Source of the DNA: Scylla paramamosain
Taxonomy: Eukaryota > Arthropoda > Malacostraca > Decapoda > Portunidae
Assembly (NCBI RefSeq): GCF_035594125.1
Contig: NC_087158.1
Span: 6,870,501-6,934,500, forward strand
Direction of reading: 5' to 3'
Length of the DNA: 64,000 bases
How positions within the stretch are numbered: position 1 is the first letter of the stretch; the number at the start of each line of letters is the position of its first letter. Positions 1 to 64,000 of this stretch are shown piece by piece. The position numbers and the translations under genes were made by a program. Below the pieces are notes generated by a model. The model saw only the letters and a list, made by a program, of their open reading frames with translations, was not told the DNA's origin and made no database searches.

Positions 1-1548
1 TTGTGTTTCTCCATGAAGGATTTTTTTGCATTCGTTTTAGCGTTTTGGTATGTAAGGAGCTCAAAAATATTTAACGGCAAGTTCTTAGTAAAAGTTTTTT
101 TTTATTCACATGTAATGTGATTGCCCTTCTTTTAAGTACTTTATTGCCTAACACGCTCATAAACACTAAAAAAAACATTTTCTGGCAATATAATTTTTTC
201 CCCACTAGTTTCGCATGCAATTTTGTGTTTTGGTAACTAAGAATGTGAAAAACACTCAAAATACACGCATTTCGTAAGGTTGTTCTGTATCTCAATCAAG
301 AGTGTTATTCATGAGTTTCAGCATTTTGGTATCTAAGAAACTTTTGCCTTGTTGTTGTTTTTGAAACTATAAAACACTCATTATACAGGTTTCTCGTAAT
401 GTCCTTTTGTTTCCCAATATAGAGTGCTTTGCATCCATTTTCGCGTTTTTTGTAGATAACAGGCTCAAAAACACTCAAAATATACCATTTTGGCAATGTT
501 ATTCTATTTCTTCATATTGGTTTGTTTGCATCCGTTTTACCGTGATTCTACGTAAAACACTGAAAAGACAAGTGCTAAGTGATTTTGTTTTGGATTCCCA
601 TATAGAGTGACTTCCATATTATTTATTGTTTTGGTGCCTAACATGCTGAAAAACACTCAAAATACAGGTTTCTGGTAAAGTCGTTTAATTTCCCTATAGA
701 GGTGGCTTTGCATGTAATTTAGGTTATGGTACATAACTGTCTGAAAAAAAAGCTAAAATTAACTTTTTTCATAATGTTCTTTTGTCCACATAATTTCTTT
801 GAATTTTGCCAGAATTTTGGCATCTCGGTACCTATGAAGAAGAATAACAAAAGAAAAAAAAAGAAAATTACTTTTTTTTTCTCTCTATAAAGAGTGTTAT
901 TTGTGGATTTTAGCTTTTTGGTGCTTAAGGAATTTAATAACATTCATAATACACGTTTCTCGTAATGTCCTTTCGTTTCCCATACATAGGGTTCTTTGCA
1001 TGTATTTAAGCGTTTTTATAGGTAACATGATCAAAAACACTCAAAATACATGTTTTTGGTAATGTTATTCTGTTTCTTCATAAAGGGTGTTTTGCATGCG
1101 TTTTAGTGTTTTGGTATGTTAGGAGCTCAAAAACACTTAAAGGCAAGTTCTTGGTAAAAGTTGGTTTTATTCCCATGTAATGTGATTGCCCTGCTTTTTA
1201 GTGCTTTATTGCCTAACACGCTCAAAAACACTCAAAAGACACTTTTCTGGAAATGTCTTTTTTTTTTTTTTCTTTCCACATAAAGCTAGTTTCGTATGCA
1301 ATTTTGGGTTTTGATAACCAAGAATGTGAAAAACACTCAAAATACACGCATTTGGTAAGGTTGTTCTGTTTCTCAATTAAGAGTGTTATTCATGAGTTTC
1401 AGGGTTTTGGTATCTAAGAATCTCAAAAACACTTATAATGCACGTTTCTCGTAATGTCCCTTTTTTTCCTCATTTAGGGTGCTTTGCATGCATTTTGGCA
1501 TTTTTTTTTCACGGAATACCTGAAAAACACTGAAAATACACCCTTTTG
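1..1548 (+). repeat. Satellite array, '+' orientation, first block
   Basis: AT-rich tandem array of ~96-bp monomers. The most regular monomer contains the boxes AAAAACACTCAAAATACA, TTTTTGGTAATGTT, TTTGCATGCGTTTTAGCG and TTTTGGTATGTAAGGAGCTC in that order. Monomers differ from their neighbours, but a whole series of about eleven distinct monomers recurs, giving a higher-order repeat of ~1.05 kb. The landmark monomer containing GCATCTCGGTACCTATGAA lies near 820 here. No gene is visible; the short open frames are periodic shadows of the repeat. Confidence 0.92.
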
Positions 1549-1649
1549 GTAATAAGAACATAAGAACATAAGAAAAGTAAATATGCAAGAAGGCATCAGG
1601 CATACACGTGGCAGTACTTGTATGAAATATGCCTACGTATTTCCACCTA

Positions 1650-3180
1650 TCATCCCCATCTATAAATGTGTAATTTTCTCTTACAGTTGCCAAATGTCTC
1701 AGCACTAACAGTTTGATTACTAAGTCCGTTCCAATCATCTACTACTGTATTTGAAAACCAATTCCTTCCTGTTTCCTTTTTGAACATCAAGTTTTCAGGC
1801 TCAAGCCTGAAAACTTGATGTTCTATTTTTCTTGTTCTATCATGGTTACAGATTCTAAGAATTTTCATTATGTTCCCCTTGTTATAACCCATATACCACT
1901 TAAAGACTTCTATCAGGTCCACTCTTAACCTACGTCTCTCTAAAGAATGTAAATTTAACAGCTTGAATCTCGCTTCGTAAGGAATACTCTTCATCCCCTG
2001 TATCCTTTTAGTTATTCTCCTTTGAAGTGATTCTAATAGACCTTTATTCTTCCTGTGATGTGGTGACCAGAATAGGACAGCGTAGTCTAGATGAAGTCTG
2101 ACCAGCGCTAAATGTAACTTTAATATTACTGGGGGGTTTTTACTTTTAGCACTCTTGAAAATGAATCATAATACAAATAAAATTAACTATTTGACTTTGT
2201 TTCTGGCCTCTTTGCATTGCTTTCTTAGACGGAGTTCATAGCTAACTTTAAATCTCAAATCTTTTTCTAACCCTGAACCTACCAGAACTTGATTGTTCAT
2301 TGTGTAACTATTGTGTGGGTTTCTTCTACTTACGCTATGTGCTTTGCATTTGTTGATATTAAACTGCATTTGCCATCTGTCTGTCCATTCGTTCATCCCA
2401 TCCAAATCTGCCTGCAAGGCGATGGTATGCGATTCTGACCTAATTAATCTACATACTCTCGTGTCATCCGGAAATTTACTAACAACACTACTAATTCCAC
2501 TATCCAAGTCATTGACATATATTACAAACAACATCGGCCCTAATACTAATAATCCCTTTGTCACCCCACTAATTACTTGACCCCACTCGGATTTAGAGCC
2601 GTTTATTACAACACTCTGTCGCCTGCCGCTTGGCCATGACCTTATCCAGATTACTTATAACCTTTTTCCAATTCTTAAATACTGTGGAATATATTTCATC
2701 TGGTCCTGGTGACTTGAACTTTTCTGCTTATCTATCTCCTGTTCCACTATCTCTTTACTTACGGTAATATCTGTCAGCTTCTCATTTTCTTCTACTCTAA
2801 ATATCTTGTCACTATTCGGCAAATACTGCATGTTTTCCTGGGCAGACAGTTAAAAAATAGTCGTTCACAGTTTTACTAATCTCCTCCCAACAACTAAGCA
2901 GGTCCCATTCTGCTGTCTTTAAGGAACTATTGTTTCTCTATTCTTCGTCTTATATGCCTGGTAAAATCCCTTGGGGTCCATCTTCGCTTGGCTGGCTACC
3001 TTTAATTCATAACTATTTTTAGCTTTCCTTGTTAAACTCCTGACTTTTCTAATTCATTATATTATGGCCTTAAAACCACTTCCCCTGTCTTTAATCTCTT
3101 ATATACTTCTTCTCTTTCGCCCTATGTAATGTTTTAACCTCTGTCATCCATTTAGGATCATTTTTCTGCGATCTTATTCT
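1650..3180 (-). pseudogene. Broken CR1-type reverse transcriptase
   Basis: Reading leftwards on the minus strand, the N-terminal part (about 3,180-2,600) has many stops. The segment 2,580-2,187 contains the block LGPMLFVIYVNDL (RT motif B region). It then has FPDDTRV where an active enzyme has (F/Y)ADD, so the catalytic motif C is altered. NEWTDRWQMQFNINKCK follows. The segment 1,994-1,650 holds the C-terminal region (YEARFKLLNLHSLERRRLR ... WNGLSNQTVSAETF) typical of CR1-like proteins. The parts lie in different frames with stops between them. This is a dead 5'-truncated copy, with no role in host coding expected. Family assignment rests on recognised motif order, not on a search. Confidence 0.78.
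1782..1823. repeat. Perfect 20-bp inverted repeat with 2-nt loop
   Basis: The arm GAACATCAAGTTTTCAGGCT (1,782-1,801) is followed by CA and then its exact reverse complement (1,804-1,823). It lies inside the C-terminal region of the CR1-like pseudogene, where it replaces ordinary coding sequence, so it looks like a secondary snap-back duplication rather than a feature of the element. Confidence 0.95.
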
Positions 3181-3236
3181 TCTGTAAGGGATATTCCCTA
3201 ACTGTCCTGAATGTAATTTATCAACGAAATATTTAT

Positions 3237-5250
3237 TTCGCTTCTCTATAAAGGGAGCGCTTTATGGAGCTTTCTTTATGGAGCGCTTTCCATGCTTTTC
3301 AGCGTTTTGGTGTCTAACACGTTGAAAAACACTCAAAAGACACGTTGATGATAATGTCGTTTCGTTTCCCGATAAAGGGGGCTTCCAAAGCATTTTGTCT
3401 TTTGGTTCTTAACAATATGAAAAAAAAGTTTTAGCAAAAGTTCTTGGTTGAGTTATTTTTCCATATAAAGTTCAAATCATGTGTTTTTGAGTCTGGGTAC
3501 CTAAAAAGCTCAAAATCTCTTATAATACACTTTTCTCGTAATGTCCTTTCTTTTCTCCATGTAGGATGCTTTGCGTGTAAATTGGCACTTTTATACTTAA
3601 CAAGCACAAAAACAATCAAAATACAAGTTTTTGGTAATGTTAATTTGTTTCTCCGTAAAGGTTGTTTTCCACGCTTTTCAGTCAGCGATTTCGGATGTAA
3701 GAAGGTGAAAAACACTCTAAAGATACTTTCTTGGTAATGTTATTTTATATTGCCAAATAGGGTGCTTTCAATGCTTTTTAGCATTTTGATTCCTAACACT
3801 CAAGTAAACACTCAAAAGACACGTTTCCTGTAATATCGTTTTCCTTCTTAATATAGGGATCTGCATGCATTATGATGTTTTGCTACATAATGTGAAAAAC
3901 GCTCAAAATAAAGATTTTAGGTAATGTTGTTCTTTTTCTCTATATAGGGTGCTATTCATCCTTTTTAGCGTTTTGGTACTTAGGAAGCTTACTTAGGAAG
4001 CTCAAAAGCACAAATAAAACTTGTTTCTCCAAAGGTCTTTCCATTTACCTATATAGGATGCTTCCTATGTATTTTGACGTTTTGATACATAAAAAAAGAA
4101 AAAAAACACTCAAAAACACGTTTTTGGTGATGTTCTGTTTCTCTATTAAGAGATATAGAATATATTTAATTTTCATTCAGGCGGTTTAGTGTTTGGTACC
4201 TAAGAGACTCAAAACTCTGATAATGCACGTTTCTCATAATGTCCTATCGTTTCCTCATACAGGGTGCTTTACAGGCATTTTTAAGATGATGTACGTAACA
4301 GACTCAAAAAGTCTCAAAATACAAGTTTTTGGTAAGGTTTTTTTTCTGTTTGGTAAGATTATTCGTGTTTGTTGCACGTGTTTTAGCGTTTTGGAACGTA
4401 AAAAGTTTAAAACACTTAAAAGAAGTGCTTATTATTTTGCATTTCTATATAAGGTGCTTTCCATGCTATTTAGCGTTTTCGTGCCTAACACGCTGAGAAA
4501 CATAAAAACACATTTCTTACATTGTTGTTTAATTTTCTCGTATAGCGAGCAAGCATTATGGTGTTTTGCTACCTGACAATGTGAAAAACATTCAAATTAC
4601 ACGCTTTTGGTAATGTTTTTTTCTTTCTCGATTTTTGCGTTTTGGTACCTGAGAAGCTAAAAAAAAAAAAAAAAAACTCGTAATACACGTTTTTTGTAAT
4701 GTCCTTTCGTTTCCTCATATAGGCTGTTTTTGCTGCTTTGGTACCTAACAGGGTGTTTGCATGTATTTTGACATTTTAGTTCGTAAGAACCTAAAAAAAA
4801 AAAAAAACTCTAAAGGCACGTTTTAGTAAAGTTGTTTTGTATTCCCCTATGGGGTGATTTCGTTGCTTCTTACTGATTTGGTGCCTAACACGCCCAAAAA
4901 ATAACAAAAGACAAGTTTCTAGTGATTTCGTTTCGTTTCTTCATATAGGTTGCTTTACATGCATGTTGGCGTTTTGGTAATTATCAATGTAAAAAAATAC
5001 CCGTTTTTGGTAAGTTTGTTCTTTTTCTTCAGAGCACTATTGAAGTACTGATTTGGTACTTAAGAAAGTAATAAAAAAAAAAAAACATTTCTCGTAATGT
5101 CCTTTTTATTTCCATATGCAGGGTGATTTGTTTGATGACAGGCGATTTTGTACATAATAAGCTCAAAAAAAAAAATAAAAAACACAAAATACACGTTTTT
5201 GGTTAGTGTATTCTGTTTCTCTATACATGGTATTTTCATACGTTTTTAAA
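3237..5250 (+). repeat. Diverged satellite monomers without clear higher-order order
   Basis: Monomers of the same ~96-bp type continue with the same boxes (CTCAAAAACACTCAAAA, TTTTAGCGTTTTGGTA). They are more diverged from each other than in the flanking arrays, and the GCATCTCGGTACC landmark monomer is missing across this 2 kb. Several units carry long A-runs (for example near 4,661 and 4,794). Near 3,254-3,295 a short local duplication of a GGAGCGCTTT-containing phrase is seen. No gene. Confidence 0.82.
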
Positions 5251-8200
5251 GTCGTTTCATATATCTATATATGGGTCTTTGCATGAATTTTGGCTTTTTG
5301 GTAACTAACAATGTCATAACACTCAAAATGCACGTTTTTTTTTGGCAGTATTGTTCTGTTTCTCCATATAGAGTGTTTTTCATGCGTTTTACCCTTTTGA
5401 TACCAAGTAAATAAAAAAAAACACTCATAATACACGTTTCTCGTGATGTCTTAATTTTTCCCATATAGGATATTTCCGATTCATTTAAGCTTTTTTTTAC
5501 AAAACACTCAAAATAATTGTTTTGTATGCGTTTTAGCGTTTTCGTATGAAAGGAGCTTAAAAACACTTAAAGGCTAGTTATTGGTAAAAGTTGGTTTTAT
5601 TCCCATGTAATGTGATTGCCCTGCTTTTTAGTGCTTTATTGCCTAACACGCTCAAAAAAACTCAAGACACTTTTCTGGTAATATTTTTTTTTTTCACACA
5701 AAGCTAGTTTCGCATGCAATTTGGTGTTTTGGTAAGTAAAAATGTTAAAAATATTCAAAATACACCCATTTGGTAAGGTTGTTCTGTTTCTCAATTAAGA
5801 GTGTTCTTCATGAATTTCAGCATTTTGGTATCTAAGAAACATCTCCATATACACGAGTTTTTGCGTGTTTTGCCTTGTGGTTCTTGTGAAACTATAAAAC
5901 ACTCATTATACACGTTTCTCGTAATGTCCTTTTCTTTCCCAATATACGAGTAGAGTGCTTTGCAATTATTTTCGCGTTTTCTGTAGGTAACAAGCTCAAA
6001 AACACTCAAAATATAACTTTTTAGTAATATTATTCTATTTCTTCATATTAGTTGGTTTGCATCCGTTTTAATGTTTTTCTAAGTAAAACACTAAAAAAAC
6101 ACGTTTTCAGTAATTTTGTTTTGGATTCCCATAAAGATTCCAAATTATTTATCGTTTTGGTGCCTAACTTGCTGAAAAACACTCAAAAGACAGGTATCTG
6201 GTAAAGTCGTTTAATTTCCTCATGTAGGTGGCTTTGCATACACTTTAGGGTTTGGTACATAACAGTCCGAAAAAAAAAAAAGCTAAAATTAACTTTTTTC
6301 ATAATATTATTTTTTCATATAATTTCCCTGAAATTTGCCAGAATTTTGGCATCTCGGTACCTATGAAGATAATTAACAAAAAAAAAAAAATTCCGTTTTA
6401 ATTAATTTATTTATTTCTCTATAAAGAGTGTTATTTGTGGGTTTTAACTCTTTTCGTACTCATGGAACTTAAAAACACTCATAATACACGTTTCTCGTAA
6501 TGTCCTTTCGTTTCCCAAACATAGGGTTCTTTGTATGTATTTAAGCGTTTTTATACGTAAGGTATCAAAAACACGTAATTTTTCGTAATGTTATTTTGTT
6601 TCTCAATAAAGGGTGTTTTGCATGCATTTTAGCGTTTTAGTATGTAAGGAGCTGAAAAACACTTAAAGACAAGTTCTTGGTAAATGTTGGTTTTTTTCCT
6701 ATGTAATGTCATTGCCCTGCTTTTTTGTGCTTTATTGCCTAACACGCTCAAAAACACTCAAAAGACACTTTTTTTCTGGTAATGTCATTTATTTCCAACA
6801 TAAAGCTAGTTTCGCATATAATTTCGGGTTTTGGTTACTAAGAATGTGAAAAATACTCAAAATACACTCATTTCCTAAGATTGTTCTGTTTCTCAATTAA
6901 GAGTGTTATTCATGAATTTCAGCATTTTGGTATCTAAGAAAAATCTCCATATACACGAGTTTTTGCGTTTTTTGCCTTATGGTTCTTGAAAACTATTAAA
7001 ACATTCATTATACAATTTTCTTGTAATATCCTTTTGTTTCCCAATATAGACTGCTTTGCATTCATTTTTGCGTTTTTTGCAGGTAACAAGCTCAAAAACA
7101 CTCAACTTTTTTGTAATGTTATTCTATTTCTTCATATTGGTTGGTTTGCATCCGTTTTAGCGTTCTACGCTAAAACTGAAAAGACACGTTTTCAATAATA
7201 TTGTTGAAATTGCTGAAAACACCCAAAGACACGTTTCCTGTAAAGTCGTGTAATTTCCCCATATAGGTGGCTTTGCATGCACTTCCGGGTTTCGTACATA
7301 ACTCCGGAAAAAGCTAAAATTATTAGCTATTATTAAAATTTATGTTTTTTTTCACATAATTTCCCTGAATTTTCTCAGAATTTTGGCATCTCGGTACCTA
7401 TAAAGATGAATAACAAAAAAAAAAATCTATTTTTTTATTTATTTTTTTTCTCTATAAAGAGTGTTATTTGTGGGTTTTAGATTTTTAGTACTTAAAAATA
7501 CTCATAATACACGATTTTCGTAATGTCCTTTCGTTTCACAAACATAGGGTTCTTTGCATGTATTTAAGCGATTTTATAGGTAACACGATCAAAAACACTC
7601 AAAATACATGTTTTTGGTAATGTTATTCTGTTTCTCCATAAAGGTTGTTTTCCATGCGTTTAACGTTTTGGTATGTAAGGAGTTAAAAAACACTTAGAGG
7701 CAAGTTCTTCGTAAAATTTGGTTTTATTCCAGTGTAATGTGATTGTTCTGCTTTTTTAGTGTTTTGTTGCATATAACGCTCAAAAACACTCAAGACACTT
7801 TTCTAGTAATGTAATTTTTTTCCCACATAAAGCTAGTTTCGAATGTAATTTGGGATTTTGGTAAAAATGTGAAAAACACTCAAAATACACACATTTGGTA
7901 AGGTAGTTCTGTTTTTCAATTAAAAGTGTTATTCATGAGTTTTAGCGTTTTGGTATGTAAGAAACTTCTTTATATACACGAGTTTTTGCGTTTTTTGCCT
8001 TGTGGTTCTTGTGAAACTATAAAACACTCATTATACACGTTTCTCGTAATGTCCTTTTGCTTCCCAATATAGAGTGCTTTCCATCCATTTGCGCGTTTTT
8101 TGTAGGTAAAAGCTCAAAAACACTTTTTGGTAATGTTATTCTATTTCTTCATATTTGTTGGTTTGCATCCGTTTTTGCGTTTTTCTACGTAAAACACAGA

Positions 8201-11200
8201 AAAAGACACGTTTTCAGTAATTTTGTTTTGGATTCACATATTGATTGACTTCCATATTATTTATCGTTTTGGTGTCTAACATGCTGAAAAACACTAAAAA
8301 GACAGGTTTCTGGTAAAGTTGTTTAACTTCCTTATATAGATGGCATGCACTTGAGAGTTTGGTACATAAAAATCCAAAAAAAGAGCTATAATTAACTTTT
8401 TTGATAATGTTCTTTTTTCCACATAAATTCCCTGAATTTTGGCAGAATTTTGGCATCTTGGTACCTATGAAAAACAATATAAAAAAAAAAAGCTATTTTT
8501 TTATTTTATTTTATTATTTTTTTTCTCTATAAAGAGTGTTATTTTTGGGTTTTAACGTTTTGGTACTTAAGGAACACTTAAAAACACTTAAAAACACTTA
8601 AAACACATGTTTTTAGTAATGTTATTCTGCTTCTCCATAAAGGAGTTTTTTGCATGCCTTTTAGCGTTTTGGTTTGTAAGGTCAAAAACACTTCAAGGCA
8701 AGTTCTTGGTAAAAGTTAATTTTATTCCCATGTAATGTGATTGCCCTGTTTTTTTTTTTTTTGTGTGTGATTTATTGCCTAACACGCTCAAAAACACTCA
8801 AAAGACACTTCTAGTAATGTCATTTCTTTTTCCAACATAGTTTCGCGTGCTATTTGGGGTTTTGCTACGAATGTGAAAAACACTCAAAATATACGCATTT
8901 GGTAAGGTTGTTCTGTTTCTCAATTAATACTGTTATTCGTGAGTTTCATCATTTTGGTATCTAAGAAACTCCTTTATATACACGAGTTTTTGCATTTTTT
9001 GCCTTGCGGTTCTTGTGAACCACAAGTTCTTTTGCTCAAAAATAATAAGACACTCATACACGTTTATCGTAATGTCTTTTTGTTTCCCAATATGGAGTGC
9101 TTTTCATCCATTTTCGCGTTTTTTGTAGGTAACAAGCTCAAAAACCCTCAAAATGTACCTTTTTGGTAATATTATTTTATTTCTTCTTATTGGTTGGTTT
9201 GCATCCGTTTTAGCGTTTTTCTACGTAAAACACCGAAAAGACACTTTTTCAGTAATTTTGTTTTAGATTCCCATATAGAATGACTTGCATGTTATTTACC
9301 GTTAGGGTGCCTAACAAGCTGAAAAACACTCATAAGACAGTTTTCTGGCAAAGACGTTTAATTTCCCCATATAGGTAGCTTTGCATGCTCTTTAGGGTTT
9401 GGTACATAACAGTACAAAAAAAAAAGCTAAAATTAACTTTTTTGATAATTGACTCATAATTTCCTGAATTTTGCCCAAATTTTGGCATCTCGGTACCTGT
9501 GAAGATGAAAAAAAAAGAAAAAAATATCGTATTTTTTTATTTTATTTTATTTTTTATTTTTTTTCTCAATAAAGAGTGTTATTTCTGGCTTTTAGCTTTT
9601 TGGTAAAGATCTTAATAACACTGATAATACACGTTTCTCGTAATGTCTTTTAGTTTCCCAAAAATAGGGTTCTTTGCATGTATTTAAGCGTTTTTATTGG
9701 TAACATGATCAAAAACACTCAAAATATATGTTTTTGGTAATGTTATTCTCTATCTCCATAAAGTGTGTTTTGCATGCGTTTTAGCGTTTTGGTATATAAG
9801 GAGCTCAAAACACTTAAAGGCAAGTTCTTGGTAAAAATTGATTTTATTTCCATGTAAAGTGATTCCCCTGCTTTTTAGTGCTTTATTGCCTATCACGCTC
9901 AAAAACACTCAAAAGACACTTTTCTGGTAATGTCATTTTTTTTCCCACATAAAGCTAGTTTCACATGCAATTTGGGATTTTGGTAACTAAGAATGTGAAA
10001 AGCACTCAAAATACACGCATTTAGTAAAGTTGTTCTGTTTCTTAATTAAGAGTGTTATTCATGAGTTTAAGCATTTTGGTATCTAGGAAACTTCTCCATA
10101 TACAGGAGTTTTTGCGTTTTTTGGCTTGTGGTTCTTTTGAACTATAAAACATTCATTATACACTTTTCTTGCAATGTCCCTTTGTTTCCCAATATAGAGT
10201 GCTTTGTATCAATTTTCGCGTTTTTTTTTTTTGTAGGTAACAAGTTCAAAAACACTCAAAATATACCTTTTTTGTAATGTTTTTCTACTTCTTGATATTG
10301 GTTGGTTTACATCCGTTTTAGTGTTTTTCTTCGTAAAACACTGAGAAGACACGTTTTCAGTAATTTTGTTTTGGTTTGCCATATAGAGTGAGTTCTTCAT
10401 TATTTATCGTTTTGGTGCCTAACATGCTGAAAAACACTTAAAACACAGATTTCTGGTAAGGTCGTTTAATTTCCTCATATGGGAGGCTTTGCATGCACTT
10501 TAGTGTTTGATACATAACTGTCCGAAAAAAAGCTAATATCAACTTTTTGATATAAATTTCTTATCATATAATGCCCTAATTTTTCCCAGAATTTTGGCAT
10601 CTCGGTACCTATGAAGGTGAATACCAAAAAAAAAAAAAAAAAAATCCTTATACTTATTTATTTTTTTATTTATTTATTTTTTTTTCTAAATAACGAGTGT
10701 TATTTGTGGGTTTTAGCTTTCTGGTAGTTAAGGAACTTAAAAACACTCATAATACACGTTTCTCGTAATGTCCTTACGTTTCCCAAACATACTCGTAAGG
10801 TTCTTTGCATGTATTTAAGCGTTTTTATAGATAACATTATCAAAAACACTCAAAATACAGGTTTTTGGAAATGTTATTATGTTACTCCATAAAGTTTGTT
10901 TTCCATGCGTTTTAGCGGTTTGGTATGTATGGAGCTCAAAAACACATATTGGCAAGTTTTTGGTAAAACTTGGTTTTATTCCCATGTAATGTGATTGCCC
11001 TGCTTTTTAGTACTTCATTGCCTAACACGCTAAAAAACAATTAAAAGACACTTCTGATAATGTCATTTTTTTCCCTCATAAAGCTAGTTTCTTATGCTAT
11101 TTTGGGTATTGCTAACTAAGAATACGAAAAACACTCAAAATACAGGCATTTCCTAAGGTTGTTCTGTTTCTCAATTAAGATTGTTATTCATGAGTTTCAG

Positions 11201-14200
11201 CATTTTGGAATCGAAGAAACTTCTTTATATACACGAGTTTTTGCGTTTTTGTACGTAAAACACTGAGAAGATACATTTTCAGTAATTTTGTTTTTGATTC
11301 CCATATAGAGTGAGTTCCTTATTATTTATCGTTTTGGTGCCTAACATGCTGAAAAACACTCAAAAGACAGATTTCTGGTAAGGTCGTTTAATTTCCTCAT
11401 ATAGGAGGCTTTGCATGCACTTTAGGGTTTGGTACATAACAGTCCGACAAAAAAGCTAAAATTACCTTTTTTGATAATATTCTTTTGTTCATATAATTTT
11501 CCTGAATTTTTCCAGAATTTTGGCATCTCGGTACCTATGAAGAAAAAAAAAATCCTATTTTTTGTTTTTATTTTCTAAATAAAGAGTGTTATTTGTGGGT
11601 TTTAGCTTTTTGGTACTTAAGGAACTTAAAAAAAACACTCATAATACACGTTTCTCGTAATGTCCTTTTGTTTCCCAAACATAGTGTTCTTTGCATGTAT
11701 TTAAGCTTTTTTATAGATAACATGATAAATATCACCCAAATTACATGTTTTTGGTAATATTATTCTGTTTCTCCATAAAGTTTGTTTTGCATGCGTTTTA
11801 GCGGTTTGGTATATAAGGAGCTCAAAAACATTTAAAGGCAAGTTCTTGGTAAAAATTGGTTTTATTCCAATGAAAAGTGATTGCCCTGCTTTTTAGTGCT
11901 TTATTGCCTATCACGATCAAAAACACTCAAAAGACATTTTTCTGGAAATGTCATGTTTTCCCACATAAATCTGGTTTCGCATGAAATTTGGGTTTTTGGT
12001 AACTAAGAATATGAAAAACACTCAAAATACATGAATTTGGTAAGGTTGTTCTGCTTCTCAATTAAGAGTGTTATTCATGAGTTTCAGCATTTTGGTATCT
12101 AGGAAACTTCTCCATATACACGAGTTTTTTGCGTTTTTTGCCTTGTTGTTCTTTTGAACTATAATACACTCATTATACACTTTTATAGCAATGTCCCTTT
12201 GTTTCCCAATATAGAGTGCTTTGTATCAATTTTAGCGTTTTTTTGTAGGTAACAAGCTCAAAACACTCAAAATATATTTTTTTGGTAATGTTTTTTTCTA
12301 TTTCTTGATATTGGTTGGTTTGCATCCATTTTAGCGTTTTTCTACGTAAAACATTGGGAACACACGTTTTCAGTAATTTTGTTTTGGATTCCCATATAAA
12401 GTGAGTTCCTTATTATTTATCATTTTGGTGCTTAACATGCTGAAAAACACTAAAAAGACAGATTTCTGGTAAGGTCGTTTAATTTCCTTATATAGGAGGC
12501 TTTGCATGCAGTTTAGGGTTTGGTACATAACAGTTCGAAAAAAAACAACTAAAATCAACTTTTTTTGATAATATTCTCTTATCATATAATTGCCTTGAAT
12601 TTTCCCAGAATTTTGGCATTTCGGTACCTATGAAGATGAATAACAAAAAAAAAAAAAATCCTATTTTTTTTTTTTTTTATTTATTTATTTATTTTATTTT
12701 TTTTCTAAATAAAGAGTGGGTTTTAGATTTTTGGTACTTAAACTTAAAAACTCTCATAATATACGTTTCTCGTAATGTCCTTTTGTTTCCCAAACATAAG
12801 GTTCTTTGCATATATTTAAGCGTTTTTATAGATAATATGATCAAAAATACTCAAAATACATGTTTTTGGTAATTTTATTCTGTTTCACCATAAAGTGTAT
12901 TTTGCATGCGTTTTAGTGTTTTGGTATATAAGGAGCTCAAAAAGACTTAAAGGCAAGTTCTTATTAAAAATGGGTTTCATTCAAATGTAATGTGATTGCC
13001 CTGCTTTTTAGTGCTTTATTGCCTATCAGGCTCAAAAACACTCAAAAGACTTTTTTCTGGTAATGTCATTTTTTTCTTACATAAAGCTGGTTTCGCATGC
13101 AATTTGAGGTTTTGGTAACTAAGAATGTGAAAAGCTCTCAAAATACACGCATTTAGTAAGGTTGTTCTGTTTCTCAATTAGGAATGTTATTCATGAGTTT
13201 CAGCATTTTGGTATCTAGGAAACTTCTCCATATCCACAAGTTTTTGCGTTTTTTGCCTTTTGGTTCTTTTGAACTATAAAACACTCATTATACACTTTTC
13301 TTGCAATGTCCTTTTATTTCCTAATATAGAGTGCTTTGCATCAATTTTCGCGTTTTTTGTAGGTAACAAGCTCAAAAACACTCAAAATATACCTTTTTGG
13401 TAATGTTTTTCTTTTTTTTTTTTTTAATTGGTTGGTTTGCATCCCTTTTAGCGTTTTTCTACGTAAAACACTGAGAAGACACGTTTTCAGTAGTTTTGTT
13501 TGGATTCCCATATAGAGTGAGTTCCTTATTTATTTATCGTTTTGGTGCCTAACATTCTGAAAAACACTCAAAAGACAGATTTCTTTTAAGGTCGTTTAAT
13601 TTCCTCATATAGGAGGCTTTGCATGCACTTTAGGGTTTGGTATATAACAGTCAGAAAATAAAGCTAAAATTAACTTTTTTGATAATTTTCTTTTATCATA
13701 TAATAGCCCGGAATTTTCCTAGAATTTTGGAATCTCGGTACCTTTGAAGATGAATAACAAAAAAAACAAAATCCAATTTTTTTTATTTTTATTTATTTAT
13801 TTTTCTAAATAATGAGTGTTATTTGTGGGTTTTAGCTTTTTGGTACTAAAAAAACACTCATAATACATATTTCTCGTAATGCCCTTTCGTTTCCAAAACA
13901 TAACGTTCCTTGCATGTATTTAAGCGTTTTTATAGATAACATGATCAAAAACACTCAAAATACATATTTTTGGTAATGTTATTCTGTTTCTCCATAAAAG
14001 GTGTTTTGCATGCGTTTTAGCGTTTTGGTATGTAATGAGCTCAAAAACACCTAAAGGCAAGTTCCTGGTAAAAGTTGGTTTTATTCCCATGTAATGTGAT
14101 TGCCCTGCTTTTTAGTGGTTTATTGCCTAACACGCTCAAAAAACACTCGAAAGACATTTTCTGGTAATATTTTTTTTTTCCAACATAAAGCTAGTTTCGC

Positions 14201-15765
14201 ATGGAATTTGGGGTTTTGGTAACTAAGAATGTGAAAAACACTCAAAATACAGGCATTTAGTAAGGTTGTTCTGTTTCTTAATTAAAAGTGTTATTCATGT
14301 GATTCAGCATTTTGGTATGTAAGAAACTTTTTTATGTACACGAGTTTTTTGAGTTTTTTGCCTTGTGGTTCTTGTGAAACTGTAAAACACTCATTATACA
14401 CGTTTCTCGTAATGTCCTTTTCTTTCCTAATATAGAGTGCGTTTCATCCATTTTCGCTTTTTCTGTAGGTGACAAGCTCAAAAACACATCAAAATATATC
14501 TTTTTGGTAATGTTATTCTATTTCTTCATATTGGTTGGTTTGCATCCGTTTTAGCGTTTTTCTACGTAAATCACTGAAAAGACACATTTTCAGTAATATT
14601 GTTGAAATTGCTGAAAAAAAAAACACTCAAAAGACAGGTTTCTGGTAAAGTCGAATAATTTCTCCATATAGGTGGCTTTGCATGCACTTCAGGGTTTGGT
14701 ACATAACTCCGGAAAAAAGCTAAAATTATTTATTTTATAATTATTTTTTTTTACAAAATTTCCCTGAATTTTTCCAGAATTTTGGTACCTATGAAGATGA
14801 ATAACAATTTTTTTTTTCTCTATAAAGTGTTATTTGTGTGTTTTAGCTTTTTGGTACTTAAGGAACTTAAAAACACTCATAATACACGATTTTCTGAATG
14901 TCCTTTTCTTATACAAACATAGGGTCCTTTACATGTATTTAAGCGTTTTTATAAGTAACATGATCAAAAACACTCAAAATACATATTTTTGGTAGTTATT
15001 CTGTTTCTCCATAAAGGCTGTTTTACATGCGTTTTAGCGTTTTGGTATGTAAGGAGTTTAAAAAAACACTTAAAGGCAAGTTCTTCGTAAAAGTTGGTTT
15101 TATTCCCAAGTTGTGTGATTTTTCTGCTTTTTAGTGCTTTGTTGCATATCACGCTCAAAAACACTTAAAAGACATTTTTCTGGTAATGTCATTTAAGCGT
15201 TTTTATTGGTAACATGATCAAAAACACTAAAAATACATGTTTTTGGTGATGTTATTCTTTTTCACCATAAAGTGTATTTTGCATGCGTTTTAGTGTTTTG
15301 GTATATAAGGAGCTCAAAAAGACTTAAAGGCAAGTTCTTATTAAAAATTGTTTTTATTCCAATATAATGTGATTGCCCTCCTTTTTAGTGCTTTATTGCC
15401 TAACACGCTCAAAAACACTCAAAAGACATTTTTTTCTGGTAATGTCATTTTTTTCCCACATAAAGCTGGCTTCGCATGCAATTTGGGGTTTTGGTAACTA
15501 AGAATGTGAAAAGCACTCAAAATACACACATTTAGTAAAATTGTTCTGTTTCTCAATTAAGAGTGTTGTTCATGAGTTTCAGCATTTTGGTATCTACGAA
15601 ACTTCTTCATATACACTAGTTTTTGCATTTTTTGCCTTGTGGTTCTTTTGAACTATAAAACACTCATTATACACTTTTCTTGCAATGTCCTTTTCTTTCC
15701 CATTATAGAGTGCTTTGCATCAATTTTCGTGTTTTTTTTATAGGTATCAAGCTCAAAAACACTCA
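5251..15765 (+). repeat. Higher-order satellite array: left arm of the large palindrome
   Basis: About ten higher-order repeats of ~1.05 kb. Landmark monomers (GCATCTCGGTACCTATGAA and variants) start near 6,349, 7,388, 8,454, 9,486, 10,592, 11,525, 12,618, 13,730 and 14,785, so spacing is 0.93-1.11 kb. One monomer per repeat is longer (~150 bp) and carries TACACGAGTTTTTGCGTTTT. A recombined unit occurs near 15,190, where GTCATT is fused directly to TAAGCGTTTTTATTGG. The whole block has an inverted counterpart at 41,272-51,770 that shares this anomalous junction. Satellite stops abruptly after CTCAAAAACACTCA at 15,765. Confidence 0.93.
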
Positions 15766-15915
15766 TTGTTATCGGTGGTATTGGAATTTTAGATTTATCA
15801 ATTTATCAGTTATTGGTTATTGGGCAATAAATTTATTGCCAATTATCAGTCATCACTGATAAGGTTATTGTTACCGATTTATCAGTTATCATGATTAATT
15901 TTTTTCGTCATCACG
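15766..15915. repeat. Short inverted-repeat cluster at the satellite/unique boundary
   Basis: About 150 bp of AT-rich sequence with repeated TTATCAGT words in both orientations. It contains a perfect 18-bp palindrome, GGCAATAAATTTATTGCC (15,833-15,850), and a second hairpin at 15,853-15,872 with arms TTATCAGT/ACTGATAA and a 4-nt loop. The two halves around the first palindrome are loosely complementary overall. It could be a small hairpin-type MITE (the words resemble hAT-type subterminal repeats) or a rearrangement scar; I cannot decide. It directly abuts a TA tract. Confidence 0.7.
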
Positions 15916-15920
15916 ACCAG

Positions 15921-16923
<1,003 letters not shown>

Positions 16924-17052
16924 AATTATCAACAACAAGCTTTTGATGGCTGAGGATGAAGCCCGAATGAACCAGATACAGGCCAGGTCATTAGCAGCAG
17001 GCATGGCCGCCGTGCCCTCCAAGCCCGGGTGTTGAACCTGAGACCAAGCCAG
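16924..17052 (+). pseudogene. Exon-like segment A, apparently with a 1-base frameshift
   Basis: The segment is bounded by a pyrimidine-rich tract ending in CAG and by the donor GTAGGT. Only one frame is open at its start (leading base A, then ATT ATC AAC...). It reads INNKLLMAEDEARMNQIQ followed by ARSLAAGMAAVPSKPGC and then a TGA at 17,034. After the stop, the next frame continues as VEPETKP up to the donor, so the simplest reading is one extra G in the CCCGGG of this exon, as a true frameshift or a base-call error. Alternatively the TGA is the genuine end of a protein and the donor is accidental. It lies ~950 bp upstream of exon B on the same strand and could belong to the same gene, but the splice phases do not join simply, so a linking exon or error is needed. 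The protein was not recognised. It is absent from the right-hand duplicate. Confidence 0.42.
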
Positions 17053-17783
17053 GTAGGTGTGTGGCCTGTACACCTAGCCACTTGTACTTCTTGTGCTTCA
17101 CTTCCTATGCTGTCACATGAAACATATTTATTCCTTGTTTTCACAATGTTTCACTCTTAATTTTTGTACTTGTGTTTTGCTATGTATGTATGGCAGCATG
17201 TCCTCAAAACACTAAGCAACATAAGAGGAAAGGAAATGAGGTGGTGATTTATTATTTCTCTTATATGACAATAAAAAAGTTGTCAAAGGCATGTCAAGTT
17301 TGTGTGCAGGATTCTGTATTTGAGTGTTGAAGCATGTGTAAATTCACTTGATAAGTATTTAGCTTTTTAAATTGATGTTTGGATGATAATGTGAAGGTTA
17401 ACATGGCATTGTACTAATCTCCTAAAAAAAAGGCTGGGAACCATCTGTTCATAATGTGTGTAGGAGGCTCAAGGTATCAGGTGTTTAAGCTTTTAGATTG
17501 TGATTTGATAGGAGGAGTTATGTTAAGAAGGTCACATGACCTTGGTTGTTCATGTTGTATAGAATGTTTTCCAATTAAATTTCTTTCAGTCTCCCTATCT
17601 TTTTTACAGAGATGTAGTTTAGATATTTGATTCCAAAGTCAGTTAAGTTTTTCTTTTTTCATTCCTGATCAACTCTGTGCTCTTTCATAAGAGGCATTGA
17701 TCTGTGCCTTTTCATAGAAGCATGGTCCATGACCTAGTGACATGCAAGGTTTATTGAAGGGACCTGAAAAAGAACCATTTTAC
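17053..17783 (+). other. Presumed intron or intergenic DNA, left arm only
   Basis: No coding signal was seen. This stretch exists only in the left arm; in the right arm the equivalent place is occupied by satellite. Confidence 0.4.
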
Positions 17784-18001
17784 AGTGATGAAATTATTCC
17801 TTTGAAAGTATTGACGGCTGATCTCTTTCTATAGGTGAGGGTTAGTGTTCTCTACTGTACCAAATACTGAACTGTCTTTTGTACTATTTCTCCATCTGTA
17901 TCCTACCCAGTAAAGGTAATAGACTGAGGAACTCCCCACCTTTGTTAATTTTTACTAAGTATTGTCCTAGTGGTAATCAGATGCAGCATTGATTTGCTTA
18001 G

Positions 18002-18143
18002 GAGTTGGGTATCTGAGAATGAGTGGTTATTGGCACCAAGTGCAGCTCAGTTGTGGGTAACTCCAGTTGTTGGGAGCATTCCATGGTACACAGATGGTGG
18101 GATAGTCTTGCCTTGGACTCTTACAAATGTGTACTATGTCCCA
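18002..18143 (+). CDS. Exon-like segment B of an unidentified gene (left copy)
   Basis: 142 bp bounded by TTGCTTAG and the good donor GTGAGT. The open frame (one leading base, then 47 codons) reads SWVSENEWLLAPSAAQLWVT followed by PVVGSIPWYTDGGIVLPW and TLTNVYYVP. It ends on a complete codon, and exon C starts on a complete codon, so B and C splice in frame across a 614-bp intron. The amino-acid composition (Trp, Pro and Gly in an ordered pattern) looks like real protein rather than chance, but I do not recognise the family. The right copy (39,094-39,235) has the same exon boundaries with Ser-to-Asn and Thr-to-Ala changes. Confidence 0.55.
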
Positions 18144-18757
18144 GTGAGTTTTGTTTTTATTTGACATGAATCCCAAGTTTATTTAGGCATTTCAGGGACT
18201 TATTGTGGGTGATGGAGATCTCCACAGCACTCTTCTCTTGCTGGGTGGGTAGCTGTAGAAAAATTCATATGAATACAGATGTCAGATGTAGGTAAAATAG
18301 AGAAATGTTGATTTGAATGTGAACTAAATCCCACAACTTATATTATCTTTGATAAGAAAGGTTTCATTTAGACCATGAAAATTGGATAAAAGAAGCTGAA
18401 CATTATTTTACTGCAACAAGAAGGCACACAAAGTGAAGGAGATCGCATACTTGACTTTAGTTTGTTGTTCCTTTGATGGGGAACTTGTATCATTGTTAAA
18501 AGCTTAAATCCTGTAAAATAGCATGGATCCATCTGAATCTTTATTCAGTCAAAAGTTTATATGATGTGTAGACTATTCAAGCTTGCCAGCCTGGAGCCTG
18601 GAGCCTGCTTGTTGTAGAGTTGTCCTATGTTCTGTAGATTTGCTTGATATTATAAACAATTATGATAAAATTTTTGTAAACAATTTTGTTCTTTATTTCT
18701 GTCAGTATCAGATTCAGTATTTTCTCCATCTTATGGCAGCATATATTTTCAACACAG
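18144..18757 (+). other. Presumed intron between exon-like segments B and C
   Basis: 614 bp, the same length in the right copy. It begins GTGAGT and ends TTTTCAACACAG. It contains the small tandem phrase CCTGGAGCCTGGAGCC near 18,591. No other gene signal. Confidence 0.5.
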
Positions 18758-18889
18758 AGTGAGGGCAGTGTCATTCCTCCTGTCAACTACCCCAACTTCT
18801 ACTCCCAACACTACCACAGCAATGAGCGGTCTGGTGTGGTGGCTGAGGATTCTTTTGAAGAGGACAACGCTTCTGCTTCATCTGAGCAG
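18758..18889 (+). CDS. Exon-like segment C of an unidentified gene (left copy)
   Basis: 132 bp, exactly 44 codons, between an acceptor ending ACACAG and the donor GTCAGA. The frame reads SEGSVIPPVNYPNFYSQHYH followed by SNERSGVVAEDSFEED and NASASSEQ. It is in phase with exon B. The second half is acidic and serine-rich, suggesting a disordered linker. In the right copy (38,348-38,479) Asn, His and Gly become His, Tyr and Cys. Function unknown; no domain recognised. No further downstream exon could be placed with confidence before 20,342. Confidence 0.55.
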
Positions 18890-19587
<698 letters not shown>

Positions 19588-19844
19588 CAGTGTTTCCCTG
19601 CCATCTGTGGGAGTTACATTCCAGAGCCTCCTGCAAATAGTTAAAATCTGTGAATATGGGAAACCATCCCTATAAGGATCAGAACTACCTATATTTATAG
19701 TTTAAACCTTAAACTATGCATCTCACATTTACTAAGCAATTCACTTTAAGACAATAAAAAACAGTTATTATATGTATAGTACATGATATTTTAATTAAAA
19801 AATACAGTGCACTATAAAATAAAACGGGAATAAGTTGATATGTA

Positions 19845-20094
<250 letters not shown>

Positions 20095-20342
20095 TAATTT
20101 ATAACTGAAAAAATAATTTGGGCTCTTTGGGCTGAAAGACTGAGCTGGTGGTGACACCTGGCAACTCTGAAAACTCCCCATTAGTTAGTTTAGGTTAGGG
20201 AAAACTCTGCAAATATGCAAAACCATGAATATGTGAGGGAACGCTGCTATAGGCTATCTCTTATTTGTTGTAGATGTATTCCATTCTATTGGCATAGAAC
20301 GATAGGAAAATGGCATCAAGGAAGTAGGGATGCCACCAAACT

Positions 20343-20475
20343 AAGGAAATAGAGAAGTCAAAATTTAGTCATTGCTCTGTTTTGTGAATTGGTAGATATT
20401 GTGCCTGGTGGCTCCACTTCACCATTCCTCAAATCAGGGCGGTCAAGTTCTCAACTTAAGCCAAAAGTATTCTAA
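20343..20475. other. Start of the palindrome spacer
   Basis: First sequence after the end of the inverted homology; nothing recognised. Confidence 0.5.
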
Positions 20476-20911
20476 AAAAGTAGCTTGAGAAAAAATATGT
20501 ATTTAGTACAGTCCATGTAATGAAAAGGAACTAATCATGATTAAACAAAGAACTCTATGTTCTCCTTTATGAAAGAGAGAAATTCATATATTATAAATAT
20601 GGGAGGTATGTATATTACAGTCCCTGTATTGAAGGGGAACTCATCATGATTGAATGGATAACTATGTTCTCTTTTATGAAAGAGTGAGAAATTCATATAT
20701 TATAAATATGGGAGGTATATATATTACAGTCCCTGTACTGAAGGGGAACTCTTCATGATTGAATGGATAGCTATGTTCTCTTTTATGAAAAAGTGAGAAA
20801 TTCATATATTATAAATATGGGAGGTATATATATTACACTCCCTGTATTGAAGGGGAACTCATGATTGAATGGATAACTATGTTCTCTTTTATGAAAGAGT
20901 GAGAAATTAAT
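20476..20911. repeat. Four-copy 109-bp tandem repeat
   Basis: The phrase TCC(C/A)TGTA starts at 20,512, 20,621, 20,730 and 20,839, giving an exact 109-bp step. Each unit contains a GAGAAATTCATATATTATAA-type phrase and TATGGGAGGTAT. The first unit is the most diverged and the last loses three bases in AACTCATGATTG. No coding potential is evident. Confidence 0.9.
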
Positions 20912-21585
20912 TATGAGCGAAACAAAGTTTACTATGGAGGTTGTTGTTTCGTTTTGAGGGGCCTGGCTTGGTCTGACCATAACCCTATTCAATCGCTAAT
21001 ATCTCCAGAACTACGTGGCTGATCGTAACAAAATTAGCATCATATAATAGCACACCTCTATCAATTTTTTATGATATAGCTTTCATCTCTTCTATTGGGT
21101 GAAGTTAACTTACTAAAAGTAGAAGGGTGTCAGAAATGGGATTTCTCAAAAACTACTCAACCAGTTTTAATGAAACTTAAGAGGTGTCATGTTATAATTT
21201 TAATAAAATTCCTTACGTCAACTTTGAAGTAGCACTGTACATGCACAAAGTCAAAATTACAACTTTTTAAGTAATTAACTGATCAAGCTCAAATTTTTGT
21301 TGGTAATAAGAGTAATACAAGTTATGATGAAAAATCATGTGAAATTTGCAACACTACTGTGCATATGCAAAATACAATACAAAACTTTTTGTAAAGTGAC
21401 CATCAGTTTTCTGCAATTTTCACCAATTTTCTTTTATCTCAATGAGAGTGGATAGATACCACTGAACACAAAATGAAATTTCCTACCAAGTGGTATATAG
21501 CACAACCACTGGGCTCTTGTAGAGTTTTGAGCTAGAGTGATTTGAATATTAGGCAAGTGCATGATGTGTGGGGTGCCTGAAGTTG

Positions 21586-21586
<1 letters not shown>
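20912..21586. other. Unrecognised intergenic sequence
   Basis: AT-rich stretch without a convincing frame, tRNA, or transposon terminus. Short phrases such as CTCAAAAACTACTCAACCAG recall decayed mobile DNA, but nothing can be assigned. Confidence 0.4.

Positions 21587-21674
<88 letters not shown>
21587..21674. repeat. (CT)n microsatellite, ~88 bp
   Basis: Uninterrupted CT run followed by TTGAAATACCCC. Confidence 0.96.
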
Positions 21675-21677
<3 letters not shown>

Positions 21678-22017
21678 TGAAATACCCCTTCCACTGATGC
21701 ATTACTGACATCTTTGCTCGTTAATCGCCTTCCAAGGCATTTTACTGGTATATTATAACTTTTCTTCATTAAATTGTGTAACATTTGCTGTCTTAGATAT
21801 AATTTTCTATCTGTACAACATCACCTCTCCTCTAGTAAACCTCATCTTTATTTATGATATGCATGTACAGTATTATGAATAAAATAATAAAAAATAATTA
21901 GGTAAAAACCAACTTAAAATTTTCTTGATGTGTCCTGTTGGTGATGCTCATCAAGGCTAGTGTCTTCTGGTATCAACCCTAAGTCTCTTGAGACCCCCCC
22001 TCAACTTTTTCTTCATT

Positions 22018-22743
22018 AATTTCTGCAACATTCACAGTCTTAAATCTAGTTTTCAATTTCTAGAACACAATCTCTCCTCTACTAAACCTCATCTTCTTTT
22101 CCTCACTGAAACATAGGTGTCTGAGGCAACTTACAATAGCCCCTTTTCTGTTCCCTCCTACTTTCTTTATTCTCATTTTCAATCCAAAGCTGAATGTTGC
22201 GTTTATGTGCGCAATGACTTAACCTGCTGTTGTGCCCACACTCTTGAATATTCCGAGTTTTTCACCATCTGGCTACTATTACAGAGTCACTCTCAAACTA
22301 AATTTATCTGTGCTGTATACCTCTCACCTAACTCCTCAGACTATAAGAAATTCTTTGACTACTTAACCTCCAAAGTGGAGCACATTCTGACTCACTTCCC
22401 TTTTGCAGAGACCTCCATTCTTGGAGACTTCAATGTTCACCACCAGCTTTGGGTTTCCTCTCCCTTCACTGACCATCATGGTGAACTAGCCTTCAACTTT
22501 GCTATCCTCCAATTGGTGCAACACCCTGCTCATATCCTTGACCGTTTTGGAGATACACCCAACATTCTTGACCTTTTCCTAACCTCTAATCCTTCTGCTT
22601 ATGCTGTTACCCTATCTTCTCCATTGGGCTCCTCCAATCACAATCTCATATCTGTATCTTGTCCTATTGCTCCAATCCATCCTCAGGATCTCCTAAGGAG
22701 AGGTGCCTCTGGTGTTTTGCCTCTGCTAGTTGGGGGGAACTAA
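22018..22743 (+). pseudogene. Retrotransposon endonuclease (EEP/APE-like), broken
   Basis: APE-like nicking endonuclease of the copy 1 element. The frame starts with CNIHSLKSSFQ (first catalytic Asn region) and reaches FLTET (catalytic Glu), then meets a TAG at 22,114-22,116 where a sense codon is expected. It resumes in the same frame with [10 protein letters not shown], then [11 protein letters not shown] (catalytic Asp/Asn pair) near the middle, and [20 protein letters not shown] lies near the end, where active enzymes carry Ser-Asp-His, so the Asp is changed to Asn. The frame ends at 22,743, ahead of the connector. The stop, the substitution and the missing continuation mark it as inactive. 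Confidence 0.82.
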
Positions 22744-22865
22744 GGAGGTATTTTGCTAAATTTCCTTGGAATGACTACTGCTTCTGTGCCAGAGACTGTG
22801 TGCCGAGCGCATAACGGAGGTGATAGTGTCTGGCATCGGGCCCTACATTCCTCACTCTTTTTCTC

Positions 22866-23117
22866 GACCTAAACCTTCCAAACCTTGGTTTAACACAGCC
22901 TGTTCTCCTGCTATTCATGATAGAGAGGTAGCTCACAAAAGGTACTTGAGCCTTCCATTACCAGAATCTCTTGCACTTTATATTTCTGCCCATACCTAAA
23001 CTTTCCAAACCTTGGTTTAACACAGCATGTTCTCCTGCTATTCATGATAGAGAGGTAGCTCACAAAAGGTACCTGAGCCTTCCATTACTAGAATCTCTTG
23101 CACTTTATATTTCTGCC
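22866..23117 (+). repeat. Tandem duplication of ~123 bp inside the element
   Basis: The phrase TTCCAAACCTTGGTTTAACA begins near 22,875 and again near 22,999. The two ~123-bp copies, ending in CACTTTATATTTCTGCC, differ at only a few bases, for example GTACTTGAG/GTACCTGAG and ACCAGAATC/ACTAGAATC. Copies 2 and 3 do not extend far enough 5' to compare. Confidence 0.9.
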
Positions 23118-24890
23118 CGGAACCATGCCAAGTCTGTTCTCCGACTAGCCAAAACTCCTTCATTAATAGAGTGTCAAAATCTTTCAAGATCTACCTCCCC
23201 TCGTGATCTCTGGCACCTAGCCAAAAACACCTCCAATAACTTTGCTTCTTCTTTCCCTCCTTTATTTCAACCAGATGGTACCACTGTTATCATATCTATC
23301 TCTAAAGCTGAACTCTTTGCTCAAACCTTTGCTAAAAACTCTACCTTGGACAATTCAGGGCTTGTTCCTCCCTCTCCTCCATCCTCCATGCTACCTATTA
23401 AAATTCTTCACAATGATGTTTTCCATGCCCTTGCTGGCCTAAACCCTCAGAAGGCTTATGGACCTGATGGGGTCCCTCCTATTGTTCTCCAAAACTGCTC
23501 CTCTGTGCTTGCACCTTGCCTAGTCAAACTCTTTCATCTTTGTCTATCAACATCTATCTTTTCTTCTTGCTGGAATCTTGCCTACATTCAGCCTATTCCT
23601 AAAAAGGGTGACCGTTCTAATCCCTCAAATAACCATCCTGTTGCTGTAATTTCCTGCTTATCTGAAGATTTTAATGCATCAACAGGAAGATTCTTAAACA
23701 TCTATCACTTCACAACCTTCTATCTGATCAACAGTATGGGTTCCGTCAATGCCACTCTACTGGTGATCCGGCTTTCCCTACTGAGTCTTGATTATCCTCT
23801 TTTAGAGATTTTGGTAAATCTTTTGCTGATGCCTTAGACATATCAAAAGCTTTTGATAGAGTGGCACAAAGCTTTGATTTCCAAATTACCCTCCTACAGC
23901 CTCTATCCTTCTCTTGGTAACTTGATCTCGAGTTTCTTTTCTGACCATTCTATTGGTACTGTGGTAGATGGTCACTGTTCTTCTCCTAAATCTATTGACA
24001 ATGGTGTTCCTCAGGGTTTTGTCCTGTCACCCACTCTCTTCCTATTATTCATCAATGACCTTCTAAACCAAACTTTTGTCCTATCCATTCCTATGCTGAT
24101 GATACCACCCTGCACTTTTCCGCGTCTTTTTGTAGACGTCCAACCCTTCAGGAAGTAAACAGTTCACACAAGGAAGCCACAGAATTCCTGACTTCTGATC
24201 TCTCCAAAATTTCTGACTGGGGGAGAGTGAACTTAGTATTGTTCAGTGTCCCAAGAATTCAATTCCTCCGTCTATCAACTCGACACAACCTTCCAGACAA
24301 CTATCCCCTCTTCTTCAGTGAAACTCAACCATCCCCCTTCTCTACACTGAACATCCTCAGTCTGTCCTCTGTCCTTTAATCATAATCTAAACTGGAAACT
24401 TCACATCTCATCTCTAGCTAAAACAGTTTCTGTGAAGTTAGGCATCAGTCTTCTTCACCAGTTTTTCTCACCCCCACCCCTCCTTATCCGTCCATGTATG
24501 TAGTATGCTATCTTTTAGATAGGGTGTAATCAAAAGTTTTCCATCTCATCAACTCCTTTCCTCTAACTGACCATCTTCAGCCTCATTCTCATTGCTGCAA
24601 TGTTGCATCTCTTGCTATCTTCTACTGCTATTTTCATGCCAACTGCTCTTCTTATCTTGTGAAGTGCATGCCTCCCCTCCTCCCTTGGTTTTGCTGCATA
24701 AGACTTGCTTTTTTCTCTCATCCCTATTCTGTCCACTTCTCTAATGCAAGTTAACCAGTATTCTCAATCATTCATCCCTTTCTCTAGTAAACCTTGGAAC
24801 TCCCTGCCTGCCTCTGTATTTCTACCTTCCTATGACTTGAACTCTTTCAAGAGTGAGGTTTCAAGACACTTAACTTGTATTTTTGACTAA
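22971..24890 (+). pseudogene. Jockey-like reverse transcriptase, copy 1, frameshifted
   Basis: RNA-dependent DNA polymerase of the element. Frame one (to 23,837) covers the connector and RT fingers: NPQKAYGPDGVPPIVL, IQPIPKKGDRSNPSN, then a shift before motif A. Another frame (23,853-24,158) begins at WHKALISKLPSYS and holds GVPQGFVLSPTLFLLFINDL (motif B, with Gly-Ser changed to Gly-Phe). It goes out of frame just where the YADD box should be (TATGCTGATGATACC is present in DNA but read in the wrong frame). Further fragments run to PASVFLPSYDLNSFKSEVSR, the conserved C-terminus, ending at 24,890. Several frameshifts make it non-functional. Confidence 0.85.
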
Positions 24891-25009
24891 CATTTTTTAC
24901 TGTTTGGGGACTGGCACCTCAGTGGCTGTTTTTTTTTTTTTTTTGCTGGAATTTTTGTTTCCCTTGGCCTGTGCCACTCCTACATGAAGGGGAAGAAAAG
25001 AAAAAAAAG

Positions 25010-25125
25010 GGAGGTAGATCTGATCAGGGACTGAACCAGGAATGAACATACCAGAATACCAAGCCTTAACTAACTGGACCATGAGGTACCTCACAGCTAA
25101 TCTAGCTTTGGCTCATATTTGTGTC
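25010..25125 (-). mobile_element. tRNA-derived SINE, copy 1
   Basis: On the minus strand this reads with an A-box-like TGGTCCAGTTAG (25,070-25,081) and, ~32 bases later, a B box GGTTCAGTCCC (25,027-25,037), the spacing of a tRNA-type RNA polymerase III promoter. It abuts the A-rich end of the Jockey-like copy 1. It shares its body and the flanking phrase TAGCTTTGGCTCAT with copy 2 at 25,490-25,640. Confidence 0.55.
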
Positions 25126-25489
25126 CTATCACTGCATTACATGGCTCTTCCTTCTAGGTTAATTTCTGATGTTTCATTAATTTAATGTGCTACAATAAGT
25201 ATCCAAACAATCCAAAGTGTGTGTCTGGGAAGTGTGGTTCTGGTCTTGCAAGGTTTACCAGAGTATTCACTAGGAAGCCCCTGCTCCATTCATGTTTTCT
25301 CCCTTTTTTGGGTGGGACACTCATTTCCTGTTTGACTCAACAAAACAATGCCATCATAAGTTCGTACTAGGCTTTATTCTTTCCCCTATATGAAATCTTT
25401 TAAGACCATCCCACCACCATGTTGCCAATGTCATAGTTAAACAAAGAAATACATTTCCTATTACAAAATTAAAAATTATGAAAAAAAAA
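25126..25489. other. Unrecognised sequence between two SINE copies
   Basis: No gene, tRNA or transposon terminus was identified. Confidence 0.4.
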
Positions 25490-25640
25490 AAAATATATAT
25501 AAACATGGGAAGTGGATGTGACCAGGGATTGAAACCAGATCTGACAAGCTTAAAGGACAAGCCTTTAGCTGACATAATCATAAAGTACATCACATCTAGT
25601 TTAGCTTTAGCTCATGTTTTCACATCCTAGCTGAGGTCTA
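25490..25640 (-). mobile_element. tRNA-derived SINE, copy 2
   Basis: Minus-strand A-box-like TATGTCAGCTAAAGG (25,562-25,576) and B box GGTTTCAATCCC (25,525-25,536). The body resembles copy 1 (GATGTAC / GAGGTACC, AAGGCTTG). On the minus strand it is followed by a T-rich stretch at ~25,480. The flanking phrase TAGCTTTAGCTCATGTTTT parallels copy 1. Family name unknown. Confidence 0.52.
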
Positions 25641-26620
25641 AAAATGTGTACTAAGCATTTATGTTCCTTTTTACATAAGCTACTGTTGTTATTTGTCGAC
25701 AGTATATAATTTATTTAGAGCTGCCTGTTATTTATTTTTCCAGTTTTTAGAGTAACATCTCTCAGGTATCAATAATTTTAACCCCCTGAGCAACAAGCAA
25801 CACAGTGGTGTGCATCTCAGGGCTCTGATGGGTAATGAATGTATGTGCCTCATGATTTTCAATCCTTAAATCAAAATGAAAGTGGGAGAGAGATATTTTG
25901 AACATAACTTAGCAACATTTACAAAGCTGCTCCCTACCACTTTTAGTGACTTGCCATCTGGTATTCTATACAAGGCAAGTATCATGGAAGGAGGTGATCT
26001 GCCCTCATCCTAATGAATGGCTAAGTGCAAATGCAAGCTAACCTCATCCACTCCCATTAAGTGCTGTTAGACAAGGAGTCACAGTGGAAGAACATTCCTT
26101 TTGATATGTGGGGAAAGCAGTGAGGGCAGGTGGGGCAAGTGAGCTGTAGCCAGTACTATATCCAGCATAATGAACACACCTTTACTTCCTGTTGAACTAA
26201 AATAATGAGTCAGACAAAAGTACCACTAGAATGGAGAAGGATAGGTGCTTCTTATGCTGTAAGTTTCATTATTCTAGAATCTGTACTAAATGAGATATAA
26301 CTAGGAATAAGAGTTATTTTTCTCTAAAAACTCATTACAAGAAGAGGTTTCTGCACAAAACACCCGTTGCTTAGGGGCTAGCAGAAGTTTCTGCATACTG
26401 GTAGTCTAGCTGAGTAGGTAATGCTTTTTGAAAGGTGATTACAAAATAATTTTATTACTGTAATATTTAGAGGCACTAGATCATTGATTATGGGGTATTA
26501 TGAGTGAAAGAATTCACTGAAGAGTGTCTCTGGTATAATTGGCACCCAATCACTAATTGCACATTATGAAGGAAGAGTAACAACTGTAATGTCAGTGTCA
26601 TTATCAAATTCTGTCCCCCT
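25641..26620. other. Unrecognised intergenic sequence
   Basis: About 1 kb without a convincing frame or RNA gene. Composition is less AT-extreme than the satellite. Nothing can be named. Confidence 0.4.
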
Positions 26621-26650
26621 CCCCACACACACATACACACACACACACAA
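26621..26650. repeat. Short (CA)n microsatellite
   Basis: CA run with one TA interruption, immediately before the CR1-like fragment. Confidence 0.9.
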
Positions 26651-26651
26651 T

Positions 26652-27930
26652 GGGCAGCAGAATTCTTATAAAAGAAGGAATAATAACAGACAAACAATAT
26701 GGCTCCAGGAAAAGAAAATCATGTGTAACAAATCTATTAAGCTTCAGCTCAAGAGTGATGACATCATGTAGGAAAGAGAAGCATTTGTGGACTGTATATA
26801 ACTAGATCTGATAAAAAGCTTTCGACAAGGTTCCCCCATGAAAGACTTATGTGGAAACTTGAAAATATTAAGAGACTACATGGGACAAGTATAAAGTGGA
26901 TAGAAAATTACTTCAAATGATGAGAAATGAGAACAGTAGCTAATGATGAAAAGTTGGTTTGGAAAAGAGTAAAGAGTGGTGTGCCACAAGGGTCAGTACT
27001 ATCACCAATATGGTATTGTTCATTGTTTATATAAATGATATTCTTGAAAAAATTGATAGCTACAACAGCCTATTTGCAGATAATGCTAAATTACAGAAAG
27101 AAATAAAAAGTTGCAAAGACTGTGAATATCTACAAAATGACCAATAAAATTTGTGAATGGAGCAAAAAATGGGAAGTTAAATTCGATGTAAGCAAATGTC
27201 ATATGATGGAGATGTGCAGAAGTGAATAGAAGACCACATTGGACATACAAGGTAGAAAACGAATATATTAAAAGGATCCAGGAAGAAAAGGATCTAGGAG
27301 TAGTAAAGCCAGATAACTTCCAACCAGAGAAGCATACAGGTAGAATATGGAGAACATTTACAGATTACTATGAAACATAGTACAGCTTCTTACCTCATGA
27401 ACAAAAGTAAGATGAGAAAAATAATCCCTATGATAATAAGACCTAGATTGGAATATGCAGCAGTTGTGTAGTCTCTATGTAAGAAGCATGTAAACAAGTT
27501 AGGAAGAATACAAACAATAGCAACAAAAATGGTGGCAGAATTTGAGGAATTAAGTTATGAAGAAAGATTAGAAAAAATAGATTTACCAATACTGGAACAA
27601 AGGAGAGAAAGAGATTTGATAACTATCTACAAGTTGGCAAACAAAATGAAGTTGGTAATGACAAAACCATTACTAAAAGAGACAAGCAGTCATGACAGTA
27701 GAATGGGACACTCACATAAGCAGGGGAAAAGAAGATGTCTAAACAACACAAAGAATAGTTTTCCACAAAGACACACTGAAGTTTGGAATGGACTAAAAGA
27801 AGATATGTATAGTTTTGGCAACAAGTGTACACAAACTAAAGGAAAAATTAGATATGTATAGGTATGGAGATGGGACCACATGAGTGTAGCTCGGGCCCTG
27901 TAAATTACACCTAGGTAAATACACAACACA
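26652..27930 (+). mobile_element. CR1-like retrotransposon, 3' half (RT to 3' end), decayed
   Basis: Recognisable protein fragments in order: KQYGSRKRKSCVTNLLS (fingers) near 26,690, DLIKSFRQGSPMKDLCGNL-like motif A remnants near 26,805, an MVLFIVYINDI motif B/C region near 27,015, FADNAKLQKEIKSCKDCEYL (motif C, ADD changed to ADN) near 27,075, and MVAEFEELSYEERLEKIDLP then LEQRRERDLITIYKLANK near the C-terminus. SFPQRHTEVWNGL closes the protein. The 3' end carries the phrase CCTAGGTAAATACACA typical of decapod CR1-like 3' termini (from memory). 5' truncated. The matching 5' half of the same kind of element is at 33,930-35,850 in the opposite orientation. Confidence 0.75.
27529..27861 (+). 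pseudogene. CR1-like RT C-terminal remnant
   Basis: The longest surviving open piece of the plus-strand CR1-like fragment, about 110 residues. It covers the conserved C-terminal block (FEELSYEERLEKIDLPILEQ, RRERDLITIYKLANK, RCLNNTKNSFPQRHTEVWNG) and ends close to the element's 3' UTR. The preceding RT core lies in other frames, with deletions, so this is not an independent gene. Confidence 0.72.
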
Positions 27931-28111
27931 GTGCACACCGTGCATGGCTACATGGATTTGTTTCTGACCATTATAGAGATGTTGTGTGATGTTTCAATAA
28001 GTGTGATGCCAAGAATGGAGTGTTATCTGAACTAAATGTATACTATCTATGGTAAGAAATAGTGGTACAGATATTATAATAACTTTCTAATTAATTACTG
28101 ATTTGAAAGGT
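27931..28111. other. Short spacer between retroelements
   Basis: No feature recognised. Confidence 0.4.
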
Positions 28112-29705
28112 ATATAAAGACAGGTTGCCTGATGGGATCCCTCCTATTGTTCTCCAAAACTGTGCCTCCGTGCTTGCACCTTGCCTAGTCAAACTCTTTC
28201 AACTCTGTCAACATCTACCTTTCCTTCGTGCTGGAAGTTTGCCTACATTCAGCCTGTTCCTAAAAAGGAAGACCATTCTAATCCCTCAAACTACCGTCCT
28301 ATTGCTTTAATTTCCTGCCTATCTAAAGTTTTTTAATCTATCCTCAAGAGGAAGATTCTTAAACACCTGTCACTTCACAACCTTCTATCTGATTGCCGTA
28401 TGGGTTCTGTCAAGGCCGCTCTACTGGTGATCTTCTGGGTTTCCTTACTGAGTCTCAGTCATCTCTTTTAGAGATTTTGGTGAACCTTTTGCTGTTGCCT
28501 TGGATATATCAAAAGCTTTTGATAGAGTGTGGCACAAAGCTTTGATTTCCAAACTACCTTCCTATGGCTTGTGTCCTTCTCTCTGTAACTTCATCTCAAG
28601 TTTCCTTTCTGACCATTCTGTTGCTGCTGTGTTAGATGGTCACTTTTTTTTCCTAAATCTATTAACAGTGGTGTTCCTCAGGATTCTGTCCTGGCACCCA
28701 CTCTCTTCTTATTATTCATCAATGACCTTCTAAACCAAACTTCTTGTCCTATCCACTCCTACACTGATGATACCATCCAGCACTTTTCCACATCTTTTCA
28801 TAGACGTCCAACCCTTCAAGAAGTAAACATTTCACGCAGGGAAGCCACAGAACACTTGAGTTCTGATCTTTCTAAAATTTCTGATTGGGGCAGAGCAAAC
28901 TTGGTATTGTTTATTGTCTCAAAACTCAATTCCTCCATCCATCAACTCGACACAACCTTCCAGACAACTATCCCCTCTTCTTCAGTGACACTCAACTGTC
29001 CCTCTTCTACACTGAACATCCTCGGTCTGTCCTTTACTTATAATCTGAACTGGAAACTTCACATCTCATCTCTAGCTAAAAACAGCTTCTATGAAGTTAG
29101 GCGTTCTGAGACATCTCTGCCAGTTTTTCTCACCCCTCCCACTGCTAACTCTATACAAGGGCCTTATCCGTGCATGTATGGAGTATGCTTCACACGTCTG
29201 GGAGGTTCTACTATTACTGCTCTTCTAGACAGGGTGGAATCAAAAGCTTTTCGTCTCATCAACTCCTCTCTTCCAGTTGACTGTCTTCAGCCTCCTTTCA
29301 TCGCTGCAATATTGCATCTCTAGCTATCTTCTACTGCAGTTTTCAAGCTAGCTGCTCTTCTGATCTTGCTAACTGCATGCCTCTCCTCCTCCTGCAGCCT
29401 TGCTGCATAAGACTTTCTTCATTCTCTTACCCCTATTCTGTCCACCTCTCTAATGCAAGGGTTAACTGGTATTCTCAATCATTCATCCCTTTCTCTGGTA
29501 AATTCTGGAACTCCCTACCTGCTTCTGTATTTCCACCTTCTTATGACTTGAATTCCTTCAAGAGGGAGGTTTCAAGACACTTATCCTTTAATTTTTGACT
29601 ACTGGTTTGGACCCTTTTCTGGAACTAGCATCACAGTGGGCTTTTTTTTTATTGGATTTTTGTTGCCCTTGGCCAGTGTCCCTCCTACGTAAAAAAAAAA
29701 AAAAA
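28112..29705 (+). mobile_element. Jockey-like retrotransposon, copy 2 (5' truncated)
   Basis: Same element as copies 1 and 3. It begins abruptly within the RT fingers at CCTGATGGGATCCC and runs to the 3' UTR (GTTGCCCTTGGCCAGTGTCC) with an A-rich tail from 29,690. The tail continues into AAAGG/GGGGAAA runs up to ~29,745. Insertion at this site without the 5' portion is the usual target-primed truncation pattern. Confidence 0.86.
28125..29598 (+). pseudogene. Jockey-like reverse transcriptase, copy 2, frameshifted
   Basis: RT fragments in at least four frames: PDGIPPIVLQNCASVLAPC (fingers), MDISKAFDRVWHKALISKLP (motif A, near 28,500), GVPQ-type motif B at about 28,670 with frame loss, then the motif C region. 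There the DNA TACACTGATGAT reads YTDD rather than YADD. Later come LNILGLSFTYNLNWKLHIS and the terminal ASVFPPSYDLNSFKREVSRH ending at 29,598. Motif C change plus frameshifts indicate a dead copy. The sequence is closer to copy 3 than to copy 1 by eye. Confidence 0.84.
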
Positions 29706-29745
29706 GAAAAGAAAAAAGGGGGGGGAAAGGGGAAAAAAAAAAAAT

Positions 29746-30905
29746 TAATTGCACTATCCTATGATCATATTGCATCAGATATTATATGAGGTTCCCAGAG
29801 CCAGAGTGATCTATGTGCCCTTGTGGTCAAAATTACTATTTTATTGCATTGTCTTCCCCAACCTTCCTAACGTGACGAGAGAGAGTGCAGACATCAGAAT
29901 GGACCCCACATTAGGGTCAAAATCCATCCAAGTGAAATTATCCACAGAACCTTTTTGTCACGCTTGAGTGATAGCTATCAGTTGCTGGGGCCAGAGAGAA
30001 TAACTCCCTCGCCACAGCAGCACGAGAAGAGTCAGCCAATGACAGCTCATGCAGTGATTCACGTGTCACACTGAGACACTTCCCCGCCACGACACCCACA
30101 CACTTCACACTCTCCCTCCCTCCAGCCTGCTTGCTATCCATAAATAACAGGCTGCTATCTTAATTTTACTCTTACACAACACATAAGCCTTTCATTATTA
30201 TGACGGACAACAACATACCCCTGAGGAGCCAGAAGCCACATTCCCAGATGCTTCTAAGATTTATCTTAGTGGGCTATGAACATCTTAGTGCTGGTAATTT
30301 TTTAAAGCAAAATCATTCGCAACTAAGAACCATGGAACATTCATAGCTATGAATGGGTCAGGGCTTTCATAGCTCACTAAGACAACAGTTTCTCCTCAAC
30401 AACAACAACAATGTGAACATATCCTTGTCTGAAAATAAAATCAGAAAAAAAAACCTGAAAGTAAGCATTAAGATGGGTTTTATTATCAATATCAAGTAGT
30501 CTTCAAACACACTGAATAGTCTTTTGCTTTGAATAAATCATGTGTGTTTAACTGACTTGCTAGTTGAGTACTGAAATCACATTTCTGGAAATTACACTCA
30601 TTAATAATCACAGCAGCAACACACATGATCCAGTGTGTGTAGCCAACACAAACTAAGGCTAATTATAGTTAACCCAATCATTCCAAACATGACAATTGCA
30701 AATATAACTTTTTTTCATTATGTTCCTTAAAAAGAAAAAATAATTCTGTCAGGGCATTTTCTTTCACATTCACAAAAAAAAAATAAATAAAAATAAAAAT
30801 AAAAAAATGTAAGTACAAAAGATGAGTGTTTCTTTTCTATGATCAATATTCCTGTGATAATAAGACAAGCAATTTTTTCCTAAATCTAGGTTCAAGATAC
30901 ATACT
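29746..30905. other. Intergenic region with a GC-richer patch
   Basis: Mostly unrecognised. The patch 29,980-30,150 is GC-richer than its surroundings. On the plus strand it shows CCAAT (30,036), a CACGTG E-box (30,060) and ATAAATAA (~30,140), a weak promoter-like combination with no identified transcript start or gene beside it. Downstream is low-complexity, A-rich sequence (30,770-30,810). Confidence 0.3.
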
Positions 30906-31015
30906 CATAAGAATATAAGAACATAAAAAATGGAAGCTGCAAGAAACCATCAGGCATACATGTGGCAGTTCCTGTATGAAATATACTTACCTATTTCCAC
31001 CTATCATTCCATCAC
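30906..31015 (-). mobile_element. CR1-like 3'-end fragment
   Basis: Contains ATAAGAACATAA followed by GGCATACATGTGGCAGTTCC, matching the 3' terminal ~100 bp of the CR1-like fragment at 1,549-1,660 in the same orientation (3' end on the left). Only the 3' UTR survives, a very short 5'-truncated insertion. Confidence 0.75.
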
Positions 31016-31136
31016 ATCTCAACCTCCAGGCTAGATATACAGAAGATGGTATAACTATTAATCATATGACCTTAATCATGTAAGATTAAAATGGAAATTA
31101 AAAAAGCTCTTCCCTGACAGGCAGTGAGGTTAAAAA

Positions 31137-32855
31137 AACTTTGCTTCTTCTTCTTTCCCTCCTCTACTTCAACCAGATGGCACCACTGCTATCACATCTA
31201 TTTCTAAAGCTGAACTCTTTGCTCAAACCTTTGCTAAAAACTCTACCTTGGACGATTCTGGGCTTGTTCCTCCCTCTCCTCCACCCTCTGACTACTTCAT
31301 GCCTCGTATTAAAATTCTTCGTAATGATGTTTTCCATGCCCTCGCTGGCCTAAACCCTCAGAAGGCTTATGGACCTGATGGGGTCCCTCCTATTGTTCTC
31401 CGAAACTGTGCCTCCGTGCTTGCACCTTGCCTAGTCAAACTCTTTCAGCTCTGTCTGTCAACATCTACCTTTCCTTCTTGCTGGAAGTTTGCCTACATTC
31501 AACCTGTTCCTAAAAAGGGTGACCGCTCTAATCCCTCAAACTACCGTCCTATTGCTTTAATTTCCTGCTTATCTAAAGTTTTTGAATCTATCCTCAACAG
31601 GAAGATTCTTAAACATCTATCACTTCACAACCTTCTATCTGATCGCCAGTATGGGTTCCGTCAAGGCCGCTCGACTGGTGATCTTCTGGCTTTCCTTACT
31701 GAGTCTTGGTCATCCTCTTTTAGAGACTTTGGTGAAACTTTTGCTGTTGCCTTGGACATATCAAAAGCCTTTGATAGAGTCTGGCACAAAGCTTTGATTT
31801 CCAAACTACCCTCCTACGGTTTCTATCCTTCTCTCTGTAACTTCATCTCAAGTTTCCTTTCTGACCGTTCTATTGCTGCTGTGGTAGACGGTCACTGTTC
31901 TTCTCCTAAATCTATTAACAGTGGTGTTCCTCAGGGTTCTGTCCTGTCACCCACTCTCTTCTTATTATTCATTAATGATCTTCTAAAACAAACTTCTTGT
32001 CCTATCCACTCCTATGCTGATGATACCACCCTGCACTTTTCCACGTCTTTTCATAGACGTCCAACCCTTCAGGAGGTAAACATATCACGCAGGGAAGCCA
32101 CAGAACGCCTGACTTCTGATCTTTCTAAAATTTCTGATTGGGGCAGAGCAAACTTGGTATTGTTCAATGCCTCAAAAACTCAATTCCTCCATCTATCAAC
32201 TCGACACAATCTTCCAGACAACTATCCCCTCTTCTTCAATGACACTCAACTATCCCCCTCTTCTACACTGAACATCCTCGGTCTGTCCTTTACTTATAAT
32301 CTGAACTGGAAACTTCACATCTCATCTCTAGCTAAAACAGCTTCCATGAAGTTAGGTGTTCTGAGACGTCTCCGCCAGTTTTTCTCACCCCCGCAGCTGC
32401 TAACTCTGTACAAGGGCCTTATCCGTCCATGTATGGAGTATGCTTCACATGTCTGGGGGGGTTCCACTCATACTGCTGTTCTAGACAGGGTGGAATCAAA
32501 AGCTTTTCGTCTCATCAACTCCTCTCCTCTAACTGACTGTCTTCAGCCTCTCTCTCACCGCCGCAATGTTGCATCTCTAGCTGTCTTCTACCGCTATTTT
32601 CATGCTAACTGCTCTTCTGATCTTGCTAACTGCATGCCTCCCCTCCTTCCGCGGCCTCGCTGCACAAGACTTTCTTCTTTCTCTCACTCCTATTCTGTCC
32701 ACCTCTCTAACGCAAGAGTTAACCAGTATTCTCAATCATTCATCCCTTTCTCTGGTAAACTCTGGAACTCCTTGCCTGCTTCTGTATTTCCACCTTCCTA
32801 TGACTTGAATTCCTTCAAGAGGGAGGTTTCAAGACACTTATCCACCAATTTTTGA
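31137..32855 (+). CDS. Jockey-like reverse transcriptase, uninterrupted C-terminal ORF
   Basis: An open frame of ~570 codons runs from the truncation point to a TGA at 32,855. There is no natural start; the frame enters from the lost 5' part. Counting from the Leu codon at 31,248 as residue 1: PVPKKGDRSNPSNYRPIAL at 87-104 (fingers), ALDISKAFDRVWHKAL at 168-183 (motif A with catalytic Asp), SGVPQGSVLSPTLFLLFIND at 225-244 (motif B), SYADDTTLHF at 255-264 (motif C with the intact Asp pair), and LNILGLSFTYNLNWKLHI (motif E region). YASHVWGG and PASVFPPSYDLNSFKREVSR close the protein. RT motifs are intact but the copy lacks endonuclease and promoter, so it is not autonomous. It copies RNA into DNA in this family. 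The low number of lesions suggests a recent insertion. Confidence 0.88.
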   Translation, partial: NFASSSFPPLLQPDGTTAITSISKAELFAQTFAKNSTLDDSGLVPPSPPPSDYFMPRIKILRNDVFHALAGLNPQKAYGPDGVPPIVLRNCASVLAPCLVKLFQLCLSTSTFPSCWKFAYIQPVPKKGDRSNPSNYRPIALISCLSKVFESILNRKILKHLSLHNLLSDRQYGFRQGRSTGDLLAFLTESWSSSFRDFGETFAVALDISKAFDRVWHKALISKLPSYGFYPSLCNFISSFLSDRSIAAVVDGHCSSPKSINSGVPQGSVLSPTLFLLFINDLLKQTSCPIHSYADDTTLHFSTSFHRRPTLQEVNISRREATERLTSDLSKISDWGRANLVLFNASKTQFLHLSTRHNLPDNYPLFFNDTQLSPSSTLNILGLSFTYNLNWKLHISSLAKTASMKLGVLRRLRQFFSPPQLLTLYKGLIRPCMEYASHVWGGSTHTAVLDRVESKAFRLINSSPLTDCLQPLSHRRNVASLAVFYRYFHANCSSDLANCMPPLLPRPRCTRLSSFSHSYSVHLSNARVNQYSQSFIPFSGKLWNSLPASVFPPSYDLNSFKREVSRHLSTNF

Positions 32856-32964
32856 CCACTGCTTTGACCCTTTTAGGGACTGGCATTTCAGTGGGCATTT
32901 TTTTTATTAGATTTTTGTTGCCCTTGGCCAGTATCCTTCCTACATAAAAAAAAAAAAAAAAAAA
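31137..32964 (+). mobile_element. Jockey-like retrotransposon, copy 3 (5' truncated, otherwise intact)
   Basis: The best preserved copy. It begins at AACTTTGCTTCTTCTTC, corresponding to ~23,240 in copy 1, so ORF1, endonuclease and connector are missing. It ends with the 3' UTR phrase TTGCCCTTGGCCAGTATCC and a 20-base poly(A) (32,945-32,964). The sequence just after the tail is exon-like segment D. No clean target-site duplication was found: GCAGTGAGGTT on the left and GGTGGTGAGCT on the right are only similar. Confidence 0.9.
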
Positions 32965-33448
32965 GGTGGTGAGCTACAGCTACCTGGCTGCACCTCAAGG
33001 CCAAAGCCACTCCAAAGATGTGGTCTATGGGTCTAGTGCAGCAGCCAAGCCTCCTTCCTCTGGCCACAGCTTCTCTGCCAGATCTCCAACTCTTGGCCAG
33101 ACACTTTCACTGGAAACTCAGAAATCTGGTCATACAGCAGCTCCTGGCCATGCCTCAGACCATACTCACCTCAGCACTACACCACCTGTTATTACTGCCT
33201 TCCAGTCCTCAAAATTATCTCACATTTCCTCTTCCCCATTAGTCCATTCCTCATCATTCTCTGCACCATCACCTTTTTTCTCCTAATCCTTCTCACCTTC
33301 TGCTCACTCATCATCTCCCCCACAACCATCACTCCCTCCTGCCTCTCCATTTACTCATCCTGAAGCCATATTTGCCATGCACCAAACTTCTGCCACAGTT
33401 CACCCTGCTGATCCCAGCCAATTTATCATCAAGGACTCCACTTTCCAG
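32965..33448 (+). pseudogene. Exon-like Ser/Pro-rich segment D with an in-frame stop
   Basis: It starts directly after the poly(A) of Jockey-like copy 3 and ends at the donor GTTAGT (33,449). One frame runs through almost all of it: YLAAPQGQSHSKDVVYGSSA, Ser/Pro/His-rich sequence to SAPSPFFS, then TAA (33,284-33,286). The same frame then continues (SFSPSAHSSSPPQPSLPPAS ... FIIKDSTFQ) up to the donor. The single stop suggests a pseudo-exon, a base error or a mixture of frames in low-complexity DNA. The true 5' edge may have been cut by the retroelement. It could be a distal exon of the gene with exons B and C (same strand), but phase and order do not prove this. Protein not recognised. Confidence 0.33.
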
Positions 33449-33463
33449 GTTAGTAAGTATTTG

Positions 33464-33618
<155 letters not shown>

Positions 33619-33767
33619 ATTAAAAATGGTAATTTAGATTTGGGTCAATCTGTGAAAATACAAATAAGAAACAAATGCAAACACACACAAATGTACAAAT
33701 TTGATTTTGGCTACCTTCTGTTCATTCATCTCCCTTTCCCCTTGTTTCTCCACCTTTTTATTTTTTG

Positions 33768-33929
<162 letters not shown>

Positions 33930-34157
33930 TTGCCTCAGACCAGGGTATTTCCACTTGTATAGTCTTAAAACAGGCCATAGCCATTTTTTTCCATGTTCTT
34001 ATTTGCTTCTACACACCTGCCATTATACCGTTCATGTTTCCCAATTTTCATTTTATAACCGTACAAACTGTTGCATCCCCTCTCTATACTTGCTCAAAAA
34101 TATCTCATATTTTTCTTGCACTACTTTACCTTCAAATTGCTCTTTCCATTTAATTTT

Positions 34158-35022
34158 TCAATAAAACTTACTAAGCTCTGCAAAGTTTGCCTTAGCATAG
34201 TTCTGTCTCCAATTTCTGTATTGTTCTTTCCTGTGCAATGCTGTTTCCTCCTGTAGTACTATCTCTATTGTCACATAATCACTTCTTCCCATTGAACTCA
34301 GACAATGTATACTTGGTCTACTTTCTGGGGTTTTCATAAACACTAAATCCAGCTGTGATGGTTCTTCTTCTCTTCTACATCTTATAGGCTCATTCACCCA
34401 CTGTCTCGTTGTATTCACCATCATGGTTTGCATAAGTTCTTCACTCCATGACCCAACATTTTCTGTTACTTCCATCTCCTCCCAGTTAATTCTTTTAGTG
34501 TTGAAGTCACCTACTAAGAGTACTTTGTTACCTTTCCTTATCATTTCCTCCATACTACTTTTTTGTTTCTAGTTGCATACTTTTGAATTTATTAGTCTAC
34601 CATGCATTAGTTTTTGGTGGTATGTATTTCACAATGATTTTCCTTTTTTCACATCTTTTGATCTTAATCACAACACTCATTGTTTCTACCATTCCATCAC
34701 CATATTCCACTTCCTCAACAACAATATCCTTTTTTACCAATATCATCACTTCTCTTCCCTTTCCTTTTCTGTCCCTCTTCCATGTACTGTATCCTTCCTT
34801 TGCAAATCCCAACTTTATTTCCTCTTCTAGTTTGGTTCCTGTTAAACATACCACATCTGGTTTATTGTTCTTTAAATAGTCTTCAAGTTCCAGTAGGCTG
34901 GACACCAAACCATCTACATTAGTATACATAATCTTTAAACTTCTGTTTGGTGGTCTTGTGTGGCATCTTTGTGCCACCATTTCCTCACTTTCATGTCCAC
35001 AACTTTCCTGTTCTCTATTCAC
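34158..35022 (-). pseudogene. CR1-like EEP endonuclease, split in two frames
   Basis: The first piece (35,022-34,597) has SLKIMYTNVDGL (catalytic Asn) then KPDVVCLTGTKLEEEI, where the usual Thr-Glu-Thr catalytic motif reads Thr-Gly-Thr, and YSTWKRDRKGKGREVMILVK. The second (34,553-34,158) has KVLLVGDFNTKRINWEEM (catalytic Asp/Asn), SQLDLVFMKT, and GRSDYVTIEI, where the family's Ser-Asp-His reads Ser-Asp-Tyr. A stop/frame break separates them at 34,554-34,596. The two catalytic changes and the break indicate loss of function. The enzyme would nick target DNA in an intact element. Confidence 0.78.
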
Positions 35023-35415
35023 TTTTTGACTTTTAGTTTACTTCTATATTCTTTGTTCATGTCTCTTTTTATCCATATTTCCTTCAATCCTTTTGCTTTT
35101 GCCAATTTTCCTGTTCTTTGCAAGACATGTTCTGCTGCTGTTTGTGACATGATTCTTGTTTTACATTGGCTTTGTTCTATTTTTGTCATACTTTCCGATC
35201 CTGTAAACCTCTTCAATTTGTTCGACTCTCCCCTCTCCTTCCTCTGCCACTTCTGCTATAATTTCCTTAGTTCTTTTCACTTCTTTCTCTCTAGCTGTTT
35301 TCATGGGTAGGTTCTTTTCCTTGACCCCAAATACCACCATACACATCTTTCTCTGTACTGTGTCTCTCACAAGATTACTTTTTTCCTTTATTATTTTAAT
35401 CACTTGCTTTTCCAT
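35019..35415 (-). pseudogene. CR1-like ORF1-type protein fragment
   Basis: Two overlapping minus-strand pieces, 35,415-35,161 and 35,216-35,019. They read EKQVIKIIKEKSNLVRDTVQ, RKMCMVVFGVKEKNLPMK, IEEVYRIGKYDKNRTKPM and then, after a frame change, EHVLQRTGKLAKAKGLKEIW, IKRDMNKEYRSKLK. The order VVFGVKEK ... YRLGKY ... IWIKRDMN resembles the RNA-binding ORF1 protein of CR1-like elements as I know it from crustacean sequences. It overlaps the endonuclease start by a few bases. A Lys/Glu-rich, helix-prone N-terminal portion may be the coiled coil. Confidence 0.62.
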
Positions 35416-35853
35416 ATCCTTGTTGTTTCTGTTGCTGTTGCCTTGTTATGTCCTCCATGTCCACCTTTTGCTGTTCTCTCTCTTTCCAACCTTTGACTTC
35501 CTCTGTAACTAACTCTCACTCCTCCAACCCTAACCTCTCTTGCAAAGTTTTCTTTAATTCTTCATTCTCTTTCTTGAGTTTCTTAATCTCTTCACAGTAT
35601 TTCTTATTTAAGTCCACTATTTTTGTCACCTATTCTCAGTTCTTTGTTTTCTTTTTCCCTTTCCATCTCTATTATATCACTGGATATCTTTTTTTACATT
35701 GTCGCCACCCACTTCTGTTTCTTCCTTCCATGCCTTTATCATCGCTGTTAAGCTTCTTGTATTTTCACATTTTCTTCTTTAGTTATCCACATTCATGTAT
35801 TTATATGAGCTACATTGAGATCCTCTTCCTTGAAGCCCTCAAAAATACTTGTA

Positions 35854-35868
35854 TGTGTGTGTGTGTGT
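35854..35868. repeat. Short (TG)n run
   Basis: Fifteen bases of TG repeat at the 5' edge of the CR1-like 5' half. Confidence 0.85.
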
Positions 35869-36061
35869 TAACCTAGTTGATTACACTTATCTAGTTGTGA
35901 CATACTGTTCCATCATTACAGTGCGTGTGTCAAGGCTGAAGGAAGGACTTGGATAGTGAATGTGATAGTGTGGGTGATTGGGCCACTCAGGAAAAATTAT
36001 ACGATCAATCATACAAAAGTGTGATGCATGCTTCAAGTGCCAATGAAGAGCATTATGATAA

Positions 36062-36354
<293 letters not shown>

Positions 36355-36952
36355 TTGTATAGGTCTTCTTGATAACTTGTTTTGCAGGGAAACTCCAGTT
36401 TCCTTCAACTTTATTCTTTCGTCAGTTGCTGTTTTGCCTATTTCTGCAGGCACCTTCAAGCTAAAAAAAACAATAAAATACTATGTAAAAGTTGTATATA
36501 ATTCACATCATATGGCACTACACACAAAAAACAAAACACTACAAGCACCAAGATTATAAACTGGATTGACAGAAAACAATAAGTATCCACACACATCTTG
36601 CCTGTATGGCAATGAGAGAGGGACTGAAATAGTTGGGTTCCTACACTATGATAATGGTATTGGAACGGGCCTCCGAAACATTATCTTACAATATGTGATT
36701 GACTTGATGTTAAGTTATTATTCAGTACTGGATTTATGTGTGTAATATATATTGCCTCTAATAATTTTGTATCCATATTGGACTCTGTCTTGTGTAGTAT
36801 TCTGAAATCTTTGTCACAAAAAGGGATGATCATGTTCATGTGAATGGGAACTTATTGCTGAAAATGATGGAACAGCTGGTTGATTATTAGTTCAAGGAGA
36901 AATACCTTTATGTTCAGCAATTCTATGTGCAAGGTTATGTCTAGTCTCATAA
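36355..36952. other. Unrecognised sequence at the right end of the spacer
   Basis: No confident gene. A minus-strand phrase ending TTTTTTTAG at 36,461 followed by an open stretch ([20 protein letters not shown]) looks slightly exon-like but has no good donor. Confidence 0.35.
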
Positions 36953-37200
36953 AGTTTGGTGGCATCCCTACTTCCTTGATGCCATTTTCCTATTGTTCTG
37001 TGCCAATAGAATGGAATACATCTACAACAAATAAGAGATAGCATATATCAGCGTTCCCTCACATATTCATGGTTTTGCATATTTGTGGAGTTTTCCCTAA
37101 CCTAACCTAACTAATGGGGAGTTTTCAGAGTTGCCAGGTGTCACCACCAGCTCAGTCTTTCAGCCCAAAGAGCCCAAATTATTCTTTCAGTTATAAATTA

Positions 37201-37459
<259 letters not shown>

Positions 37460-38347
37460 TACATATCAACTTATTCCCCTTTTATTTTATAGTGCACTGT
37501 ATTTTTTAATTAAAATATCATGTACTATACATATGATAACTGTTTTTTATTGTCTTAAAGTGAATTGCTTAGTAAATGTGAGATGCATAGTTTAAGGTTT
37601 AAACTACAAATATAGGTAGTTCTGATCCTTATAAGGATGGTTTCCCATATTCACAGATTTTAACTATTTGCAGGAGGCTCTGGAATGTAACTCCCACAGA
37701 TGGCAGGGAAACACTTCATATCTTCCCTCCCACAACAGCGATGCACTTAATGAATTGGGCCAAGATAATTAGTGAAAGCTTTCTGTGTTAAAGAGATGCA
37801 GCTAGTGAGCCAATATATATACTGATCGTTCAATTAATCCTTTATGTCATAAAACTTCTCTGAAAAAATCTAGTGAATAATTTTTCCTCTATCACTGCAC
37901 TGTCCTTGATCTAAATTACATATTAAAACTACACATGATAATGTAATGATCAGTGTGCTTGGCTCACAAACCACATATATATATATGCTTGGCTTTTGTC
38001 TCCAAACTCTCCCCCATAGAGAGACTGTATTAACCTGCAGAAATAAAGCTATCATTCAGGGAAACTGGTTTGTTTGCCAAACAAACATTACATTGCTGAA
38101 TATTCTGTGGCACAAAATGCTTTGTCAGGAATTGTGGCAATGATATTTCAATCCTTGTCTTTGTATCCTACAATTTGTATGCTGAACATAAACCTTATCA
38201 ACAAGTTTCTTGAGCTTCATATACTTTTATATATATTACACAAAGTCCATGACAACTGAAAAAAAAACTATGCAAATAATGCAATGTAGCAGTAGCATCA
38301 AGGTAACACCAGTCTGCTACTAGTACTGCTGCCATCCACCTTCTGAC

Positions 38348-38479
38348 CTGCTCAGATGAAGCAGAAGCATTGTCCTCTTCAAAAGAATCCTCAGCCACCA
38401 CACAAGACCGCTCATTGCTATAGTAGTGTTGGGAGTAGAAGTTGGGGTAGTGGACAGGAGGAATGACACTGCCCTCACT
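38348..38479 (-). CDS. Exon-like segment C, right copy
   Basis: Inverted duplicate of 18,758-18,889 with acceptor and donor kept and 44 codons open: SEGSVIPPVHYPNFYSQHYY then SNERSCVVAEDSFEEDNASA. Against the left copy there are three amino-acid changes (Asn-His, His-Tyr from two base changes, Gly-Cys) and one clear silent change (AAC/AAT for Asn near the end). It joins exon B (right) in frame across 614 bp. Unidentified protein. Whether it is transcribed is unknown, since its upstream exon is replaced by satellite. Confidence 0.5.
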
Positions 38480-39093
38480 CTGTGTTGAAAATATATGCTG
38501 CCATAAGATGGAGAAAATACTGAATCTGATACTGAAAGAAATAAAGAACAAAATTGTTTACAAAAATTTTATCATAATTGTTTATAATATCAAGCAAATC
38601 TACAGAACATAGGACAACTCTACAACAAGCAGGCTCCAGGCTCCAGGCTGGCAAGCTTGAATAGTCTACACATCATATAAACTTTTGACTGAATAAAGAT
38701 TCAGATGTATCCATACTATTTTACAGGATTTAAGCTTTTAACAATGATACAAGTTCCCCATCAAAGGAACAACAAACTAAAGTCAAGTATGCGATCTCCT
38801 TCACTTTGTGTGCCTTCTTGTTGCAGTAAAATAATGCTCAGCTTCATTTATCCAATTTTCATGGTCTAAACGAAACCTTTCTTATCAAAGATAATATAAG
38901 TTGTGGGATTTAGTTCACAATCAAATCAACATTTCTCTATTTTACCTACATCTGACATCTCTATTTATATGAATTTTTCTACAGCTACCCACCCAGCAAG
39001 AGAAGAGTGCTGTGGAGATCTCCATCACCCACAATAAGTCCCTGAAATGCCTAAATAAACTTGGGATTCATGTTAAATAAAAACAAAACTCAC

Positions 39094-39235
39094 TGGGACA
39101 TAGTACACATTTGCAAGAGTCCAAGGCAAGACTATCCCACCATCTGTGTACCATGGAATGCTCCCAACAACTGGAGTTACCCACAACTGAGCTGCACTTG
39201 GTGCCAATAACCACTCATTCTCAGATACCCAATTC
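39094..39235 (-). CDS. Exon-like segment B, right copy
   Basis: Inverted duplicate of 18,002-18,143 with the same boundaries (TTAG acceptor, GTGAGT donor) and an open frame: NWVSENEWLLAPSAAQLWVT, PVVGSIPWYTDGGIVLPW, TLANVYYVP. Differences from the left copy are Ser-Asn at the first full codon and Thr-Ala near the end. Satellite begins ~220 bp upstream of the exon, so no promoter or exon A accompanies it. It is best regarded as a partial gene duplicate. Confidence 0.5.
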
Positions 39236-39453
39236 CTAAGCAAATCAGTGCTGCATCTGATTACCACTAGGACAATACTTAGTAAAAATGAACAAAGGTG
39301 GGGAGTTCCTCAGTCTATTACCATTACTGGGTAGGATACAGATGGAGAAATAGTACAAAAGACAGTTCAGTATTTAGTACAGTAGAGAACACTAACCCTC
39401 ACCTATAGAAAGAGATCAGCCATCAATACTTTCAAAGGAATAATTTCATCACT

Positions 39454-41271
39454 TTTACGAAGAATTTGCCTTTAAGTATTTTTTAACCCCTTATATACCA
39501 AACCGCTAAAACACATGGAAAACAAACTTTATGGAGAAACAGAATAATATTACCAAAAGCATGTATTTTGAGTGTTTTTGATCATGTGATCTATAAAAAC
39601 GCTTAAGTACATGCAAAGAACATTATGTTTGGGAAACAAAAGGACATTACGAGAAACGTGTATTATGAGTGTTTTTATAAGTTCCTTAAGTACCAAAAAG
39701 CTAAAACTCACAAATAACACTCTTTATTTAGAAAATAAAAAATCAAAAAATAAAATAAATAGGATTTTTTTTTTTTTGTTATTCATCTTCATAGGTACCG
39801 AGATGACAAAATTCTGGGAAAATTCAGGGCAATTATGCGATAAAAGAATATTATCAAAAAAGTTAATTTCAGCTTTTTTTTTTTTTCGGACTGTTATGTA
39901 CTAAACCCTAAAGTGCATGCAAAGCCTCCAATATGAGGAAATTAAACGACCTTACCAAAAATCTGTGTTTTGTGTTTTTAAGCATGTTAGGCACCAAAAC
40001 GATAAATAATAAGGAACTCACTCTATATGGGAATCCAAAACAAAGTTACTGAAAACGTGTCTTCTCAGTGTTTTACGTAGAAAAACGCTAAAACGGATGC
40101 AAACCAACCAATATCAAGAAGTAGAAAAACATTAACAACAAGGTATATTTTGAGTGTTTTTGAGCTTGTTACCTACAAAAAAACGCGAAAATTGATACAA
40201 AGCACTCTATATTGGGAAACAAAGGGACATTGCAAGAAAAGTGTATAATGAATGTTTTATAGTTCAAAAGAACCACAAGCCAAAAAACGCAAAAACTCGT
40301 GTATATGGAGAAGTCTCCTAGATACTAAAATGCTGAAACTCATGAATAGCACTCTTAATTGAGAAACAGAACAACTTTACTAAATGCGTGTATTTTGAGT
40401 GCTTTTCACATTCTTAGTTACCAAAAACCCCAAATTACATGCGAAAATAGCTTTGTGGGGGAAAAAAAAAGACTTTACCAGAAAAGTGTCTTTTGAGTGT
40501 TTTTCAACGTGATAGGTAATAAAGCACTCAAAAGCAGGACAATCACATTACATTAGAATAAAAATATTTTTTTACCAAGAACTTGCCTTTAAATGTTTTT
40601 GAGCTCCTTATATACAAAACTGCTAAAACGCATGCAAAACACACTTTATGGAGAAACAGAATAACATTACCAAAACCTTGTATTTTGAGTGTTTTTGATC
40701 ATGTTATCTATAAAAACGCTTAAATACATGCAAAGAACCTTATGTTTGGGAAACGAAAGGACATTACGAGAAACGTGTATTATGAGTGTTTTTAAGTTCC
40801 TTAAGTACCAAAAAGGTAAATCCCACAAATAACACTCTTTATTGAGAAAAAATAAATAAATAAATAAAAAAATAAAAAAAATAGGATTTTTAATTTTTCT
40901 TTATTTATCTTCATAGGTATCGAGATGCCAAAATTCTGGGAAAATTCAGGGCAATTATATGATAAAAGAATATTATCAAAAAATTTAATTTTAGCTTTAT
41001 TTTCGGCCTGTTATCTACCAAACCCTAAAGTGCATGCAAAGCCTCTTATATGAGGAAATTAAACGACCTTATCAGAAATCTCTCTTTTGAGTGCTGTTCA
41101 GCATGTTAGGCACCAAAACAATAAATAATAAAGAACTCACTCTATATGGGAATTCTAAACAAAATTACTGAAAACGTGTCTTCTCAGTGTTTTACGTAAA
41201 AAAAAACGCTAAAACGGGTGCAAACAAACCAATATAAAGAAATAGAAAAACATTACCAAAAAGGTATATTT
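39454..41271 (-). repeat. Satellite, '-' orientation, extra segment of the right arm
   Basis: 1.8 kb of higher-order satellite with landmarks near 39,797 and 40,915. It has no counterpart in the left arm, where 2.0 kb of unique DNA sits instead. Its own inverted match is at about 53,100-54,690, sharing variants such as GTACTTAAGCGC/GCGCTTAAGTAC-type changes, CTCATATTGG and GCTGAAATTAAC. Confidence 0.9.
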
Positions 41272-44200
41272 TGAGTGTTTTTGAGCTTGTTACCTATAAA
41301 AAACACGAAAATTGATGCAAAGCACTCTATAATGGGAAAGAAAAGGACATTGAAAGAAAAGTGTATAATGAGTGTTTTATAGTTCAAAAGAACCACAAGG
41401 CAAAAAATGCAAAAACTAGTGTATATGAAGAAGTTTCGTAGATACCAAAATGCTAAAACTCATGAACAACACTCTTAATTGAGAAACAGAACAATCTTAC
41501 TAAATGTGTGTATTTTGAGTGCTTTTCACATTCTTAGTTACCAAAACCCCAAATTGCATGCGAAGCCAGCTTTATGTGGGAAAAAAATGACATTACCAGA
41601 AAAAATGTCTTTTGAGTGTTTTTGAGTGTGTTAGGCAATAAAGCACTAAAAAGGAGGGCAATCACATTACATTGGAATAAAACCAATTTTGAGCTCCTTA
41701 TATAACAAAACACTAAAACGCATGCAAAATACACTTTATGGTGAAACAGAATAACATTACCAAAAACATGTATTTATTGTGTTTTTGATCATGTTACCAA
41801 TAAAAACGCTTAAATGACATTAACAGAAAAAATGTCTTTTAAGTGTTTTTGAGCGTGATATGCAACAAAGCACTAAAAAGCAAAAAAATCACATAACTTG
41901 GGAATAAAACTAACTTTTACGAAGAACTTGCCTTTAAATGTTTTTTTAACTCCTTACATACCAAAACGCTAAAACGCATGTAAAACACCCTTTATGGAGA
42001 AACAGAATAACTACCAAAAATGTGTATTTTGAGTGCTTTTGATCATGTTACTTATAAAAACGCCTAAATACATGTAAAGAACCCTATGTTTGTATAAGAA
42101 AAGGACATTAAGAAAATCGTGTATTATGAGTGTTTTTAAATTCCTTAAGTACCAAAAAGCTAAAACACACAAATAACACTTTATAGAGAAAAAAAAAAAA
42201 TTTATTCATCTTCATAGGTACCAAAATTCTGGAAAATTTCAAGGAAATTTTGTAAAAAAAAATTCATTTAAAAAAAATATCTTTAGCTTTTTTCCAGAGT
42301 TATGTAACAAACCATGAAGTGCATGGAAAGCCACCTATATGGAGAAATTACTCGACTTTACCAGAAACCTGTCTTTTGAGTGTTTTTTCCAGCAATTTCA
42401 ACAATATTACTGAAAACGTGTCTTTTCAGTGATTTACGTAGAAAAACACTAAAACGGATGCAAACCAACCAATATGAAGAAATAGAATAACATTTTCAAA
42501 AAGACATATTTTGATGTGTTTTTGAGCTTTTCACCTACAAAAAAAAATGCGAAAATGGATGAAACGCACTCTATATTAGGAAAGAAAAGGATATTACGAG
42601 AAACGTGTATAATGAGTGTTTTATAGTTTTAAAAGAACTACAAGGCAAAAAACTAAAAAAACTCGTGTACATAAAGAAGTTTCTTACATACCAAAATGCT
42701 GAATCTCATGAATAACACTTTTAATTAAGAAACAGAACAACCTTACTAAATGCCTGTATTTTGAGTGTTTTTCACATTCTTAGTTACCAAAACCCCAAAT
42801 ACCATGCGAAATTAGCTTTATGTGGGAAAAAAAAATATATTACCAGAAAATGTCTTTCGAGTGTTTTTGAGCGTGTTAGGCAATAAACCACTAAAAAGCA
42901 ATCACATTACATGGGAATAAAACCAACTTTTACCAAGAACTTGCCTTTAGGTGTTTTTGAGCTCATTACATACCAAAACGCTAAAACACATGCAAAACAC
43001 CTTTTATGGAGAAACAATAACATTACCAAAAATATGTATTTTGAGTGTTTTTGATCATTTTCTCTATAAAAACGCTTAAATACATGCAAAGAACCTTATG
43101 TTTGGGAAACGAAAGGACATTACAAGAAATATGTATTATGAGTGTTTTTTAGTTCGTTAAGTACCAAAAAGCTAAAACCCACAAATAACACTCATTATTT
43201 AGAAAAATAAATAAATAAAAATAAAAAAATAGGATCTTTTTTTTTGTTATTCATCTTCATAGGTACCGAGATGCCAAAATTCTGGGAAAATTCCGAGCTA
43301 TTATATGATAAAAGAAAATTATCAAAAAAGTTAATTTTAGTTTTTTTTTGGACTGTTATATACCAAACCCTAAAGTGCATGCAAAGCCTTCTATATGAGG
43401 AAATTAAACGAACTTAAAAGAAATCTGTCTTTTGAGTGTTTTTCAGAATGTTAGGCACCAAAACGATAAATAAATAAGGAACTCACTCTATATGGGAATC
43501 CAAACAAAACTACTGAAAACGTGTCTTCTCAGTGTTTTACGTAGAAAAACGCTAAAACGGATGCAAACCAACCAATTTAAAAAAAAATAGAAAAACATTA
43601 CCAAAAAGGTAAATTTTGAGTTTTTTTGAGCTTGTTACCTACAAAAAACGCGAAAATTGATGCAAAGCACTCTATATTAGGAAATAAAAGGACATTGCAA
43701 GAAAAGTGTATAATGAGTGTTTTATAGTTCAAAAGAACCAAAAGGCAAAAAACGCAAAAACTTATGGATATTTTCCTAGTTTAGTTTAGTTTTCCTTAGT
43801 TTCCTAGATACCAAAATGCTGAAACTCATGAATAACCTTCCTAATTGAGAAACAGAACAACCTTACTAAATGCGTGTATTATGAGAGCTTTTCACATTCT
43901 TAGTTACCAAAACCCAAAATTGCATGCGAAACCAGCTTTATGTGAGAAAAAAATGACATTACCAGAAAAGTCTTTTGAGTGTTTTTGAGCCTGATAGGCA
44001 ATAAAGCATTAAAAAACAGGGCAATCACATTACATTTGAATAAAACCAATTTTTAATAAGAACTTGCCTTTAAGTCTTTTTGAGCTTCTTATATACCAAA
44101 ACACTAAATCGCATGCAAAATACACTTTATGGTGAAACAGAATAAAATTACCTAAAACATGTATTTTGAATATTTTTGATCATGTTATCTATAAAAACGC

Positions 44201-47200
44201 TTAAATACATGTTTGGGAAACAAAAGGACATTACGAGAAACGTATATTATGAGAGTTTTTAAGTTTAAGTGCCAAAAATCTAAAACCCACTCTTTATTTA
44301 AAAAAAAAAAAAAATAAATAAATAAAAAAATAAAAAAAATAGAATTGTTTTTTTTGTTATTCATCTTCATAGGTACCGAAATGCCAAAATTCTGGGAAAA
44401 TTCAAGGCAATTATATGATAAGAGAATATTATCAAAAAAGTTGATTTTAGCTTTTTTTTTCGGACTGTTATGTACGAAACCCTAAACTGCATGCAAACCC
44501 TCCTATATAAGGAAATGAAACGACCTTACCAGAAATCTGTCTTTTCATTGTTTTCAGCATGTTAACCACCAAAATGATCAATAATAAGCAACTCACTTCA
44601 TATGGGAATCCAAAACAAAATTACTGAAAACGTGTGTTCCCAGTGTTTTACGTAGAAAAACGCTAAAATGGATGCAAACTAACCAATATCAAGAAATAGA
44701 AAAAACATTAACAAAAGGTATATTTTGAGTGTTTTTGAGCTTGTTACCTACAAAAAAAACGCTAAAATTGATACAAAGCACTCTATATTGGGAAACAAAG
44801 GGACAATGCTATAAAAGTGTATAATGAGTGTATTATAGTTCAAAAGAACAACAAGGCAAAAAACGCAAAAACTCGTGTATATGGAGAAGTTTCCTTGATA
44901 CCAAAATGCTGAAAGTCATGAATAACACTCTTACTTGAGAAATAGAACAACCTTACCAAATTCGTGCATTTTGACTGTTTTTCATATTCTTAGTTACCAA
45001 AAACCCAAATTTCATGCGAAACCAGATTTATGTGGGAAAACATGACATTTCCAGAAAAATGTCTTTTGAGTGTTTTTGAGCGTGATAGGCAATAAAACAC
45101 TAAAAAGCAGGGCAATCACTATTCATTGGAATAAAACCAATTTTTACCAAGAACTTGCATTTAAATGTTTTTGAGCTTCTTATATACCAAACCGTTAAAA
45201 CGCATGGAAAACAAACTTCATGGAGAAATAGAATAACATAACCAAAAACATGTAATTTGGGTGTTTTTATAATTTTATCTATAAAAAACGCTTAAATACA
45301 TGCAAAGAACATTATGTTTGGGAAAGAAAAGGACATTACGAGAAACGTGCATTATGAGTGTTTTTTTTTAAGTTCCTTAAGTACCAAAAAGCTAAAACCA
45401 ACAAATAACACTCTTTATTTAGAAAATAAAAACAAAAAATAGGAATTTTTTTCATCTTCATAGGTACCGAGATGCCAAAATTCTGGGAAAATTCAGGAAA
45501 ATTATATGAACAAAAGAATATTATCAAAAAAGTTAATTTTAGCTTTTTTTTTCGGACTGTTATGTACCAAACCCTAAAGTGCATGCAAAGCCTCCTATAT
45601 GAAGAAATAAAACGACTTTACCAGAAATCTGTCTTTTGAGTGTTTTTCAGCATGTTAGGCACCAAAATGATAAATAATAAAGAACTCACTCTATATGGGA
45701 ATCCAAAAGAAAATTACTGAAAATGTATCTCTTCAGTGTTTTACGTAGAAAAAGGCAAAAACTCGTGTATATAAAGAAGTTTCTTAGATACCAAAATGCT
45801 GAAACTCATGAATAACAATTTTAATTGAGAAACAGAACAACCTTAGCAAATGCTGTATTTTGAGTGTTTTTCATATTCCTAGTTAGCAATACCCAAAATA
45901 GCATAAGAAACTAGCTTTATGAGCGAAAAAAATGACATTATCAGAAGTGTCTTTTAATTATTTTTGAGCGTGTTAGGCAATGAAGTACTAAAAAGCAGGG
46001 CAATCACATTACATGGGAATAAAACCAACTTTTTCCAAGAATTTGCCAATATGTGTTTTTGAGCTCCATACATACCAAACCGCTAAAACGCATGGAAAAC
46101 AAACTTTATTGAGAAACAGAATAGCATTACCAAAAACATGTATTTTGAGTGTTTTTGATAATGTTATCTATAAAAACGCTTAAATACATGCAAAGAACCT
46201 TATGTTTGGGAAACGTAAGGACATTACGAGAAACGTGTATTATGAGTGTTTTTAAGTTTCTTAACTACCAAAAAGCTAAAACCCACAAATAACACTCGTT
46301 ATTTAGAAAGAAATAAAAAAATAAAAAAAATAAAAAAAAGATTTTCTATCTTTCTTTTTTTTTTCATTCACCTCCATAGGTACCGAGATGCCAAAATTCT
46401 GGGAAAAATTAGGGCAATTATATGATAAGAGATTTTTATAAAAAAGTTGATATTAGCTTTTATTCGGACTGTTATGTACCAAACAATAAAGTGCATGCAA
46501 AGCCTCCCATATGAGGAAATTAAACGACCTTACCAGAAATCTGTGTTTTGAGTGTTTTTCTGCATGTTAGGCACCAAAACGATAAATAATAAAGAACTCA
46601 CTCTATATGGCAAACCAAAAAAAAAATTACTAAAAACGTGTCTTCTCAGTGTTTTACGTAGAGAAACGCTAAAACGGATGCAAACCAACCAATATCAAGA
46701 AGTAGAAAAACATTACCAAAAAGGTATATTTTGAGTGTTTTTGAGCTTGTTACCTACAAAAAAACGCGAAAATTGATACAAAGCACTCTATATTGGGAAA
46801 CAAAGGGACATTGCAAGAAAAGTGTATAATGAATGTTTTATAGTTCAAAAGAACCACAAGCCAAAAAACGCAAAAACTCGTGTATATGGAGAAGTCTCCT
46901 AGATACTAAAATGCTGAAACTCATGAATAGCACTCTTAATTGAGAAACAGAACAACTTTACTAAATGCGTGTATTTTGAGTGCTTTTCACATTCTTAGTT
47001 ACCAAAATCCCAAATTGCATGTGAAACTAGCTTTATGTGGGGAAAAAAAATGACATAACCAGGAAAGTGTCTTTTGAGTGTTTTTGAGCGTGATAGGCAA
47101 TAAAGCACTAAAAAGCAGGGGAATCACTTTACATGGAAATAAAATCAATTTTTATCAAGAACTTGCCTTTAAGTGTTTTGAGCTCCTTATATACCAAAAC

Positions 47201-50200
47201 GCTAAAATACATGCAAAACACACTTTATGGAGAAAGAGAATAACATTACCAAAACATATATTTTGAGTGTTTTTGATCATGTTACCAATAAAAACGCTTA
47301 AATACATGCAAAGAACCGTATTTTTGGGAAACGAAAGGACATGACGAGAAACGTGTATTATCAGTGTTTTTAAGATCATTATTTACCAAAAAGCTAAAAG
47401 CCACAAATAACACTCTTTATAGAGAAAAAAAAAATAAATAAATACAATAAAATAAAAAAAATACGATATTTTTTTCTTTCTTTTTAATCTTCACAGGTAC
47501 CGAGATTCCAAAATTTGGGCAGAATTCAGGAAATTATGAGTCAATTATCAAAAAATTAATTATTTTTATTTTTTTCGTACTGTTATGTACCAAACCCTAA
47601 AGTGCATGCAAAGCCACCTATATGGGGAAATTAAACGTCTTTGCTAGAAAACTGTCTTATGAGTGTTTTTCAGCTTGTTAGGCACCCTAACGGTAAATAA
47701 CATGCAAGTCACTCTATATGGGAATCTAAAACAAAATTACTGAAAAAGTGTCTTTTCGGTGTTTTACATAGAAAAACGCTAAAACGGATGCAAACCAACC
47801 AATAAGAAGAAATAAAATAACATTACCATAAAGGTACATTTTGAGTGTTTTTGAGCTTGTTACCTACAAAAAACGCGAAAATGGATGCAAAGCACTCCCT
47901 ATTGGGAAACAAAAAGACATTACGAGAAACGTGTATAATGAGTGTCTTATTATTTTTGAGCAAAAAAACTTGTGGTTCAGAAGAACCACAAGGCAAAAAA
48001 ACGCAAAAACTCGTGTATATAAGGAGGTTTCTTAGATACCAAAATGCTGAAACTCATGAATAACAATATTAATTGAGAAACAGAACAACCTTACCAAATG
48101 CGTATATTTTGAGTGTTTTTCACATTCTTAGCAAAACCCCAAATAGCACGCGAAACTATGTTGGAAAAAGAATGACATTACTAGATGTGTCTTTTGAGTT
48201 TTTTTGAGCGTGTTAGGCAATAAATCACACACACACACACACAAAAAAAAAAACAAAACAAAACAGGGCAATAACATTACATGGGAATAAAATCAACTTT
48301 TACCAAGAATTTGCCTTGAAGTGTTTTTGACTTCCTTACAAGCCAAAACGCTAAAACGCATGCAAAAAACTCCTTTATGGAGAAGCAGAATAACATTACT
48401 AAAAACATGTGTTTTAAGTGTTTTTAAGTGTTTTTAAGTGTTCCTTAAGTACCAAAACGTTAAAACCCAAAAATAACACTCTTTATAGAGAGAAAAAAAA
48501 AAAAAAATAAAAAAATATCTTTTTTTTCATATTGATTTTCATAGGTACCAAAAAGGCCAAAATTCTGCCAAAATTCAGCGAATTTATGTGGAAAAAAGAA
48601 CATTATCAAAAAAGTTAATTATAGCTCTTTTTTCGGATCTTTATGTACCAAACTGTAAAGTGCATGCCACCTATATAAGGAAGTTAAACGACTTTACCAG
48701 AAACCTGTCTTTTCAGTGTTTTTGAGCATGTTAGGCACCAAAACGATAAATAATATGGAAGTCAGTCAATATGTGAATCCAAAACAAAATTACTGAAAAC
48801 GTGTCTTTTCAGTGTTTTACGTAGAAAAACGCTAAAACGGATGCAAAAAAACAAATACGAAGAAATAGAATAACATTACCGAAAAGTGTTTTTGAGCTTT
48901 TTACCTACAAAAAACGCGCAAAAAGATGGAATGCACTCTATATTGGGAAGCAAAAGGACATTACGAGAAACGTGTATAATGAGTGTTTTATAGTTTCACA
49001 AGAACCACAAGGCAAAAAACGCAAAAACTCGTGTATATAGAGAAGTTTCTTACATACCAAAACGCTAAAACTCATGAATAACACTTTTAATTGAAAAACA
49101 GAACTACCTTACCAAATGTGTGTATTTTGAGTGTTTTTCACATTCTTAGTTACGAAAATCCCAAATTACATGCGAAACTAGCTTTATGTGGGAAAAAAAT
49201 GACATTACCAGAAAAGTGTATTTTGAGTGTTTTTGAGCGTTATATGCAACAAAACACTAAAAAGCAAAATAATCACATTACACTGGAATAAAACCAAAAT
49301 TTACGAAGAACTTGCCTTTAAGTTTTTTTTAACTCCTTACATACCAAAACGCTAAACGCATGGAAAACAACCTTTATGGAGAAACAGAATAACATTACCA
49401 AAAACATGTATTTTGAGTGTTTTTGATCATGTTACCTATAAAATCGCTTAAATACATGCAAAGAACCCTATGTTTGTGAAACGAAAGGACATTACGAAAA
49501 TCGTGTATTATGAGTATTTTTAAGTTCCTTAAGTACCAATAATCTAAAACCCACAAATAACACTCTTTATTGAGAAAAAAATAATAAAAAAATAGATTTT
49601 TTTTGTTATTCATCTTCATAGGTACCGACATGCCAAAATTCTGAGAAAATTCAGGGAAATTATGTGAAAAAACAAAAAAAAATAATAATTCTAGCTTTTT
49701 CCGGAGTTATGTACGAAACCCGGAAGTGCATGCAAAGCCACCTATATGGGGAAAATTACACGACTTTACAAGAAACATGTCTTTGGGTGTTTTCAGCAAT
49801 TTCAACAATATTACTGAAAACGTGTTTTTTTCAGTTTTAGCGTAGAATGCTAAAACGGATGCAAACCAACCAATAAGAAGAAATAGAATAACATTACAAA
49901 AAAGTTGAGTGTTTTTGAGCTTGTTGCCTACAAAAAACGCAAAAATGAATGCAAAGAAGTCTATATTGGGAAACAAAAGTATATTACAAGAAAATTGTAT
50001 AATGAATGTTTTAATAGTTTTCAAAAACCATAAGGCAAAAAACGCAAAAACTCGTCTATATGGAGATTTTCTTAGATACCAAAATGCTGAAATTCATGAA
50101 TAACACTTGTAATTGAGAAACAGAACAACCTTACCAAATGAGTGTATTTGAGTGTTTTTCGCATTCTTAGTTACCAAAACCCGAAATTACATGCGAAACT

Positions 50201-51770
50201 AGCTTTATGTTGGAAATAAATGACATTACCAGAAAAAAAGTGTCTTTTGAGTGTTTTTGAGCTTGTTAGGCAATAAAGCACAAAAAAGCAGGGCAATGAC
50301 ATTACATGGGAATAAAACCAACATTTACCAAGAACTTGTCTTTAAGTGCTTTTCAGCTCCTTACATACTAAAATGCTAAAATGCATGCAAAACACCCTTT
50401 ATTGAGAAACAAAATAACATTACGATAAACATGAATTTTCAGTGTTTTGATCTCTTACGTATAAAAACGCTTAAATACATGCAAAGAACCCTATGTTTGG
50501 GAAACGAAAGGACATTACGAGAAACGTGTATTATGAGTGTTTTTAAGTTCCATGAGTACGAAAAGAGTTAAAACCCACAAATAACAGTCTTTATAGAGAA
50601 AATAAATAAATAAATTAAATTTAGGATTTTTTTTTTGTTATTTATCTTCATAGGTACCGAGATGCCAATATTCTGGCAAAATTTAGGGAAATTATTTGAA
50701 AAAATAATATTTTGAAAAAAGTTAATTTTAGCTTTTTTTTTGGACTGTTATGTACCAAACCCTAAAGTGTATGCAAAGCCACCTACATGAGGAAATTAAA
50801 CGACTTTACCAGATACCTGTCTTTTGAGTTTTTTTCGGCAAGTTAGGCACCAAAACGATAAATAATATGGAAGTCACTCTTTATGGGAATCCAAAACAAA
50901 ATTACTGAAAACGTGTCTTTTTTAGTGTTTTACTTAGAAAAACATTGAAACGGATGCAAACAAACCAATATGAAGAAATAGAATCATATTACTAAAAAGT
51001 TATATTTTGAGTGTTTTTGAGCTTGTTACCTACAGAAAACGCGAAAATAGTTGCAAAGCACTCTATATTGGGAAAGAAAAGGACATTACGAGAAACGTGT
51101 ATAATGAGTGTTTTATAGTTTCACAAGAACAACAAGGCAAAATACGCAAAAACTCGTGTATATGGAGATGTTTCTTAGATACCAAAATGCTGAAATTCAT
51201 GAAGAACACTCTTAATTGAGAAACAGAACAACCTTACCAAATGGGTGTATTTTGAATCTTTTTAACATTCTTACTTAGCAAAACCCCAAATTGCATGCAA
51301 AACTAGCTTTGTGTGAAAAAAAATATTACCAGAAAATTGTCGAGTTTTTTTGAGCGTGTTAGGCAATAAAGCACTAAAAAGCAGGGCAATCACATTACAT
51401 GGGAATAAAACCAACTTTTACCAATAACTTGCCTTTAAGTGTTTTTAAGCTCCTTACATACGAAAACGCTAAAACGCATACAAAACAAGTATTTTGAGTC
51501 TTTTGTAAGATTGTTACGTAAAAAAAACGCCTAAATGAATCGGAAATATCGTATATGGGAAAAATTAAAAGATATTACGAGAAACGTGTATTATGAGTGT
51601 TTTTGATTTTCGTGGTATCAAAAGGGTAAAACGCATGAAAAACACTCTATATGGAGAAACAGAACAATACTGCCAAAAAAAAGAAAAGTGCATTTTGAGT
51701 GTTATGACATTGTTAGTTACCAAAAAGCCAAAACTCATGCAAAGACCCATATATAGATATATGAAACGAC
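41272..51770 (-). repeat. Higher-order satellite array: right arm of the large palindrome
   Basis: 10.5 kb, the inverted copy of 5,251-15,765. Landmarks near 42,214, 43,261, 44,371, 45,462, 46,377, 47,496, 48,541, 49,620 and 50,653 pair in reverse order with the nine on the left, and each pair sums to between 56,969 and 57,008. Private variants are shared, such as the fused unit near 41,825 (AAATGACATT after CGCTTAAA) and GATACTAGTG-type changes. A ~25-bp insertion rich in TTTAG (about 43,775-43,800) is only in this arm. Confidence 0.94.
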
Positions 51771-54700
51771 TCAAAAACACTCAAAATATACCTTTTTGGT
51801 AATGTTTTTTTCTATTTCTTGACATTGGTTGGTTTGCATCCATTTTAGCGTTTTTCTACGTAAAACACTGGGAACACACGTTTTCAGTAATTTTGTTTTG
51901 GATTCCCATATAAAGTGAATTCCTAATTATTGATCATTTTGGTGCTTAACATGCTGAAAACACTGAAAAGACAGATTTCTGGTAAGGTCGTTTCATTTCC
52001 TTATATAGGAGGCTTTGCATGCAGTTTAGGGTTTGGTACATAACAGTCCGAAAAAAAAGCTAAAATCAACTTTTTTGATAATATTCTCTTATCATATAAT
52101 TGCCTTGAATTTTCCCAGAATTTTGGCATTTCGGTACCTATGAAGATGAATAAAAAAAATAAAAAAAATCCAATTTTTTTATTATTTTATTTATTTCTTT
52201 TTTTTCCAAATAAAGAGTGGGTTTTATGTTTTTGGTACTTAAACTTAAAAACACTCATAATATACGTTTCTCGTAATGTCCTTTTGTTTCCCAAACATAA
52301 GGTTCTTTGCATGCATTTAAGCGTTTTTAGAGATAACATGATCAAAAATACTCAAAATACATGTTTTTGGTAATTTTATTCTTTTTCATTATAAAGTGTA
52401 TTTTGCATGCGTTTTAGTGTTTTGGTATATAATGAGCTCAAAAAGACTTAAAGGCAAGTTCTTATTAAAAATTTGTTTTATTGAAATGTAATGTGATTGC
52501 CCTGCTTTTTAGTGCTTTATTGCATATCAGGCTCAAAAACACTCAAAAGACTTTTTTCTGGTAATGTCATTTTTTTCTCACATAAAGCTGGTTTCGCATG
52601 CAATTTGGGGTTTTGGTAACTAAGAATGTGAAAAGCTCTAAAATTACACGCATTTAGTAAGGTTGTTCTGTTTCTCAATTAGGAATGTTATTCATGAGTT
52701 TCAGCATTTTAGTATCTCGGAAACTTCACCATATCCAGAAGTTTTTGCGTTTTTTGCCTTTTTGTTCTTTTGAACTATAAAACACTCATTATACACTTTT
52801 CTTGCAATGTCCTTTTATTTCCTAATATAGAGTGCTTTGCATCAATTTTCGTGTTTTTTATAGGTAACAAGCTCAAAAACACTCAAAATATACCTTTCTG
52901 GTAATGTTTTTCTATTATTTTTAAATTGGCTGGTTTGTATACGTTTTAGCGTTTTTCTACGTAAAACATTGAGAAGACACTTTTTCAGTAGTTTTGTTTG
53001 GATTCCCATATAGAGTGAGTTCCTTATTTATTTATCGTTTTGGTGCCTAACATTCTGAAAAACACTCAAAAGACAGATTTCTTTTAAGGTCGTTTAATTT
53101 CCTCATATAGGAGGCTTTGGATGCACTTTAGGGTTTGGTACATAACAGGCCGAAAAAAAAGCTAAAATTAACTTTTTTTGATAATATTCTTTTATCACAT
53201 AATTACCCTGAATTTTCCCAGAATTTTGGCATCTCCGTACCTATGAAGATAAATAAAGAAAAAAAAAAAAATCTTATTTTTTAATTTTTTATTTATTTAT
53301 TTATTTTTTTATCAATAAAGAGTGTTATTTGTGGGATTTAACTTTTTGGTACTTAAGGAACTTAAAAACACTCATAATACACGTTTCTCGTAATGTCCTT
53401 TTGTTTCCCAGACATAAGGTTCTTTGCATGTATTTAAGCGGTTTTATAGATAACATGATCAAAAACACTCAAAATACAAAGTTTTTGTAATGTTATTCTG
53501 TTTCTCCGTAAAGTGTGTTTTGCATGCGTTTTATCAGTTTTTTATATAAGGAGCTCAAAAACACTTAAAGCCAAGTTCTTGGTAAAAAATGGTTTTATTC
53601 CAGTGTAATGTGATTGTCCTGCTTTTGAGAGCTTTATTACCTATTACGTTGAAAAACACTCATAAGACACTTTTCTGGTAAAGTCGTTTTTTTTCCCCAC
53701 AAAGCTATTTTTTGCATGTAATTTGGTGTTTTTGGTAACTAAGAATGTGAAAAGCACTCAAAATACACGCATTTAGTAAGGTTATTCTGTTTCTCAATTA
53801 AGAGTGTTATTTATGAGTTTCAGCATTTTGGTATAAAAGAAATCTCTCCATATACACGAGTTTTTGCGTTGTGGTTCTTTTGAAGTATAAAACACTCATT
53901 ATACACTTTTCTTGCAATGTCCTTTTGTTTCCCAATATAGAGTGCTTTTGCTTTCTTGTTTTTGTAGGTAAAAAGCTCAATAACACTCAAAATATACTTT
54001 TTTGGTAAAGTTTTTCTATTTCTTGATATTGGTTGGTTTGCATCCGTTTTAACGTTTTTCTACGTAAAACACTGAGAAGACACGTTTTCAGTAACTTTGT
54101 TTTGGATTCCCATATAGAGTGAGTTCCTTATTATTTATCGTTTTGGTGTCTAACATGCTTAAAAACACACAAAACACAGATTTCTGGTAAGGTCGTTTAA
54201 TTTCCTCATATTGGAGGCTTTGCATGCACTTTAGGGTTTAGTACATAACAGTCCGAAAAAAAAAGCTGAAATTAACTTTTTTGATAATATTCTTTTATCA
54301 CATAATTGCCCTGAATTTTCCCAGAATTTTGGCATCTCGGTACTTATGAAGATGAATAACAAAAAAAAAAAAAAAATATCCTATTTATTTTATTTTTCAT
54401 TTTTTATTTTCTAAATAAAGAATGTTATTTGTGGGTTTTAGCTTTTTGGTACTTAAGGAACTTATAAATACACTCATAATACACGTTTCTCGTAATGTCC
54501 TTTTGTTTCCCAAACATAATGTTCTTTGCATGTACTTAAGCGCTTTTTATAGATCACATGATCAAAAACACTCAAAATACATGTTTTTGGTAATGTTATT
54601 CTATTTCTCCATAAAGTTTGTTTTGCATGCGTTTGAGTGGTTTGGTATATAAGGGGTTAAAAAATACTTAAAGGCAAATTCTTCGTAAAAGTTGGTTTTA

Positions 54701-55885
54701 TTCTCATGTAATGTGATTATTCTGCTTTTTATTGCTTTGTTGTATATCACGCTCAAAAACACTCAAAAGACACTTTTCTGGTAATGTCATTTTTTTCCCA
54801 AATGATGCTAGTTTCGCATGTAATTTGGCAATTTTGTAACTAAGAATGTGAAAAAAACTCAAAATACACAATTTGGTAAGTAGTTTCGTTTATCGATTAA
54901 AAGTGTTATTCATGCATTTCATCATTTTGGTATGTAAAAATTTCTCTATATACACGAGTTTTTGCGTTTATTGCCTTGTGGTTCTTTTGAAACTATAAAA
55001 CACTCATTATACACGTTTCTCGTAATGTCCTTTTGTTTCCTAATATAGAGTGCTTTACATCCATTTTTGCATTTTTTGTAGGTAACAAGCTCAAAAACAC
55101 TCAAAATATATTTTTTTGGTAATGTTATTCTATTTCTTCATATAGGATGGTTTGCATCCGCTTTAGCATTTTTCTACGTAAAACACCGAAAAGACACGTT
55201 TTCAGTAATTTTGTTTTGGATTCACATATTGACTGATTTTCATATTATTTATCGTATTGGTGCCTAACATGATGAAAAACACTGAGAAGACAGGTTTCTG
55301 GTAAAGTCGTTTAACTTCCCTATATAGGTGGCTTTGTATGCATTTTAGGTTTTGGTACATAACAATCGGAAAAAAAAACAAACTATAATTAACTTTCACG
55401 ATAATGTTCTTTTTTCATATAAATTCCCTGAATTTTGGCAAAATTTTTGGCAATTCGGTACCTATGAAGATGAAAAAAAAAAAAAAATTTCCCAATTTTT
55501 TATTTTTTCATTTATTAATATTTTTTTGCAAAACGTGATATTTGTGGGTTTTAGCTTTTTCGTACTGAAGGAACTTAAAAAACACTCATAATAGACATTT
55601 CTCGTAATGTCCTTTCGTTTTCCAAACATAAGGTTCTCTTTGCATGTATTTAAGCGTTTTTATAGATAGCATGATCAAAAACACTCAAAATACATGTATT
55701 TGGTAATGTTATTCTTTTTCTTTATAAAATGTATTTTACATGCGTTTTAGCGTTTTGGTATGTAAGGAGCTCAAAAACACTTAAGGGCAAGTTCTTGGTA
55801 AAATTTGGTTTTATTCCAATGTAATGTGATTGCCCTGGCTTTTAGTGCTTTATTGCGTAACACGCTCAAAAACACTGAAAAGACA
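51771..55885 (+). repeat. Satellite, '+' orientation, after the outer inversion point
   Basis: Orientation flips sharply at 51,770/51,771 (GAAACGAC to TCAAAAACACTC). Landmarks lie near 52,132, 53,234, 54,338 and 55,458. The portion 51,771-~53,100 is an inverted match of ~43,400-44,720. The portion ~53,100-54,690 matches 39,454-~41,000 inverted. About two higher-order units are missing between them. Confidence 0.9.
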
Positions 55886-56370
55886 TGCAAAGCCTCCCAT
55901 ATGAGGAAATTAAAGACCTTACCATAAATCTGTCTTTTGAGTGTTTTTCAGCATATTAGGCACCAAAACGATAAATAATAAGGAACTCACTCTATTTGGG
56001 AATCGAAAAGAAAATTACTGAAAACGTGTCTTCTCAGTGTTTTACGCAGAGAAACGCTAAAACTGATACAAACCAACCAATATGAAGAAGCAGAAAAACA
56101 TTACCAAAAAAATGTATATCTTGAGTGTTTTTGAGCTTGTTACCTACAAAAAAAAAAACGCAAAAATGGATACAAAGCACTCTATATTGGGAAACAAAGG
56201 GACATTGCGAGAAAAGTGTATAATGAATGTTTTATAATTAAAAAAAAAAAAAAACACAAGGCAAAAAACGAAAAAAACTCGTGTATATGGAGAAGTTTCC
56301 TATATACCAAAATGCTGAAACTCATGAATAACACTTAATTGAGAAACAGAGCAACCTTAGTAAATGCGTG
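55886..56370 (-). repeat. 485-bp satellite block in inverted orientation
   Basis: Orientation flips at 55,885/55,886 (GAAAAGACA then TGCAAAGCCTCCC) and back at 56,370/56,371 (AAATGCGTG then TCAAAAACAC). The block is typical '-' sequence resembling 46,495-46,960. Confidence 0.92.
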
Positions 56371-58012
56371 TCAAAAACACTAAAAGGCAAGTTCTTCGTA
56401 AAAGTTGGTTTTATTCCCATGTAATGTGAATGCCCTGCTTTTTAGTGCTTTATTGCCTAACACGCTCAAAAACACTCAAAGACACTTTTCTGGTAATGTC
56501 ATTCTTTTTCCACATAAAAGCTAGTTTCGCATGGAATTTGGGGTTTTGGTAACTAAGAATGTAAAAAAACACTCAAACTACACGCATTTAGTAAGGTTGT
56601 TCTGTTTCTTGATTAAGAGTGTTATTCATGAGTTTCAGTATTTTGGTATCTTAGAAACTTCTCCATACAGTCGAGTTTTTGCGTTTTTTGCCTTGTGATT
56701 CTGGTGAAACTATAAAACACTCATTATATACGTTTCTCGTTATGTCATTTTTTTTCCTTATATAGAGTGCTTTGCATCCATTTTCGCGTTTTTTTTTATT
56801 TAACAATCTCAAAAACACACAAAATATACTTTTTTTGGTAATGTTATTCTATTTCTTCATATTAGTTTGGTTTGCATCCGTTTTAGCGTTTTTCTACGTA
56901 AATCTTTTAAAAGACACGTTTTCAGACATTTTCTTTTGGATTTACATATAGAGTGACTTTCATATTATTTATCGTTTTGGTGCCTAACATGCAGAAAAAC
57001 ACTCAAAAGACAGGTTTCTTGTAAAGTCATTAAATTTCATCAGATAGGTGGCTTTGCATACACTTTTTGGTTTGGAACATGACTCCGAAAAAAAAGGTAA
57101 AATTAACTTTTTCGGTAATGTTTTTTCCACATAATTTCCCTGAATTTTGGCAGAATTTTGACATCTTGGTACCTATCAACATCAATAACAAAAAAATAAA
57201 AATGCTATTTTTTTATTTATTTTTTTTCTCTATAAAGAGTGTTATTTGTAGGTTTTAACGTTTTGGTACTTAAGGAACTTAAAAACATTCACAATACACA
57301 TTTTTCGTAATATCCTTTCGTTTCCAAAATATTGGGATCTTTGCATGTATTTTAGTGTTTTTATAGGTAACATGATAAAAAACACTCAAAACACATATTT
57401 TTGGTAATGTTATTCTGCTTCTCCATAAACGAGTGTTTTCCATGCGTTTTAGCGATTTGGTATGTAAGGAGCTGAAAAACACTTTAAGGCAAGTTCTTGG
57501 TAAAAGTTGGTTTTATTCCAATGTAATATGATTGCCCTGCTTTTTAGTGCTTTATTGCCTAACACGCTCAAAAACACTGAAAAGATACTTATGGTAATGT
57601 CATTTTTTTCCCACATAAAGCTAGTTTCGCATGCTATTTAGAGTTTTGGAAAAGAATATGAAAAAACACTCAAAATACACGCATTTGGTAATGTTTTTCT
57701 GTTTCTCATTTAAGATTTTTATTCATGAGTTTCAGCATTTTGGTATCTAAGAAACGTCTTTATATACACGAGTTTTTGCGTTTTTTGCCTTGTGGTTCTT
57801 GTGAACCACAAGTACTTCAGCCCGAAAATAATAAGACACTCATTATACATGTTTCTCGTAATGTCCTTTTTTTTTTTTTCCAATAGGGAGTGCTTTGCAT
57901 CCATTTTCGCGTTTTTTGTAGATAACAAGCTCAAAAACACTCAAAATATACCTCTTTGGTAATGTTATTCTATTTCTTCATATTGGTTGGTTTTCATCTG
58001 TTTTAGCGTTTT
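56371..58012 (+). repeat. Satellite, '+' orientation
   Basis: Higher-order array with a landmark near 57,165. One unit carries a perfect hairpin, CTTGTGGTTC-TTGT-GAACCACAAG (57,789-57,812). Related units are at 9,003 and 47,969. The Rex1-like insertion interrupts the array at GCGTTTT. Confidence 0.9.
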
Positions 58013-59705
58013 AGTAAGTAAGTAAGTAAGTAAGTAAGTAAGCTTTATTGTCACATTGAATTACATACAACATGAAAATCTTCTTGGCTTGCTCAGTAGC
58101 TCATCCACATAATATAATATAATATACTAAAAATAATACATCATTAAAAATACACACTCACACACATAAAACAAAAGTTAGCGGGAAGCAAAGGAATTGA
58201 AGAGATCTATACTCTTAGGAATAAAGGTATTTTTAAATCTAGTAGTTTGCAGCTTTGGGAGGGCAAGTCTTTTACCAGATCTCAGGAACTTGTATTGGCA
58301 GTGCAGTGGATGCTGGACATCATTCATAATTTTATTTAGTTGTTTCATCACCATCATAATATATATATCATCTAGGGAATCAGTTCTAGCTTTAAGTTTA
58401 CCAGCGTTCTTTACAATTCTTTTGAGTTTATTTCTATCTTTACATGTTAAGGATCCATACCATACTGTAATAGCAAAGCTCAAAATGGATTAAATTACTG
58501 ATTTATAAAATAGTGATAATATTGATTGATCTATATGGATGTTTTTTCAATATTCTTAGAAAATTAATTCTCTGTTTACATTTTTTGTATAATTTAATTG
58601 TATTTGAAGATCCTGTTAATTTGTCATCAATTATTACGCCAAGATATTTATATTCATGTACTCTTTCAACTTGCTCATTGGCTATGACTAGTGGATCTGG
58701 AATTGTGTTAATTGTACGGAAATCAATTATCATTTCTTTTGTTTTCTTTACATTTAGATTTAAAAAAGTTATTATTGCACCATGTAACAAAGTCTTCAAC
58801 TTGCTTCAGGAACTCTCGTGAATCATCATTATTGATTTTTCCCACTATTGCCGTGTCATCTGCATATTTAATTATAGAACAACTTTTATATTTACTTCTG
58901 CAGTCATTTGTGTACAATACAAAAAGTAGTGGAGCCAGAACACAACCTTGGGGTGCCCCTGTATTTGTTATAGCAATGTCTGATTTAACATTTTTAAGTT
59001 TTGTATATTGTGAACGCATTGTTAGGTAACTATGTATCCATTTAATGAGTTTTCTGTTTACATTTAATGCTAGTAACTTTTGTAACAATATGTGGGGTTG
59101 GATGGTGTTAAAAGCGCTACTAAAATCTATAAAAAGAATGCGAACCTGTGTATTTCGATTCTCTAAGTGTTCATGGATAGGGTGAAGTAACGTTAATATA
59201 GCATCTTGAACACATCTGTTTTCACAATAAGCAAATTGAAAGTTATCTCGCTCTGAGTCTAAATATTTACAGAGATGTGGTTTTACATTGTGCTCCAAAC
59301 ATTTCATAAGAATTGGGGTTAGTGCGACAGGTCTTAAATCATTTAGCTCTTTTGGGTTGTTGGTTTTAGGCACTGGAATAACTTCAGATTTCTTCCACAC
59401 ATCTGGAATTACGGACTGATCAAGTGAAGCTTGGTAAAGTTTACAAACTGGATTAACAAGTTGTTCTGCACAGTTTTTCAATAACCTTGAACCTATACCA
59501 TCTGGACCACCAGCTTTACCACACTTAATTCGTTTCAAAGAGCGTCTTGTATCTTCTTTTGTGATAGTTACATGGTCTGACTCAATACTATTTGCAAGTG
59601 ACATAATATTGTTACATTCTTCATTAAAATCATGGATATCAAATCTAGAGTAAAAAGAATTTAATTAATTTACATATTCTTGAGGATTTGACGGGTCTAT
59701 TCTCT
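58013..59705 (-). mobile_element. Rex1/Babar-like non-LTR retrotransposon inserted in satellite
   Basis: 1.7 kb, 5' truncated (RT only). On the minus strand the 3' end is a (TACT)n tail (AGTA units at 58,013-58,042). The flanks GTTTT at 58,008-58,012 and GTTTT at 59,706-59,710 look like a 5-bp target duplication of satellite sequence; removal of one restores the satellite phrase GCGTTTT-CTACGTAAAAC almost exactly. Confidence 0.82.
58178..59604 (-). pseudogene. Rex1-like reverse transcriptase, frameshifted
   Basis: The first frame (59,604-58,723) is intact for 293 codons: KCGKAGGPDGIGSRLLKNC, VIPVPKTNNPKELNDLRPVA (fingers), RILFIDFSSAFNTIQPHIL (motif A with catalytic Asp), NTGAPQGCVLAPLLFVLYTN (motif B) and IIKYADDTAIVGKI (motif C, YADD intact). 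A frameshift near 58,770 moves to LNVKKTKEMIIDFR and YKYLGVIIDDKLTGSSN (58,799-58,503). The last piece (58,483-58,178) has ITVWYGSLTCKDRNKLKRIV to the C-terminus. The order FSSAFNTIQP, GAPQGCVL, LNVKKTKEMIIDFR is characteristic of the Rex1/Babar group as I know it. The endonuclease is missing; the element is dead but fairly young. Confidence 0.85.
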
Positions 59706-62700
59706 GTTTTCTCTACGTAAAACACCGAAAAGATACGTTTTCAGTAATTTTGTTTTCGATTCCGAAAAAATATTGCCAGAATTTTGGCATCTTAGTACCT
59801 ATGAAGATGAATAAAAAAAAAATAAAATAAAATAATAATAATAATAATTTTTTTTTTCTTTATAAAGAGTGTTATTTGTGGGTTTTAGCTTTTTTTGGTA
59901 CTTAAGGAACCTAAAAACACTCATAATACACGTTTCTCGTAATGTCCTTTCGTTCCCAAAAAATAGGGTTCTTTGCATGTATTTAAGCGTTTTTATTGGT
60001 AACATGATCAAAAACACTCAAAATACATGTTTTTGGTAATGTTCTTCTGTTTCACCATAAAGTGTATTTTGCATGCGTTTTAGTGTTTTGGTATATAAAG
60101 AGCTCAAAAACACTTAAAGTCAAGTTCTTGTTAAAAATTGGTTTTATTGCAATGTAATGTTTTTGCCCAGCTTTTTAGTGCTTTATTGCCTAACACGCTC
60201 AAAAACACTGAAAAGACATTTTTTCTGGTAATGTCATTTTTTTCCCACATAAAGCTGGTTTCGCATGCAATTTGGGGTTTTGGTAACTAAGAATGTGAAA
60301 AACACTCAAAATACACGTATTTAGTAATATTGTTCTGTTTCTCAATTAAGAGTGTTGTTCCAGAGTTTCAGCATTTTAGAATGTAAGAAACTTCTCTATA
60401 TAAACGAGTTTTTACGTTTTTTGCCTTGTAGTTCTTGTGAAACTATAAAACACTCATTATACACGTTTCTCGTAATGTCCTTTTGCTTCCCAATATAGAG
60501 TGCTTTCCATCCATTTTCGCGTTTTTTGTAGGTAACAATTTCAAAAACACTCAAAATATACCTTTTAGGTAATGTTATTTTATTTCTTCATATTGGTTGG
60601 TTTGCATCCGTTTTAGCGTTTTTCTACGTAAAACACGGAAAAGACACGTTTTTAGTAATTTTGTTTTGGATTCCCATATAGATTGATTTCCATGTTATTG
60701 ATCGTGTTGGTTCCTAAGATGCTGAAAAACACTCATAAGACCGTTTTTCCGCAAAGACGTTTAATTTACCCTTACAGGTGGCTTTGCATTCACTTTACGG
60801 GTTTGGTACATAACAGTCCGAAAAAAAGCTAAATTTAATACATAATATCAAATATAAAAACATAATATCCTGAATTTTGCCAGAATTTTGGCATATTGGT
60901 ACCTGTAAAGATGAATAAGAAAGAAAAAAAATATCGTATTTTTTTTGTTTATTTATTGTTTCTCAATAAAGAGTGTTATTTGTGGCTTTTAGGTTTTTGG
61001 TAATTAATGAACTTAAAAACACTCATAATACACATTTCTCGTAATCTCCTTTCGTTTCCCAAAAATAGTGTTTTTTTTCATTGTATTTAAGCGTTTTTAT
61101 TGGTAACATGATCAAAAACACTCAAAATACATGTTTTTGTTAATTATATTCTGTTTCACCATAAAGTGTGTTTTGCATGCGTTTTAGTGTTTTGGTATAT
61201 AAGGAGTTCAAAAACACTTAAAGGCAAGTTCTTGGTAAAAATTCGTTTTACTCCAATGTAATGTGATTGCCCTCCTTTTTAGTGCTTTATTGCCTATCAC
61301 GCTCAAAAACACTCAAAATACACTTTTCTGGTAAATCATTTTTTTTTCCCACAAATCTATTTTCGCATGCAATTTGGGGTATTGGTAACTAAGAATGTTA
61401 AAAGCACTCAAAATACACGCATTTAGTAAGGTTGTTCTGTTTCTCAATTAAGAGTGTTATTCATGAGTTTCAGTATTTTGGTATCTAGGAAATCTCTCCA
61501 TATACACGATTTTTCCGTTTTTTGCTTTGTGGTTCTTTTGAACTATAAAACACTCATTATACACTTTTCTTGCAATGTCCTTTTGTCTCCCAATATAGAG
61601 TGCTTTGCATCAATTTTCAAGTTTTTTGTAGGGAAAAAGCTCAAAAACACTCAAAATATACCTTTTTGGTAACGTTTTTCTATTTCTTGATATTGGTTGG
61701 TTTCCATCCGTTTTAACGTTTTTCTACGTAAAACACTGAGAAGACACGTTTTCAGTAACTTTGTTTTGGATTCCCATATAGAATGAGTTCCTTGTTATTT
61801 ATCGTTTTGGTGTATAACATGCTAAAAAACACTCAAAACACAGATTTCTGGTAAGGTCGTTTAATTTCCTCATATTGGAGGCTTTCCATGCACTTTAGTG
61901 TTTGGTACATAATAGTCCGAATAAAAAAGAAGCTGAAATTAACTTTTTTAATAATATTCTTTTATCACATAATTGCCCTGAATTTTCCTAGAATTTTGGC
62001 ATCTCGGTACCTATGAAGATAACAAAAAAAAAAAAAAGAAAATAATAATAATTTTCTTTATTTTTTTTATTTGGTTTTATTTTCTAAATAAAGAGTGTTA
62101 TTTGTGGGTTTTAGCTTTTTGGTACTTAAGGAACTTAAAAAAAAAACACTCATAATACACGTTTCTCGTAATGTCCTTTTCTTTCCCAAACATAATGTTC
62201 TTTGCATATACTTAAGCGTTTTTATAGATAACATGATAAAAAACACTGAAAATACATGTTTTTGGTAATATTATTCTGTTTCTCCATAAAGTTTGTTTTT
62301 CATGCGTTTTAGCTGTTTCGTATATAAGTTGTTAAAAAACACTTTAAGGCAAATTCTTCGTAAAAGTTGGTTTTATTCCCATGTAATGTGATCGTTCTGC
62401 TTTTTAATGCTTTGTTGCATATCACGCTGAAAAACACTCAAAAGACACTTTTCTAGTAATGTCATTTTTTTCCCACATGAAGCTTGTTTCGCATGTAATT
62501 TGGCATTTTCGTAACTAAGAATGTGAAAAACATTCAAATACAGAATTTCGTAAGGTAGTTCTGTTTATCGATAAAAAGTGTTATTCATGCATTTATTCAT
62601 TTTGGTATGTAAGAAATTTCTCTATATACACAAGTTTTTGCGTTTATTGCCTTGTGGTTGTTTTAAAACTATAAAACACTTATTATACACGTTTCACGTA

Positions 62701-63320
62701 ATGTCCTTTTGTTTCCTAATATAGAGTGCTTTACATCCATTTTTTGCATTTTTTGCATTAATAAGCTCAAAAACACTCAAAATATATCTTTTTGGTAATG
62801 TTATTTTATTTCTTCATATAGGATGGTTTGTATCCGCTTTAGCGTTTTTCTACGTAAAATACTGAAAAGACACGTTTTCAGTAATTTTCTCTTGGATTCA
62901 CATATTGACTGACATATTATTTATCGTTTTGGTGCCTAACATGCTGAAAACACTGAAAAGACAGGTTTCTAGTAATGTCGTTTAACTTCCCTATATAGGT
63001 GGCTTTGTATGCACTTTAGGGTTTGATACATAACAATCCGAAAAAAAAGCTATAATTAACTTTTATGATAATGTTCTTTTTTCCACATAAATTAACTGAA
63101 TTTTGGTAGAATTTTGGCATCTTGGTTCCTATGAAGATGAATAACAAAAAAAAAAAGTCCCATTTTTTAATTTTTTAATTTATTATTTATTTTTCTAAAG
63201 AGTGTTATTTGTGGGTTTTAGCTTTTTGGTACTGAAGGAACTTTAAAATCACTTATAATACACGTTTCTCGTAATGTTGTTTCGTTTCCCAAACATAAGG
63301 TTCTTTGCATGTATTTAAAC
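59706..63320 (+). repeat. Satellite, '+' orientation, last large block
   Basis: Higher-order units with landmarks near 59,795, 60,895, 62,000 and 63,120. From ~61,060 to 63,310 it parallels 53,400-55,650 at a constant offset of ~7,662 bp, so this is a direct duplication. The array breaks off at GTATTTAAACG, where the orientation changes. Confidence 0.9.
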
Positions 63321-63395
63321 GCCAAAATGCATGCAAACCACAATATAAAGGGAACAATAAAGATATCTAGAATCGCGTCTTTTGAGTATTTATGG
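63321..63395 (-). repeat. Single diverged minus-oriented satellite monomer
   Basis: Starts CCAAAATGCATGCAAACC and continues to TCTTTTGAGTATTTATGGAG. In reverse complement it keeps the monomer's order of boxes, but it is more diverged than the main arrays. Confidence 0.65.
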
Positions 63396-63800
63396 AGTGG
63401 CGGTGACGTAGAATCACGAATCCTATGTTAAATTGCCTATATTTTTTTTTTTTCATTAAAAATGCATTTAATCAGGAAGGATAGACCAACAATTTTTTCT
63501 ATATATTGTTTTTTTCATGTAAAATGGTAAAAAAAATATATTTCTACGAAAAATATTTAAAAAAATGTTATAACATATTAAAAAAAAAAAAAAACTCTAA
63601 ACAAAAATTTTGATAGCACATTTTTTTGTCTTATATAGTTTAAAAAGCTGCAATAGCCTGTATATGTGTAACAGGAATAGTAACGATCATTTTTACGTCC
63701 GAAAATTCGCTACTTTGAGATATGAAGCGATAATGTTTAAAGGGGTACTATAATTCATTTATTGCAGCTAGGGACGTAAAATTCACATGATATAAACATC
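63396..63800. other. Unrecognised AT-rich sequence inside satellite
   Basis: About 400 bp that do not fit the monomer, with A and T homopolymers and the words TTTTACGTCC (63,690) and GGACGTAAAA (63,771) in inverted positions ~75 bp apart. It could be part of an unknown short element or a different repeat. No coding frame. Confidence 0.45.
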
Positions 63801-64000
63801 AGGATATGTTGAAAATTTGAAAATGAAACGATATTTCCAGAAACATGTATTTTTTAGTATTCATAAGCGTGTTAGTCACCGAAACGCTAAAAAAAAAAAA
63901 CATGGAAAACTCCAACTATGGGAAAACCAAACATCATTAGCAAATACGTGTCTACTAAATGGGATAAGAAACGACATTTCCAGAAACATGTGTTTTGAGT
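63801..64000 (-). repeat. Diverged minus-oriented satellite at the window end
   Basis: Monomers with GAAACGA(C/T)ATTTCCAGAAA (near 63,827 and 63,970) and AGCGTGTTAGTCACCGAAAC. They are related to, but clearly distinct from, the main array, suggesting a different subfamily that continues beyond the window. Confidence 0.75.

Follow-up and report, generated by a model that had tools for sequence, protein, structure and literature searches.

Does the large palindrome at this locus of Scylla paramamosain record a recent local rearrangement, a pair of arms kept alike by gene conversion, or an older structure? We addressed this question in the 64,000-nucleotide stretch under study, hereafter the window (contig C8, positions 6,870,501-6,934,500), and in the 1.21-Gb assembly of 234 contigs that contains it, with all comparisons made on assembled sequence. 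The window is very likely one copy of a composite segmental duplication associated with satellite DNA, in which the palindrome formed once, near the time at which a gene fragment was captured, and was then amplified. What look like young palindrome arms would then be an older structure multiplied across the genome.

Architecture of the inverted arms

Self-comparison of the window bore out both inverted pairs described in the sequence-only reading, with 5,244-15,765 forming the reverse complement of 41,272-51,777 (outer arms) and 17,784-20,342 that of 36,953-39,453 (inner arms). The outer, satellite arms align with 9,955 matches and 423 mismatches over 10,378 aligned bases (95.9% ungapped identity) and 82 gap openings, the largest gap being 28 bp. 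The inner arms, which are gene DNA, align with 2,407 matches and 48 mismatches over 2,455 bases (98.0% ungapped identity) and five gap openings, two of which lie in microsatellites. The features of the window are as follows.

5,246-15,765, plus strand: left outer arm, a higher-order satellite with a ~1.11-kb unit, continuous with its left flank in three of four amplified contexts
15,766-17,783, plus strand: left-only block with (TA)80 and exon A of the captured gene, its frame broken
15,974-36,949, plus strand: extent homologous, with gaps, to the native locus on contig C30, from alignment to the native context
17,784-20,342, plus strand: left inner arm, captured gene DNA carrying exon B (18,758-18,889)
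20,343-36,952, plus strand: spacer, with captured gene DNA, LINE sequences and exon C (32,966-33,448)
36,946-36,956: junction J1, where the end of native homology meets inverted gene DNA
36,953-39,453, minus strand: right inner arm, an inverted copy carrying exon B' (38,479-38,348)
39,448-39,456: junction J2, where inverted gene DNA meets satellite with a 3-bp AGT overlap
39,454-41,271, minus strand: satellite present only on the right (X), sharing the phase of the right arm
41,272-51,775, minus strand: right outer arm, the inverted copy of the left outer arm
51,768-51,780: junction J4, a switch of satellite orientation from the right arm to a direct copy of unit L7
51,774-53,150, plus strand: third, direct copy of left-arm 12,260-13,655
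55,886-56,371, minus strand: small separate inverted block in the outer array, with orientation switches at 55,886 and 56,371

The description of these arms as a palindrome holds for the inversion of both satellite and gene DNA, but not for their continuity, as 15,766-17,783 (2.0 kb, non-satellite) faces 39,454-41,271 (1.8 kb of in-phase satellite) and, within the window, has no counterpart in the right arm. Homology between the arms ends at the outer and inner limits of both. The constant coordinate sums noted for mirror-paired landmarks were recovered (56,985-57,035 along the outer arm), as was the claim that the 16.6-kb spacer is not palindromic, with no inverted match inside 20,343-36,952 detected within the window (E 1e-5, low-complexity filtering). 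This spacer is single-copy between the arms within the window, yet is amplified elsewhere together with the unit. At J1 the native match stops at 36,949, and the next 2-3 bases fit neither parent clearly. Searches of the whole window for tRNAs and against Rfam gave nothing convincing.

The satellite array

The satellite consists of ~96-bp monomers arranged within a ~1,113-bp higher-order unit; decapod repeats are treated in PMC13130569 and PMC10454600, and we do not present this satellite as previously undescribed. Laying the unit profile on the window revealed that all phase irregularities (894->352-418, 427->515, 924->7 and 743->486) recur in identical order in the two arms, without gain or loss of a unit within 10.5 kb. 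The last of these is the "fused unit" at 15,190/41,815, which had been put forward as an anomaly common to the arms. In a tree of unit copies, 11 of the 12 left/right (L/R) unit pairs are exclusive sisters (support 0.84 for L4/R4 and at least 0.997 for the others); L7 and R7, the remaining pair, fall in a trio with unit O1, located outside the right arm. Partner units differ by 2-6% and the nearest non-partner units generally by about 7-13%, apart from O1 against L7/R7 (4.5-5.5%) and O3 against X2 (2.7%). Chance pairing is excluded because partner units are far closer than most non-partner units. Profile and tree thus confirm that no higher-order unit was gained or lost in these two arms; such stability does not extend to the array in general, as a second locus on C8 (C8b) lacks, in phase, the units of its left array that correspond to most of L8-L9.

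Beyond the right arm, three further elements had escaped the sequence-only reading, namely the third direct copy at 51,774-53,150, an inverted copy at 53,005-54,692 of 41,070-39,451 (5.6% divergence), and the separate inverted block at 55,886-56,371. The right-only satellite X is itself a mosaic. Its positions 39,451-40,050 are an inverted copy (about 97%) of 54,692-54,040, its positions 40,140-40,426 are identical over 287 bp to 46,721-47,007 in the same orientation, and much of 40,351-41,050 again resembles the outer array in inverted orientation.

The captured gene fragment and its native locus

The captured gene DNA amounts to a fragment of 21 kb, whose exon B shares 98% identity with isoform X3 of S. 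paramamosain LOC135116190 (P0122). The exons lie in order on the plus strand (A, 16,924-17,052; B, 18,758-18,889; C, 32,966-33,448). The arms had been called exon-bearing, and exons are indeed present, but as part of a broken gene fragment. A working host gene in the window is ruled out by exon A, whose reading frame is broken relative to P0122, by an in-frame TAA stop in exon C at 33,284, and by the lack in the window of any significant match to P0122 past residue ~265. At the splice acceptor of exon C, a LINE poly-A tail replaces the acceptor tract that the native locus and three copies have, and this tail was found in none of the five contexts that we read. Between exons B and B', 5 of 135 bases differ, which changes three residues, one on the left and two on the right when compared with P0122; these changes fit neutral relics. 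Pfam and PDB searches with the exon peptides returned nothing convincing.

The native gene lies on contig C30, which, in the part of the gene that was read, has exons B and C together with 3' exons, one 3' match spanning a TGA. Native exon C is free of stops and its translation is exactly that of P0122. Among the scored matches to P0122, the 3' exons of the gene occur on C30 only. J1 is absent from the native locus, and no satellite match was found in its readable 35 kb; a run of ~5 kb of N, which stops about 1 kb short of the match on its upstream side, may hold satellite.

Copies across the genome

The exon-bearing DNA of the arms, previously taken to be unique, proved to be nothing of the kind. 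Inner-arm DNA occurs at 98-100% identity at no fewer than 40 places on 11 contigs (40 matches scored of 146 candidates; window and native locus included), and exon C at 70 or more loci on 13 contigs. The latter is a hand count, again including window and native locus, among 79 scored of 9,969 candidates; the search with P0122 gave 80 matches, 76 of them to exon C, of which 6 are second pieces of a locus. A query crossing both inner junctions gave 59 matches, with the best 40 of 7,058 candidates scored. J2 was spanned at at least 40 places and J1 at at least 37 of them, on 10 contigs, with both junctions lying within one uninterrupted match at at least 20 places, the window included throughout. 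These junction counts are lower bounds rather than a fraction of all copies because the query itself held the junctions and only the best candidates were scored.

Many copies of more than 1 kb and more than 90% identity on several contigs, which are not proven to be chromosomes, place the structure among dispersed segmental duplications. Contexts of 40-55 kb that match the window were found on C8, C2 and C3. On 11 of the 13 contigs, the listed matches fall in one block, at most ~2.1 Mb long (counting C17, with one place, and C30, with the native gene), and on C20 and C41 they fall in two. This distribution suggests that the blocks may be heterochromatic and perhaps pericentromeric.

Human pericentromeric-type duplicons join fragments of genes native elsewhere to satellite-rich DNA and are spread over many chromosomes. 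The crab structure is similar in that its gene fragment is native elsewhere, is joined to satellite, and lies in blocks on many contigs; unlike those duplicons, the ~21-kb crab fragment carries its own inverted partial copy. The inverted duplication is ordinary in kind and striking in copy number. It offers a natural experiment, in which one inverted satellite duplication, fixed once, can be sampled at dozens of loci alongside the native donor, all within one assembly, such that unit loss, conversion and mutation can be measured side by side in satellite and gene DNA.

Comparison of individual loci

Five contexts of 40-55 kb were read, comprising the native locus on C30 and four amplified loci (C8a, C8b, C2a and C3a). 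C8a, C8b and C2a align with the window from its first positions across the gene piece, at about 94-99.7% and with some local gaps. In each of the three, the inverted B' piece runs into inverted satellite; C2a additionally carries an inverted satellite block. At C8b a single run at 98.9% covers 37,978-52,929, through J2 and J4, and J1 is missing through a deletion. C8b is the sole other locus read as far as J4 (51,774), which recurs there. In C3a, as in the window, satellite meets gene DNA at 15,765 and the array irregularities are the same, and neither J1 nor J2 was found in the 40 kb read. Sites 15,765, 17,784 and 20,342 are continuous in every amplified context, and the native locus is continuous at 17,784 and 20,342 as well; site 5,246 is continuous in three of the four. 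Because of this continuity, the left side of the window is the unrearranged context.

The inner arms group by side rather than by locus. In the inner-arm tree, four right copies form a group (0.999) and four left copies are split from all others (0.993), with left arms of different loci differing by 0.2-0.75% and right arms by 0.3-1.1%, compared with 1.5-2.5% between left and right. The satellite behaves likewise (1.66% between the left arms of the window and C8a, 0.89% between the right arms of the window and C8b, and 4.4% between left and right). The native locus, C3a, the left arms and the right arms meet near one point of the tree, where the pairing of the native locus with C3a has a support of only 0.285.

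Origin of the palindrome

The sharing of J1 and J2 across loci, together with the grouping of left arms with left and right with right, shows a single origin of the palindrome, and the meeting of native, C3a, left and right sequences near one tree point argues for its formation close to the capture of the gene. The events began with the joining of a ~21-kb fragment of LOC135116190 (exons A-C), native on C30 as comparison with that contig shows, to a higher-order satellite array. At about that time, the far end of the fragment was joined to an inverted partial copy, comprising 2.5 kb of gene DNA and the same satellite array, most likely when a broken or stalled replication end folded back or switched template. 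The unit, including the palindrome, was next multiplied into the clusters observed on at least 10 contigs, probably as blocks were duplicated and satellite blocks recombined ectopically, and the arms have since drifted by ordinary mutation and, in the satellite, by short unit-to-unit conversion. No function for the structure is needed.

Two observations complicate the inverted join. The left arm is nearer to the native locus (0.8-1.4%) than to the right arm (1.5-2.5%), which speaks against the right arm having simply been copied from the left after capture; the right arm may derive from a second capture or from an early sister unit. A single copying step is likewise opposed by the right satellite, which runs 1.8 kb past the left arm's gene join (as this join stands in the window and all four amplified contexts), and by the lack of the exon A block on the right. 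A later trimming of the left array, back to 15,765 once the inversion had formed, was considered and ruled out, as the join is common to the window and all four amplified contexts.

Human fold-back inverted duplications, as given in PMC3907307, have spacers of 766-70,466 bp, 20 of 21 being under 15 kb. The crab structure similarly has two inverted arms around a non-duplicated spacer, whose 16.6 kb lies inside that range, and the sequence beyond the break (the 3' exons of the gene) is absent from the window. The loss of the 3' part beyond the break and the spacer length would fit a fold-back origin. The crab structure differs in being interstitial and amplified, in a J1 without clear microhomology, and in arms that are interrupted by unlike blocks.

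A possible, though doubtful, alternative to this fold-back step is an inverted triplication (+ - +) that arose in one replication error, of the DUP-TRP/INV-DUP or ODIRA type, and was trimmed before amplification. It concerns only the origin of the ancestral palindrome and is compatible with single-origin amplification. Next to the right arm lies the third, direct copy of unit L7 (O), which over the same stretch differs from L by 4.2%, exactly as L does from R (O-R, 5.2%), with 33, 19 and 34 changes private to O, L and R, respectively. One satellite unit is present as + - + in copies that may be of similar age, as in the triplications treated in PMC4352052 and PMC10766186, the latter of which also describes a secondary rearrangement that enlarges the spacer. 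However, the third copy extends for only ~1.4 kb of satellite before an in-phase jump, and satellite units are easily duplicated or converted. Moreover, the adjacent second direct copy of the gene piece expected by comparison with these systems was seen neither in the window nor in the 8 kb to its right, and the junctions revealed no separate inverted repeat.

Divergence and conversion

It is very improbable that the palindrome has been kept by arm-to-arm gene conversion, which the sequence-only reading had offered as an explanation and for which mammalian sex-chromosome palindromes, likewise large inverted repeats, provide the model. Short tracts are probable within the array, as suggested by the 287 identical bases shared in the same orientation by X and the right arm, by the clustering of outer-arm mismatches, and by the inverted pair X2-O3, in which the greater closeness is patchy (16 of 630 sites versus 42 of 598). 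The arms nevertheless differ by 2-4%, and their longest identical runs, of 145 and 230 bp, are as expected when mismatches are shuffled (about 158 and 221 bp). The clustered mismatches fit short conversion from other units rather than from arm to arm; indeed, alleles shared with other units exceed a simple null (20% against 9% at a frequency of 0.1 or more). Arm identity exceeds 99% in mammalian X palindromes (PMC8981503) and 99.9% in human Y palindromes (PMC3723533). The crab arms, at 95.9% and 98.0%, fall below even the lower of these values, arm-to-arm homogenization is absent, and the same arm at other loci is closer than the opposite arm at its own locus. Whole-arm conversion is contradicted by these data, small tracts being possible.

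The satellite arms are more diverged than the gene arms (4.1% and 2.0%; Fisher p 9e-8). A single age suffices for both, as satellite divergence is about twice that of gene DNA between the left arm and C8a as well (1.66% and 0.72%). Two ages for inner and outer arms were considered and found unneeded, given these rates and the transversion-rich change of the array (ts/tv 0.78 between non-partner units); they are possible for unit 9b, which alone is 2.2% diverged (p 0.004 against the rest). Derived changes number 234 on the right arm and 157 on the left, with 76 unresolved, the right-arm rate being the higher.

It is tempting to speculate that the composite units, which hardly differ among at least 10 contigs and mostly form one block per contig, serve as functional modules at or near centromeres, comparable in an animal to the inverted-repeat centromeres of Candida tropicalis (PMC7292649), or that exons B and B' yield hairpin small RNAs against the native gene, but we regard either proposal as very unlikely.

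Artifact and recency

An assembly artifact, whether a hairpin read or a misjoin of haplotypes, deserves mention in a satellite-rich region with a 100-N gap ~4.6 kb left of the window, judged here from the assembly alone. We consider it highly improbable, as the arms are 2-4% diverged, the junctions are present at other loci at 98-100% identity, and arm homology stops at both arm ends, where that of alleles would run on. The earlier argument against an artifact is upheld by the recurrence of the junctions, and one private to this locus is unlikely.

Finally, although an inverted duplication did occur, and although arms that are 96-98% identical with matching unit order could suggest a recent event private to the window, as had been proposed, such an event is scarcely tenable, given that the junctions recur at at least 37-40 places on 10 contigs and that left arms group with left arms, and right with right, of other loci.

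Divergence of the arms and satellite units

Derived changes are unevenly distributed between the outer satellite arms of the palindrome, with 234 in the right arm (41,272-51,775) against 157 in the left, a 1.5-fold difference. Two same-orientation stretches of satellite units lying 6.6 kb apart in the window, at 40,140-40,426 and 46,721-47,007, are identical over 287 bases, and this identity likely represents a recent conversion tract.

Inverted copies apart from the palindrome arms

Inverted satellite also occurs within the window as a small block that is distinct from the palindrome:

55,886-56,371, minus strand, small inverted satellite block

To the left, an assembly gap of 100 N lies at about 6.8658 Mb on C8, the contig of the window, approximately 4.6 kb from the window (L036:3329-3428, in a stretch of C8 including the left flank). 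Satellite in inverted orientation lies beyond this gap, as does a copy of the inner-arm piece, likewise inverted, at 6,856,238. On contig C2, the left array of the composite-unit copy C2a (L025) contains an inverted satellite block corresponding to window 11,012-8,557 reversed.

LINE sequences and exon C

The splice acceptor of exon C, an exon of the captured LOC135116190 fragment, is directly abutted by a LINE poly-A tail (window 32,946-32,965); this join was not detected in the five contexts read, namely the native C30 locus and amplified copies C8a, C8b, C2a and C3a (40-55 kb each). Two LINE sequences, at 28,128-29,709 and 31,374-32,964, are related copies (91.4%), and among the named protein relatives are Petrolisthes, Eriocheir and Armadillidium.
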